Source: Ashinkailepas kermadecensis
Lineage: Eukaryota; Arthropoda; Thecostraca; Neolepadidae
DNA: 64,000 bases
Assembly (NCBI GenBank): GCA_034440615.1
Contig: JAOTOM010004318.1
Location: forward strand, 104,501-168,500
Direction: 5' to 3'
In this document: positions 1 through 64,000 of the stretch, one piece after another
Layout: every line of letters begins with the position of its first letter
How positions within the stretch are numbered: the stretch's first letter is position 1
Notes under the pieces: generated by a model
Databases searched by the model: none
What the model saw: only the letters and a program-made list of their open reading frames with translations
What the model was told of the DNA's origin: nothing
Made by a program: the position numbers and the translations under genes

Positions 1-650
1 CCGATTCCTGCATGGCTTGAGTATTAATGGCTAGCTGTTCAAATTTCCCACAGCGTCGGAGAAGCAGATCGGGGAACAGGTATGTTAGATTTTCAGTGAC
101 AATAGCATGGCATCACAAGCCCAGCGTGATAGGCCGCATTCTGGTCATAATGTTAATGTAACGCCGACCAAAGCATTCGTGTTAAAAGGCAACGTGCATA
201 TCTTGAAACACCTACTCACCCCAAAAATTGGCGTCCCTTTACAAAATTTCGAGTGAACTAAGATTTGTGCCCGAAATTCCCGGGTGAATGCACTAGGGCT
301 TTTAGTTGGTGAAGGCTTTCACGCAATTCGTACTGCAATGGTAACGTCAGTAATTCTTAAGACAAAACTTAACATTACGTCTGTACCGTTGAATGGAAAC
401 AGAAATAGCTAGATCGGACGTCGGCAGCGTCAATAATTTTGGGAGGGCTCGACTCGTGCCGAAGACCGCAGACGGTTGGCACCGGACACACTGTGTGTGG
501 CGACAGCAGTGCGGCGTTGGGACAACTTCCAGCACCGCGACAGCGGTGCAACCGCCGCGCAAGAGCAGCCGAGCACACGGCACCGCGATATGGGAAACCA
601 GTGTGAGCTGTCCTTCCTTCACCGGGAGCACGCAACTTGCCACCGCCTGG
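1..650. other. Left edge, no supported gene
   Basis: I see no convincing exon here. By colinearity the next ATP13A exon, which should begin with the residues after the TGE motif, should lie here or beyond the window. The minus-strand frames at 375-656 are open but do not resemble a P-type ATPase. The acceptor-like motif at about 650 (GTGTCGCCAG on the minus strand) is copied in the neighbouring 40-bp array, so an exon starting near 649 is possible but unproven. Confidence 0.4.
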
Positions 651-897
651 CGACACAGACTCGACTTACACCGCACCCCTGGCTGACTGGCGACACAGAC
701 TCGACTTACACCGCACCCCTGGCTGACTGGCGACACAGACTCGACTTACACCGCACCCCTGGCTAACTGGCGACACAGACTCGACTTACACCGCACCCCT
801 GGCTGACTGGCGACACAGACTCGACTTACACCGCACCCCTGGCTGACTGGCGACACAGACTCGACTTACACCGCACCCCTGGCTAACTGGCGACACA
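651..897. repeat. 40-bp minisatellite, about 6 copies
   Basis: Units start at 651, 691, 731, 771, 811 and 851 and are almost identical, differing mainly at one G/A position (gctgactgg or gctaactgg). Read on the minus strand, each unit contains GTCTGTGTCGCCAG, an acceptor-like sequence that also occurs at the left edge of the array. The array lies in the ATP13A intron downstream of exon 8, or before an unrecognised exon. Confidence 0.9.
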
Positions 898-904
898 AGA
901 CACC

Positions 905-1914
905 TGACCTCGACTCGACTACACCCACCCACTACACCTGACTACATGACTACACCTGCAGCCTACCTGTCAGCATCGACTCGACTACACCCACCCACTA
1001 CACCTGACTACATGACTACACCTGCAGCCCACCTGTCAGCATCGACTCGACTACACACATCCACTACACCTGACTACATGACTACACCTGCAGCCCACCT
1101 GTCAACATCGACTCGACTACACCCACCTACTACACCTGACTACACCTGCAGCCCACCTGTCAGCATCGACTCGACTACACACACCCACTACACCTGACTA
1201 CATGACTACACCTGTGGCCCACCTGTCATCATCGACTTGACTACACACATCCACTACACCTGACTACATGACTACACCCGCAGCCCACCTGCCAACATCG
1301 ACTCGACTACACACACCCACTACACCTACAGCCCACCTGTCAGCATCGACTCGACTACACACACCCACTACATGACTACACCTGCAGCCCACCTGTCAGC
1401 ATCGACTCGACTACACACATCCACTACACCTGACTACATGACTACACCTGCAGCCCACCTGTCAGCATCGACTCGACTACACACACCCACTACACCTGCA
1501 GCCCACCTGTCAGCATCGACTCGACTACACACACACACTACACCTACAGCCCACCTGTCAGCATCGACTCGACTACACACATCCACTACACCTGACTACA
1601 TGACTACACCTGCAGCCCACCTGTCAGCATCGACTCGACTACACACATCCACTACACCTGACTACATGACTACACCTGCAGCCCACCTGTCAGCATCGAC
1701 TCGACTACACACACCCACTACACCTGCAGCCCACCTGCCAACATCGACTCGACTACACACACCCACTACACCTACAGCCCACCTGTCAGCATCGACTCGA
1801 CTACACACATCCACTACACCTGACTACATGACTACACCTGCAGCCCACCTGTCAGCATCGACTCGACTACACACATCCACTACACCTGACTACATGACTA
1901 CACCTGCAGCCCAC
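905..1914. repeat. 66/48-bp minisatellite made of copies of an exon end and donor site
   Basis: The array has about 16 units of 66 bp or 48 bp; the shorter form lacks an 18-bp block. It abuts the 3' end of ATP13A exon 8. On the minus strand nearly every unit repeats the last exon bases plus the splice donor: GAGTCGATGCTGACAG followed by GTGGGCTGC. Variants include TGGCAGGTGGGC and TGACAGGTAGGC. Both unit lengths are multiples of three, which keeps a long plus-strand frame open, but I regard that frame as a by-product. Confidence 0.92.
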
Positions 1915-2046
1915 CTGTCAGCATCGACTCGTTGACAATGCACGAGCCCGCCACTAGCACGGCATCACAGACCATGGCGCAACCGCCCTCGGGCAGCACC
2001 AGCACGTCCCCCGGCACCAGCCGCTCCGTCCCCACCTCTGCCACCT
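1915..2046 (-). CDS. ATP13A: P5B-type transport ATPase, exon 8 (actuator domain)
   Basis: This exon encodes the core of the actuator (A) domain of a P5B ATPase. These are endolysosomal membrane pumps; vertebrate ATP13A2 exports polyamines from lysosomes. The 44 codons read [19 protein letters not shown], then [17 protein letters not shown] and IVNESMLT. They contain the LVPGD motif, the CDA-L block and the NES-LTG motif typical of the family. The TGES dephosphorylation loop is split by the intron after the G. The acceptor is GGTGTTGCAG and the donor is ACAG|GTGGGC. The exon takes one base from exon 7 and ends in phase 1, so the two join without a gap. An AGGTGGCAGAGGTGG duplication at its start offers a second in-frame acceptor. 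Confidence 0.94.
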
Positions 2047-2175
2047 CTGCAACACCAGAGGTCAGGTCAGGTCACGTCCCCCGGCACCAGCCGCTCCGCC
2101 CCCCCCCTTCCCTATGCCACTTCTGTAATACCAGAGGCCAGGTCAGGTCAAGTCTCTGTAATAAAGAGGCCAGGT
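2047..2175 (-). repeat. Degenerate duplicate of the exon 8 acceptor and exon start
   Basis: Upstream of exon 8 on the minus strand lies a second, decayed copy of the same edge. It has a CCTCTGGTATTACAG acceptor, then a spacer, then CGGAGCGGCTGGTGCCGGGG, the same bases that encode ERLVPG in the exon. The copy breaks off at GACGTGACC just before the real acceptor. A further CTGACCTGACCTCTG repeat resembles branch-site sequence. It looks like a fossil of the duplication process that built the larger arrays. Confidence 0.75.
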
Positions 2176-2273
2176 CAACACCATGCCTACTTATATATTG
2201 GCACATATACCCTTACTTACGACCAGATGATGTATACCATATACCATACACCAGGTATGGCACATGCAGCAAA

Positions 2274-2538
2274 GATTCACGGCACGACATTTATCGCGGC
2301 TCAATAGGTGGCTTATGGCACTTACCACATATAAGTACAATATATATATATATATATATGGTTTATTTTACTTTAAATATACTGACCGTTCTCGAAGCTA
2401 GTGAGAATGAGATTCACGACACGACATTTCTCGCGGCTCAATAGGTGGCTTATGGCACTTACCACATATAAGTACAAAATATATATATATATGGTTTATT
2501 TTACTTTAAATATGCTGACCGTTTTCGAAGCTAGTGAG
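2274..2538. repeat. 137-bp direct repeat, two copies with (AT)n
   Basis: The blocks 2274-2410 and 2411-2538 are near-identical. Each contains tcgcggctcaataggtggct, an (AT)n tract (2339-2360 and 2479-2492) and a gaagctagtgag ending. A SINE tail fragment follows the second copy. Confidence 0.9.
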
Positions 2539-2598
2539 GTTGGTTGGTTATTGGTTTTACGACACGTCGACCGTTGAGTCATATAGCGTCGCCAATCT
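2539..2598 (-). mobile_element. 5'-truncated SINE (tail only) with target-site duplication
   Basis: These 60 bp match the 3' part of the SINE copies at 3423, 4301, 43399 and 46779, and lack the tRNA-like head. The insert is flanked by exact 12-bp repeats gaagctagtgag at 2527-2538 and 2599-2610. That marks it as a retrotransposed, 5'-truncated copy. Confidence 0.9.
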
Positions 2599-2616
2599 GA
2601 AGCTAGTGAGATTCCT

Positions 2617-2712
2617 TCATCGATATTGCATGGGGGTCGTGAGGTTCATCAGTCAATATTGCATGGGGGTCGTGACATTCATGAGTCAATATTTCATGCG
2701 GATTGTGAGGTT
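2617..2712. repeat. 33-bp tandem repeat, 3 copies
   Basis: Three diverging copies of a unit containing atattgcatgggggtcgtga, with starts 33 bp apart (2623, 2656, 2689). Confidence 0.8.
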
Positions 2713-3409
2713 CGAGCAAATATTTTGCGAGTCGTGTTTCATACATGCACACATACATCAATTAATTTCATTAAAAAACAAACAGAAAAATCAGGTACAA
2801 ATTGCAGCAATCGGTGCAAGAGTGGTGGTGCGCTGGAGTCTGGGCACCGTTTGCAGTACGGTTGTTGTCATTTCGCCACCACCGAACACGCCGCGGTAGC
2901 CTTGCAGTAATGCAAGAAACGAGCCCCCCGCAACCAACTGTCGCCTGAAACGCTGCCGACCAAGAAATGCCGACAATGCTGTTCCTGTCTGAATTTAGCG
3001 GTGACATGAATGAATCTATGGACACTTCGTGCTACTGAGAAGCCATTTCAGTCACTCACGCTCCGTCCATGGCGTACGCTATTCATTTTGATCTTCGATG
3101 GAAGGTTTGCAAAGGTCCCGCTCATCATATTGGTGAATGAGTTGTTCTCTAAGCAGTGTATTGTGGATAGTGTAAGGAATAGTTCGGTGTGTTCGCTTTG
3201 ATGCCTACATGCGCAGTGTGGTGGTGTTGTATTTGAAATTGCTTCTTTTTGCATTTTAAACGCGTGGGAATTTAGGGGAGACATAGTGATTCTGCGTTTT
3301 GCCAATAAGGAATTTGATAGCTTTGAACCCAATGCGCAATATTTAGGAGGTTTTTATTTTAAACGTTTTATTGATATTGTCTTAAGCTCGTTATGCTTCC
3401 TGGAAGTTC
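2713..3409. other. Intron sequence without recognised feature
   Basis: This lies inside the ATP13A intron between exons 8 and 7. No exon, RNA or repeat that I recognise is present. The short open frames on both strands have no family resemblance. Confidence 0.5.
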
Positions 3410-3422
3410 ATTCCATGATCTG

Positions 3423-3587
3423 GTTGGTTATTGGTTTTTCTTTACAACACGTCGACCGTTGAGTCATGTAGCGTCGCCAATCTCTCACGCCGATTGGTCG
3501 CGGGCGAAGAGTAGCGACAGGTGAGACTCGAACCCACAACCTTTCGATTGTGAGACGAGCATCTTACCCATAGACCACTCGTCCCCC
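3423..3587 (-). mobile_element. Full-length tRNA-derived SINE with target-site duplication
   Basis: On the minus strand the element begins GGGGACGAGTGGTCTA, a tRNA-like head with an A-box-like TGGTCTA block. A B-box GGGTTCGAGTC and a CGACCAATCGGCGTGAGAG core follow. The tail ends CCAATAACCAACC. The head resembles tRNA-Val (CTCAC anticodon-loop region). Exact 13-bp repeats attccatgatctg flank it at 3410-3422 and 3588-3600. The tail carries a small insertion (tttttcttt) compared with the other copies. Confidence 0.93.
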
Positions 3588-3600
3588 ATTCCATGATCTG

Positions 3601-4300
3601 ATTACATTGGGAAGGAAAGACGTGAGAAAGCCGTCTAGCTCTAGGTCGGGGATTCGAATATTTGGCATAGATGCGCGGCAACATGGTGTAACTCCGCCTC
3701 CTTCACAATGTACGTAGTGGGTGAATGGTTCACGAAAGTTGTCTCGTATACATATCAAGGTGTACGTTGTCGTTTAATTGTTTATTGACAGCGCAAATTA
3801 TGTGTATATAATTTAATTGAGTGAATTTCCGAAGTTCATCCAGTAGATTTGTTGCAGACAGCGAATATTAACATCAGCAATATTCAGAGATTTTCTTGCA
3901 GTCACGGGACCGGGATTGGTCGAACACCTCCGATTACGAGTAAAGTGCCAACATCATGGTATTTATTCACTCGGTCCCACATGCTGCTTGTTGCATACAA
4001 TGCAATGTTGACGATCGGACGGGCTGCGCACATGGCAGCGCTGTGACGTCACTGACACCCGCTCCCCCATCCGGGGTGTCCGGACGGTCCCACTCGGCAG
4101 GCGGACGTCTCGGAGGGACCTGCCAGCTGCACACAGCTCCTGTTTTCTAGCGTAGAACACGAATATTGCCGTGAAATCTGGCGGCTTCTCTCACCTGGTG
4201 CGGTCGATACGATTCGCACTGTCAACACCAACGTCGCACTCCGGGGCGGATGTCACAGCCGATGGCAGCTCTGAGCTCCAGCACCAGGTTGATGGGGGAC
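3601..4300. other. Intron sequence without recognised feature
   Basis: Part of the ATP13A exon 8-7 intron. It is GC-richer around 4000-4290. Short minus-strand frames there show no similarity I recognise and are not needed by the phase of the flanking exons. Confidence 0.5.
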
Positions 4301-4462
4301 TTGGTTGGTTATTGGTTTTACGACACGTCGACCGTTGAGTCATATAGCGTCGCCAATCTCTCACGCCGATTGGTCGCGGGCGAAGAGTAGCGACAGGTGA
4401 GACTCGAACCCACAACCTTTCGATTGTGAGACGAGCATCTTACCCCTAGACCACTCGTCCCC
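4301..4462 (-). mobile_element. Full-length tRNA-derived SINE
   Basis: Nearly identical to the copies at 3423, 43399 and 46779, with tRNA-like head, B-box GGGTTCGAGTC, shared core and CCAATAACCAACC tail. I could not find clear flanking duplications here, so the ends may have been altered after insertion. The unexplained open frame at 4463-4640 stops against this element. Confidence 0.9.
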
Positions 4463-4704
4463 TGTTCAAGGTTGCTGACTTTCATCTGCTGCTCTGTGAC
4501 ATTATTCAGGTGCGCCGTCTCCTCCCGCTGTCGGTGCTCCGACCGCATCCCCAGCCCGGCCACAGCCTGAGCCACGGTCGGCTCTATGAGCTCGGCATTC
4601 ACCACACTAATTAACTCCTCGTCCTTCAGACTCCCTTCAGAAACCGTGAAATGCGAGATAATTCAGTCGCAATAATTAACATCCACTTCACCTGAGAGCC
4701 TTGG

Positions 4705-4862
4705 ATTCTTTGATAACGTATTCGCCTGCTGGATCATACAACGTCACCAACCTCCCACTCTGATTGGTCGAGGCTGGACTCGGTAATCCTGCCAGTTGCG
4801 GGATTCGAACCCACGATCTTGCGATCGAGGTTCAAGCACCCTACCGACTGAGCTACTGCGAC
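4705..4862 (-). mobile_element. SINE of the same superfamily with a different tRNA-like head
   Basis: The minus strand starts GGTCGCAGTAGCTCAGTCGG, an A-box typical of tRNAs, and has a B-box GGGTTCGAATCCC. A core follows (CGACCAATCAGAGTGGGAGG) that is homologous to the core of the 3423-type SINEs. The tail differs. The flanks share only a weak ttcttt match. The copy at 32387 has the same head type. Confidence 0.85.
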
Positions 4863-5250
4863 CTTCTTTTCATCACGGCCCGTTTCGGTTGTAAGATCAT
4901 GAAGACGCTTGGTCGACTTCGTTTGACGTCATAGTGGGTCTTGGCCTGGTAAATCTTCATTCTACAAAAAAATTCAGGGGTAAGATTTGGCTTGGTAAGA
5001 TACTACGAAAAATGATTTTCAGGAAGCTACTATGCATGGTATATGTGGATGCCGGTATTGTAGACAATGCCATGTGCGAAATCTAAGATCCATGCACAAT
5101 ACACGAATACGTCTCACTGAAACTGGCACTCCATTTCGAAACTGGCATGAGTGAACGGCGTAAAAGTAAGCATATTACGGCGACATATGGCCAACGCGGA
5201 CATTGTCACATCTAGACAGGACGTCTCACGCTGGCCTCTAATCACGTACC
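4863..5250. other. Intron sequence without recognised feature
   Basis: Between the SINE at 4705 and the array beside exon 7. I see nothing to annotate. Confidence 0.5.
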
Positions 5251-5254
5251 GATG

Positions 5255-5475
5255 AGGGTGGCCTCCATTGACCTACCACCAGCGGTGAGCCCAGTGACAC
5301 CTACCTCCTCAGGGACGCCGCACAGTGGCCTACCACCAGCGGTGATCCCAGTGATACCTACCTCCTCAGGGACGCAGCACAGTGACGTACTACCAGCGGT
5401 GATCCCAGTGACACCTACCTCCTCCGGGACGCCGCACAGTGACCTACCACCAGCGGTGATCCCAGCGACACCTAC
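5255..5475. repeat. 57-bp minisatellite carrying copies of the exon 7 donor site
   Basis: About four units, abutting the donor of ATP13A exon 7. On the minus strand each unit repeats the exon end and donor, CTGTGCGGCGTCCCTGAGGAG then GTAGGTGTCACTGGG. The true junction reads CGGCGTCCCGGAGGAG|GTAGGTGTCGC. Three extra donors are visible at about 5298, 5356 and 5418. The unit is a multiple of three, so the plus strand stays open over 5252-5596. Confidence 0.92.
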
Positions 5476-5548
5476 CTCCTCCGGGACGCCGCACAGTGGC
5501 GGTGCTGACGGCCGATGCCACCACCATGTTCCGGAGGGCCTCACTTTG
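5476..5548 (-). CDS. ATP13A: P5B-type transport ATPase, exon 7
   Basis: Encodes 24 codons, QSEALRNMVVASAVSTATVR then RPGG. This is the conserved start of the cytosolic actuator domain just after the second membrane helix of the core; vertebrate proteins have QSQTLRDMV followed by a VCRPGG block at this place. The acceptor is GGTCGGCAG|CAA and the donor GGAG|GTAGGT. The exon starts in phase 0 after the AAG end of exon 6 and ends in phase 1, matching exon 8. Minisatellite arrays on both sides repeat its own edges. Confidence 0.93.
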
Positions 5549-5555
5549 CTGCCGA

Positions 5556-6165
5556 CCACAACACACACCGCTCAACACCACAGCAGCCGACCATAACACA
5601 CACCATTCAACACCACAGCAGCCGACCATAACACACACTACTCAACACCACAGCCGCCAACAACACACACCACTCAACACCACAGCAGCCGACCATAACA
5701 CACACCACTCAACACTACGACCGCCAACAACACACACCGCTCAACACCACAGCAGCCAACAACACACACCGCTCAACACCACAGCCGCCAACAACACACA
5801 CCGCTCAACACCACAGCAGCCAACAACACACACCGCTCAACACCACAGCCGCCAACAACACACACCGCTCAACACTACGACCGCCAACAACACACACCAC
5901 TCAACACCACAGCAGCCAATAACACACACCATTCAACACCACAGCTGCCAACAACACACACCGCTTAACACCACAGCAGCCAACAACACACACCGCTCAA
6001 CACCACAGCCGCCAACAACACACACCGCTCAACACTACGACCGCCAACAACACACACCACTCAACACCACAGCAGCCAATAACACACACCATTCAACACC
6101 ACAGCTGCCAACAACACACACCGCTTAACACCACAGCAGCCAACAACACACACCACTCAACACAA
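5556..6165. repeat. 32-bp minisatellite, about 19 copies, with 160-bp higher-order unit
   Basis: The unit is close to aacacacaccgctcaacacc plus acagcagcc, with a 32-bp period (for example 5769 and 5801). Blocks 5871-5980 and 6031-6140 are identical at an offset of exactly 160 bp, so a five-unit block was duplicated as a whole. On the minus strand the units resemble the GT-rich run that leads into the exon 7 acceptor (TGTGTGTTGTGGTCGGCAG), so the array probably grew from the end of the intron. Confidence 0.92.
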
Positions 6166-6576
6166 CAGCCGCCGAGCGCCACGAGTCGACACATGAAACA
6201 AATAAGCACTGTCGACGTCACCACAGACGATGCGGAGCGCACCGCAGACCAGACGACACCGCCTGCGGAGCGCATAGCAGACCATCACCTTTAGCTCCAA
6301 TAGCGGAATTATACCAAGGCAAACAACTGTCTTGCTCTCGGCGGATTCTGAACAACACAACCAGCGCACACACCCAGCTGGAAACACCACCCAGCCACCC
6401 GGACCCGGCACGCAACGACCATGGGCTCTCCAGTCTCCGCCTAATCCACGGCTTGGCCGCAAAAGGCCGTCGTCGGGTGGGGCACGACACGGACCATCCA
6501 GCCGCTTTGCTTACGATTTTTCCCGTCGCCGCCCCGATCGCCAACGAAACGAAACCTGCTCGGTCGTGCGACCCAC

Positions 6577-6684
6577 CTTTCTGGTCTCGTATAATGAGAC
6601 GCTGATGGAGATGACGGAGATGACGAAGATGCAGGTGGCGTAGATCACGTAGTCGTCGAGCGCCCACAGGATCAGACTTGCCGC
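6577..6684 (-). CDS. ATP13A: P5B-type transport ATPase, exon 6 (membrane helix)
   Basis: 36 codons, AASLILWALDDYVIYATCIF then VISVISISVSLYETRK. The segment is strongly hydrophobic and fits the membrane helices before the actuator domain; vertebrate ATP13A2 has FSIALWLADHYYWYALCIF and a similar SISICLSLYKTRK end. The acceptor is CGTTTTAG and the donor AAAG|GTGGGT. Both ends are phase 0. No array adjoins this exon, so the pattern seen at exons 7 and 8 is not universal. Confidence 0.95.
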
Positions 6685-6904
6685 CTAAAACGACCGGGAT
6701 CGGGCAGATCAAGCTCAGCCGCGCTTGGCTATCGGACTCGTGTTGAATCTTTCACAGACCAGAACAACGGCAAAATAATCGCTCGTGCACTGCAACAAAC
6801 CAAACACACGCGGGTGGCCACAACACATGCCCTCACTCCTATCAGACAAACGTTCATTCCATCTTCGAACACGAGCGTAATGTGCGGTGACACAAATTGT
6901 GTAC

Positions 6905-7001
6905 CTGGAAAATGTAGAACGGGTTGAGAGCCTCTTCCACGAGAAGACGGAGGTAGGACTTGACCTCCACAACGATGCGGTTTTCCCCATACAGCGATAT
7001 C
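6905..7001 (-). CDS. ATP13A: P5B-type transport ATPase, exon 5
   Basis: 33 codons, (R)ISLYGENRIVVEVKSYLRL then LVEEALNPFYIFQ. This is the cation-ATPase N-terminal segment, with the YG-N-I block and the conserved LNPFY-FQ motif. The first base completes the AG left by exon 4 to give Arg. The acceptor is TGGACAG and the donor CCAG|GTACAC. It ends in phase 0 and joins exon 6 directly. Confidence 0.95.
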
Positions 7002-7073
7002 CTGTCCAGCGAGGAGTTGGTAATCTAGGTCAGTTAGGCAGTCGGTCAGTGACGGTTGACGCATCAGTTGTGT

Positions 7074-7115
7074 GGTGGTGGATTTGTGCTTTAGGGCGCG
7101 TCGACTGCATTGGTC
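7074..7115 (-). mobile_element. Probable SINE tail fragment
   Basis: The sequence gctttagggcgcgtcgactg and the following cattggtcat match the 3' part of the SINE superfamily (compare 7408-7449 and 58010-58068). I see no target-site duplication. Confidence 0.5.
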
Positions 7116-7407
7116 ATTTTTGTGAAAATCTATATTACACCAGATATCTTCACACGAATACCAGCTATAGTGGTGCTGAAATATCACGCTCATACCATGT
7201 ATGTGGCTTCCCAGTTCTTTTCAAATATCTATTCCCTCCTAGTGTCATATGCTAGGTATACAATCAATGCATGCACCCACCATCCCTCCAATCAATTGAA
7301 CAAAATGCCGGCTCCGCTCCACGCTACAACAGGCATACACGAGCCAGTAGCCAGCCGCAGTCGTCACCGACGGGGTACAAAGCCCGTCTGATCTGACTTT
7401 ACCTAGT

Positions 7408-7449
7408 TAGTTAGTTACTTGGGTTTTAGGGCGCACCGACTGCATTGGA
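7408..7449 (-). mobile_element. 42-bp SINE tail with perfect 13-bp target-site duplication
   Basis: A very short insert with the tail motif tacttgggttttagggcgca is flanked by exact repeats gactttacctagt at 7395-7407 and 7450-7462. It is an extreme 5' truncation of a SINE in minus orientation. Confidence 0.85.
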
Positions 7450-7703
7450 GACTTTACCTAGTGCACACCAGTAAGCATAACGCTAAAGTAATTCGAGCAC
7501 ATGGTTTGCTGGGGGGGGGACGTGTCCACAATTCCCCAGCCTGGCTATGGACCCGGGTACGTGGCTGCTGCATGCATACGACACGACACATGCCAGCGCC
7601 CAGTCAACACCAGATGGAGAGGTCCGCACCGGCCACGAAGCACACGGCACAGTGCCGGTCTTACAGTGCCGGCCAGCGGCCCGCGGCCGGCGACACCACC
7701 GAC

Positions 7704-7858
7704 CTGGCGCTCTGGCCCGCCGCGGAGTGGCCCGCGTACGTCTCCAGCAGGGCGGTCACGCGGACACCCCTGTCCAGGCCGCTCAGCCGCACAAACGTGC
7801 CGCTCTCCTGGCTCCACGTGTACTTGAGATGGTGGCACCAGAACGAGCGCACGTATCC
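7704..7858 (-). CDS. ATP13A: P5B-type transport ATPase, exon 4
   Basis: 51 codons plus two bases, beginning GYVRSFWCHHLKYTWSQESG and containing TFVRLSGLDRGV. This matches the cytosolic segment of P5B ATPases, where a KVRY-W block is followed by F-L-GLD-GV and then a helix ending in R-YG. The acceptor is CTCACCCAG and the donor GCCAG|GTCGGT. It starts in phase 0, continuing exon 3, and ends in phase 2; exon 5 supplies the last base of Arg. The low GC-bias region around it has no array at the donor. An 82-bp array lies 100 bp upstream of the acceptor. Confidence 0.93.
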
Positions 7859-7956
7859 CTGGGTGAGACGTTAGCGCTGCTGAGGACAACACACAGTGCC
7901 GCGCGGCAATAACCAGCTGTGTGTCAGCTGTGCTGTCAGTGCTGTGAGGCTCAGGT

Positions 7957-8166
7957 GGCACGTGACAACATCACAATGACACTGCCATTACATAGGATTA
8001 GGGACAATAGCCAGCTGTATGTCTATCGGGCATCAAGCGGCACGCGACAACACCACAACGACACTGCCATTACATAGGATTACGGACAATAGCCAGCTGT
8101 ATGTCTATCGGGCATCAAGTGGCACGTGACAACATCGCAATGACACTGCCATTACACAGGATTGCG
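7957..8166. repeat. 82-bp tandem repeat, about 2.6 copies
   Basis: The unit begins cacgtgacaacatcacaatg and contains agccagctgtatgtctatcg. Copies start at about 7959, 8041 and 8123. It lies in the intron between ATP13A exons 4 and 3 and does not carry a recognisable exon edge. Confidence 0.88.
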
Positions 8167-9099
8167 CATGCTGAGTATGATGTTGCAGGATACGGAAACA
8201 CCTCAGTTAAGAAGCCGTACCTGACAAGGCAGTTTGAAATGAAGCGAAACGTTTTTAATATTGGAGGAAAATTGGATATTGGGCCGTAGCCACCCCGCAT
8301 AACACACTCCTTTGATCGAGAGCTTCATTCGTGAGTCCCGCGTCAGAATAGCTGCCATCTCCCAGGCACTGCGAATCAAGTAGCTTGAAAGAGCGAAGCA
8401 GAAGAAAGACGTCACGAGACAAAGGGAAACCGCTGTTTTTTCTTTAGATGCAATCGGTTGAGTTGACCACCATTACAGTACTTTCAAGAATTCGTTTTTT
8501 AATTTAGATATGATATTTCGGGCACAGCCTGTCATCACATATACGCCAAAGCAGTGAACAACAAACACGGGTGCCAGCATACGTTATTGAAAAATAAATC
8601 AGAGTGAGGAAGTACTCAAAACACACTGCTGGATATTGAATATTGGAGATGTATAATATCCAACATGGAATGCAGAGACCACATGTAAACCACACGGAGC
8701 CGGCTAGAACTTCAATATGAACCAATACGAGCTCCGAGCTTCATCACTAACTGCTCCGCACAGGCGAGTAAGGTGTTGTCTGGAAATGATGTAACTCGGA
8801 AGGACTGGCATGTGTTTCAAAGAAGACTGTTGAATGAATCCATCAAAGAACCGATGAGAACTAAAGCGTATCTCGGACGTAAGCAAGGGAGGGATAAAAC
8901 TGTGCTAGTGGTCTGTAATGCGAACACATTTGGATCGATGAAACAAACCTGTAAGCACATTCCTAATATATCATGGTTAATAGGAGGCTGCGATTAACCC
9001 GGAACTCAACCGTCTTTGCTACAAAATAACACACAAAATGACAGCTTCCACGACACTTCCCAAGACGACGAGAACGAATCCAGGAGTGCGTGCGGGATG
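8167..9099. other. Intron sequence without recognised feature
   Basis: Within the ATP13A exon 4-3 intron. Short open frames only; no family resemblance seen. Confidence 0.5.
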
Positions 9100-9400
9100 G
9101 CAGGTACTCTGCCACAGCGCGTGAACACAGCCAACACAGAGCAGCCAGGAGAGCAGCACGCATGGACGGATACCTTAGCCCAGTGGGCCGACACAACACA
9201 GCCAACACAGAGCAGCCAGAAGAGCAGCAGACATGGACGGATACTTTAGCCCGGCGTGTCCGTACAACACAGCAGACACAGAGCAACTGGGGGAGCAACA
9301 GACAACGGACGGGTACCTTAGCACAGCAGGCCAACACAGCAACACAGCAGACACAGAGCAGCCGGGGGAGCAACAGACAACGGACAGGTACCTTACACTG
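9100..9400. repeat. 70-75-bp tandem repeat, about 4 copies
   Basis: The units share acacagagcagcc and a gacggataccttag-like block. Occurrences of acacagagca are at about 9134, 9204, 9276 and 9351, so unit length varies slightly. Intronic. Confidence 0.85.
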
Positions 9401-11110
9401 ACATACATTAATGAAACCTTGACGGCCAAAATTAATTATATTGTCCGAAGGCTCAAGTTGGATACCAAAGTACCACAACAAAGTATCACTCCGGGCCACA
9501 AAAGCACATTAGTCGGTTCCGCAACTTCAACGCACGTTGAAATTGCGGAATTAGTATTGTTTGTTATTTCCTATTTAGTATTTTACTATAATTAGTATTA
9601 TTGCTTATAGGTCTGTTTGTTATTTGGGCTTAAGGGCACTTAGAAGTTGTAAGGGTGGTCAACTCAACTAATTTCATATAAAGGAAAACACCGACACGCA
9701 AGCAAAACAAAAGCGGCCACATAAAAGAAAGTGACAGAAATTAATCAAACAACACATAAGCCAAAGCAGATGAAGTGCGATAACGTTATTCGGTTTACCC
9801 TCAACTGACCACATCAAGCCATCTGGGCCAGGTTATGTCCGCAAATCGTGAGAAAAAAAACTACAAAACCAATTTACAAAGATCCGTTGAACACATTTCA
9901 AGATTTCGCGGGCGGCAAGCGAACATGCCCCACACATAATATTGACAAACCCACAGATTCAAACATTTGTATTCCTTTGAGAAAGCATTGCGCGGCTGTC
10001 TCTCCCTTCATGATATAAGGAAATATAAACAGTGGAACCCAATGGTGCTGATACGATGGCCTGACCGAAGTACATAGCGGGAGTATTACGAGTGCTTCAA
10101 GAATGCACCACAAACATGACATGCATGGCCACCATATCGACTAGCTGTGAGCGAAAAGAGAGATTCCAAGTCGCTGAAATGTACTCCTGTGTACTGCTGT
10201 TCAAGCAGGTTTTAGAAGAAATGACTACTTAGCTGAAGGTAGCATGAGAAGTATATTCCCATCTGAATTGGCTTGCATCCTCCCAAGAAAGACACCTAAG
10301 GCCTGGAATTGATATTTTTGTGCCAAGAAGCTCCAGAAAATATGAGTCCGACAGTGCAAGATGATCATTGCTGCACATGAAGGTCACTTAGATTGTAGGC
10401 AGACACACAAAACCTTGTACATTATATCTTGAGATAAAAAAAATCGTATGCATTTTAGGAGAACTCTTCATCGGATTTAACAGTTCCGCGTAGCGTGATC
10501 AAATTTGAGATGTGTGCATTGAATTAGTAAGATATGCCCCTTAATAGCAATGCAACCATTTTTAGTAACAGCATACCTGTTTGCAAATGGCTCTTTGATA
10601 AACCTTCTCAGGTTAATACCCAAATCACACTCCATGCCGAGTACCATGTTTCGTAAAATGAAACGCGCCTCTCCGAAATGCAAAATATATTGTAGTCACT
10701 GACGAAACGCTTGCACTTCCACCCGATTCTACCAACACAAAATGTGGAATATGCAGGGGACAAGTCATCGATGTTAAAAGGCCTGGAGCCCCGGATGCAT
10801 ACAGCTGCATTACTAACCAATTTTTTCAAAGGCTTCAGCAGAAAGCCGCCACCAGCACCAGAAAATAACCAAACACACAGTTCACAACTGCATACCTCAA
10901 AGAGATCCCCTTCTTGGTCCGAATCGTAGCACTTTGACCATTCCTGACAAAGAGAGTCTTTAGGCACATGGATGGTGAGTGAGTCACCATGACAGTCTAC
11001 ATAGGTTGCTCTGCAAAGTTCACCAGCTCGTCAATAATTAATCACGAACAAGCAAAAAAACCAGCATAATGTCTACACAGACCCACAAGCACGCATAGCC
11101 ACAGGCAATG
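9401..11110. other. Long intron stretch without recognised gene
   Basis: A weak SINE-tail-like piece (tttgttatttgggcttaagg) lies at about 9618. A 119-codon minus-strand frame at 10608-10967 has no similarity I recognise and no splice evidence. Otherwise I see nothing. Confidence 0.45.
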
Positions 11111-11270
11111 TATCATTTGACTAGGACGAGGCTTGGCGATGACTCGGTGCCCGTGTGCCACGACCATTGCCTACCACCACGCCACGGCGGCAGTGGTCGT
11201 GACGACCGCCGCCGGCGTGGCGTGACGTGGCGCACCACCGCCGACCACGCGCCCATCGGCGCCCACTGAC

Positions 11271-11423
11271 CTCGTCCCGACCGGGCTGCGGCAGCAGCGG
11301 ACTGCTGTCGGCCGCCTCCGAGCCGGCGTCCAGCGAGACGGCGCCGAGTCTGAACGGTGCCGGCGTGTCGGCGCCGGCCGGCTCCCGGATCACCGGCTCC
11401 ACGCACGTCCCACCGTGCAGATC
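11271..11423 (-). CDS. ATP13A: P5B-type transport ATPase, exon 3
   Basis: 51 codons from DLHGGTCVEPVIREPAGADT to DSSPLLPQPGRDE. This is the variable cytosolic linker after the N-terminal hydrophobic region of P5B ATPases, so identity rests on position and phase more than on conserved residues. The acceptor is TGCGTCAG|GAT and the donor GACGAG|GTCAGT. Both ends are phase 0, fitting the AAG end of exon 2 and the GGA start of exon 4. Its acceptor is copied seven times in the adjoining array. Confidence 0.85.
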
Positions 11424-11668
11424 CTGACGCAGCACCACACTCGGTCAGGTTGTGGATCCTGACGCAGCAGCACACTCGGTCAGGTTGTAGATCCTGACGC
11501 AGCAGCACACCCGGTCAGGTTGTAGATCGTGACGCAGCACCACACCCGGTCAGGTTGTAGATCCTGACGCAGCACCACACTCGGTCAGGTTGTAGATCCT
11601 GACGCAGCACCACACCCGGTCAGGTTGTAGATCCTGACGCAGCACCACACTCTTAGGTGTGGACCTCG
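11424..11668. repeat. 35-bp minisatellite made of copies of the exon 3 acceptor
   Basis: Seven units, with gatcctgacgcag at 11420 (the real junction), 11455, 11490, 11525 (gatcgtgacg), 11560, 11595 and 11630. On the minus strand each unit reads ACCTGACCGAGTGTGGTGCT then GCGTCAG|GATC. Thus each carries a branch-site-like CTGAC, a GT-rich tract, the CAG acceptor and the first four exon bases. Confidence 0.94.
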
Positions 11669-11785
11669 GAATGTGGCACCGAGTGGCAAATCGTCCGACA
11701 ACCACTTGCGCCCGGTGCTGCAAGTGGCCAGGAGGCACTGAACAGTGAGCTCCCACACAATACCATCACCTGTTGACACGACGGT

Positions 11786-11950
11786 GGTTCACCTGCCCAT
11801 GTCCCCCACCACCTGCACAGACCAAGTGACCCACCTACCCATGTCTCCCACCACCCTAACAGGGAAGTGACCCACCTACCCAGTATCCCACCACCCTCAC
11901 AGAGAAGTGACCCACCTGCCCAGTCCCCCACCACCCTCACAGAGCGAGAG
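11786..11950. repeat. About 41-bp minisatellite, 4 copies
   Basis: Units contain gacccacctgcccatgtccc and caccaccctcacagagaagt. The array lies about 50 bp past the exon 2 donor. On the minus strand it is G-rich with GGGTGGTGGGGGA runs. I do not see a clear copy of the exon edge. Confidence 0.85.
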
Positions 11951-11999
11951 CGTGCCTTCCACCACCCTCCAGGAGACAGACGGCCGGCCGCGTGCAGAC

Positions 12000-12262
12000 C
12001 TTGACGAGCACGGCGGTGGCGCAGCGCAGCGGGCAGCGCCGATGTGTCAGTCGCAGCCGCCAGGCGGGTCGCCAGTGGGTGACCAGCAGCGGCACCAGAG
12101 CCAGAGCCGCCGAGGCCAGCCAGAACAGCGCCGTCAGCAGCGAGCTGCGTCGGTAGCCGGCCGCGGTCAGCTGGTCGTCGGTGCCGGCGCCGATCACGGC
12201 GCAGTGATGCAGACCGTCGCCGCGCGCCAGCGGCTCGTACCTGCCCGACACAGCAACACAGT
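12000..12262 (-). CDS. ATP13A: P5B-type transport ATPase, exon 2 (N-terminal membrane segment)
   Basis: Encodes RYEPLARGDGLHHCAVIGAG, then TDDQLTAAGYRRSSLLTALF, WLASAALALVPLLVTHWRP and AWRLRLTHRRCPLRCATAVL ending VK. The long hydrophobic helix, the W-P-W block and the C-L-A--VL motif are typical of the N-terminal P5-ATPase domain. The donor is CAAG|GTCTGC in phase 0. Two acceptors are possible. ACTCAG|ACTGTG (exon start 12262) fits the phase of the candidate exon 1. GGGCAG|GTACGAG (start 12240) has the better pyrimidine/GT tract but would need an extra exon. Confidence 0.9.
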
Positions 12263-12286
12263 CTGAGTCTGGATGCTTTGAATCTA

Positions 12287-12473
12287 GGGGTGGAGATAGC
12301 TGAGGGTTAAGGTGTTGAGCTCTGGGTGCCAAAGGTCTGGGTTCAACACTTGCACCACTTGGGACATTTCCCAATCCTGCTATCCACCATCAAAACAGTG
12401 TGGGTGACACCATTAGCAGTGAATGTGCATAAAGTTCCTCGTGAACCACCAATAAACAAACAAACACTGAATA
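12287..12473 (+). mobile_element. tRNA-derived SINE of another family, plus orientation
   Basis: Begins gtggagatagctgagggtta, an A-box-like block with a long variable arm as in tRNA-Leu or tRNA-Ser, followed by a B-box-like gtctgggttcaacac. It ends accaataaacaaacaaacac. It lies 25 bp upstream of the exon 2 acceptor. The flanking tgaatcta/tgaatata match is imperfect. Confidence 0.65.
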
Positions 12474-12529
12474 TAACCTATGCTACCCTGACCTACCTCA
12501 CCCTGGTAACCTAGCTGGACATGAATGCC

Positions 12530-12955
12530 TGTATGGTGGGATCAGTCATACTTAATACTTGGTTTTATCCATACAACTATTTCATTATAATAACTTGAAC
12601 TGTATAATAATTATAAGTTCCCTACATAGCATGAATGGTTAAGGTTCCCACATATTAAAGGGCATTCCCACACTCCCTGCTTCTACAACCAATAAATATT
12701 TCCCAGCACTACACACAGGATTGTGGTGACATCCTGTGTGCTGTCTTGGAATAATGAGGATGTGATGCTGGACATCTCCTATTAAGAATAACACTTACAA
12801 TCAGTGTTTTTTAATCAACATTTGTGTTCTGAAAATCCAATTAACACCCACAAAATGCAAATTTGCTCCTTAGACTTCATGGGTTTGCTTATTTGACAAA
12901 GAGGGGTTGTCATAATATACAAATACAAAAATTGGCCCAAAAATAATGAATGTCA
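12530..12955. other. AT-rich intron sequence, nothing recognised
   Basis: No exon, RNA gene or known repeat seen. Confidence 0.5.
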
Positions 12956-12959
12956 ATCA

Positions 12960-14060
12960 AACATTGGTAAATTTGCAGTTTAAGGAAATTTCTGATCTTG
13001 GAATTTCCTTTTCTAATGCAATGTTTATGCAGGTGCTGAACATGATGTGACCACTCATTTACTCTGCAAATGCATACTTTTCAGTTGGGAAGCAAAATAA
13101 CACCCAAAAGGAGATGATGTTAATTAGTTGAAAGTGTTAATTAGAGTTGGGTGATATAGCATAAAAAGTAATGTTCAAAATAAAGAAAAAAGAAGCAACA
13201 AAGCCCAACCTAACCTAGCCTAATGCTCCCTGCAAGAAAGCAAATTCTTTTATGGAAAATTTCCAGACAATTTTTTCCTTAAAAAAACAAAATAAAAACC
13301 AAACATAACCTAACCTAAGATAGCCTGAACTGTTTGTGAACAAAACAAGTAAATTTGCAGCATAAGGTGTTTTCTTAAATTTTCTCAAGAATACCATGTT
13401 TATGAAGGTGACTAAGATGATGGGATGACTTATTTTCTGTGCAAATGATTTTTTGGAGAGAAAATTATCCAACTTAAAAACCTAAACTAACCTAACCTAA
13501 CCCATTTGCTTGTTTTATGGAGGTAAATGTGTGTAAAAGCTTTTCTTGTTACCATCTTAAAGCACAATAATACCAAAAGGTAATTTTTTTAATTGAACAA
13601 AAATTGTCAAAAAAAGATGTTTTTCTTCAAAAGCAGCTTAGGTTGGGTTAGGTTAGGTTAGCCTGGGTTAGGTTTTTTTTGATAATTTTCAGAAAATAAA
13701 TTGCTTGACATTTTTTTCAAACTTTTTTTTCTCCAAAGGTAGGTTAGGTTAGGTTAGGTTTGGTTGTGTTGCATTTTTAATTTATACTTTAAAAATTTAT
13801 TTTATGCTATGTTACCTAACTTGACTCTTTTTTGGCATTATTTTGCTCACAACCTGATAAGTAAGCATTTGCACAGAAAAAAGTAGTGCAATCATCTTAG
13901 CCACCTTCATAAACATGGCATTCCAAGGAAAATTTAAAAAGACACCTGATACTGCACATTTACCCCCAAAAAATTAGATGGCAATTATTTTTCTAGCTTA
14001 CAACAAAAGCTGAACTTAACCAAACCTAGCCCCTTTGTATGCTTCCTGGAGGTAAAATGT
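12960..14060. mobile_element. TTAGG-bearing fold-back repeat family, cluster 1
   Basis: The conserved block gatgtgaccactcattta plus ctctgcaaatgcatactttt occurs in plus orientation at about 13044-13085 and, diverged, at 13400-13450. In minus orientation it is at about 13855-13920, so the region can fold back. It carries short cctaacctaacc and ggttaggttagg runs (13205-13225, 13305-13320, 13485-13500, 13640-13665, 13738-13760). Related units occur at 51.8-52.5 and 58.1-61.3 kb. I see no protein-coding capacity. Confidence 0.8.
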
Positions 14061-14262
14061 GTGTAAAACAGGTCTTGTGGTTACCTTAAACTGTAATAAT
14101 ACCAAAACTACATACATAACAAAATAAAGAGGTCAAGACAAATACTCCTTGAAAAACACATTAACCCAGTTCAGCTAAAGAAAAAACAAGATATTTTTTT
14201 CAAATCAATTACTATCATGACTATGTTGAAATAAATATTGGACGCAAGGCATGAAAGGCTTT

Positions 14263-14554
14263 CTTTACCTTTTGGCCGACACATACTGCCAAGGTTAGTG
14301 ATTTGTAAAGAGGTGTACAATGGGGAACAGTGACATCACAGGAGTCAGGGAAGTGACATCACAGGAGTCGGGTGTCGATGTGTTAGGTTAGGTTAGGTTA
14401 GGTTAGGTTATGCTATGTTATGTTAGGTTAGTGCCTGTCATCGACACCCGACTCCTGTGACGTCACTTCCCTGAATTATGTGACATCACTGTTTCCCACT
14501 GTACACCTCTACAAATTACTAACCTTGGCAGTATGTGTCGGCCGAAAGGTAAAG
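14263..14554. repeat. Inverted repeat with TTAGG loop
   Basis: The left arm 14263-14380 and right arm 14439-14554 are reverse complements at roughly 90% identity. The 58-bp loop contains five tandem TTAGG units. The arm ends are ctttacctttt and its complement. The inner arm ends read ggagtcgggtgtcgatg and catcgacacccgactcc. It could be a small fold-back transposon; no target duplication is obvious. Confidence 0.92.
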
Positions 14555-14625
14555 ATTACCGCATAAAACCACAAGATTCAAAAGAAATTCACATCATCAA
14601 GATTACTTCCCACTCACCTATGAAA

Positions 14626-14675
14626 GTAGGTAGGTAGGTACCTAGATAGGTACCTTCCTACCTACTTACCTAGGC
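14626..14675. repeat. Palindromic GGTA/TACC microsatellite
   Basis: The run aagtaggtaggtaggtacct is followed by taccttcctacctacttacc. Similar runs occur at 49495-49530, 51770-51825, 52530-52555, 56525-56545 and 57570-57595. Confidence 0.85.
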
Positions 14676-14679
14676 ACTC

Positions 14680-15480
14680 ACCTTACATATCCCAAGTCCA
14701 TCCTTTAGTTTAGACATCGATCGTCATCTACAACAAGGGGAACCAGGACTGATATTATTAAAATATATGTAACTAGATTTTAGGCTGCTGCTTGTAGATG
14801 CCATTGTAGGAGTCAAGAAGAACTCATACAAGGTTTTGCAAATCAAAATAGAACACTGGCACCCAGCTTCACACAGAAGCCAAACTGAAACTGTACTGTA
14901 AGTACCCAGGTACTGTATACTTTTTTTGTTTTCTTTTTTGTTTGTTCATGGCTTGATACCGAATCCGCCGAATGCTTTAAACTCGCCGCATAAGCGCATT
15001 TACTGTAAACTACTTTTCATCCTAAATCTGTGTTGTTAAATTAAACTGGCCCAAGTACGATTCAGGACGTAATAATATCATCCAATTTATTTATATACGC
15101 ATGGCAAATTATAGCCAAACTCTGCCCCAACCGGTACCAGATACAAGGGGTCAATGAGAAATGCCCCTCTCGATGGAATGGTGGAGCCACTTTGATCGGG
15201 AAAAGACTCACACTCAACATACTTTTTGGCGAGAGGCATCCCTCTCAGAGAAAGATGCGCCCCCGAGAAAGACGCCACTGCAGTATGCTCTAGTGTACCC
15301 CACATGCTCGACGATTTCGTTTCACCCAGGGAGTCCGTCCAAGGACCTCCAGAGTGGCACCCTTTCTAGTAAATTGGGCCATCCATACGATCGTCCCCTC
15401 CCACCGCCGATAAAAACTCCTACACCCGCCCCTGATCCACAGGCGTCACTGTATAGTGTTGGTTGGGGCGTCAAACAGTA
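14680..15480. other. Intron sequence without recognised feature
   Basis: No exon or known repeat identified. GC content rises after 15120. Confidence 0.45.
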
Positions 15481-15489
15481 GTGTATGGT

Positions 15490-16320
15490 GAAGGGGACGA
15501 AGGGGACAGTCTCCTGGAGGATTGGAGAGGGCCCTCTAGGCGACCGCCTTGAGGAGCCCACAAGAGACCCTGAAAGCGTAGGTGCAGGGTTCTGCAAGGG
15601 CCCCATGCGCCGACGTGAAGTGCCCCTGGACCGACGAAAGGGGCCTCGAGCTGATGGAAAGGGTTCCAGGCCGATGAAGAGGGCCCCGAGTCAACGGAGA
15701 GTGCCTTCGGGAAGATGTCGAGGGTCCCTGGGCTGGGCCAACATGAAGATCTTCCATGTCAACGGAGGGGGGTCCCGGATCGTTTGAATGGCCCGGGCTG
15801 AAAAAGAGGGCCCCTGAGCTGACGGCGGGGCCCAAGCTAAAGAAAGGGCCTCAGGCCTGCCGGAAAAGGCACTTGGTCGTCAAACAGGGCCCTTGAGTCG
15901 ACGAAGGGGGGTCATAGTTGCCGGAGAGGATCTCGGACCGTCAGAAAGGGCTCTTAGGCCGACGGATGGAATCAAGCCCTTGACCTAGTTGAGGGGTCCA
16001 AGCTGTTGAAAGAAGACCTCTGACCCGACAGAGGAGACCCTGGATAGCTAAGAAGGGCCCCTGCGCCGAATAAGAGGATCCATAGCCGCTGGAGGACCTA
16101 GCCCGTCGGAGAGGGTTCAAAGCCGGCATGAAGGACCCCTGTGCCGATGGCAGGGGCCGAAGCCGCACAGGGGCCTCTTGTGTGATCGAGAAGGCCCAAG
16201 CTGTTGAAAGAGGGGCCTCCGGCCGTACGGAGAGTGTCATAAGCCGTGAAAGAAGGCCCTTGAGTCGACGGAGGGTGCCCAGGGCCGGACGTACAGGACC
16301 ACTGGATCGGCTCTGGCTCA
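15490..16320. repeat. Degenerate GC-rich repeat (about 30 bp periodicity)
   Basis: Blocks of the type agagggcccctgagccgacg recur about every 27-35 bp with heavy divergence, alternating a GGGCCCC core with a gacg/gccg block. The texture is similar to the regions 18.1-19.4 and 62.7-63.7 kb. Open frames here on either strand look like by-products of the base composition. Confidence 0.65.
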
Positions 16321-16845
16321 TGTCCATGATATCAGCACGGCATTCCCATTCGCATTCGGCATATGTCCGTGATGTTAACAAAGCATTCGTATTCGCATTC
16401 AAAAACGGATTCGCGTACCGTCGGAATTCCGCCAAACTTGGGCCGTATGCATTCCCGAGGAGGGAACAGACATCTGCTGAACGTCTTTAGAGACGAGAGA
16501 ACACACCTGATTGCCATGGTGCATCTTGAATGCCTACAAAAAGCATTACGAGCAAATCCAAACCAAAATCCAGGTGGGGTCCAGACCTCATGGGACACCA
16601 GCGGTGGCGCTCCGATGCACCTGGCAGCCACAGTGTTTACACCGAGAGCCACCCACTGCATGTGGCTAACGCCACCCTTCACAATATGGCCGACATTAAG
16701 ACGTTATTAACTTCAAATAACAACTCAAATGCCATCGTACGCGACAGGCTCAGAGAGCACTTCAACACGTACACTTGTGTACCCTGCCATTTCTAGAATA
16801 TTCGCCTGACACCAAAATTTAGAACTCGTGCTGCCGGGACACCAG

Positions 16846-17548
16846 CATAGGCGCACCGGAGGGGTGGGGCCAGGGCCCCCCCCCCCCCATGAGACCAAAG
16901 TGCCCTTTTGGCCAAAGTGCCCTTTTGACCGAAAAGTGCCCTCTTGGCCGGAATGTCCCAAATTTAGCCCAAAAATCAACTGCCTTATGTGCCCCGCCTG
17001 TGCCAAAGGTGGCCTTTGGGCCCAAAACTGCCCTTTTGGCCTAAAGATGACATTCCCCTGTGCCCTTTCCTGTCCTATGCCTGTCCCAATTAGGTGCCCT
17101 TTTGATCTAAAAGTGCCCTGTGCCCTGCCCTGTACCCTGCCCTGTGCCTTGTGCTGTACCGTGAACTCTGCCCTGCCCTGTGTCCTGCCCTATGCCCTGC
17201 CCTATGCCCTGCCCTGTGCCCCCCCCGGTCAGCAAACCTTCCAGTGTGCCCCGGGCCGCAAAGTGCCCTTTTGGAGCCGGCCAAGTGCCCTTTTCGGTCC
17301 GGGCCCCCCCCCCCATGGAAAAATCCTGGGTGAGCGCCTGGACACCAGTGTCACCATTGTACCATGCGGTGCATGGGAGCATAGGCGTAGTAACGTCTGA
17401 AAAAGTGGGGGAGGCCAGGGGTGCACCCAGGGATTTCGCAAAGTACCATGGCTGAGCACTTTGGATAGAGAACCCGATAATTTTAATAGTGAACACACAA
17501 CATTCACCGCCAAGGGGGATGGGCCGGCCCCCTGGACGCGCCTATGGC
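16846..17548. mobile_element. Probable non-autonomous DNA element with TIRs and (TGCCC)n core
   Basis: The left end cataggcgcaccggaggg and the right end (complement CCATAGGCGCGTCCAGGGGG) form imperfect terminal inverted repeats beginning CATAGGCGC. The interior holds gtgcccttttgg repeats (about 16905-17040 and 17265-17295) and a (tgccc)n run at 17110-17225. No transposase and no clear target duplication. Confidence 0.6.
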
Positions 17549-17549
17549 T

Positions 17550-18045
17550 AACAGCAACATGTGGTACTGAAAAAGAACTATCATCGCAGTATAAGCACTT
17601 TCAAATTCACACTTCACTCTGAACTTCGAACTCTATTCACGACTGATGGATTCTTTTGTAATAATAGGCTTATCGTCCTGGTGCAAGTGAAACCATTAGT
17701 ACCTATTGCCGTTCAAACCAAATGTATTCAGCTTCCGCTATGTGTGTAGGGGGGATGCAAGCTTATTACAGCCTCAATAACGAGTATGTGGTGTGCTCTA
17801 GTTTCCATGATGTATACGTCTCTAAGATGTCCCCCGTTGTAAATGTCACCGATGTTGGTGAGAAAAAGAATAAGCAAGAACGTAGCTTACTTGCTGGCCC
17901 ATGGCAAAAGAAGTCTCATGATTGATGTTGGAAAGGATGAGAAACATAAAAAAACGGGTGATCGCTGGTTGAAAATTATTTGATGCGGTGTGTGGCAGAC
18001 CAAGATTGGCAGGCTAACAGAATTGTATGGTGTTCGTGTGTGTTT
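17550..18045. other. Intron sequence without recognised feature
   Basis: Short open frames only. An A15-like run lies at about 18047-18061. Confidence 0.45.
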
Positions 18046-18079
18046 AAAAAAAAAAAAAAAATGCGTATGGTTTTTAAGG

Positions 18080-19360
18080 CCCTGCCGCTTTTTGCCAGAG
18101 TCGGTACGCTTTGAAGGGCCAGGTGCATTCTCGTCCTCCAGTTGTGCTCTTAGGGTCCCCCTGTGTTTATTTGGGGTTCCTCGCTCACATTTGTGGAACC
18201 CCAGCACGATATTGAGGGCTCCGGTATAATTTCTCGGGGTCCCGTCGCGACTTTTCGGGCCCAGGCGCGTGGTTCCTGGGGGATCCGACGCCAGCTTTCT
18301 GGGCTCCTCGATGCAATTTTTGTTGACTTCTCCTGAATTATGTAAAGTCCGAGCCACGGCCTGATTTTTCGGGCCCCCGGCGACATTTCTTTTTGCGTCC
18401 CGCGGTGATTTTTCGAGCTCCGGTACGTTTTTCGGTGCCGTATGCGATTTGTTAAGGCTCTAGTGGTATGTTTGAGCTAAGGAGCGATTTTCCTGGCTCG
18501 GGCATATATTTTTCGGAATCTCTATTTTGAAGGGCTCCGGCTTGATCCTTGTCGGGTTTCGATGCGATTTTGAGGCCACGCTATGCAGCTGGGACCACCG
18601 ACGCCAATTTTTGGGAGCCCCGAAAGGAATTTTTGATGCCCCGACCAGGATTATATGGGACTACTGACATAAATTTTGGGTCTAAAGCGCGATATTTGGG
18701 GGGCTTGGCGCTAGTTCGAGGAGCGTGTTGTACTTATCTGGGCCCGAGTGCTAATTTGGCGTTCCCCGGCGCAAATTTTCGGGTACGGTGCAAGTTTTCT
18801 GGTGCCCGTTGCATATATTTATAACCCCTTATTCTGGGGCCCCGACGCAAATTTATGGGGCCCCAGAACCATTTTTGGGGCCCCGACGCGATTCCTGGGT
18901 CCACCTCTTCAGGATGTGGGAATACCATTTGCCATTGGTATGTCACGCACGAGTTTTTTTTCCAGCCGATGGCACCCTTAAGAGTAGAAAGGCCGTTTGG
19001 AGAACTTTCTTTCGGGGCATGTTCTGAATTTTCCGTTGCTCGGGTCGACTCGATGGAGTCCTTTTGTGATTTTTGGCAGTCGACTTGTATTTTTGTAAGC
19101 CTCTTGCGCGATATTTTTGGACACCGGTACGATTCTTCGGTCTCCCGGTGCATTTCTTTTCGGTGCTGCAAGGCTCTTCTTTTCCGGGGCCAGACGCGTT
19201 TCTGGGGTCTGACGCATTTTTTGTGGCCGTAGGGTAACATTCCGGGTAGGAATTGATTTTTGGGAAGCCAGCTGCGACTTGTGGGGCTCCGGTGGGACTT
19301 TTTGGGCCCCTAATGTGATTTCAAAGGGCAGCGGCGCGACGTTTTTAGGTCTAAGTGTGA
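18080..19360. repeat. Degenerate GGGCCCC/ATTTTT repeat family, copy 1
   Basis: A long stretch in which a block like ggggccccgacgcgattttt recurs every 28-40 bp with strong divergence. The part 18970-19350 can be aligned base by base with the reverse complement of 63330-63690. Shared blocks include tcgatggagtc, gggaagccagctgc and cttgtggggctccgg. So this is a dispersed element with an internal periodic structure, not just a local array. Confidence 0.75.
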
Positions 19361-19614
19361 TCTTTGGACCATGTCTTGTGTGTCAAATTTTCAGACGAAT
19401 CGGAGGATGTTGGTGAATGCGTTTCTGAATGCGTTGCTGAATGGGATGCTAGTGCTATCTGATGAAATGCGTCATCGATAGAAGTCAGGTCACGCGGTGT
19501 GCTGCTTCTTGTATTGATAGTGCATGCATCAGTGTTGAGATAGTCTACATTGAACGCTTCGTTTGGCCCACATGCAGTACCCCAGTGGACCACTTTCATT
19601 TTCTGAATTTCATC

Positions 19615-20420
19615 AAACCTGACCTGAGGTCAAACGCTGACATTGCAGGTCACATGCTCGGAGGTGCTGCTTCCTTGCTCGATGGGCGATTATCCGGCGC
19701 TAATATCCATCCGATAAATGTATTCAGGAAAATGTTATTCGATACCCGTTATTTTCCCATAGGGTGTAATGTTAAAGTCTTCGTTGACCTGAGGTCAAAT
19801 GGTGACCGTGAAGATGACATGCTTGGATGTGCTGCTTTCTTGTGCGATGGGAGATTATTTGGCGCTAATGTCCATCCGATGAATGTATTTAGGGAGGTGT
19901 TATTCGGTACCCGGTAGATGACAATAGTGCACGGCCAAACAATATTTTGTGAACATAGGTCAAACTATGAGATCGTAGGTCTTACGCTTCAATGTGCTGC
20001 ATCCATAAGCCATACCCAATGTCTGGGTGTTATTTCGTGGTGCCAAGTAAAATTTTGCGGAAATTATCGGGTACACAAAAATTGGGTATATTTGCTATTT
20101 TTGGGCCTTTCTTGGCGAACGGTGATGAATCCGTCACCATAATGGGTGATTTTGATCGATGTGCTTTATGTACGTGCTATGTAGACTATCACCTGCAAAA
20201 ATCAGGCATATCCAATGTGTCACCATGATTTTATTCCGTACCCCGTAAATAGATATAGTACATGAGTAAAACCAACTTTGGTGACCTGAGGTCAAACTGT
20301 GACATTGAAGGTCACGTAATTCGATGCGCTGCATCTTTGATGGACAGCGGACATCTAGGCGTTGGAATCAATCGGCTAAGTGAACTAAGTGAACACTTTG
20401 AATTTTATGCGGTACCCCGT
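19615..20420. repeat. About 170-bp tandem repeats with palindromic TGACCTGAGGTCA
   Basis: Units at about 19618, 19787, a diverged one near 19950, and one at about 20280 share tgacctgaggtcaaa, a gacat/gtgac block, and gtgctgc-tc followed by gatgg(g/a)cg. Adjacent units 19618-19786 and 19787-19955 align well, each ending near a ttcg-tacccg block. Confidence 0.8.
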
Positions 20421-20609
20421 TTTTGACGCGAATGACCTTTCTTGACCTCTGGAGTTCGAACTGCTCGTCCTACTGAATAATTGTTGTTTGCCTTACTTTT
20501 GCAAGCAACAAAGATCATATCCTGAAAAAATGAACGAAATCGGAGAGTATGCGAATAGGATGCTGAATGCGAATGCGAATGCGTTGCCAATATCATGGAC
20601 GTACCTTCA

Positions 20610-20800
20610 GGCTCAGCGTGATTTTCAGTGGCCTCGGCCCAACGTTTTGAGTCCCCGTTGTGATTTTCAAGAACCACGGCACGACATTTTTCGGCCCCCA
20701 GCGTGATTTTCTGGGCCCAGGCGCTAACTTTTGAGCCCCCAGCGTGATTGTCTGCGGCCCAGACAGTCTTTCTGCGGCCCAATCGTGATTTTATGGAGTA
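20610..20800. repeat. Short piece of the degenerate GGGCCCC/GTGATTTT family
   Basis: Repeats of the form cagcgtgattttctgggccc recur about every 30 bp from 20610 to 20795, followed by two copies of tatggagtacataaaact. Confidence 0.7.
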
Positions 20801-22130
20801 CATAAAACTGTCTATGGAGTACATAAAACTAAAACTGTCTATGGATTACATCGCACACAATCGACTTTCCTATGCCCATTTAACTGCTTGCACCAGAAGT
20901 AGTTTTCAGAAATATACACCTTGCAATTGGCCTAAATTCATCTCATTATCTTCAGGGTTCCTAAATCTCAGCCTGGACGTACACATCATTGGACGATGAA
21001 AAGCCTTCGTAGTCGTCTCCGTTGTAATTCGGTGTTTTGTACTTTTAATCAAAATGTCTTAATTGAATAGATTATTGGGTCAGTGTCTTTGCTAAGCAGA
21101 TATTGCTACATATACCATGGCACCACCATCTTTCCGAACCATTTCTGTTCAACGACATAATTTGAATTAAATGTTTAACGTGCTGTCAATGCCACTACGC
21201 AGTTACCCAGCTGAATATCCACTCGGGTCAGTTGCCATGCTCGTTATGTGCCTTCTCAGGTCACCTGACAAGCATCGCTCGTTACTCGTCACATCATCAC
21301 TCTTCATATCACTCCTCGTGTGACCTTGTCAGGTCACACCACGAGCGGCTAATCCTCTCGGGGATTCTGAGATTCTGACAAGCGTTCTCGCACTTGAAGT
21401 TGATATAATAGGTTGTGGACTTCATTATTGTATCTATGCTACCATAATAAATGATGGAAATAAGTATTTTGCTATGTTGGATACCAGCACCGATAATACC
21501 CAGGCATCTCACTGAAAAGATTGGATATTTGTGTGCCGCCCCAAACTGTGAAAATCTATTGAAATGTGGACATTTTTACGTTCTATTTCGTACTACAGTC
21601 ACGCAATGTATGTATCGTGGCAGTAATTGTATGCTTCAATGATGAAAATACCTGTAAATGTTGAAGTGTATGGCAGCTAGCAGTAAGGCCATATATAATA
21701 AATGGCTATGTAATATCAAGGCAAGGAACTTGCACTTGCAAATTGTACGTCTTATCTTGATTGTGTTACGTTACTGCCATCAGCCTTTATACATTTCTAC
21801 TGTGGGCAATATTAATGAAATCGATGTTAAATATGTGAACAGTAAAAGAACCACAGTGAAACTCTGGCATGAATGTATTTTGGTACTAGCTGGCACATCA
21901 TCTGCTTTATAGTCTTTTCATAACATAATATAAGGTGTGAATATCCATACATCTGTTGCATTACATCAACTCCTGAATTAGTTGCGTTGTTGTGAGGTCA
22001 TGTTCAAGTGTGTATGGCTTAAAAAAAATGAAGTGCTACCATGTGGTATGTGCAACTTTTATTTAGTTATGGATTGCAGGAACTTTTTCACATCTTAAAA
22101 TGTGTGCATGCTGCCTTTTATTAAATTTAA
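20800..22130. other. Intron sequence without recognised feature
   Basis: AT-richer sequence; no exon or known element found. Around 22140-22250 C-runs and tgttcctacgcctatgcatg suggest the end of a DNA transposon fragment. Confidence 0.45.
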
Positions 22131-22259
22131 ATGTCTCAAAAGTGGGAGGGCCAGCTACCATTGTTGCCCCCCCTCCCCTCCCTCACTTTGAAAAGTGGGA
22201 CGGCCATGACCCCCCCCCCCCTGTTCCTACGCCTATGCATGTGAGGCGTGTCTGGAGTG

Positions 22260-23340
22260 CGACGGCCGGACCCCTCCCTTCGTGGTGTGGTGCAATAGGT
22301 GATGCCGGTCAGTGGCAGCGCGTTGGCCGGGCCAGTCCCCTCCCCGTGAGGACTGGTACCCCTTTGGCACACGCGGCTCGGTCAGATGCGACTGGACGGT
22401 CGAGGCGATAAGACGTAGCCGAGCGGGTGAAGGTGAGCAGACGTACAGACGCTGGACGGTTGTCAGTCATGGTTGCCTGGTGATTTGGAGACACGCAATT
22501 GTGTTGGTTTTGGAGAAACTGGTGCACAAGTTGTCGCCGTACTGCTTAATAATCAGCATGCTCAATACAAGGGCATTAACGGCTGTTGGTTTGAAGACTT
22601 GTTGGATTTGAGAACTGGCGGTTTTCGAGGAGCTATTGGAATTGGGAACCAGTTATCGTATAAGCGAGAAAGCCCTAGACTATCACCGGCAGACAAACAT
22701 AACTTGCTTACACTTCCCCACAATAATTTTAACTTGCAACATGGGACTTATGCAGTCTGCCCTCATCAACTTACTCGAGTGTATCCAATCCACCGAGGCA
22801 GGATGTCGGAAAATCGGAAGCTTATGACACAATTCGTCTTCCGCTCTGCTGGCTTCAACCAGACAAAATAATTCGAAATCTCCCGTTTTCCGAAATGAGG
22901 TGAATGTAAGAAATTCCAATACATTCTAATTGGATTCTCTGATCAAATCCTGCATTAGTCGCCCGCATCATAGCATCGGATATCTTGCGCAACTTCGGGG
23001 AAATCTTATATGACAGGATTCTGTAAATATATGAGAAATCCTTTGTATTTGTCTGCAGCTTCTGATAGGATCTCGTCTAATTTCACAGATTCCCACACAA
23101 TCCAGCATGGTTTTTGTTTCTCCTGGGACCGCACCCCTCCCCACAATGTTAGGACAATGGGGAATTTCCATGCCAGCAATGAGGGGCACGCCCTTCCGGG
23201 ATGGCATGTTACACCCCAGCTGATGTGTCAGAGGAGGCCCTGCTTCACCCCTCAATGTGAAAATCGCCCCCACACGTCCGACAGAGGCTGACCTGGACGA
23301 TTCGCAGGGGAGTTCACCCGACGTGTGCTTGTCGGGGTCG
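22260..23340. other. Sequence without recognised gene
   Basis: No supported exon. Short open frames on both strands lack family resemblance. Confidence 0.4.
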
Positions 23341-23350
23341 ACGGGCTCAC

Positions 23351-23414
23351 CTGCCGCGATTGACCCATAGTTCCGGCCCCTGTCCTCGGCCCTGTTCACC
23401 TCGCGCTCCACCAT
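23351..23414 (-). CDS. Candidate first coding exon, possibly of the P5B ATPase
   Basis: On the minus strand a start codon in a strong context (GCCGCCATGG) opens 21 codons, MVEREVNRAEDRGRNYGSIA then A, followed by a good donor GCAG|GTGAGC. The upstream DNA (to about 23860) is very GC- and CpG-rich, as expected of a promoter and 5' untranslated region. It is the nearest such start upstream of ATP13A exon 2, and its phase (1) fits the exon 2 acceptor at 12262. The N-terminal residues are not conserved in this family, so the link is inference. It could be the first exon of an unrelated gene. Confidence 0.45.
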
Positions 23415-23870
23415 GGCGGCGGTCAGGCCGTGCCGGCGCCACGAGGCAACACCGCGCCGCGGCCGCGAGCACAGCGCACTGCCGGCCCTGCCAGCCGACA
23501 CCGCCGCCGACGGCCGCCACGTGACCCGGCCAAACGCCGCTCACAACAACTCCCCGCAGAAGAGGACACCACGACACGTGCAGCGCGCTACACCCGAGAC
23601 ACACGGCGCGTCTCGCCACAGCTCCAACATCGGCCCGACGGCCGCCGGCCGGCGGTGGCGGGGCGTGTCTCTCCGGCACGTCATGACGTGCCGCCGCCGC
23701 TGCCGCCGCGTCCGGTGTGCCACTGGTGCGACTGAGCCGACCACGCCGACCAGACACCGTCCTGTTTATCATTCATCGTCTCTCCCTCCCCTCAGTCGCG
23801 AGTGGACCCATCTGCCGCCGGGACCGCCGGCAAATCGGACGGACGGAAGGAGGCGCGTCGCGCGTCATCA
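23415..23870 (-). promoter_or_regulatory. CpG-rich putative promoter / 5' UTR region
   Basis: A roughly 450-bp block of very high GC content with many CpG dinucleotides, unlike its flanks, directly upstream of the candidate start codon at 23414. I see no TATA box. Its long open frames on both strands are typical of stop-poor GC-rich DNA. Confidence 0.4.
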
Positions 23871-23899
23871 AGGGGGGGTGATATCGCCAGTTTGGTTGC

Positions 23900-25010
23900 C
23901 TGGCGGGTCGGGAGAGGAGCACGTCAGGCAGGATTTTTTTTCGTTAGTGAATAATCACTGGGTAGGCATATTGGTAAAAGGACACCGATACCAGGGGCGA
24001 AAACAGGGGGCACTGGTATATGGCGCCCCCATCATTGAGAGGTGGAGACCCTTCGGGGAAGCTCGAGCACACCGCCTCCTCCCACATCAACGAATTTGCC
24101 AGTCAAAGACACCCTCCTCAGAGGAATTGGCAACCCCTTAAGTTAAAAGACTTCAGCATGCTCCAGTGCACCCGCCTCCTCCACCCTGCCGAACGAATTG
24201 TCAGCCGAAGGTGCTCCTCCAGACAAATACCCCCATGAAAATCACTGGATCCGCCCACGTCCATAAAGTTGGCAGGAGTTCGATATTCATACTCAGCAGA
24301 AATCGACGATATCTCCGATTTCCACCAAATCTCGCACATCGACATAGGATGGGCTTGTGGGCTCGCACATCCTATGGGCGCCATATTATACTGATTATAC
24401 TGGTGTTCTCAATGTGTCTTTCCGGTACCCCAGTGTGAATTTTGGGGGCTCCAACGGGATTCTCAGGGGGTCAGGTGTAATTCTTTCCCCAACCACGGTG
24501 CGGTTCTTGGGGGTCACACGACCTCTCAGGGGGGGGCAACGGTCCCTTTGCCCGGGGGAATGAGGGTAGTGTCTCCTGGAGGATGAAAACCGATCAACAT
24601 TCCACCACGTTATGCACCTTGTCTGTTTTACAAAGGCATCTAGCTTCGTCTGTCTTCATTTTAGCAACATCGAAGAAAATACCACAAATGAATATTCTTC
24701 GCCACTCATGTCATGCGGCCTGGCTCGCGTCGCCTCGCTCTTCTGTGGTGTGCGTGAAAGTCTAGGTCATGTTTTTTGCGTGTAAAACCACGGCTAATAG
24801 ACCCAATTGCTGGCTTTGTACCGCACATTTTTTAACAGAAACATTTCACATTTGAACCTTCCTCGTTGCTTTGACGTCAGTATAAGTGCTTCCAATTTAC
24901 TATCATTTTTTCCTTGATGAAATGCACCATTCTAAGTAAAGCATCACTTCCGCTACCGGAACTATACGAAGGTTTTTTATTGCATTCTCCGTTGAATCTC
25001 CCTTTGACTA
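23900..25010. other. Intergenic-like sequence with repeat fragments
   Basis: Contains a short stretch of the GGGGGCTCC/GATTCT degenerate family at about 24430-24540. The motif gttggcaggagttcgatatt plus cactcagcagaaatcgac at 24269-24305 is repeated at 26077-26115. No exon found. Confidence 0.45.
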
Positions 25011-25076
25011 GGTGGGATTTTTCACTCCACCAGGTGGGATTTCACGGCACTAGGTGGGACGCATCCCACCTAGTTA
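25011..25076. repeat. Short aggtgggat repeat and inverted repeat
   Basis: Three copies of aggtgggat and one inverted copy (atcccacctag) lie close together. ctaggtgggacgcatcccac forms a perfect small palindrome-like hairpin. It could be the terminus of a DNA element. Confidence 0.5.
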
Positions 25077-25299
25077 ACATGTCAGAGGAGGCCCTGCATG
25101 ACGCCATCACTCTCACAGACAACCGAGACCAGTCCTCCAATAACGCATCCAATTCGCTGTCGGTCGCCTCGACCGACCGACGCCAGCGGGCGGCCTGCCG
25201 GAAGCGACCCACGGCAGAGGGAGGGGGCGGGGAGGGGCTGCCACGGGCACCTGTGACGGCCACAGGTGTCTGCCGAACCGCATCGACCGACTGAGGGTG

Positions 25300-26620
25300 T
25301 GTGGGATCTGGGGCTTCAGTGCTGCCGGCTGTGAGCACGGCAGGCCGATTTTGAACATTACTCGAGTTTTACCAATAGCGGGTAAACACTGGCACGCACG
25401 CTCAGCAACACTTGGTGTGTTCAGCATAGAAAGAAATAAAAACCATTCTATTGTGGCGCCTGAAGTTCGCCGTGGAGACAACCGGTGGTGTTTGACTTGC
25501 GCAACTGAAGGCCTGATCGCGTTCGCAGATCGGAACACCACGAATTTCTCTTTTTTCCTTCATGCATATGTCCGATAAATCTGTAGAATGAAGAAGCTGG
25601 AAACAGATCGTAGCCGTTGAAGAGGCAATACAGCAAGCGCATCAGAGAAGACGTCGCACTTGCAGCACAGTACAGCATTGGACATGGCGGAGTCTTTCAT
25701 ATTCATAGTTCCAGAGATAGTGTTGCTTACAGCACGGGTGTTGTTTTTTTTTTGTCGGGGGTGAGGGTGGGAAAGTCCCACTCAAAGTTGGATTTCCCTC
25801 AATAATTTCAACTTTTAACAGGGACACCATAGTGACCAAATCCAATATGGCCCGTCCGTTGCCTTCATGCATCATTGGGTCACCCCATAATTTTCATAAA
25901 TTACCACCCCTGCCTTACAACAATTTGTCACTTCCAGTTCAGCTGGATACCGCTGCTAAAAACCACCAGTTTCAACAGGGCAATAACGTAAACACCCTCC
26001 AACATTACCTCGCCCACCGCAGGCAGCTCCTCCACGGGCAACGTATATATCACTGCATCCGAAGAACGTCCGTGAAGTTGGCAGGAGTTCGATATTCACA
26101 TTCAGCAGAAATCGACGACCCCTTCGATTTCGCCCAAACTAGGTGAGATGGTAGTACCAAGGTCCCTGACCCACCATACAGACGCATTTCACGGGGCATC
26201 GAATGGTTTGACCTCCAGGGGTCAACATAGGTCAAACATCCAATAATGCCAGAATATCTAAGTTATATAGCTCATTCGGAAAGCATCGCCGAGCAAGGTT
26301 TCAAACTGAATTTCTGTTTTGCCCGATTCATTAGTGCGATGCACATTTCAAACGTGACGAAGCCAACCCAACACTAAGAATGCGAAGGCGCCATGCATCT
26401 TTCGAGACCAACTCAGGGCTTTTGGCGGCAGGCTCTTGACATAAGTGATGTTGCCATACTGCATGACGTGAATTTATCGCCTGATGAGGAATAGTATCAA
26501 GGCTGCTTCGGGTAGGTATAACACCGTCCAGTGTTCAGTTACGTTGTATCTTTCCGCGTACCGAACCAACCAGCAATCAACCATCTTACATAAATACCAT
26601 TATCAACTTCGTAATTTGGA
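25300..26620. other. Sequence without recognised gene
   Basis: Apart from the short repeat at 26077-26115 shared with 24269-24305, nothing is recognised. Confidence 0.4.
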
Positions 26621-26627
26621 ACAATTG

Positions 26628-26786
26628 GTTTGTTAGCGGTTTGCACGACGCTTCAGTTGTCTTGGTCATATACCTATCGCCGCCAATCTCCGCACCGATT
26701 GGTCGCGGGCGAAGAGCAGCGACAGGTGGGAATCGAACCTACACTCTTTCGGTCCGAGATTCTAACCCCCAGACTACTCACCCACT
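26628..26786 (-). mobile_element. Diverged SINE of the superfamily
   Basis: On the minus strand the head is GTGGGTGAGTAGTCTGGGGG with B-box AGGTTCGATTCCC. It is followed by CACCTGTCGCTGCTCTTCGC and the CGACCAATCGGTGCGGAG core, matching the 3423-type SINE. The tail has diverged. Confidence 0.85.
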
Positions 26787-26825
26787 GAACTAAAATAAAG
26801 TGCTAGCGATCACGTCGAAGACTAA

Positions 26826-26950
26826 TCACCGCACACTTCAGGCAAGACATTACGGGGCTGCGTGAGACACTGCGATACAGTCGGTGACCGCACACGTCGA
26901 GCAAGACATTACGGGGCTGCGTGAGACGCTGCGCCCTGGTCGGTGACGGC
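26826..26950. repeat. 63-bp direct repeat, 2 copies
   Basis: Both copies contain gcaagacattacggggctgc and gtgagac-ctgcg, with diverged ends. Confidence 0.85.
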
Positions 26951-27325
26951 ACTGCAACGATGAAACAAATGGTAAGCTCAGCTAAGTGGAAATTGCACTT
27001 CCAACTATAAATTTACTCGTAATTATTAGTACACAAACTATTCGGCGGAATTATTCGTACATTGCATCAAGTAACATACCGCATTTGGACATTCATGACG
27101 CCACAAACTGTGCGAACTGAGCAAACACCGATCCCTGCGAATGCAGCAATTGTTGGGAACACAATAAGTGTTTAAGGTGCCTATACGCAATTTACTACCA
27201 TTCCACCTCAATGCTTTTCCACCAGCGTACTGCTGGTATACAAAGCGCCGCTGGGCCTACATCGTGAGCGGTGGTGCCGCAGTTTCCCGCCACGGTTTTG
27301 ACGCCTGCGCGGCATTTCGGCCCGT
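26951..27325. other. Sequence without recognised feature
   Basis: Nothing supported. Confidence 0.4.
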
Positions 27326-27329
27326 ATAT

Positions 27330-27715
27330 ACGCTGCCGTGTGGGAGCCCGCGATATCCCTCTCCCCGGGGCCTCCGCTGTTGTCTTCCAGTCATCGCTGC
27401 CGTGTGGGACCCCGCGATATCCCTCACTCCCCGGAGCCTCCGCTGTTGTCTTCCAGTCATCGCTGCCGTGTGGGACCCCGCGATATCCCTCACTCCCGGG
27501 GCCTCCGCTGTTGTCTTCCAGTCATCGCTGCCGTGTGGGACCCTGCGATATCCCTCACTCCCTGGGGCCTCCGCCGCCCTCCTCCAGTCATCGCTGCCGT
27601 GTGGGACCCCGCGATGTTCCGCACTCCCAAGGGCCTCCGCACTTGTCTTCAGTCATGGCTCCGCTGTGTGGAACCCCGCACTTTCCGGGGCGTCCGCTGT
27701 CGTCTGCCAGTCATC
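27330..27715. repeat. 66-bp minisatellite, about 6 copies
   Basis: Units contain cgctgccgtgtgggaccccg, cgatatccctcactcc and ttgtcttccagtcat. Copies of cgctgccgtg start at about 27329, 27395, 27461, 27526 and 27592; the last unit is degenerate. On the minus strand GTGAGGGATATCG resembles a donor, and on the plus strand tgttgtcttccag resembles an acceptor. I found no exon at either edge. Confidence 0.9.
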
Positions 27716-28380
27716 TCCGTATATTTCGTATTTTTCACGGTTTATTCAAATTTGACGTGCGGCGGTTTTTGCGTTTCCGCAGTTCACGTGCGCCACACGT
27801 GACTCCTATATCCACATACGCTGCACCTCCGACGTGATCTCCCGGCCTACCCTCTGGGCTCCACCACTCTCAGCAACAGTCCAATCCACCCCGCAAACAC
27901 AAATGTTCCCCGGACTGTCCTCTGCACTCCACCACTCTCCGCAACTTTCCAATCTATCCCCCAAACACAAATATTTCGCGTTTCTCGCTACGCCCGCACA
28001 ATACGTTCGCTTTCCTTACGACAGTGCGAACACACATACATCGTCATCATGAAAGAGATGAACGTATCCTACTTTGCAGCTTCCGACTTCGCTCCATCGA
28101 GCCGGGATGGTTCGATGAGCGCGTTTACGCTGTCGTCACATCCGGGCCGGAGTTCCTTCGGCCACAGTATTCCATCGGCCGATCAGTGTTCCGTCGGCGG
28201 CCAGTGTTCCGGTACGGCCGCTGCCGCTCAGGGGCGGCCGCGGCCGTACCGGCAGCCCGGCTCTGCCGCGACGGCCGGCGCAGCATTGTCCGGGACGTAA
28301 CGGCTGTGACGTCACACACACACACACACACACAGACAGACACGGCAGCCGTGCAGCTGCACACACAGGTCGGCAGGCCA
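27716..28380. other. Region downstream of the MMADHC stop
   Basis: Contains an (ac)n run at 28313-28335. An AATAAA on the minus strand at about 27738-27745, some 640 bp past the stop, could serve as a polyadenylation signal, but this is weak. The GC-rich block 28130-28300 shows no exon. Confidence 0.35.
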
Positions 28381-28466
28381 CTAGGACGGTGGCGCCATCT
28401 CTTGATATTTGGATATAACCTGGCCCAGTCGTGGGTCGTCCACAGCCGCGTCGGTGAACATACAGC
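28381..28466 (-). CDS. MMADHC: MMADHC (cblD), last coding exon
   Basis: 27 codons, CMFTDAAVDDPRLGQVISKY then QEMAPPS and a TAG stop. This is the C-terminal tail of MMADHC, the adaptor that works with MMACHC to direct cobalamin to methionine synthase in the cytosol or to methylmalonyl-CoA mutase in mitochondria. The family tail has a G-(S/C)-(I/M)-FT start and ends a few residues after a lysine-rich helix. The acceptor is CCCCGCAG. The first two bases complete the Gly codon started by the previous exon. Five extra acceptor copies lie just upstream. Confidence 0.88.
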
Positions 28467-28640
28467 CTGCGGGGTAACGGAGTGTGAGGACACAGCCTAC
28501 GGGGGACACGGTGGGTAACACACAGCCTGTGGGGGCAGACACCGTGAACATACGGCCCGTGGGAACCGGGGAAGAGTATACATACAGCCTGCGGAAACGA
28601 GGGGTAAGCATACAGCTTGTGAGTGAAGTGAACACATCTA
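28467..28640. repeat. Imperfect about 30-bp repeats copying the last-exon acceptor
   Basis: On the minus strand the real junction CCCCGCAG|GCTGTATGTTCAC is followed upstream by CCCCCGTAGGCTGTGTCCTC, CCCCACAGGCTGTGTGTTAC, CCCACGGGCCGTATGTTCAC, TTCCGCAGGCTGTATGTATA and an ACAAGCTGTATGCTTACC copy. At least three keep a usable AG acceptor plus exon bases. Confidence 0.85.
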
Positions 28641-28649
28641 TCGGATCAG

Positions 28650-29235
28650 GGACTGACAGTGTGTTTAGACCAGTGCAAAATGAATAGATAGCACGCAGGG
28701 AACGGAGACGGTCAGCACATTGGGCCACCACTCGGAAGCGAGACAGCTCACAAACGAGACAATTCACGCGCAATTGCAGACTTGAAATGCAAAGAAATTC
28801 ACGCGTGTCGACTCAGCACAAGGGATGACATGTCACCCGGGAGACCACTAGCAAAGCAGCTCGCATGTGAAATAGGCTTACGCTTGTCAAATATCCGAAC
28901 ACAAACGCAGACTGTAACGGGAACAGCTCTTTTCGCGGCGACAGTTTCTCATCATGAGTACTTTCGGCGGGTTAAGTTGGTACGCTATCTACGCGCAAAC
29001 TGAACTCTCGCATTAACATATTTTCGTCAGCCAGTGCTTTGTACGGTTCACCTCACGAACGCCAGAACCTCATCCTTCCATTGCATCGTCTGGTATGACA
29101 AGCTCGTACTTAGAAATGATCCTGTTGTACATGCTCACATACATCTACCACTCACCTCACCAAGCACCGATACACGCCACTGCTTCGTGTCTAAGCCCAT
29201 TGCCGAAGCCACCACGTGCCAAAAAAACACGTGAC
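28650..29235. other. MMADHC intron, nothing recognised
   Basis: No exon is needed here by phase. No known repeat seen. Confidence 0.5.
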
Positions 29236-29239
29236 TAAC

Positions 29240-29416
29240 CAGAGCAAACCTGCTGGATACTAATAAATGGCTGCCCCAGGAGAGCCCACCACGTGCCTCT
29301 GAACACGTGGCTGTCTCGGGTGCGCCCGCCACGTACTTCTGAACACGAGGTTGCCCCAGGAGAGACTACGACGTGCCTCTGGACACGTGGCTGTCCCAGG
29401 TGAGCTCAACACACAC
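29240..29416. repeat. About 51-bp repeats copying the exon E end
   Basis: On the minus strand three diverged units contain GACAGCCACGTGTTCAGAGG or close variants. They match the exon end GGGACAGCCACGTGTTCGTAG but with the donor GT decayed or displaced. The array adjoins the donor of MMADHC exon E. Confidence 0.8.
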
Positions 29417-29660
29417 CTACGAACACGTGGCTGTCCCAGACGGCGTGGCGGATGACCTTGCAGCAGCCCAGATCGTCGATGGTGAAGCCGAGTCGCGCCA
29501 GCCGCTCGTCCGTCTCGACGAGGCAGTCGTCGTCGGCGTCGGCGTCGTCGGCGGGCAGCAGGGCGCCGATGTGGGGACGGCCCGAGCGCGGGTCCACCAG
29601 GTCCGCCCAGAAGCCCAGCTGGCGCAGACCCAGCACGATGTCCTTGGCAACGTCCACAAA
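29417..29660 (-). CDS. MMADHC: MMADHC (cblD), penultimate exon (core domain)
   Basis: 81 codons plus one base. They include FVDVAKDIVLGLRQLGFWAD, LVDPRSGRPHIGALLP, VETDERLARLGFTIDDLGCC and KVIRHAVWDSHVFV. This is the diagnostic heart of MMADHC: G(F/Y)WADF-DP-SG, FETDER, LGF--DDLGCCKVIRH. A cysteine of the GCC motif has been implicated in cobalt ligation in the MMACHC-MMADHC complex, and both cysteines are kept. Between GRPHIGA and VETDER there are about eight more residues than in vertebrates, mostly Asp and Ala. The acceptor is CCCCACAG|TTT and the donor GTAG|GTGTGT. Phases are 0 and 1. Confidence 0.95.
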
Positions 29661-29822
29661 CTGTGGGGCAGGCGGACGGGGTAGCGGTTACCGACTGCCG
29701 CATGTCACGTCCACAAACTGTGGGGCAGGCGGACGGGGTAGCGGTTACCGACTGCCGCATGTCACGTCCACAAACTGTGGGACAGGCGGACGGGGTAGCG
29801 GTTACCGACTGTTGCACGTCCA
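29661..29822. repeat. 57-bp repeats copying the exon E acceptor
   Basis: cgtccacaaactgtgggg occurs at the junction (29651) and again at 29708 and 29765. On the minus strand each unit carries CCCCACAG|TTTGTGGACG, that is, the acceptor plus the codons for FVD. The units are otherwise nearly identical. Confidence 0.92.
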
Positions 29823-29824
29823 CG

Positions 29825-31375
29825 ACCGCAGCAGCCACATGTGAAGATAGCCTTCGCCCCATGTCTGCATCGGACCTTTAATCTGCCTTCTCTCTGTCCG
29901 TCCCCATGCTTTACCTTTCCTTCAGTCTTTTTCTTCCCGGGCTTTCTATGCCCACTCCTCTGTCTTGCCCTGTCCTCGGCTTCACATTGCCCCTACCCTG
30001 CTCCACTATTTACCTTTGCGTGCTCTGCCCTCTGATCTTCACCTGCCCTCTGCCTTTCGTGCCCCGTCCTATCCTTTGCTTTGATTGCATCTTATCGTTC
30101 GTTGCCCCAGCGTTAACACCAGTGCCGCCCTTTTCAGTCTTCGTAGTGTGCCCTTGTCTATAATACGCCTGTTGCTAGAATCATCCAGGTGGAACAGTCG
30201 ACTAATGCGTCTCTTTCGAGTGCGGGGTTCTTGGATTAAGCCTGACCCCGTGCAAACTTTCTCGGCCGGCTTATACCCAGGTGGCAGTAACTGGGAAGCA
30301 TTTGTCTATTCTGCTTCCTCGTTTTCTGTTCTTCGGGGCGGATCAATCAGGATACGCACAACGTGCTACAGCAGAGAAACCGAGAGCAAGCGCGTGAGCA
30401 AGATTGTCCGGCAAGCGCGCCGAGACAATGGAACCTCTGGCTACACGCTGGCTCGTGTCTATACGGGTAGGTGCTCTGCAAAAAAAAATCCCCAAGTAGA
30501 GGATCTAAAATATGTTTTCTTTAAACGAACAGCCGAGAGCCAAAGTTGCATCCAGATAGACAATATATTTCTAGCGTAGATAAACACAAAATAAAGTGTC
30601 CCTGAATTCGCGCCAAAGCTACGCTCGGCAGGCGAGATGGCAGTCCGTTAGTGATTTGGCTGTTCCAACCAGCAACCATCCAAGTACAATCACCACTGTC
30701 ACCATTATCCACAACCACCACCATTGTTCTCTGCCCGGGCTAACTGATATAATAGATAGCAAGTAATAAATATTGGCATCAGAGAGCAGGTGCTCTGCAA
30801 AGATAAGCCTGCGAAGCACCAAATACAATGACAAGTGCGAAGAAGCAGAGGAAACGTGAACATTCACTTGGTGGATTTATCTATGCACAAAATACATACA
30901 CGATACACAAAAACCTATCTAGGTCCGACTGTTGGAGGGAATAAAGAAGCGACCAGGGCCGATGCCATATAACAATGAAAAACAAATTTACAACCGATGG
31001 AGTAAGTACACATGGCAGGCTTTTGACAGCACAAGTTAATACCATGCAACGATAACCTGATCATGGCATCGGGGAGTGTTGTCATCAAAGCTAGAGAACA
31101 TAACTGGTGTATGAAATTCACATTACTGTTCGCAGATCCACACACAGAACCGGATCAGTGTCGCTCACAGGATCCCTAGCACGGATCCAATTGAGCTCGT
31201 GGGAACACATGTTGGCGCGCATACACGCATCGAAATATATTGGCGGCGCACCAGCAGCGATGGTGAGAGTAGGAAACATTAATCTGCTGTGGAAAGTAGC
31301 ATTTTTAACACTTTTTATCTTTTGATTAACTGAATGGCTGACTTTTAGGCTTCAGTGCTAGCAATACCTACTTCG
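29825..31375. other. MMADHC intron, nothing recognised
   Basis: The part 29880-30160 is pyrimidine-rich on the plus strand. I see no exon or known repeat. Confidence 0.45.
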
Positions 31376-31430
31376 GCTATTTGGGTTAAGGGGCGAATCA
31401 ACTGATCAACTGGTTATGTAGTCAATACCC
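31376..31430 (-). mobile_element. Probable SINE tail fragment
   Basis: ctatttgggttaaggggcga followed by a gttatgtagtca block matches the fragment at 42196-42250 and the SINE-superfamily tail. The flanks share only caatacc. Confidence 0.5.
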
Positions 31431-31497
31431 ACTCCGCTGGTTGTTTTGCGTAATAGCTGCATGCTGGAGAGGCAACGTCTGACCGCCAGCGACTCAC

Positions 31498-31634
31498 GTG
31501 CGTGGCCAGCTCCGCCCGCTCCGAGTCGATCTCCTCACTCCAAGTGGCCATGTCGCTGTCGGTCTTCTGACTGACGACCAGAACAGTCAGCCGGCCGGCG
31601 GTGACGTCACGCTCCGTGAACAGCGTCCGGAACT
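31498..31634 (-). CDS. MMADHC: MMADHC (cblD), exon D
   Basis: Two bases complete a Glu codon. Then come 45 codons: FRTLFTERDVTAGRLTVLVV, SQKTDSDMATWSEEIDSERA and ELATH. Vertebrate MMADHC has F-SLFPE, GKLMILTVTQKT, NDMTVWSEEV and EREVL in the same order. The acceptor is GTCGGGCAG or CGGGCAG|AGTTCC and the donor GCAC|GTGAGT. It ends in phase 0 and joins exon E (TTT) directly. Confidence 0.95.
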
Positions 31635-31830
31635 CTGCCCGATCGGCGACACTGGTCAACACCATCTGAACAGCCGCAGCGTCCGGAACTCTGCCCGACC
31701 GCCGGCACTGGTCAACACCATCTGAACAGCGTCCGGAACTCTGCCCGACCGTCGGCACTGGTCAACACCATCTGAACAGCGTCCGGAACTCTGCCCGACC
31801 GTCGGCACTGGTCAACACCACCGTCACACG
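31635..31830. repeat. 50-bp repeats copying the exon D acceptor
   Basis: gtccggaactctgcccgac recurs at about 31681, 31731 and 31781 with a 50-bp period. On the minus strand each unit holds GGTCGGGCAG|AGTTCCGGACG then CTGTTCA, which is the acceptor plus the first codons (EFRTLF). Confidence 0.93.
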
Positions 31831-31834
31831 CGGT

Positions 31835-32385
31835 CAGTGTTAAAATAATGGTTATTCGTCAGGTGTGAGATGTCGAAACGAGTACAGTAGGATGTCGAAG
31901 TTCACCATGGAAACGACGTCGCTTAACATAACTCATAGGTCTTTCAAACACAATTTTTATTCAACAGCGTACTTGTACATGTCTCTTTTCCTTCGATTTG
32001 AGATGCCTAATTTAGGGATAACTATTTTAGCGATAACGATACAAAATACCTATCCTTATCAACTGATCTTGCATAACAGACCACATAATAGGTAATACTT
32101 TTACCTGGAATTGTGTTCAGAGATGTTCGTGCGTCATAATACGCAATGGTGAATATAAGCAGAATACTTATCAACAAGATACTGCTAAAAATTCGACATG
32201 AAATCTTCATCAAGAATCATCACGAAGCACGACGTTCATACTTTGTTGGGAGGGATGTCGATTCAGTGCTTAGAAAGTAAGTGGTATATTCCACACTATT
32301 TCACGAATAATTTATCACTGCACGCAGTGGCTGGATCCCACGAGCGCGGGAAAATCGCACCAAGAAGAACAACCATCAGTTCTGT
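31835..32385. other. MMADHC intron, nothing recognised
   Basis: AT-richer, no exon or known repeat. Confidence 0.5.
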
Positions 32386-32386
32386 T

Positions 32387-32538
32387 ACAACGCATTGGAT
32401 CGCTACGCCATACAGCGTCGGAAACCTCTCACGCCGACTGGTCGCGAGTGCACTCGGCAATCCCGCCGGCTGAGGGATCCGAACCCACGGTCTTACGAAC
32501 AAGAGTTGAACGCTCCGCCCACTGAGCTACCGCGACCG
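32387..32538 (-). mobile_element. SINE with GGTAGCTCAG head
   Basis: The minus strand reads GGTCGCGGTAGCTCAGTGGG at the head, B-box-like GGGTTCGGATCCC, then CGACCAGTCGGCGTGAGAGG as core. It is the same type as the copy at 4705. Confidence 0.82.
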
Positions 32539-32823
32539 CGAGAACCGCACCATCTGCGATACGAAGTCACACTGGCAACAGACATCAACGCCAGCAGGAC
32601 GCCGGCTCAAGCACCCGACGTCTACCACGAGTTGACGCCACGCCTCGCGGCACACTCCGGCACCCGAAGTCCACCACCAGAGTGGCATTACGTTCAGACA
32701 GAGAAAACCGCATGGACTCGGACCGGAGAACCAGGCCGCACACCATTGGCTGCTGGACATTGTTCAGCAACTCTGGACCGCACGGACTAGCAGACGCAGA
32801 CACTCAAAACAGACCACTCAAGA

Positions 32824-33385
32824 CAGACCGGACCAGGGTTGGAAGAATAGGCTGTTCCTGGATTATTGGCATCCAGAACCTTCTCCTACCCAGAAAATTA
32901 TCCTCTTATTTTTATCATTTAATTATTGAATGGTGCTGTTTCACAATTTGCTGGTATGTGATAAAGCGATCAAGATTCAATGGAAAGTGCAATATGAGCT
33001 TCGTATGTCACAGGTTGGAAGAAAAATCCCTGCCTATATTCGATTGCCTTGCATTTTCCTATCCGCATTCCGGATTACAAAGCACAAATCCAGCCCTAGA
33101 CCGGACCGGATATTGCGGACCAGGGTTGGAAAAACAGGCTGTTCCTGGACTTTTGGTATCCACATCATCCACTCCAGAAAATTATCCTCTCATCTTCCTA
33201 TTTGGAGGTTGCATGGTGTTGTTTCACAATGAACTGTTCTGTGATAAAGTGCTCAAGATTCACTGAAAAGTACAAACTGAGGTCCTGATGTCACAATTTT
33301 GAAGAAAAGCATCATCTCCATCTTAAATTACCCCGCACCATGTTGTCTCCACATCTAGGATTACAAAGTACAAGTCGAAGCCTGC
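32824..33385. repeat. 288-bp direct repeat, two copies
   Basis: gaccagggttgga occurs at about 32830 and 33118. Copies align through aggctgttcctgga, ccagaaaattatcctct, tggtg-tgtttcacaat and ggattacaaag. Moderately diverged. Confidence 0.85.
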
Positions 33386-33469
33386 TGCAGACGCCCACCG
33401 AGGCATAACACACTGGCCCAGAGCATGCCAACCAACAGACTCCGACCGCCGACCGTTCAGGTCAGACAC

Positions 33470-33612
33470 ACGTCTCCAGCCGACCACCCTGCGACACAGC
33501 CGGCCACCCTGCGACACGGTCTGTTACCATGCGACACAGCCTTCTCCGCCACCCTGCGACACAGCCGGCCACCCTGCGACACGACCGACCACCCTGCGAC
33601 ACAGCCGCGCCT
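33470..33612. repeat. About 20-bp minisatellite beside exon C donor
   Basis: Units of the type accctgcgacacagccggcc repeat six to seven times and end at the donor of MMADHC exon C. The cgacacagc motif also occurs at the other edge of the exon (33771-33779). I see no full copy of the donor. Confidence 0.85.
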
Positions 33613-33619
33613 CACGCAC

Positions 33620-33766
33620 CGTCCTTCAGCAGCTGTGGGCAGTCGTGCACCTGGATCTCCAGCAGGACGGTGTCGGCCGGCGGCGACGACGGTGACGGCG
33701 CGCCGCCGCCGCCTCGTCGTCGGACCTCAGCTGGTCCAGTGATGGCGTCAGGAAGGCCATCACCGC
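33620..33766 (-). CDS. MMADHC: MMADHC (cblD), exon C
   Basis: The 3' half reads ADTVLLEIQVHDCPQLLKD and corresponds to the vertebrate VECAIQTCPELLRKD block. The donor is GACG|GTGCGT (phase 1), joining exon D to give LLKD-E-FRTLF. The acceptor is GTCGCCAG. The 5' half is ambiguous. The frame continuous with the 3' half is open but unlike the family. The other frame reads AVMAFLTPSLDQLRSDDE, which resembles the vertebrate FVMAQYVNEF block. A GCG/CGC run lies between the two frames, so a one-base indel or assembly error is possible. Confidence 0.82.
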
Positions 33767-33779
33767 CTGGCGACACAGC

Positions 33780-34260
33780 GACCATTGTCACCGACAGATC
33801 TGCACCTGCACTCTTAGCACGATCCTGCAGCAGAAGCGGAACAAAAATCCTCTATGGGTTTTTTTTAGCTTGCTTGCTATGAATCCTACGACAAATTGGC
33901 GCTTAGACCGTGACAAACAACTTCGAACAAGCCATGTCACTCATCGTGAGCATTGGAAGAAACATTGACGAATATGCACTCGGAATTGAATTTTCCCATC
34001 TTCACATTATTACATACAGGTATATTGGTGTTCATAATACACGGAGGAACCAGACATATCGCGTGGAGTTTTCTTCAAGTTAATGCGTAACAATGAAACA
34101 ACATAAAGACATTGACATGCAAAAATGCACATACAAAATATTGAAAAAGAAACATCTGACTGAATATAGGATTCGCCGTGATTCAGAAGACCGTCCACAG
34201 CTTCACACTTCAGGGGTCCGATACACGGTTCCTGTATGCAGTTCTACCTTCTAATTGTTA
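33780..34260. other. MMADHC intron, nothing recognised
   Basis: No exon or known repeat seen before the LINE 3' end. Confidence 0.5.
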
Positions 34261-34261
34261 C

Positions 34262-37200
34262 ATCATGACATAGACATAGACATAGACATTTATTAGAACC
34301 TTCCACAACACATTCGTGGCTATTACGATTCCTCGTCTTGTAGATAAACCGATAAGAGTAGGATACAATTTTGTTAAAACACTGCGATGACAACCATTCC
34401 AAATTCACATTCTCACCAGTCTCACATAACACCAGGCAATAACTAACTCATGCCAAACATATCCATCAAGATGGCCTGATATGCCGTTTCAGCGCCGCAC
34501 CAAACCGTGACACTGGCAGTTCTCTCAGGTCCTGAGGTAATACGTTATAAAGAGCAGCTGCTCTCACTTGGAACCGCCTTTTTCCCATTTCCGTTCTACA
34601 TCTGGGCAGGTAGAGATCGCTAGCATGTCTAGATACTGACTGCCTCTGGCTGACCTGGCCTACAGTATGAAAGGTCAGAGCGAGCTGTTCCGGCTCTCCA
34701 AAGCGACGAAGCTTGTGCAGGACAGTTAGACAGTGATAGTTAGCCAACTCACTCGCTGTCAGCCACCCCAGTCTCACCAACAGGTCTGAAACGTGGTCAA
34801 ATTTCCTGCGTCCGAAGATTACTTTAGCCGCAAAATTTAGAATTTTTTGGATTCGGGAAATGTTTTGGAGAGTACCGCTGCCATATATGGAAATACAGTA
34901 GCGAACCTGGGAAATCACCAGGGCAGTGACCAGCGTTGTAATGATGCCCGTCGGGAGGTTGTGCTTCAGATGTGATAGATCACATAGAATTCCAAAACAG
35001 CGCCTAGTGATGAGGGAGACATGAGAGTTCCAGGAGAGGTTGCAATCGAACATGAGACCAAGATTCTTTGCTTCTGAGCACGTATGGAGGATTTGATCGC
35101 GGAAGTTCACTGTGATGTCCGAAATGTTGCGTAAATTTTGCTGGCTGCCCAACAGAAGTAGCTGGGTTTTATCAGCATTCACTTTCAACCCATTCGCGCA
35201 AAACCAGATGTCGAGAGAGGCTAAGACGTGTTCGAGATGTGATTTCAGAGACGAAATCTCGGATTTTTTGCCGCTAACTAAAATTTGGGTGTCATCAGCG
35301 TACTGCACAACCACAGCATCCTCAACGAAGAGGCTGAGGTCGTTGGCAAAGAGGCTGTAAAGGAGAGGGCCGAGACAAGAGCCTTGAAAAATTCCTATGT
35401 TGTTTTGGAGCATAGAAGATGTTTTGGTAGTGCCTAATCTGTCTGTGATTCTTACGCTTTGGGTATGATCCTTTAGATAAGCCGAAAACCAAGAAGTATC
35501 GATACCATGAGCGCCCAATTTTGAGAGTAATTTGGCATGGTCTATCACATCGAAACACTTACTCAAATCGAGCAGGCATAGGAGAGATATATCCCCACGG
35601 TCGTTGGCGGATAGGATGTGGTCAGTTATGGTTATCAGCGCGGTTTCAGTGGAGTGGCGGGGACGGAAACCATGCTGATTGGGAGCTAGGAGGTGGTTGC
35701 GGGACAGGTAGCCGTAGAGTTGCTGATGAACAGCCCGCTCAACAATTTTGGCAATCGTTGGAACCAAAGAGATAGGACGGTAGGAGGATGCTTTGGAAGG
35801 GTCGCCAGACTTGAAGATCGGAAGTACTAGGGAGTGTTTCCAGGAGTTAGGAACGTCAGCGTTGTATAGGCAGGAGTTGACCATGTGAAGATATATCTCT
35901 CCTAAAACCTCAAAAGTCAGCCAAACAATGCGTGTGGAGATTCCGTCAGGTCCGGGAGAAGAGGATCCATTCATCCCGAAAACAATGGTTCGCAATTCGG
36001 ACAGCGTCAAAGGTACAAGTGAAAACGCACAAGCACCCACCCTGGGGAGGCGACATACGAGGTCGGGCGGATCCACCTGCCCAGCTATCTCAGCTGCTAC
36101 CCGAGGACCCACCCCAACGAAGTAAGCATTCAATTCGTCAGGCGACGCAGAAGGGATGACACGTTTACTTTTGTTGCGAGCGACTGTAGTTTCAATGTTT
36201 TTCCAAGTAGAATTGGGCCCCCCCTCAAAGATACGCCTTTCTATGTCCGATCTGGTATCACTTCTGACGGCCGAACAAACAGCACTATTCAAATGCTTTT
36301 ATAACGCAGAGTTATGGCCTCCCACTGCCAGAGCTTCCCTGCGTCGGCTCATGAGATCTCTGGTATCTTCTGAGACCGCTGGGGCAGTTGGGTTTCTAAT
36401 CTTAACCGAGCGAATGGGGGCATGCGCGTCCAAAACCGGCAAAAAAATGGCCAAAAAATATTCCCACTGTTCAGAAACACTCGCGGATAGACAAACATCG
36501 CTCCAATCCTGCGATAGTAGATCATTATGAAAGTGTTGCACGTCAATGCGGCGGAGACAACGGGTTCGAACAGTAACAGCAGACGGTCACCACTTTGGTA
36601 TTGAGAGATAGGCACGCACGAATTTGTGAGGACTAAAGTGACAAAATTTTGTCCCGCAGCGGGTGACAAGATCGGCGTGATTGACAACCAAAATATCTAA
36701 CAGAGAACCGGTCGCATAAGTACAGTCAGTAACGCATTGATGCAGGCCGAAATCATTCAAGAACTCACCGAGATGCTTCCTGGCGCAATCACTGACCGGC
36801 TTTAAAAAATCAGAGTTCAAATCGCCTATCACCACTATCTTCACACCAGGAAAATCAATCAAAATGCGCTGGTACTGAGCTTCTAAATCAGCAAAGTCCG
36901 CGCTGATATCTGCCACTCCCCGGCGCGGCGGCCGGTACACTACTGCGACAATCAGCTGGCGCCTACCGTCCGGTTTAATCAGGGTCCATAGGGTCTCGAG
37001 GCGGCTGTTGGCAGGTCATTCCCCTGTAGCTGGCTTGATGGTAGTGGTATCAAAACCATCTCGGACCACCAACGCCACTCCGCCGTACCCGCTGCCATCC
37101 GGCCGGTCGGATCGGTACAAAGTATAACCCATCGTCACCAGCAGTCGACTAGGTGTTGAAGGGCGTAGCCAGGTCTCGCCAATTCCAAACACGTCAAAAC

Positions 37201-37955
37201 TGTGTCGATGAAGCTCGTAGGTAAGCTCCAGTAATTTGGGTTTCAGCGATTGTACATTTACAAACCCGATCAGAAGGGTGGTGTTCGCTGGCCGCTTACT
37301 CCACCTGAAGCCGCCTCTGCTACCACGACGCCGCGTACCACGGCCGCCGCGGCTACCCCGCTTAGTGCCGCCGCTACGTTGACCGGTCCGACCCGACCCG
37401 GCGTCAGCTGACACGGGGTGGGCGGGGCCACGAGTCGGCGACCGACCGGAACGATCGGCCCGGGGCGCGGACGATCCAAGGTCACGCATGGGGCCAGGTA
37501 CCAAGGGCGATGCATGACAGTGATTGATGGCTGGAGAAACAACCAAAACGACGATTTTGAGAATAGCTAGGAGTGCGATCAGCTTGGCGATGTCCCGGTG
37601 GACGATGGGGTGAAAGATTTGCATGATGACTCCCCAGGGCACGCTGAGTCCAGAAGAAAATGGAGGCGGAGTTGCAGCTCTCCTCAATCTCGATGCTAGG
37701 GGTTCTCGGACAAGCACCATAAACTCAATAAAATGCCAGTTGCCACTTGCCAATGCCAGTAGTCCAGTTGCCCACTCACGCAACCACACGGTACCAATTA
37801 CTCCGTACAGTCACACTAAAAGGCGCGCGGTAGATAAAATATGGTTAGGACGGACGGAGCGCCGCGGCCGCGCAGCCTGTCACTGGCGCGCGGTGCAGGC
37901 AAACGAAACATGCAGGCAACATGCAGAACATAATAAAGTCAAGGACTAGGAGACG
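34262..37955 (-). mobile_element. Near-complete non-LTR retrotransposon (CR1/Jockey-like LINE)
   Basis: The element lies in an MMADHC intron in the same orientation as the gene. On the minus strand it has a GC-rich leader, one long reading frame and a short 3' UTR. The UTR ends AATAAATGTCTATGTCTATG, that is, a polyadenylation-type signal followed by a three-to-four-unit hexamer repeat, as in CR1-type elements that end in short repeats instead of poly(A). The 5' end (near 37955) is approximate. I found no flanking duplication. Confidence 0.88.
34466..37720 (-). pseudogene. LINE endonuclease-reverse transcriptase, single frame with three stops
   Basis: From an ATG at 37720 one frame runs 1085 codons to the TAA at 34466, with no frameshift. 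It is broken only by TGA (37016-37018), TGA (36587-36589) and TAA (36299-36301). In order it has a hydrophobic stretch (LIALLAILKIVVLVV), an Arg/Gly-rich stretch (37300-37430), an apurinic-type endonuclease (GETWL; VVYRPP; GDLNSDF) and the reverse transcriptase. RT motifs are SSYRPISL, LLDLSKCFD, QGSCLGPLLYSLFANDL and YADD (35291-35302), and the C-terminal end resembles ALYNVLPQDLR. The final endonuclease motif is SPH, not the usual SDH. The last 608 codons are uninterrupted. Confidence 0.92.
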
Positions 37956-38049
37956 GATATAAATCAAACACCACAGAGCAGGCACAGTTCCTGTCGTGAA
38001 TGGATGATACAACTGCTAATAAACGTTGCAGATGCGACGGTTTTTAACA

Positions 38050-38553
38050 GACGTGAACACCACTGATTGCCATGTGTCTGTCGTGGCACAGTTGTGTCAC
38101 TACACAACTGTAGCAGACCTGACCGGACAGGTGTAGCAGACCTGACCTCTGAGGTTGACCCTCACTGGCCGCCATGTGTCTGTCGTGGTATAGCTGTGTA
38201 GTGACCCGACCTCTGAGGCTGACCCTCACTGACCGCCATGTGTCTGTCGTGGTACAGCTGTGTAGTGACCCGACCTCTGAGGCTGACCCTCACTGACCGC
38301 CATGTGTCTGTCGTGGTACAGTTGTGTAGTGACCTGACCTCTGAGGCTGACCCTCACTGACCGCCATGTGTCTGTCGTGGTACAGCTGTGTAGTGACCCG
38401 ACCTCTGAGGCTGACCCTCACTGACCGCCATGTGTCTGTCGTGGTACAGCTGTGTAGTGACCCGACCTCTGAGGCTGACCCTCACTGACCGCCATGTGTC
38501 TGTCGTGGTACAGCTGTGTAGTGACCCGACCTCTGAGGCTGACCCTCACTGAC
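38050..38553. repeat. 64-bp minisatellite copying the end of MMADHC exon B
   Basis: About eight units, with cgccatgtgtctgtcgtgg at 38171, 38234, 38298, 38362, 38426, 38490 and 38554. On the minus strand each unit reads GTACCACGACAGACACATGG, then CG|GTCAGTGAGGG. That is the candidate exon end (YHDRHMA) plus a donor-like GTCAGTGAG. The first two units near 38070 and 38171 are more diverged. Confidence 0.93.
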
Positions 38554-38741
38554 CGCCATGTGTCTGTCGTGGTACAGCTGTGTAGTGCCGTCGTGACCTG
38601 GCCGGCCGAGTGCTGGCGGCGGCAGCGGCGGTGCAGACGCCGGCGCCAGCTCCTCAGCTAGTCCAACAGCCCCGGGCAGCGGCAGTCGCTTATCCGTGTC
38701 ACCCAGCAGGTCGCTGGCCGGGGAAGGCCACAGGTGTCGCA
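38554..38741 (-). CDS. MMADHC: MMADHC (cblD), exon B
   Basis: Reads (V)RHLWPSPASDLLGDTDKR, LPLPGAVGLAEELAPASAPP, LPPPALGRPGHDGTTQLYHD and RHMA. Vertebrate MMADHC has [20 protein letters not shown] followed by PGNIGF, so the WP, the basic residue and the LPG-(A/I)-G block match. The acceptor is GGGCGACAG, phase-compatible with exon A. Two donors are possible: GCG|GTCAGT at 38554 (phase 0, gives a DRHMA-AVMA junction like ERHEFVMA) or CCAG|GTCACG at 38598 (phase 1, keeps exon C in one frame). I favour the first on homology and because the array copies it. Confidence 0.84.
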
Positions 38742-38910
38742 CTGTCGCCCGCAGACGGCGCGTCACACAGTGGAGGGCGAACCACGCACAGCGAACAGCA
38801 GGCGCCACACAGTGGAGGGCGAACCACACACAGGGAACAGCAGGCGTCACACAGTGGAGGGCGAACCACACACAGGGAACAGCGAGCGTCACACGCGGGA
38901 GAGGGCGCGT
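38742..38910. repeat. About 44-bp minisatellite beside the exon B acceptor
   Basis: Units contain acacagtggagggcgaacca and caca-ggaacagcaggcgtc, three to four copies. It adjoins the acceptor of exon B but I do not see the CGACAG junction itself repeated. Confidence 0.85.
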
Positions 38911-39335
38911 CACATGGAGAAGAGGCAGCGTCACACAGGGACAATTGGGCATACCACGGAGACAGGGAAGATACACGAGGGAGAGGAGACACCACATGGA
39001 GCACTACGGGAGAAAGTAGCGGAAAAAAAACCCAAGAAAAACATTGAAGTGACTGCATTCATTGCAATACCTGGGCAAAATCATGCTTTCTCCACGTCAG
39101 GCTTTTAAGTTCATAACACGAAATACGACACAGAAACATCGCTGTAGATAACCAGAAAGTATAAATGGAACGGACCGATTTCATATACGCATCATCCAGT
39201 CGAGAACACTGCGACCACAGGCCCGTCTCTTAAACTAAGTTGCAGAGAGTGCACATACCTCACCCTTGTGCTACTCTGCAGAACAAGGTTGCATCATATC
39301 AGGAGAGTATCTTCTGGCATGGTCTTTAGTACGCC
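38911..39335. other. MMADHC intron, nothing recognised
   Basis: No exon or element seen. Confidence 0.5.
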
Positions 39336-39339
39336 TTAG

Positions 39340-39669
39340 AATATGTTGGAGGTTTCACCAATGATGAAACGACACCCCTGCAGAGCAACTCCAGCTGGAA
39401 GCCCAGTCTGGGCGGTAGCAGTGCCGGACGTACCTCGCTATGAGTGGAGACTACACCACTGCAGAACCGCCCCAGGTGGAAGCCCAGTCTGTGCGGTAGC
39501 AGTGCCGGACTTACCTCGCCATGAGTGAGACCACACCACTGCAGAACCGCCCCAGCTGGAAGCCCAGTCTGGGCGGTAGCCGGACTTACCTCGCCATGAG
39601 TGAGACCACACCACTGCAGAACCACCCCAGCTGGAAGCCCAGTCTGGGCGGCGGCAGTGCCGGACGTAC
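39340..39669. repeat. 75-81-bp minisatellite copying the exon A donor
   Basis: About four units contain agctggaagcccagtctggg. On the minus strand the true junction CCAAG|GTACGTCCGG is repeated as CGAG|GTACGTCCGG (39427), CGAG|GTAAGTCCGG (39508) and CGAG|GTAAGTCCGG (39583). The last two are closer to the consensus donor than the real one. Confidence 0.93.
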
Positions 39670-39793
39670 CTTGGACGGCGGTGTCGCCGTCCTGACCGAC
39701 ATCGTCCTTGGTGCACAGCAGGCGCAGACTGGCGCTGATCTGGCGTAGGGTTTGTCCATACAGGACGGCCGTCCTCCGGCCGGGGCTGAACAG
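39670..39793 (-). CDS. MMADHC: MMADHC (cblD), N-terminal exon A
   Basis: 41 codons plus one base: LFSPGRRTAVLYGQTLRQIS, ASLRLLCTKDDVGQDGDTAV and Q. It has several Arg and no acidic residue in its first half, as expected for the mitochondrial targeting region of MMADHC. This region is poorly conserved, so assignment rests on colinearity and phase: the final G plus TG of exon B gives Val before RHLWP. The acceptor is CCCGGCAG and the donor CAAG|GTACGT. An upstream exon with the start codon is expected; I did not find it. Confidence 0.7.
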
Positions 39794-39930
39794 CTGCCGG
39801 GGGCGTCAGGTCAGCCACGGGGTAACATACAGGACAGCCGCCGCCAGCCGGGGCTGAACAGCTGCCGGGGACGTCAGGTCAGCCACGGGGTAACATACAG
39901 GACAGCCGCCGCCAGGTCAGATCAGCCACG
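39794..39930. repeat. About 67-bp repeat copying the exon A acceptor and start
   Basis: ggggctgaacagctgccggg occurs at the junction (about 39783) and at about 39850, and a partial third unit follows. On the minus strand the copy reads CCCCGGCAG|CTGTTCAGCCC and continues into GCTGTCCTGTATG, parallel to the exon (GCCGTCCTGTATG). Confidence 0.88.
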
Positions 39931-39939
39931 GGGAAACAC

Positions 39940-40580
39940 TGTCTTCCACTTCAGTCATAGGGTAATGCTGTCTCACACTGCTGTCACGGGGCAATACTGT
40001 CTCACACTCCAGTCATAGGGCAACACTGTCTCACACTCCTGTCACAGGGTAACACTGTATCACACTCCAGTCACGGGGTAACACTGTCTCCCACTCCAGT
40101 CAGAGGGCAACACTGTCTCACACTCCAGTCACAGGGTAACACTGTCTCACACTCCAGTCACAGGGCAACACTGTCTCACACTCCAGCCACAGGGCAACAC
40201 TGTCTCACACTCCAGCCACAGGGCAACACTGTCTCCCACTCCAGCCACAGGGCAACACTGCCTTCCACTTCAGTCAGAAGGCAGTACTGTCTCACACTCC
40301 AGTAACGGCAATAATATCTCACACTCCAGTCACAGGGCAACACTGTCTCACACTCCAGTCACAGGGCAACACTGTCTCACACTCCAGTCACAGGGCAACA
40401 CTGTCTCACACTCCAGCCACAGGGCAACACTGTCTCACACTCCAGTCACAGGGCAACACTGTCTCACACTCCAGCCACAGTGCAACACTGCCTCACACTC
40501 CAGTCACAGGGCAACACTGTCTCAACTTCAGCCACAGGGCAATACTGTCTCACACTCCAGTCAAAGGGTAACACTGATGT
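39940..40580. repeat. 29-bp minisatellite, about 21 copies
   Basis: Unit close to ctcacactccagtcacaggg plus caacactgt, with small substitutions (cagtca/cagcca; gggcaa/gggtaa). It lies upstream of MMADHC exon A. On the minus strand it offers repeated CTGGAGTGTGAGACAG acceptor-like ends. Confidence 0.93.
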
Positions 40581-40589
40581 CCTATGTGA

Positions 40590-42180
40590 GACAAGATTTG
40601 GTCCACGACTCACAGTTGATATGCAGAGGCCTACAGTACAGCAGCCTGTTAAGCTGACTCTTTTGTGATATAATTGATATCTTTGGGTGCAAATTATATC
40701 CGACAGAACTTCCAGGCGCTGTATAACTAATGCAGTTGATGCGCCCAAAAATCCTAATAACTTCCATATTTGACATAATACTACAATTTCTGAAATATGT
40801 GAATCCAATTTTAATATTGCATCTATATATGACAGTAGTCTGTCTTAAATTGAGCTCATCATTCATTAAAGATGCTTGTTGTATTACACTAGAACAACAT
40901 ACAAAGCCAATGCAGCAAATATCTTTTTGCTGCATTTGCTGCATGAGATCTTTTTATTAATCAGAACATTGTCCAAGATAATGAAGGAAATGAAATATGT
41001 AGGAAAAATAGCCATGGCAGAGAATCAGTGTGGCAGCATGACACAGGCATGGTTTACAGCTAGGCCACCTGATGCACGCACAACATGCAATACCCACAAT
41101 ATCACACACGAATAGTCAAACAGCCCCGAGCATGCAAATTATTTGATACACATGTAACCAACACCAGTTTTCTGTACTGACCCTTAATGCCATCTATATT
41201 TCACTGCAATATATCTGAAACAAAGAAACAAGTTAGACTTAGCATGTTGGCATTCCTACTAAAAATGAGGAAATAGGCTAAACAAGATCTTTTCCACAAG
41301 ATAATTTCTCTTTTCTCAATATATATGTTTCACCCAGTTCGAGTTTGGTACAGCCATAGCAATCTTTGCAGTCTACAGCTGCAAAACGTCATCAAGAACA
41401 ATGCAGAGCTTACCAGACATTAATGAAATTCAATAGCTAATTATGTCCAACTCGTTGGCTGTAAATGCAAATTCTGGATCATATTGCACTTCCTCATAAT
41501 GTTACCTCATACTAGTTGCTCATTCGGTCGCCATTTCACTGTTGTTGATTTGCAATCATTCTATGAGAGGCTTTTACTCCATGGTGCGGAAAGCTCGGTG
41601 GGAACAGCTGGCGCCTGACTTGACCTGGCCAGTGCACGTGCAGAGGTCAAGTAAGAATCGGAGAGATTCATGCAAACCTTAACATACACTGGTACCTGGT
41701 GGACCTCTGATAATTGCCTGCATTAGTGGAGGTGGCAAATTTCGCATACCCCTTGAAGGGAATCCAAACCAAATTTAGCCGGGGTAGCCTGGCCAACCAA
41801 CTTACATCACACAAATTTAACCAACCTAGGTATGTACAGCTGAAATGGGGCTAATTGAGAAAACAAAGAGTACTTGTCATAACTGGAATGGAAAACAGCC
41901 GATATCGCCCCATTGCTTCTTGGATTAAGCAAATTGTGTGGTAGGATGACCAGTATGATGCACTTTTATGCCACAAGCATTCATAAATCAAGGTTGGGTC
42001 AGTCAAGGTCAAACAAGGTTAACACGTTAATTTTGTGATTAAAGTACATAATGTTTGTTCTTCACTCGCATGCTACGCTTGCATGTGATAAATACCTGTT
42101 GAAGATAGCTCGTGAACTCGCTGGTGCCCTTTTAGATCAAGCAATAGCAATTTATTTGCAAAAAATCAAGCACATTTTAC
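40590..42180. other. AT-richer sequence, nothing recognised
   Basis: The first MMADHC exon could lie here or farther right. I found no convincing start codon plus phase-0 donor. Confidence 0.4.
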
Positions 42181-42191
42181 AGGATCGCTGT

Positions 42192-42255
42192 GATTTGATT
42201 TGATTATTTGAGCTTAGGGGCGCATCAAATGCTACTGGTTATGTAGCACCTCACA
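42192..42255 (-). mobile_element. Probable SINE tail fragment
   Basis: gattatttgagcttaggggc gcatc and the following gttatgtagcacc match 31376-31430 and the tail of the SINE superfamily. Confidence 0.5.
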
Positions 42256-42549
42256 GAATATCTGTGCATCAAGACTAGGGACGCAATGGATGGAAGATCT
42301 AACCACGCGGCCCGATACAAAATTTGCTTCATAAAAGAAGACCTAGGTCGCTTGATCCGGTCAGACATGTCTGATAATAAATCCACCATGAATTCTCGCA
42401 AGGTGCACAGCCACATTCTATAAGTCAACTTTCCAGCGGAAATGACACCTAATCAAGGAAAACGATGTTTGACATATTACTTTCTGCGCCGGCGCCGGGT
42501 GGCTCCCTGTTGGAAGGGCTACAGATCCCGCAGACACCGACCACGGACA

Positions 42550-42735
42550 ACAAATCTATTGAGATCCGTATTACACTGCCCATGACTACTCCCATGGCGA
42601 AACGTCGTGTCACAATCTTGCCGTAGCGTCGGAGACACCAATCGAGAGGAGCCTAAGACCTCCCACCAACCTGAGTGGTCCACTGCTGCGGCCAGTAAAA
42701 TCACATCATCTGCATGCTCTGCCGATTACATAAGC
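42550..42735 (-). pseudogene. Possible LINE reverse transcriptase fragment
   Basis: The minus strand encodes ADDVILLAAAVDHSGWWEVL, similar to the YADD-(V/I)-ILLA motif of LINE reverse transcriptases, but with His in place of the aromatic residue. The rest is too short to classify. Confidence 0.4.
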
Positions 42736-43029
42736 GAGGCGGCAGCCGTTGTCTGTTGCAGCGAGCACAGCAATATTGAAGGCTGTTCGTGTTCAACGCA
42801 CATGCTGTGAGTACGGAAAACAACAGCCTTCCTCCCAAGCATGTGTCGCATAGGACCACGCGGAGTGACTCGGTCTGCCTTGGTAGCGGCTGCCTTTGAA
42901 GCGTTGTTTTTCATCTGTAACAGCTGTAACGCCCAGGTATGTCATGCCTGGCTCGTCGATCGTGTGGACGCTTTTTAAAGTCGATGAGAAATCGACTCGG
43001 CAGCAGTGTGTCAAATATGCCTCAAGATC

Positions 43030-44060
43030 ATCAGGAGGGGGAAGATGGGCCGGTAAAAAAACTTAGCACATCTTCGCTGCACAATGCACGCCAAGCGTTA
43101 TCACCCTGCTGAGTATGAAGAGGCCAGGAAGTCTCCGCGCCAGTTGACGGCGGTTTCAACTTCTACCCCTGCTTCCGCCCGCTCACCACATTTATCGTCC
43201 GCCCCATCGAGGGCGGGGCCGTGCCTCCAAAGGGGGAAGACGTTAGCAGCAATACGTCAGCCAACACTGGAAGAATTGCTACGGTCGAAAATATTTGTAA
43301 CACAAATGATAGCCATTTAAGGCATATTCACCAGGCTGAGCTTACCATGATGGCTGTGCATAATTAGGTATGTTTTTCATCGTTGAAGATGACGGTTTGG
43401 TTGGTTATTGGTTTTACGACACGTCGACCGTTGAGTCATGTAGCGTCGCCAATCTCTCACGCCGATTGGTCGCGGGCGAAGAGTAGCGACAGGTGAGACT
43501 CGAACCAACAACCTTTCGATTGTGAGACGAGCATCTTACCCCTAGACCACTCGTCCCCAAGATGACGGTTTAATCGAACTAACGGATCACCCTGCTACAC
43601 GCTACCCGGCTTACGCTATTTTGTGCAAGCATTGCTTCCAGACGTACAAGGAGGTGCGGGACATAGTGGTGAGGGATCTCGCCGCTACCGATGACGACTA
43701 CATCTCTTTTATGGCCGACATCTGGACAAGCACCGCAAATGAGAAGCTTATGCCCGTCAGGACGTTGGATAACTGCAGTTCTGGCGGCAACGCATTTCCC
43801 GGCAGCTCACGCTGGCGTCAACATCGACCAGGTGCCGGAGAAAATGGGCCACGAGTGGCACCCAGACAGGAGTCGCCGTCTTCTGGTCGGAGAGATGGAG
43901 CCGTCGAAATTATCGGCTGCCGGCTGACCAACATGGCGGCGATACACCGCACAGTGCTCGGCGGTAAGCTGGCCATCAGAGACGCCACACACTGTCAGCG
44001 CTGCTATCTCCTGGTAAAAGCGATCTTGGGTCTGGCCAAACAAGGATGGAGCTGGCTGGG
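43030..44060 (+). pseudogene. Decayed hAT-type transposase with BED finger, split by a SINE
   Basis: In order the plus strand shows KKLSTSSLHNAMHAKRYHPA then EYEEA (end of a BED-type zinc finger), a low-complexity linker, FFIVEDDGLIEL (the PFxxVED-GF block of hAT transposases) interrupted by a SINE, and ATRYPAYAILCKHCFQTYKE, then ISFMADIWTSTANE (the catalytic-region D-WTS motif). Stops and frame changes separate the pieces. Downstream to about 44060 a frame continues without recognisable motifs. Confidence 0.75.
43399..43558 (-). mobile_element. Full-length SINE inside the hAT relic, with target-site duplication
   Basis: Same sequence as the copies at 3423, 4301 and 46779 except for single substitutions (CGAACCAACA at the B-box). 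Exact 13-bp repeats aagatgacggttt flank it at 43386-43398 and 43559-43571. Removing one repeat and the SINE rejoins the VED-DG block of the transposase in frame, so the hAT copy is older than the SINE. Confidence 0.95.
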
Positions 44061-44099
44061 CTGAATTATGGGTGCTAGAGCCATGCTTGGTGCCCTACC

Positions 44100-44580
44100 A
44101 CAGCAGCTCTCCTGATGCTCTAGACCAGGGAACATAGCCTTCAGAGAAGACCGAGAAAGCTGGAAATGACTGTTGCAGTTCCTGGTGAAAGCGTACTTCA
44201 AGGTGGACCTTGATATCAAAGTGAGTCTTGTGGATGGACCTCACTACACCATGACTGAACTGAGACTACTGAGATCCCAGCCTGGGGACGTCAGGGGCAT
44301 CTGGCCCTACGTCTGCGCCAGTGCCTGCAACGTTCACTCAGGGAGCCCAGTTCTAAGGATGGGTTTAACGCCTGAGAAACGCCTGAGAAACGTTAAAGGT
44401 ACGTCTCAGAGGAACTGAACGCACTCCTGGTATTTATGCGCAAACATAGATAAACCCCTGCGGCATCATTTTCAGTTCTCCCATCATCGGTTCACGGTGT
44501 TCACGGCATCCGCGTATCGAAGAGGGGACTGGGGGCAAAAGGGGACATTGCCGCTCCACCCCTCCCCCCCCGATCTGAGA
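44100..44580. other. Sequence without recognised feature
   Basis: Open frames without family resemblance. Confidence 0.4.
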
Positions 44581-44589
44581 GGCATTGAG

Positions 44590-45215
44590 CCGGAAGAAAT
44601 TACGCCTTGGCTCGGGAAATTGCGACAGGGCTTCGAAATAAAGGGAAGCCGAGGCCCCGCAAATTAAGAGCTGGCTCCGAAATACCAATCCGGACCCTGA
44701 AGAGCACTGGAGCAATGCAGGTCGCGCCAAATGACCCCTGCAAGCGCGTCGGGCACAAAAAAACGTGCCAATGTCCAAACATCGCGACGTAGCACACACA
44801 TATCGTGCAAGGGGCTTGGACATTCTACCCGAGACTGCCAAAAATCCCCCGGGACCCAGAAAATCGACCTGGGTTCCGAAAAATTCAAACGAAGTCAGGA
44901 AAAACCGTGTCTGGCCAAAAAACTCGCGTAGAGGATCTGACAACACGCGTGTAGGCTAAAAAAATGCTCTGTGGCCTTGAAACTTATCGATCGGGCTTCC
45001 AATAGGCACCCAAAACAAATCGTATCAGGAGCCACAGAAATTCGCGTCGGTGCCCCAAATAAACGCAGCGGGACCTAAAAGCACATCGGGAAACCGGGTC
45101 CTGCAGAAAAAGTGACAATGCGCCGGGGAGCCACATCACATTGGGTGCCTTAAAACACACCAGGGCTCCCAAAGCGCACCAGGGCCCTCAACACACAACA
45201 GGGTCACACAGGCAG
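44590..45215. repeat. Degenerate GGGCCCC/AAAAAT family, reverse orientation
   Basis: Blocks such as gggacccagaaaatcgacct and ggttccgaaaaattcaaacg recur every 28-36 bp. The orientation is opposite to 18.1-19.4 kb and the same as 62.7-63.7 kb. Confidence 0.7.
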
Positions 45216-45795
45216 TAAGAGGATCTAAAAACAAGCTAAGTGCTACACAACAAATGCAATGTTAATGAGGACATAGCAAACAAACGCAAAGTGCCACATC
45301 GAAATTTTCCAAAAGGGTAGTGAATTGCACATCAGCAGACAGTTAATAGGCTACACTATCTGCCTGTAGCATGTGCTTTTTCAGCCATCCATGTCTATTG
45401 TGGTTAATGTGGCAAAAGCATGAGTTTTACAAACAGACATGTGTAGGCAGTACACTAGTCAGATGATATCCATATTGGTTTGAAATAGTAGAAGTGTTCA
45501 ACTTCAGCGATTAATTGTCGCGCCAAAAATTTCGGAAATCGGCATGAAACCAATACGATATAAGAGACAGTGGCATGCACACTATATTTCATATATGTAT
45601 GGGTTTTAAAAACAAGCTTTCGACTTCATGCTTTTCCGAGGTATTTACTCCGGCTGCACCACGGATGTCGTGGGCAGTCCAATGTCCGCACTTGGCGCGG
45701 AATGGGGAGGCAAAACAGACGGTGCCGAAAATAACACCGGACTAGTGTTTCGGTTTAGGGCATATTTTTGGTATGTTGGGCACCCTGCACATAAA
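45216..45795. other. Sequence without recognised feature
   Basis: Nothing supported. Confidence 0.45.
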
Positions 45796-45796
45796 A

Positions 45797-47790
45797 ATTG
45801 GGTTTTTATTTGTTTATTTGTATATTTGTTTATTGTCCACAATCTCCAACAGCATATTGTGCCCTTTAGAGGAGAAGTCATTAGCTAAAAAAACGTAAAC
45901 AGAACAGGTGAACAGTTTTCAGTTCAAACAGGTAAATGGCTGTCAGAACTGCATCGACGCCCGATTGCTACGCGGCTCAGATGTGAGCGTGTGACGCAGC
46001 ACAGTATCTAACCACCTGCGTCTTAAACGCATTCAGCGGGTTCGTGAATATGTCCGCACTTGGTGTCGTCGCTACAAATGTGTTCGTTTCTCTTAATAAT
46101 ATGTTAAATAAGCCGCATCTAATGGTTTCTACACGTACATACGGTACATGAAATAAAACAGGTTGCCTATTTCTCCTGACTGAGACACATAATCCAAAGT
46201 TCTGCAATAATACTGATGAGTTCGTCCTGCCACATAAAACGTTTCGTAAGAACATGATGTCGGATTGTACGCGACGAGTGGACACAGACGTCATGTTATA
46301 AAAGCGAAGAAGGTTCTGATATTGCAGAGATTCCGGTCGAGGTGTGGCACTACAGTGTTGAGCAAGCCACATTACAAATTTATGTTCTACCCTATCAATC
46401 CTGGTCAGATGTGTTGTGGCTGCGTCTGCCCAGATGACGGAGCAATACTCAAGGCGAGACCTAATGTTTGCGTTATATGCCGCCAACAGAGCAATTTTAG
46501 AGAATTTGCTACCAGGAACCCCTGCTTGCATTGATCTAATAAACAGTCCGAGAGCTCGGTTCGCAGATGACAGCTTTTGCCACATGTTGTGCGAATGTCA
46601 ATCTGCTGTCCAGGTACACACCCAGGTCTCGCATCACAGTATCACGCTGCAGCGTTGTATCGTGTACCTTATATTCGAAGCGCACAGGAGTACGACGGAG
46701 AGTCATTGTGAGTGGCCTACATTTCAGAGGGTTCAAAGTCCAGTCTGCGGACCACTTGCATAGGGAATCAATATCCCTTGGTTGGTTATTGGTTTTACGA
46801 CACGTCGACCGTTGAGTCATGTAGCGTCGCCAATCTCTCACGCCGATTGGTCGCGGGCGAAGAGTAGCGACAGGTGAGACTCGAACCCACAACCTTTCGA
46901 TTGTGAGACGAGCATCTTACCCCTAGACCACTCGTCCCCCGAATCAATATCCCTCTGCAGGCGGGTCGCGTCGTCCACAGACGCTACCCTCCTAAAAATT
47001 TTGACGTCATCAGCAAACATCAGACATTCCGAGTCAATCCTGGATGGCAGGTCGTTCACAAACAGGGCAAATAACAGAGGGGTCAGCAAGCTCCCTTCCG
47101 GTACACCGGAAGTGACATCAGCCCAGTCCGAGACCGCCCTGTTGACTATCACCCGCTGCCGGCGACCAGTCAGGTATGAGCGAATCAGAGAGATAATTTT
47201 GTCTGAAACATGATATGCATTTTCGAGCTTGTATAGTAACAGCTTATGGTCGGCACTTTGGAAAGCCGAAGAGTAGTCCGTATAGATTGCATCTGTCTGG
47301 TAACCAGCAGCGATCGAATCCCAGGCGTGTCTCAAGAAAACTGCCAGGTTTTAAGCACATGACCTTTTTGGAATAAAACCGTGCTGGGTGTCAGTCAGTG
47401 CTGGCAAAATGTGAGCACTCAAAACATTGTAAATGTTTTTTTTCTCTAAAATATTGCCACACAGGCAAAGAAGTGAAACGGCTCGGAAGTTCGTCGGATT
47501 TTTCCGGTTGCCTTTCTTATATATAGTGGTGTTTTGTTTGTTTCTTATATATTTGCCTATAGTGGTGTGATGTTTGCCATTTTCCACCGGTTCGGAAAAT
47601 TTCCCTGCCTGATAGAAAGGATACAAATTTTGTACAGCGGAACGCATAATTGGTCAGCACACTCTCGGAGGATTCGGGTGCTGATATTATCTGGTTCACA
47701 TGCTTTGTGCGGATCAAGTCCAATGAGAATCGTGTGGATTTGTTCTAATGAGGGCCGAAATTCTGTGAGATTAGACAATCCGTAGTCCTG
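45797..47790 (-). pseudogene. Decayed LINE reverse transcriptase, 5'-truncated and split by a SINE
   Basis: On the minus strand the pieces appear in order. First is an N-terminal RT segment (LDPHKACEPDNISTRIL, NFPNRWKMANITPL). Then come KKGNRKNPTNFRAVSLLCLC, DTQHGFIPKRSCA, YTDYSSAFQSADH, SGVPEGSLLTPLLFALFVND and LMFADDVKIFR (FADD at 47006-47017). A thumb and C-terminal region extends to 45977. The 3' UTR is A-rich with AATAAACAAATA. Frame changes and stops occur near 47350-47560. The sequence is closer to Jockey-type elements than to the LINE at 34262, from which it clearly differs. Confidence 0.88.
46779..46940 (-). mobile_element. Full-length SINE inside the LINE relic, with target-site duplication
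   Basis: A 162-bp element with tRNA-like head, B-box GGGTTCGAGTC, shared core and CCAATAACCAACCAA tail. Exact 14-bp repeats gaatcaatatccct flank it at 46765-46778 and 46941-46954. It splits the RT frame just after the RDIDS residues. Confidence 0.97.
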
Positions 47791-47899
47791 TAATGGTGGG
47801 TACTGGGTTACACCTGTGCTGTGAACTTGGCTGAAAAGGCTCTGTTCAGCAGGTTGGCGCGTCCAACGCCATCGCTGATTAACGTGTTTCCGTTTTACT

Positions 47900-48880
47900 T
47901 ATTTTCATTAAAAGGATTCCTTAAAAAAGTATTTGTCAAGATCTGTTGACTTTTTAATGGGGGTAGACTGGGCCCCCTTCAAATCGATTTTCCCTGACTA
48001 AAATTGACATATGTCACTAGAATGTATCCAATGCATGCAATATGGAAAAATAGCAGCATGAGGTTTCCTTGACAGAAACTCAAAAAGGTGCATAATCCAC
48101 TTAGAAGCTTTTTTTACCCAAGGAACACGATTTTTAATCAAATTTTGACTATTCATGTTCATCTCTGACATCTTCTGCCTGGTAGTATACGACAAATGTC
48201 CCCTGCCTATAGAGCATGCAACCACATGTGTTTTTCAGTGGGCACAAAGGTGCTGAAGCAGAATGGCACAAAACAGCAATCGTTTTTCAGCACGGACCCA
48301 ACAGGAGCTTTCAGATTCAAAGATCCAGAAGGGGAAGGAGGGCAGATTTTGTTTCTGAGACTCAAAAATTACCCAGCAAATTAATGCACAAGGGGAAACA
48401 ACATTAAAATCAAGGTGACCTGGACTACATTTTTTTGAAAAACCTAAAAAAATTGGATGAGGAAAGTACAGATGGCGAAAAGGGATAATACTTGGAAATA
48501 TTTGGCACATTGCTACTTCCACAATTTTTGTGTCCCATTTCCTAGTTCTTGATGACATTATAATGCTAAGCAATTGCTTATTGAGATGTATATCTTTGTT
48601 ATTGTACTTTAATACTTCACTGGCATGTCATAGGTATTTTCATCTGCCTAAATTTGACCTGCCTAGATGAAAATCAGGTCTTGTATTCTGTCTGTGATAC
48701 TTTGCTTTTGCATTTTGTCCAGTTTGATTTTCCATGTAGATGCTATTTTTCCTGGCCTGGCAATGGTTTATTCAACTCTAGCTTCATTTTCAAGGGCATT
48801 GTGCAATAAATTGGGCCACAGAGGTTTTTTATGTGTTCAAAGTGTATTCTTGGGGGGAAGGGGGCACCAGGCTAATGCTT
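47900..48880. other. Sequence without recognised feature
   Basis: No exon or known repeat. From about 48880 to 49130 runs such as ttttggggctggaaagtctt hint at the degenerate GGGGC/TTTTT family. Confidence 0.45.
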
Positions 48881-49359
48881 AGGGGCCTAGCTGGGTGTTT
48901 TAGGGCCTAAATTGATCTTTTTAGGTTGAACCAATTCTCTGACCCTTACACAATCTGGGGGGGGGGGGAAATTCTGTGTACTTACTTCAGGGCCTTCTGT
49001 GTACTTTCAGAGTCCAACATGATATTTATGGTCCCTGATGAGTTTTTTGGGGCTGGAAAGTCTTTTTGGGTACCAGTATGAGCTTGAAGGTACTAACACA
49101 ATTGTTTGGAGGCTCAGCCCAATCTTTTTTGGTACTAGTCATGGCCTCTTATGTGAAATATTCCCTTTCATCCTGTTTGGCACATACACAGCAAATTTAG
49201 GCAGCTTTTGGGTGAAGTGCTATCAAAATGATGTACTAGGCTTTCTATTACATATACTAAGCTTTGGGACACCTGTTGGCTAACCCTATCCTGTTGACCA
49301 ACTTTGTACACATGATGTTCACCCATTTTGTATATGGTGCACCAGGCCTACCACCTGGT

Positions 49360-49456
49360 ACACTCCTGGTGGCTATGCATGCCTGACATGCCTTGAGGCA
49401 TGCCTGGAGGCCTTTCTGGTGGGAAGGCATGCCTGGAGGCATGCCTGGAGGCCTGA
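49360..49456. repeat. ggcatgcctggaggc short repeats
   Basis: Palindromic GGCATGCC and cctggaggc units repeat about six times. Confidence 0.75.
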
Positions 49457-49494
49457 AATCTTGATGAAACCTGCCACATTTTGCAGACTGGCCT

Positions 49495-49530
49495 ATCTAC
49501 CTACCTACCTACCTACCGAGGTACCTATCC
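49495..49530. repeat. Palindromic TACC/GGTA microsatellite
   Basis: ctacctacctacctacctac followed by cgaggtacc. Confidence 0.85.
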
Positions 49531-49539
49531 CTAAATCAA

Positions 49540-51055
49540 TATGTGAAGAAAAATGTGTTCAATAAGCTCATGTTAAAATTCCACCAGAGAAAGATATCCC
49601 AATCCCATATTGTGCAGGCATGCACTGCAATATGGACCACCATGTAAATGTGCACTTCTGCAATAACCAAACAACTGACATAATGCAGTGTTAAAATAAC
49701 AGTTTTTCATTAGGTGTGAGATGTCAAAATGAGCATAGTCAGAGGCCAATTTCACTTTTGTTTTTGCACTCACACAGTTTGCAAACAAACAGTCTGATGC
49801 AAATCAGAAACTGTGTTAAATCACATTTCACAAAGGTCTTTGTTGGTAACCACAAATAGTGTAATTCTGACATGATTCTGTAATGGCCTTACAAAAGATT
49901 GGATTTTACACTGCCTTTCAGTGACAAAACCACCAACATACCTATTCAAAAATATTATGACATTTTTTCAAATGGCTATTCAGTGATAAAACACTGTCAA
50001 ATGAGTAACATAATGAATACTTAAAACAAATGAGACCAATGAACATAAAATAATAGATTTCCTTGGAAGCAATGTGTCATTCAATTCCATAACTGTGGCC
50101 GTAATGATCGCACGATGGGTCCATACTAGACCATAACAACTGCACACACTGTCTGTACCAGGGTATGTAACGAGCATACATATGAACGGTACCTATCGTT
50201 CGGCAGTGGAATGTGCATACTTTCTGTACATACAGGTGGTGCCAGCTGGGGTGGAGTGGAGGCCGATTGTGACCTCATTTGACCCCAAAGACATTGACCT
50301 GGGGTCATTAAATGTATACTGTGGTGAGTTCACTACAGCTGTAATTCCTCCAAATGGTGTGCTTGTAGTTTCAGATCTTAGGTGGCCGAACCCCCCCACC
50401 CAGGTGAGCGTTATGTGAGAGGCATGTTGACAGGGGATCTTCTGCACTTCCTACAGTAGTGTTGCTTGCACTCAAAATGTAACGGAATGTGGTGCGTACA
50501 GAACCAGGCTGTTGAAATAAACAACTTGAACTGGATATGGATGCAATGTTTCATGGGGTCACAAACCCTCACTGTGAGGTAGGTGTAACGAACCACCTTG
50601 GTTCGAAGATACCAAAAGTTGAATGCCTGCAGAAAGTGAGAGGTCTTACCTCAGGGCAGAGTGAAGCTGCCATGGAACCATCTCAGTGGCTCCCATTCAT
50701 CAGAATTCCTTTCAATTGTTTCTGGGACAGGGGTGGATACAAGGGGCACTGGGGGCATGTGTCCCCAGTGTTGGTGTCCCCCTCAAGTTTTCGGCCAGAG
50801 TTGCACATTGAAGGAAGTCTTGACCTTCAGTGTGCCTGAATGCCCCTAAAATTTGTCAGGCAGAAGCACCCTTCCAAAGACTTCTAAGTTCCAAGATGAC
50901 AATTCCAAATGGTCCAATTGGACATTCATTGCATGAGTAGGATTTAATTGAGTATTTCTCTCTTTACGTTCATGGACAAATATTATTACATCAAGCAACT
51001 CATATGATAGTGTAAAGTAATCTAAAATGCAACATTAACCAATGGCCCTGACAGC
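49540..51055. other. Sequence without recognised gene
   Basis: A plus-strand open stretch 50238-50403 ends at a donor-like CAG|GTGAGC, but it contains gacctcatttgaccccaaag-type repeats. I do not accept it as an exon. Confidence 0.4.
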
Positions 51056-51061
51056 TAATGA

Positions 51062-51145
51062 CTGTGATCAGGTTAAAAATGTATCGGCACCAAGATTCGA
51101 ACCCACCATCATCTGTGCAAAAATTGGACGCCCCAACCAACTGTG
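51062..51145 (-). mobile_element. tRNA-like SINE head fragment
   Basis: The minus strand reads GGCACAGTTGGTTGGGGCGT with B-box GGTGGGTTCGAATCTTGG, a tRNA-like arrangement (anticodon region degenerate). No core or tail of the main SINE superfamily follows. Confidence 0.55.
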
Positions 51146-51829
51146 CCAATCGTTGACATGGGGTGGGCTGAATGTGATGTAGAGCATGCCAACTGAGGAG
51201 ATGTTTATTTCCTTGACGATCTCCAATGAAGTTTCGCATGTTCATTACACACTACAATTCCATAAACCCTTGATCAGAATATCAGCTGAGCTCAGCATGC
51301 AAACAAACAAGCCTGCATTCCATTACAACCTCAACACCTTTCAAATATTGACATTGACACTGGCAGTGCCAAGGCCTATCAAATTGCCAGTGTAAGCATG
51401 AAAACTGATGTGAGAACAGGGTTGAACTGCTCAAATGTATAGAAATTGAACAAGCACTAAGTAGGCTGTACCCCAATTCAGCAGTGTGCAAATCCAGCTA
51501 TTTTTATGACTGACACTACCCTCCATCAACATTCACACAACCTAGAACATGTATTATAACAAGCTGTGTATTGACCACAATTGTTGACAATGAACAACCT
51601 TTGTGAAATACAAATGATGCAATCACACACATTTTCAACAGTTTGTGATTAGCCAACAATGTACTTCGGATTGTGTAGTTTTGCTAGCTCACGTTAGTGA
51701 AATGCCATCTGTACAAATAGCAACATCAACAGTGCACTCACACAAAATTAAGTGTGAACACTGTGTGAACACACACCTAGGTTACCTAGGTAACAGGGTA
51801 GTACCTAGGTAGGTAGGTAAATTTCCAGA

Positions 51830-52515
51830 AACAGGTAAAATGCGATTTTTTTTTTTTTTTTGAATACAGGGTATTTTAACGTAAAAATCATGATGCGACC
51901 ACTCATTTTCTTCGCAAATGATTACTTTTAAGTCAGCGACGGTTGATGACGTCATAATGATTTGATGACGTCATATGCATTAAGTCTGGGGAAGAAAAAA
52001 ACCTAACCTAACCTAACCTAGACTTAAGATAACGTAGCATAATATATAAAATATATTATATCATAATATAATCTAATCTAACCTAACCTAACCTAACCGG
52101 AAAACCAGAATCGTCCGAAACAAATTTTTCTGCCATGACGTCATCAAATATATTTAAAATAAAATAATACAGCATCGCCAGAAATTCCCGGCTCTTGTCG
52201 ACGGTTGCTGGCGCAACGTGTTGCGAGTATTCATTCTCGGAGATAATGTCGAATTAAGGCAGAAACATAAGGTTTTCGATGACAGAGTATTAAATTGAGT
52301 GCATGAAGTGTTGAATGTCTTCTTTATCACGTCTGTGACACACCAGGTACGGATAATTATACGCGATGTGCTATGTTTGCAGAGTGAAGATTATGGTTGT
52401 GTATTTGTTTGCCAACTGAAAAATAATTATTCGCGGAGAAAATGAGTGGTCGCATCATGATTTTTACATTAAAATACCCTGTATTAAAAAAAAATCCCCA
52501 AAATCGCATTTTACC
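51830..52515. mobile_element. Fold-back element with about 100-bp inverted ends and TTAGG runs
   Basis: The left end aggtaaaatgcgattttttt and 51868-51930 pair with the right end (complement AGGTAAAATGCGATTTTGGG) and 52410-52490. Shared inner sequence includes aatacagggtattttaa and catgatgcgaccactcattt. The interior has cctaacctaacctaacc at 52003-52019 and 52078-52096. Outside both ends are ACCTAGGTA-type microsatellites. The core GACCACTCATTT-TTC-GCAAAT is shared with the 13-kb and 58-61-kb repeats. Confidence 0.88.
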
Positions 52516-53160
52516 TAGATCTGGAATAATACCAGTAGGTACATAGGTATATTCCACTCTTTTTCACGAACAATTTATATCATAAATAATTGCATCGTCC
52601 TTGATTCGAGGACTAAGAAGAAATAAGAGAACTTCAGTTTTAATTGACGCATAAATTATGCATTTCACAACCCTCATACTCTCTTCACGCCACCTACGCG
52701 CCTCACACCTCTTACGTCTCATCTGCGCTCGTATTACCACACACGGCCTTGACCACAACACATACGAATCAGTGTCGTATAGACATAGGCCAACCATAAA
52801 CGGGCTTCACCCAGCTTTTTACCACTGTTGCCAGACAGTCGTGATGAAAAACCTTCAGATTTGGTATCCAAAACCTCTAGAAACCTCTAATGTTTTCAAA
52901 AACCCGGACAAGTTTCATGTCGGGACAAACCGTATTTTTTCCAAGTTTCACTACTGATTTTTAATTCTAAAGACGATGGTGGCATGCATTTATTTTTTAA
53001 AAGTCCTTAAATAATCCTAAAACTACTTCAGAATGCCTCGCTTTGTGATTGGTCAACACATCTGTGACGTCAAGTATGTCGAGGGTCTAGCGAAGGTCCA
53101 CTGCCGGCCATTCGATTTTACGTATAGGATGCTGCCGAGGTTGGATTAATCGTGACTGTT
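52516..53160. other. Sequence without recognised feature
   Basis: Nothing supported. Confidence 0.45.
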
Positions 53161-53339
53161 TTAGCTTAAATGGCATCCGACCGTCGGGTGACTTGGATGT
53201 CCGGGCTGGTTGTTCAGGCTCTTGTCAAAAGGCACCCATCTCGGTATATCGGTGTGCCTCCAGAGCACTTGATATCGTTGGTCTATTAGCCAATATGATT
53301 CAATATGTAAACAGAGGTCAGGCTTGACAACGGAAGATT

Positions 53340-53645
53340 TAGTGTCTGGCACTGATGCGCATAAGATGAGACATGCCGAGTCACATGCTCGCCGATCTGT
53401 TCGGTGTGAGCACTGGTTGCGTATCCAGGCTGCTAGCTCTTGTCGTGCCTGTGCTTGGGAGCTGTTTAAACGAATTGGTTGCTTCGCCAGAACAGCAACC
53501 GATCCGTGATAATCTGCCTCATGCATTTATGGCAAATTTTTCGTCCTGTGAAAGCATTATTGATCGCTTCGAGATCCAAATTGAAAAGCCGGCTCACGCG
53601 GTCGCGCAGAGCATGTCATGGTCAGAGTACAAAACATGCAATAGC
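53340..53645 (+). pseudogene. Decayed DDE transposase (PIF/Harbinger-like, DDE_Tnp_4 type)
   Basis: The plus strand encodes DMPSHMLADLFGVSTGCVSR then LL (helix-turn-helix-like block preceding the catalytic domain), ELVASPEQQPIRDNLPHAFM, ESIIDRFEIQIEKP and MSWSEYKTCNSKRSKG. The order and the IID-xE-I-IE-P and WS-YK motifs are those of the DDE_Tnp_4 family. The motif usually reads IIDCTE; here it is IIDRFE. Frame changes upstream (from 53165) and downstream show decay. The second catalytic half is not recognisable. Confidence 0.72.
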
Positions 53646-53899
53646 AAGCGTTCGAAAGGATGAAACTCTGAGCACCGCTGCCGTCGTGAAGATGCGAACG
53701 ATCGTCTGGTTGCGGATGCACATCAAGCGCGTCATCGCACGCTTGCGCGTGTTTAGGATGTTGGCCATGCATTCGTGTATTTCGCTCAGCATGACTGACT
53801 GGATGGATGATGTAGTCAAGATTGTGTGCGGTCTGGTCAATCTCCAGGACCGCATTGCGAAAAGCTAAATTTGTCTGCGTGTATTCCACGGAGTTGCAT

Positions 53900-54780
53900 A
53901 GTCAGAGCACTACGCGTTTTCCGCCATATCGTATGGGGAACCGGTGTGGATACGTACCGCTTGCCGAATACACGAAATGCTAGATTTTGTACCTACATTT
54001 TGTCTCCTTCAGATCCAGCATGCATGAGGTGGGCTTTCTGGGAGTTCAACCCTGGAATTTGAAGTCTGAAAGATGAACAATTGCTGGCTGAACGCAGAGG
54101 AATACATCGACACGCCTGACATGTTACGGCTTTTCTGATCAGCATCGCGGTAAAAATAGCATGGAATATTGTGGAATAAAAATATAAAAGAAATTTGAAT
54201 GTATAAACAGCTTCTCTTTCACTGGAGGGGAAGCCATGGTGTACAGCTAAAGCACATATAGTTTATGCGGTGGCCCTTCCCATCATTTCACACATTTTAC
54301 TTTTGCTTTGTAAGCAAGCTTTTGCTGTTCGCTTACACACCACAATGCCCTGGATTTGAAAGAGAAAGGTTAGCTGTTGCATTACCACCATAATAAATTA
54401 TCTACCTTATCAAGCTTCATATTTTCTTGAGAATCGTTCAGTTTGGTGCCACAAGCACTCACGTTGTCCTCCATGACGTGATTCGGTTGAAAAACTTGGC
54501 GTAGAAATACCCGGCCCAGACTTCACTGCGTGTCTTCGGCCTGGCCGCTTCGAGGCTCGACATATCTGACGTCATCACTACGGGTAGTTTTTTTTTATCG
54601 AAGACAACACTTAACTGAAATCATTTAATTAAGTAGGAAATGCACCTCCGATGAGCAAAATACTTCAGTTTGGTATACGAAATATTACATACGTTTTGTT
54701 GCAACAAAATACCCATTACGTGAAACTTGTCCAGAAAATTATGTTCGCTAGAGATCGCAATTTCTTGCCCCAGCCGGGTC
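53900..54780. other. Sequence without recognised feature
   Basis: Nothing supported. Confidence 0.45.
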
Positions 54781-54799
54781 GAGATATCCAGGTGCGAAT

Positions 54800-55020
54800 A
54801 CATGGGGGGGCAGGGTGCTGCTCCGGGGCGCGCAAAAAAAGCACTAAAACTGCGCCAAGCAGGAACGCGGTTCGACAAGTTAACATTGCGCCCCCTACCC
54901 CACTGGGGGGAATTCCTGGATCCGCGCCTTAGCGGCCGTCCATAAATTACGTTTTGCATGGAGGGGTGGGGGGGGGGGGGATACCAACCCATGCTAAGCA
55001 TACTAAAAAGTGCGTGACTG
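54800..55020. mobile_element. DNA-transposon terminal fragments
   Basis: Contains gggaattcctggatccgcgc (complement GCGCGGATCCAGGAATTCCC) and ggccgtccataaattacgtt followed by catggaggggtggg. Both resemble widespread arthropod transposon ends. No complete element can be delimited. Confidence 0.4.
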
Positions 55021-55029
55021 GGAGGGGGG

Positions 55030-55915
55030 GTGTGCACCCCCATCCGATTCATACATACATAAAGAATAAAAGGACACGTACCTGGCTCGTCTGTGAGAAA
55101 TAAAGTGGCTCAGATCTTCAGGCGCTTGCATATTCTTCCATTGTCCTGTTCACGATTTTAGTCGGTAGTTATCACAGTTAGGTATGTGAGGCGTGACGCA
55201 TTCAGAAGCCCGCTTGTGTGGCCATAAGCGACGAAGCGTCACCGCAGATTGTTTGGTGTGGGTGGGGTGATGGGGGGGGATGGGGCAAACGCTATTTTGG
55301 GCGCGTTCTTTCAATACCATACCATAGGCGTAATGTGAAATTTTCTTATTTCAGGGGGTCGTGATCTTCCCCCTCTCCCCGGCTCCGCATTGTTTGACGC
55401 ATGTGGTGGAACGAAATTTCAGAAACCGTCTTCGATTTGTTTACAAACTCGTCTGATTTGAGCAGCTTAAGATGTGATATGTAGTTTAAGCATACATTTG
55501 TACTATCAAATATACTTGTTTCGAAAAAAAAAGGATTTTCAAGCTAATTTTTTGGGGAAATCGTAATCTTAGAGGGGAGGGGGGGGCTGGGCGCATTTTT
55601 TCCTGGACTCATCACTGCCTACTTAGAGTGCCGTAGTTACGTTTCGTCAGATTATACCGTCTCCCACATAAACTATCGCAATCACGGCGGCGGCCGCATT
55701 GGTGGTAATCGGTCATCAGGAACACCAGTGAGCAGTGAATGCGATTGGATACATATATTAGCATCGTATCACAACTGATGACTGGAATTGCTTAAATTGC
55801 ACCATGTGTGCTCAGTGCTGCCGCATCTACACAAACGAACTTATCAGGGGAAGTTACACAACACTAGGTTATAGCTTCCTTCTGCTCGAATTAGCTCAAA
55901 TCAGTATGATGTGGG
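55030..55915. other. Sequence without recognised gene
   Basis: G-runs and an ataccataggcgtaatgtga block (55317) suggest transposon debris. Confidence 0.4.
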
Positions 55916-55924
55916 TTACACACA

Positions 55925-56560
55925 GGGGCGTCGATTTGTATCCTTTTGCGGGGGCCATGGCCCCCCAATGCTGATCTTGGCCCCCCCAATGTTGATTTGG
56001 GCCCCCCAATAACCCATGCTATTTTTATGCTGATAAAAATCTAAAGGAAAAAAAAAGAAGAAAAACACTGTTAGGTACATAGAAAACTTAGTTGATGTCA
56101 ACCAGCACATTTTGTACTGAAAAAGAACAGATTTGGATTAGATAGTGGACTGAGTATCCAACTTTTGCTACACAATTCAAAATGATGTGCAAAAAAAACA
56201 AAATAGCTAGATTTCCCTCCACTGAGCAAGGAAAACTTCCGCCATAAAATGTTAAGATTCGCTGATGTTGCATTTTAAACCAGATTGTCTTTTTTTTTCA
56301 TGTTAAGACAAAACAACAATTGGATTGTCATACTGATGTTTGTACACGCCACCAATGGCAAAACCCACACACATGTGAGCTTAAACAGGAAAAAATCCAT
56401 TCTTAATTTCTAGTCATTGTCAAACTTGCATTGTCCAGTGAACAGCAGACAATCATCCTTGAGATTGTGGATATGCAAACTATAATTATCTTCAGCAACC
56501 CACCTATCACACCATCAGCTTGATATTTACCTAGGTACCTACCTAAATGCCCAATAACAA
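55925..56560 (+). mobile_element. CAGGGGCGTCG-family repeat, copy 1 (long form)
   Basis: Starts caggggcgtcgatttgtatc, continues with tgatcttggccccccaatg and gctatttttatgctgataaa, and carries through the block cattgtcaaacttgcattgt to atatttacctaggtaccta. The terminus resembles hAT-type ends (CAGGGGCG). No transposase. Confidence 0.75.
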
Positions 56561-57172
56561 TGCATGCATTCAATATTGATATGGGGAAAACGAGAGCCAT
56601 GTGTGGGCACATCTGCCAGCTTATGATGCCATGACAGAGAAAACTCAGCAAGAAGCTGCATGGCCACTGCAATATAATTGGTATTCCTAAAAGAATAAAA
56701 AAGAAAGCTATGGCTCACATGACTTTTAAGCAAACCTTAGTCATCCACGACCAATGCTATACAAGACAAATAGCCTTGACAAGCCCAATGTCTCGTACGC
56801 CGCAAAAACACCATTATTAAACGCCGCAAAAATACCATTATTTTAAAAGGTACAGCAAAGTCGCATTCAAACCTGGATGACGTCACAGGTCTTTATTCGT
56901 ATATTGCAGGAATTGGTAGCATCAGGCAAGTTTCAATTTAACTGCATGGGGGAGTGACTTTTTCAGGCGTACCGGACCACAGAGGTCATTTGCGCCACCT
57001 TTTTTGAAGCGAGTACGTTACATGTCTGACTATAAAAGCGGGTGTTTGCGATCAAGGTGCAGGCATGTGGACGTTTACATAAAGGGAATTTTACGTTATA
57101 GTTTGTGTTATATTTTAGGCGCTGAAGGCGGGGCTAGGATGGGGACATCCCCTAATGTCTAGATGGCAGGGG

Positions 57173-57600
57173 CGTCGATTTGTATCCTTTTGTGGGGGCC
57201 AGGGCCCCACCAGTGTTGATCTTGGCCCCCCAATGTTGATTTGGCCCCCCCAATAACATATGCTATTTTTATGCTCATAAAAAAGTTGAAGAAAAAAAGA
57301 AGAAAAACACCATGCTAGGTACATAGAAAATGTAGTTGATGTTAACCAGCACATTTTGTAATTAAAAAAACAGATTTGGGTTAGATAGTGCACTGACTCT
57401 CCACCTTTTGCTACAAAATTCAAAATGGTGTGCACAAAAACCAATTGTCATTGTCAAACTTGCATACAATCCAGTCCCGTGAACAACAATCAGTTATCAT
57501 TGAGAGTGTGGATATACAAACTATAATTAACCTCAACAGCCCACTCATCACACTATCAGTTTGATATTTGCCTGGTACCTAGGCACCTAGGTACATGCTG
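57173..57600 (+). mobile_element. CAGGGGCGTCG-family repeat, copy 2 (internal deletion)
   Basis: Matches copy 1 from its CAGGGGCG start to the tgtgcacaaaaac region, then jumps to the cattgtcaaacttgcataca part. About 200 bp of the copy 1 interior are missing. It ends in the same tttg-cctggtacctaggca microsatellite. Confidence 0.75.
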
Positions 57601-57686
57601 CAGAAAGACTTAGAAGAGCTTGTGAAGTGGTCCAAAAATGGCACATGAAATTAAATTTTGATAAGTGCAAAATAATGCATGTATGC
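57596..57686 (+). pseudogene. LINE reverse transcriptase fragment
   Basis: Encodes LQKDLEELVKWSK and, after a one-base shift, WHMKLNFDKCKIMHV. This is the conserved helix-and-KC block after the YADD motif of LINE reverse transcriptases. Copy 3 of the CAGGGGCG family is inserted directly after it. Confidence 0.7.
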
Positions 57687-57998
57687 AGGGGCGTCGATTT
57701 GTATCCTTTTGTGGGGCCCCACCAATGTTGATCTTGCCCCCCACCCCCCATGTTGATTTGGGCCCCCCCAAATAACCTATGCTATTTTATGCTGATAAGA
57801 AAGCTAAAGGGAAAAAATGAAAAACACCATGCTAAGTAGAAACATTGATGTTAACCAGCATATTTTGTACTGAATAGAAACAGATTTGGATTAGATAGTG
57901 GACTGACTCTCCACCTTTTGCTGAAAAATTTAAAATTGTGTGCAAAAACAAACAAAACAGCTGGAATTCCCTCCACTGTGGAAGTACAGCTTACATCT
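57687..57998 (+). mobile_element. CAGGGGCGTCG-family repeat, copy 3
   Basis: Starts gcaggggcgtcgatttgtat and aligns with copy 1 to cagctggaattccctccact. A fourth fragment of only about 20 bp lies at 58868-58889. Confidence 0.75.
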
Positions 57999-58004
57999 TT
58001 CTGG

Positions 58005-58068
58005 GTTGGTTGGTTGGTTATTTGGGTTTACTGGCGCATTGACTGCGTTGGTCATACAGCGCCCATAC
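58005..58068 (-). mobile_element. SINE tail fragment
   Basis: ttggttggttatttgggttt and tggtcatacagcgccc match the tail and the last bases of the core (GCGCTGTATGACCAACG on the minus strand), linking the tail-only fragments to the full-length SINEs. Confidence 0.75.
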
Positions 58069-58109
58069 AACTTTTCTTGTTCCCACCTTAAAGCACAATA
58101 ATACCCAAA

Positions 58110-61100
58110 AGCTTCCGAAAAAAAATTACAACCATGTTCACAAAAAATATAATTTTGTATTCAAAATCAGCTTAGGTTAGGTTAGGCTCGGTTAGGTTTC
58201 TTTTTTAAGGTTGAGAATTTTCAGAAAATAAATTAAGTGAAATTTTAATTTAGTTTAATTTTTGTTCTCAAAAGATAGGTTAGGATAGGCTAGGTTAGGT
58301 TTTGTTGCATGAAAAAAAAAAATGTTTATGCGATGTTACCGAACTCAAAGCCTTTTTGGCATTATTTTGCTCACAACCTGAAAAGTAAGCACAAGAAATA
58401 AGTGGGTCCAATCATCTTAGTCACCTTCATAAACATGGTATTCTGCATATTTTTCTTTGTTTTAAAGGAAAAAAAGAACACCTTAGACTGCAAGGTTACC
58501 AAATAATTTGCAATTTTGGGGGAAACGTTTTTAGAATTTTTTTAAAAAAGTTTTCCAACTTGAAAAGCCTAAACTAACCTAACTTAACCGAACCTAACCC
58601 ATTTGCTTGCTATATGGAGGCAAATGTGTGTAAAAACTTGTCTTGTTACCACCTTAAAGCACAATAATACCGATTTAGCTAGGTTAGGCTAGTTTAGTTG
58701 TTTACCTTGGAAAAATTGTTCAATCATTTTCAACAATAAAATAAAATTGGAAGTTTTCCTTCAAAAGCAGCTGACATTAGGTTCGGGTGAGTTGGGTTCG
58801 GTTGTTCAATTCAGAAAATTTTCAGAATATATATTGCCTAATTTTTGTTTCTATTTTTTATCTAAAGCAGGGGCGTCGATTTGTATCGATAGACACTAGC
58901 GCGCATTAAATGTCACACATCGTGATGGGCGTTCCTCAGAAAATCCAAACTCGTAACATGCAAAGAAAAAATTCCAGTTACAGAAATTCCAGCGCCTGAA
59001 GTCTAAATTTGAGGTTACAGTGACAAATGTGACGGAGGTAAGACATCTGTGGTGCAATTGCGCGCAGTGTTTAATCCGGAGGCCAATCTCATGTGACGTC
59101 GTACTGATTCGTTTTTTGTACTTCGCACATTCTGATGTATCGCACCTTCTGATGTATCTGCGGATTGGTGTGATTTTAGATAGTGAATAAATAGCTTGCT
59201 GATATTTAATTCCCAAAGGAACAGTAGTTGAAGAAGTTGGCAGGTAAGCTTGAAAAAGTCCAGTCCATGCTTTTTTCTGATTGGTACTCAGGGTTTCCAT
59301 GTCAATATCACATAACTACCACGCTTGTCTTCAAGAAGAGCTGTTTTTAGTTTACTTTTATTAAAATTTTCATTCCACTGCTCTTAGTGCCCTTTCTGCC
59401 CAGGTTTGGGGCACCTAGTGTTGCATTTCCGTCCAGGGGTTGGCACACCTTTTGGTAAATTTACAGCTTAAGGTAATTTCTGATTAATTTTTTCCCATGC
59501 AATGTTTAGGAATGTGATAAACACGATTTTGGTAAATTTGTGTTTTAAGGTGTTTTATGAATTCGTGGAATGTATCATTTCAATGCAATGTTTATGAATG
59601 TGATTCAGATGATGGGACCACTCATTTTCGATACAAATGCCTACATTTCAGGTTGTAAGCAAAATAACATCAACAAAAAGCTTTGAATTAGGTGACATAG
59701 GGTAAAGTATATTTTTTTTAAATAAAATAAATGCAACATAACCTAACCTAACCTAGCTTAACCTCCCCTTGGAGAAAAACAAAACCAAAACATCAAGTTG
59801 TAAAAATTTCCAGCAATGTATTTTTTTACAATAAAAAAATGGAACCCAATTTAACCTAACCTAACATAAGCTGCTTTTAAAGAAAAAAGATCTATTTCTT
59901 TCAAATTTTGGAACAATTTTAGCACAAAATGTCGAACTTAAAACACTTAAACTAATCTAACATCACCAAACATAGCCCATTTGTTTGCTTTATGGAGGCA
60001 AATGTGTAATAACTTGCCTTGTTACCACCTTAAAGCACAATAATTCTGGTTAGATTAGGTTGGGTTAGGTTTTTTCATTTGTAAAATTTCAATAAAATAA
60101 ATTGCTAGATATTTTTCCAATCATGTTTTTATAGTTGTTTTCTCCAAGGTCAGCTTAGGTTACATTAGGTTATGTTGAATTTTTAATGTATTTCTTTTAA
60201 TTGCTATGTTACCTAACTCAAAGCCCATTTTTAACGTTATTTTGCTCACAACCTGGAAAGTAAGCATTTGCACAGAAACTGAGTAGTGCCATCAGCTTAG
60301 TGACATTCATAAACATTGCATTGGAAATTTAAATAGAAAAATATTAATAAAATACATAAAAGCACACATTTAATGTCCTTTCCTCTGCAAATGCATGCCT
60401 TTCAATTGGGAGTAAAAAATAACACCAAAAAGGGTGTGGTGTAAGGAAATATAGCATACAAATAATGTTCAAGATGTATGATAACCTTACCTAACATAGT
60501 TCAACTTCCCATACAAGAAATTAATTGTTTTTAATTTAAATTTTCGAGGCATTTTCTCAAATATTTTCAATTTAAAAAACCTAACCTAAGCTAGCCTGAA
60601 CCGTTTATTATTTTTTGTAGAAAAATCATTAACAAAAATTATTTACCAACAAATGATTTTTTTTATAACTTACAACAAAAGCCTAACCTAACCTGACAAA
60701 CCTCACCCCTTTGTATGCTTCATGGAGGTAAAATGTGTGTAAAACATTTTTTATGGTTACCTTAAACTGTGATAATACCTGGCTTTTGGGGTAATATTTC
60801 AGCTCATGGTACTCTCTGACTTCTTCTAATTTATTTTTTAATGCAGTGTTTGTTAATGTGCTGAACATGATGTAACCGCTCATTTCCTCTGCAGATGCAC
60901 ACTTTTCATTTGTGAGGAAAAATAACGTGGAAAAGGGGGCTTGGATTTGAGTAATATAGGATGAAAAATAATGTTCAGATAAAAAAAAATGTAACCTAAC
61001 CTAACCTAGCCTAGACTTCCATGCAAGAAATGATTATTTTTATGCCAAATTCTCCCCCCCCAATTTCTTTTTTCTCAAACATTTTGAACTTAAAAAGTCT

Positions 61101-61290
61101 AACGTAACCTAATCTAGCTTGAACCGTTTTTGAAGATTTTTTTTAATTTACTAACTTACAACAAAAGCCTAGCCTAACGCAATTAGACAAAACCTAGCTC
61201 CTTTGAATGATTCGTGGAGGTAAAAATGGGTGTAAAACATGTCTTGTGGTTACCTTAGACTGCAATAATATCTCTTTTTGTGCTACCTGG
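58110..61290. mobile_element. TTAGG-bearing fold-back repeat family, cluster 2
   Basis: The conserved block occurs in minus orientation at about 58370-58440 and 60240-60310. In plus orientation it is at about 59575-59665, 60385-60430 and 60845-60925. Runs of ggttaggttagg or cctaacctaacc lie between them, for example 58170-58195, 59738-59760, 60990-61010. Several units follow each other head to tail or inverted. No coding capacity; the minus-strand frame 58896-59300 lacks similarity. Confidence 0.75.
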
Positions 61291-61299
61291 TGTACGTGA

Positions 61300-62700
61300 T
61301 GAACCTCCATCTGCATGCTGCATGAGAGCATTGCACTTATTGATTCACAAAGAACAATAACATTTTGAAAGTGCAATATTTTCAGGAATGGAATCCTGTG
61401 CTAATAACATTTTCTGAGTTATAAATTTGCAGATCAGATCTACATCATTTGTGTTAATAAATATGAGAAATTCATAGAAATGCATACACCGGTTTGTAGA
61501 CAAGAAGTTATTCTGATGATTTCTGATGTATTGGAAAATGACAAATTTTCATGATGGAAGCAGGCAAAGTTAAAGTACATATATCTCAATAAGTGGTCAG
61601 TTCACTAACAAGACAGCAAATTCACTCAAATAGCACTAAAAATGCCAGGCGGCCCACTGTTTTTGCAAGTTTAAAATCGATGACAGTGCTTTCTTGAATC
61701 ATGTTTAAAGCACATGAAGGAAATGTATTGCTGACACTTGTTAGGAACTGATGTGTGTAACATTAATTAACATTTATAATGTCCTGATGTTTGTACACAA
61801 AATATAGCTCACTATTGTAAATAGCATGGGAAGTATGATGCCATATATCATGGCTAATTTATGGTCAAACTGTTATGCAGCAGATTCCCTGCATTGTTAC
61901 TTAGTTATTTGGGCTTTAGGGCACAGACCATGTTGATCACATAGCTCCCTGCATTGGTGTTAACTGATACATCAGTATGTTTGCAAATTCACTGATGAGT
62001 GAATCCATACCATTCTCACTGGGGTATAAAAGCTACATTATAACATTGTTTATACCGGGCGGCTGTATCGGTGCATTGACGGCACGTTAAACTTTCGGTC
62101 AAAATTATGCCGTTTAACTTGAATGAATGGATCGGGTGGTGGGGCCAGGGTTCACGCAACAAGCTCTGCTTAGCAATCCGACCCTGGTTCATAAAGCCAG
62201 CCCAACAAGAACTCGGATGAAACTTATTTAAAAAAAAAAAAAAATGCATATAACAGAAACCCATCTCGATTGTCCTGCTTACTCAGGACACCATAGAAGT
62301 CAATGAAGCCAATGAAAACCATAGAAGTCAATGAAAATGTTACTTCATCCCCTGTATTGTTAATGGAAACAAGTCTCTTGAACCATATGTTATGTCCTTC
62401 ACAGTGTTGCTCCATCCACCTCCAACTCCAACCCTGACCAAACTTCAGGAGCTCATCCTTCTCCAAAGCAGTGTGTTGAAGAAGGTATGTATTGTAGCAT
62501 AACTACTCTGACCGGAATTCCATGGTATCCATGTTGCCTTACAATCCATCCTTGCTGATCCATGTAGCAGATGTTTGACTTTCCTCAAACTGTCTGGATA
62601 ACTGGGGAGTTGAAATCACATGTGTGATGAAACAGATGAACTATTCCTGGATTCTTATGTTGCATCATTGCATGGCACAGTGACATACCGAATGGGGAGG
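61300..62700. other. Sequence without recognised gene
   Basis: Apart from the SINE tail at 61897 nothing is recognised. Confidence 0.45.
61897..61945 (-). mobile_element. 49-bp SINE tail with 11-bp target-site duplication
   Basis: Tail motif tagttatttgggctttaggg flanked by exact repeats tccctgcattg at 61886-61896 and 61946-61956. Confidence 0.8.
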
Positions 62701-62749
62701 GGGAATTGTGGGAAGTTCCCTCCCCCCCCCCCCCCCCGTCCTGATAGGT

Positions 62750-63690
62750 TGTGGGGCCCCCAAGAGTCCGCCGAGCTTAGGAAAAAAATGCGCTATGCTC
62801 CCTAAGAATTTCACTCGGTCGACCAAAAATCGCACCGGGGCTCAGCAAAAATCACATTCGGGGCCCCCAAACGTAGCGCAGGGGCCCCGATAATGACGCT
62901 GGGGCCTCAAAAGTTTGCACCTGGGCCCCTGAAAATCACGTTGGGGCCGCAAACAAGTCGTGCCGGGATTCAAGAAAATCACGACGGGGGCCACAAACGG
63001 TCGGGCCGGGGCCTCCTGAAAATCACGCCGAGACTGGGGTATTAAGAATTATCACCCGGGCCCCTGAAAATCACGCCAGAGGCCTGATAGGTCCCACCGG
63101 GGCTCTAAAAGTCTCGTTGAGATCACCCAACAAATGAAGCCGGGTGAATGAAAAACAGTCCGGACACGGAAAATCAATCTGGGATCTCAACAATAGCTCC
63201 AAAAGCCCACACAACTTGTTGGGACCCCACAAACGTGTCGTAGCCACCGCAAGGGATCCCAACAAGTGACGACGGGGCCCCAAAAATCGCACTTAGACAA
63301 AAACAAATTCACGCCGCTTCTCTTGAAAATCTCACTGGGGCCAAAACGTCGTGCCGGAGCCCCACAAGTTGCAGCTGGCTTCCCAAGTACCAATATATAC
63401 CCGGAATGTCACCTTGCGGACGGAAAAATTGCGTCAAGGATCCACAAAATAAGAAGTCGTCGGACGCCGGAAAAGAAACCTGTTTGGGCACCGGAAAAAA
63501 CGCACCGAGAGCCAGAAAAATCGTACCGGGTTCCAAAAATAGCCTGCAGGGGGCTTATAAAAATAGACTTCACCACAAAAACCACAAGGAGACTCCATCG
63601 AATCGACCAGAGCACCGGAAAATTAAGAATGGGTCCCGAAAGAAAATTATCCGAAGGGCCTTTCTACTCTCGATCGTGCAATCTGCGGAA
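62750..63690. repeat. Degenerate GGGCCCC/AAAAATC repeat family, copy 2 (reverse orientation)
   Basis: Blocks like ggggcccctgaaaatcacg recur every 28-36 bp. The right part, 63330-63690, aligns as reverse complement with 18970-19350 (gactccatcgaatcgacc, gcagctggcttccca, ccggagccccacaagt). The plus-strand open frame over 63266-63898 follows the repeat and is not accepted as a gene. Confidence 0.75.
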
Positions 63691-63699
63691 AAAACACGT

Positions 63700-64000
63700 T
63701 GAGCAGCCGCAGTGGCGTACTAAATGGAAAAATTCCCTCCCTAACGTTAGGCACCAAGGAAATACTTTCACCCATCGTCATTACCGTTCAGGTCTGCTGT
63801 GCTCTGATGCTTCATCAATGCCGGTGTGTTTTAGCCTGCATCTGATCGCTGAAGTATTTTTATTTAAGCCGGTGTGTGTTTGTTGGTGTGTGGAGTGAGG
63901 AGGAGGGTAACAGTGACGGTGACGGTGACGATAGATCCGAGCCTACTATATGGCACTGCAGTCGCATGCTATTACTCAGAGTTGTTATGTTGGTGAGTTC
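63700..64000. other. Right edge, nothing recognised
   Basis: Contains a short gtgacg repeat at 63913-63930. No exon seen. Confidence 0.45.

What the first reader, a model, noticed from the sequence alone, without database searches (positions are those of the whole stretch)
905..39930. Minisatellites beside exons are tandem copies of the exon edge, with duplicated splice sites, in two unrelated genes
At nine or more exon edges in ATP13A and MMADHC the adjoining array unit is a copy of the edge: splice site, neighbouring intron and part of the exon. Donor edges: ATP13A exons 7 and 8, MMADHC A and B. Acceptor edges: ATP13A exon 3 and, degenerate, exon 8; MMADHC A, D, E and F. This suggests a genome-wide process in this species that nucleates tandem duplication at exon-intron borders. 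It multiplies usable splice sites, lengthens introns and could feed intron gain or alternative splicing. I know of no described system with this regularity.
Basis: partly seen in the sequence, partly recalled or inferred. Interest (0 to 1): 0.88.

Follow-up and report, generated by a model that had tools for sequence, protein, structure and literature searches.

The report
Exon-edge tandem repeats in barnacle genes
In two genes of a barnacle-like animal, short stretches straddling exon edges have been copied in tandem, splice signal included; lancelets are known to do the same, so the kind is not new, but here it is dense and one intron may have been born this way.

Summary
With exon models built from homologues, 10 of 27 exon edges (ATP13A2-like 4 of 16, MMADHC 6 of 11) adjoin an array whose unit copies the edge: 5-44 exon nucleotides, splice site and intron. 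Four more edges have an array within 20 nt. Of 20 arrays in the two genes, 11 contain an exon junction; random placement gives 1.6, at most 6 in 1500 trials. Placement limited to GC-rich DNA gives 4.8-6.4 (p 0.001-0.013); then MMADHC alone stays significant, ATP13A does not. The animal is a barnacle or near relative (MMADHC 71-73% identical to two barnacles). 'No described system' is wrong: lancelet 'mirages' are this structure. Most likely, short tandem duplications straddling exon edges are tolerated because each copy brings its own splice site, then expand as intronic minisatellites. Genome-wide extent and active nucleation are untested. Using a distal copy would break the frame or add a stop in 42 of 45 copies. 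New lead: the two ends of ATP13A intron X1-X2 match at 19 of 22 positions, as for an intron born by tandem duplication.

The parts
910..1931 (-). Array (66- and 48-bp units) copying the donor edge of ATP13A exon X8 (last exon base 1915); 17 exon nt, 16 further copies, GT kept in all 16
1915..2046 (-). ATP13A exon X8 (VPGD...NESMLTG)
   Evidence: homologue alignment; coordinates
2003..2154 (-). 76-bp repeat copying the acceptor edge of X8; 44 exon nt; one full further copy, 69 of 82 identical
5269..5498 (-). 57-bp array copying the donor edge of ATP13A exon X7 (last exon base 5476); 22-25 exon nt, 3 further copies
5476..5548 (-). ATP13A exon X7
5558..6173 (-). 32-bp array ending 10 nt from the acceptor of X7; no exon copy found
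11419..11652 (-). 35-bp array copying the acceptor edge of ATP13A exon X2 (first exon base 11423); 4-8 exon nt, 6 further copies, AG kept in 5
11424..11999 (-). ATP13A intron X1-X2, 576 nt, 384 nt of it arrays; donor and acceptor flanks 19 of 22 alike; candidate intron born by tandem duplication
28457..28535 (-). Diverged 30-bp array copying the acceptor edge of MMADHC exon F (first exon base 28466); copies traced to 28589
29268..29439 (-).
29650..29811 (-). 57-bp array copying the acceptor edge of MMADHC exon E (first exon base 29660); 11 exon nt, 2 further copies
31617..31820 (-). 50-bp array copying the acceptor edge of MMADHC exon D (first exon base 31634); 18 exon nt, 3 further copies
33477..33607 (-). 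Array 13 nt from the donor of MMADHC exon C; no exon copy found
38131..38587 (-). 64-bp array copying the donor edge of MMADHC exon B (last exon base 38554); 34 exon nt, 6 further copies
38760..38941 (-). 42/21-bp array 19 nt from the acceptor of MMADHC exon B; no exon copy found
39361..39671 (-). 75-80-bp array reaching the donor of MMADHC exon A (last exon base 39670); splice motif and intron copied, about 2 exon nt
39757..39915 (-). 68-bp repeat copying the acceptor edge of MMADHC exon A (first exon base 39793); 37 exon nt, one full further copy

Best explanation
These are mirage-type minisatellites in a barnacle-like arthropod. A short tandem duplication (about 30-80 bp) arises with one end in an exon and the other in the neighbouring intron. 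It is tolerated because the duplicate carries its own splice site: the exon-proximal site still defines the exon, and all further copies fall into the intron. The intronic copies then multiply by slippage or unequal exchange, while the exon-proximal copy stays under protein constraint and acts as an anchor. Shown: the units, their places, the kept splice signals, no such repeat at 307 exon-interior positions, and an excess at edges. Inferred: tolerance through splicing, use of the proximal site, and the way of expansion. Why edges are favoured is only partly explained by GC-rich surroundings.
For: Junction-spanning copies at 10 of 27 edges; 11 of 20 arrays contain a junction against 1.6 by random placement; 0 of 307 exon-interior positions repeated; splice dinucleotide kept in 41 of 46 copies at a rate not clearly above other letters (87 of 92 against 1814 of 2023, Fisher p 0.16), as for passive copies; distal use breaks the frame or adds a stop in 42 of 45 copies; the exon side of the true copy agrees with its copies better than the intron side (459 against 430 of 484); the same structure is published for lancelets, with normal splicing.
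Against: Tolerance alone does not predict an excess at edges over intron interiors; GC explains it for ATP13A but not for MMADHC. No RNA data, so use of the proximal site is unproven. Among the copies themselves the exon side is better kept in only 5 of 8 arrays, equal in 2, worse in 1.
Confidence: 0.7

Rival explanations
1. An active process nucleates tandem duplication at exon-intron borders, for example breaks at R-loops or polymerase pauses tied to co-transcriptional splicing, genome-wide in this lineage.
For: Excess at edges under random placement (0 of 1500 trials reach 11 of 20); MMADHC keeps it under GC-limited placement, 7 of 10 against 2.8 (p 0.001); array density falls from about 0.5 within 200 nt of an edge to 0.065 beyond 800 nt.
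Against: Two genes only; 13 of 27 edges have no array; ATP13A shows no excess under GC-limited placement; coverage at edges is only 37% against 24%; no molecular trace of such a process was looked for.
Confidence: 0.25
2. Arrays arise in GC-rich intron DNA generally; exons are GC-rich, so edges are hit by proximity alone.
For: GC-limited placement raises the expectation to 4.8-6.4 of 20 and fully covers ATP13A (p 0.47-0.62); edges of AT-richer exons X3, X5 and X6 carry no array.
Against: The combined result is still above that null (p 0.001-0.002; 0.001-0.013 with transposons left out); GC-rich edges X1, X2 donor and X4 donor carry none within 20 nt.
Confidence: 0.25
3. The introns themselves were born by tandem duplication of exon pieces, and the arrays are leftovers.
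For: Intron X1-X2: donor and acceptor flanks 19 of 22 alike, top of 182 pairs, 0 of 4000 shuffles reach its score; 384 of 576 nt are arrays.
Against: One of 12 introns; of the rest only E-F has a non-zero junction-spanning score, 14 against 28. The shuffles come within one point (27 against 28), and 12 of 182 pairs are same-intron pairs, so the top rank alone has a 6.6% chance. The gain itself is unproven without relatives.
Confidence: 0.12
4. The multiplied splice sites are kept by selection for alternative or buffered splicing.
For: Signals kept in 41 of 46 copies; at MMADHC exon F two distal copies with AG would keep the frame and add 10 or 20 codons.
Against: Splice letters are not kept clearly better than others (Fisher p 0.16); 42 of 45 distal copies break the frame or add a stop.
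Confidence: 0.05
5. Assembly artefact: copies multiplied by mis-assembly.
For: None direct here; a lancelet paper reports different copy numbers in two assemblies for such arrays, though re-sequencing argued against an error.
Against: Several arrays are diverged (E donor and F about 71-74% alike) and their units differ from each other, unlike a stitching error.
Confidence: 0.04

Closest known systems
Mirages of amphioxus (Adh3, globins BflGb6 and BflGb9, PGBD5, troponin C): PMC3087553 and PMC3902484, passages read; Canestro et al. 2002 (PMC117041), where the term is cited from, is not held
   Different: Another phylum; ten edges in two genes within 40 kb here; splicing and length instability were examined there but not here.
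[quoted passage not shown] ATP2A1; a 24-bp AGGT repeat in fission yeast genes; potato RdRp): PMC4974935, passages read
   Same: Tandem duplication supplies splice sites; intron X1-X2 has flanks as that model predicts.
   Different: Most arrays here lie at the edge of an intron that shows no such terminal similarity.
Intronic minisatellite CeRep25B near alternative exons of C. elegans: PMC4039745, passages read
   Same: Minisatellites in introns near exons, proposed to affect splicing.
   Different: A dispersed family; in the passages read, not copies of the neighbouring exon edge.

Membership tests
Mirage (amphioxus-type exon-edge minisatellite) | Tandem repeat unit spans an exon-intron border | tested here: met
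   10 of 27 edges
Mirage (amphioxus-type exon-edge minisatellite) | Both 5' and 3' borders can be duplicated | tested here: met
   4 donor and 6 acceptor edges
Mirage (amphioxus-type exon-edge minisatellite) | Many, not all, copies keep AG/GT | tested here: met
   41 of 46 copies
Mirage (amphioxus-type exon-edge minisatellite) | Regular splicing in spite of the copies | not testable with these tools
   No RNA data held
Mirage (amphioxus-type exon-edge minisatellite) | Length instability between alleles or cells | not testable with these tools
   One sequence only
Intron gain by tandem duplication (intron X1-X2) | Donor and acceptor flanks are copies of one segment with an AG|G junction | tested here: inconclusive
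   19 of 22 alike, junctions within 1 nt of register, top of 182 pairs; shuffles reach 27 against 28
Intron gain by tandem duplication (intron X1-X2) | Intron absent at this place in relatives | not testable with these tools
   No arthropod gene structures were reachable

The most novel reading that the evidence does not exclude
In barnacles a genome-wide mutational process preferentially starts tandem duplications at exon-intron borders, as in lancelets but independently. It continually rewrites intron ends and now and then gives birth to new introns, with ATP13A intron X1-X2 as a caught example.
Probability: 0.25. Interest if true: 0.75.

Novelty: new member of a known kind. Interest (0 to 1): 0.5.

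Why it matters
In the papers that I could read, exon-edge minisatellites of this kind are reported from lancelets. Finding them densely in a barnacle-like arthropod suggests that they arise repeatedly in distant animals. They would be a natural laboratory for how cells choose one of many near-identical splice sites, and for the tandem-duplication route to new introns. Barnacle genome sequences exist, so a genome-wide scan could settle whether exon borders really nucleate them.

Tried and rejected
Chance: rejected by random placement of arrays (0 of 1500 trials; 0 of 2000 with transposons left out), but less firmly by GC-limited placement (p 0.001-0.013) and only weakly by simple coverage. Circular shift of all edges gave fractions from 0.0001 to 0.011, by score and padding.

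Selection on the splice letters of the copies: not clear (Fisher p 0.16). Better conservation of the exon part among copies: 8 of 8 arrays with unequal lengths, but 5 better, 2 equal, 1 worse with equal lengths. True copy against its copies: 459 against 430 of 484 (Fisher p 0.0009, with letters that are not independent).

Other genes as a further sample: 20 of 184 ORFs of 70 aa or more outside the two genes were scanned and gave one Pfam hit, a reverse transcriptase, so no third gene was available. A Daphnia tandem-repeat paper held none of four splice terms. Ten paper searches showed no arthropod case in the titles and abstract starts listed; a prawn lectin paper with coding tandem repeats was listed but not opened.

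Left out before counts: TRF units under 20 bp, and for the placement tests scores under 80; array 647-897 lies outside the gene span used. The X1 donor match is not among the ten edges, because it pairs with the X2 acceptor. One search misplaced one exon F copy by 1 nt and left out two arrays; one search replaces its frame count. Exon models rest on homology: X3 acceptor (phase does not fit), X1 acceptor and X4 donor are uncertain, and MMADHC exon C reads in two frames, so a 1-nt error or another acceptor is possible. None of the ten counted edges is among these.
Full report
What the window is. It carries two animal genes on the minus strand. One resembles polyamine-transporting ATPase 13A2 (best solved-structure match E 8e-19) and runs from about 12.3 kb towards the left end. 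The other is MMADHC/CblD (E 9e-17), from about 39.8 to 28.4 kb. The closest MMADHC proteins are those of the barnacles Amphibalanus amphitrite (71% identity) and Pollicipes pollicipes (73%). So the animal is a barnacle or a near relative; the species is not established.

Exon models. Homologue alignments with AG/GT borders give eight ATP13A exons and six MMADHC exons, 27 edges. Reading by eye, codon phases fit at most junctions; the uncertain edges are named under Tried and rejected, and none of them is among the ten edges counted below.

The observation. A local-alignment scan of the 120 nt around each edge against up to 1.5 kb on the intron side found junction-spanning copies at 10 of 27 edges at score 30 or more: donors of X7, X8, B and E; acceptors of X2, X8, A, D, E and F. 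The arrays reach 5-44 nt into the exon. Four further edges (X7 acceptor, A donor, B acceptor, C donor) have an array within 20 nt. At the A donor the splice motif is repeated but the exon hardly.

More than chance? Twenty arrays lie in the two gene spans (unit 20 bp or more, score 80 or more), and 11 contain a junction. Random placement, letting arrays reach up to 50 nt into exons, gives 1.56 on average and at most 6 in 1500 trials. With transposons left out it gives 2.16, at most 8 in 2000. With placement limited to GC of 0.55 or more the mean is 4.8 (p 0.001-0.002), or 6.4 with transposons left out (p 0.013; 0.001 when arrays within 20 nt count). Gene by gene under that limit MMADHC keeps its excess (7 of 10 against 2.8, p 0.001) and ATP13A does not (4 of 10 against 3.9, p 0.62). 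This null is strict, because the GC-rich stretches available are largely the arrays' own. Array density is 0.46-0.54 within 200 nt of an edge, 0.30 at 200-400, 0.23 at 400-800 and 0.065 beyond; part of the far class is a non-LTR retrotransposon in MMADHC intron B-C (reverse transcriptase E 3e-32). Against: by simple coverage, 192 of 800 random non-coding positions in the gene spans lie in a short-range repeat (24%), against 10 of 27 edges (37%), and 66 of 800 positions outside the genes (8%). Exon interiors give 0 of 307.

What the copies look like. The splice dinucleotide is kept in 41 of 46 copies, and 87 of 92 splice letters against 1814 of 2023 other letters (Fisher p 0.16), so selection on the copies is not shown. 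Copy donors match the general consensus (recalled) as well as the true donors at X7 and X8, and mostly a little less at E and A. If a distal copy replaced the proximal one, 42 of 45 copies in the ten arrays would shift the frame or bring a stop. The three exceptions are all at MMADHC exon F, where two copies that keep AG would add 10 or 20 codons. With equal lengths on both sides, true edges agree with their copies at 459 of 484 exon and 430 of 484 intron positions, as expected if only the exon side of the true copy is constrained.

Mechanism. A duplication lying wholly inside an exon would usually damage the protein. One that straddles the edge brings a second splice site with it and can be spliced away. 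This one-sided tolerance explains why exon sequence occurs in the arrays and why repeats reach into exons only by a few tens of bases. It does not by itself explain the excess at edges. High GC around exons, or an initiating process tied to transcription and splicing, could; the window cannot decide between them.

A possible intron birth. The donor flank and the acceptor flank of ATP13A intron X1-X2 match at 19 of 22 positions, with the two junctions within one base of register. This is the highest of 182 donor-acceptor pairs (12 of them same-intron pairs), and 0 of 4000 shuffles reach its score of 28, although the best reaches 27. The intron is 576 nt long, 384 of them arrays. [quoted passage not shown] It is one case without an intron-less relative, hence a lead.

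Comparison with the known. [quoted passage not shown] PMC3902484 (passages) adds PGBD5 and names Adh and troponin C. The structure here meets the three mirage features that I could test; splicing and length instability could not be tested. The ten paper searches listed no arthropod case; the library holds open-licence papers only.

Verdict. The structure is real and well above chance under random placement. It is a new member of a known kind, in another phylum as far as I found. The genome-wide claim is open.

Noticed in passing
window 11414-11435 and 11991-12013 (-): The two ends of ATP13A intron X1-X2 are 19 of 22 alike: a candidate intron born by tandem duplication.
   Followed up: partly
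window 28466-28589 (-): At MMADHC exon F two distal acceptor copies with AG keep the frame without a stop, so alternative acceptors adding 10 or 20 codons are possible.
   Followed up: partly
window 647-897: A 40-bp array, 98% alike, lies 13 nt from the X8 donor array and shares short stretches with it by eye; the next ATP13A exon was not recognised in the window.
   Followed up: no
window 34469-37810 (-): Non-LTR retrotransposon with a 610-aa reverse-transcriptase ORF (RVT_1 E 3e-32) and endonuclease-like pieces just below the Pfam cut-off, inside MMADHC intron B-C.
   Followed up: partly
window 46841-47350 (-): A further reverse-transcriptase fragment (RVT_1 E 2.4e-09).
   Followed up: no
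window 3511-3586, 4387-4462, 46864-46939 (-): Three tRNA-Val(CAC)-like sequences, possibly tRNA-derived SINEs; the third overlaps the reverse-transcriptase fragment.
   Followed up: no
window 27331-27679 (+): A 66-bp array whose unit holds an acceptor-like TTGTCTTCCAG|TC on the + strand; no gene was recognised beside it.
   Followed up: partly
window 33620-33766 (-): MMADHC exon C reads in two frames, so there may be a 1-nt indel, an assembly error or a wrong acceptor.
   Followed up: no
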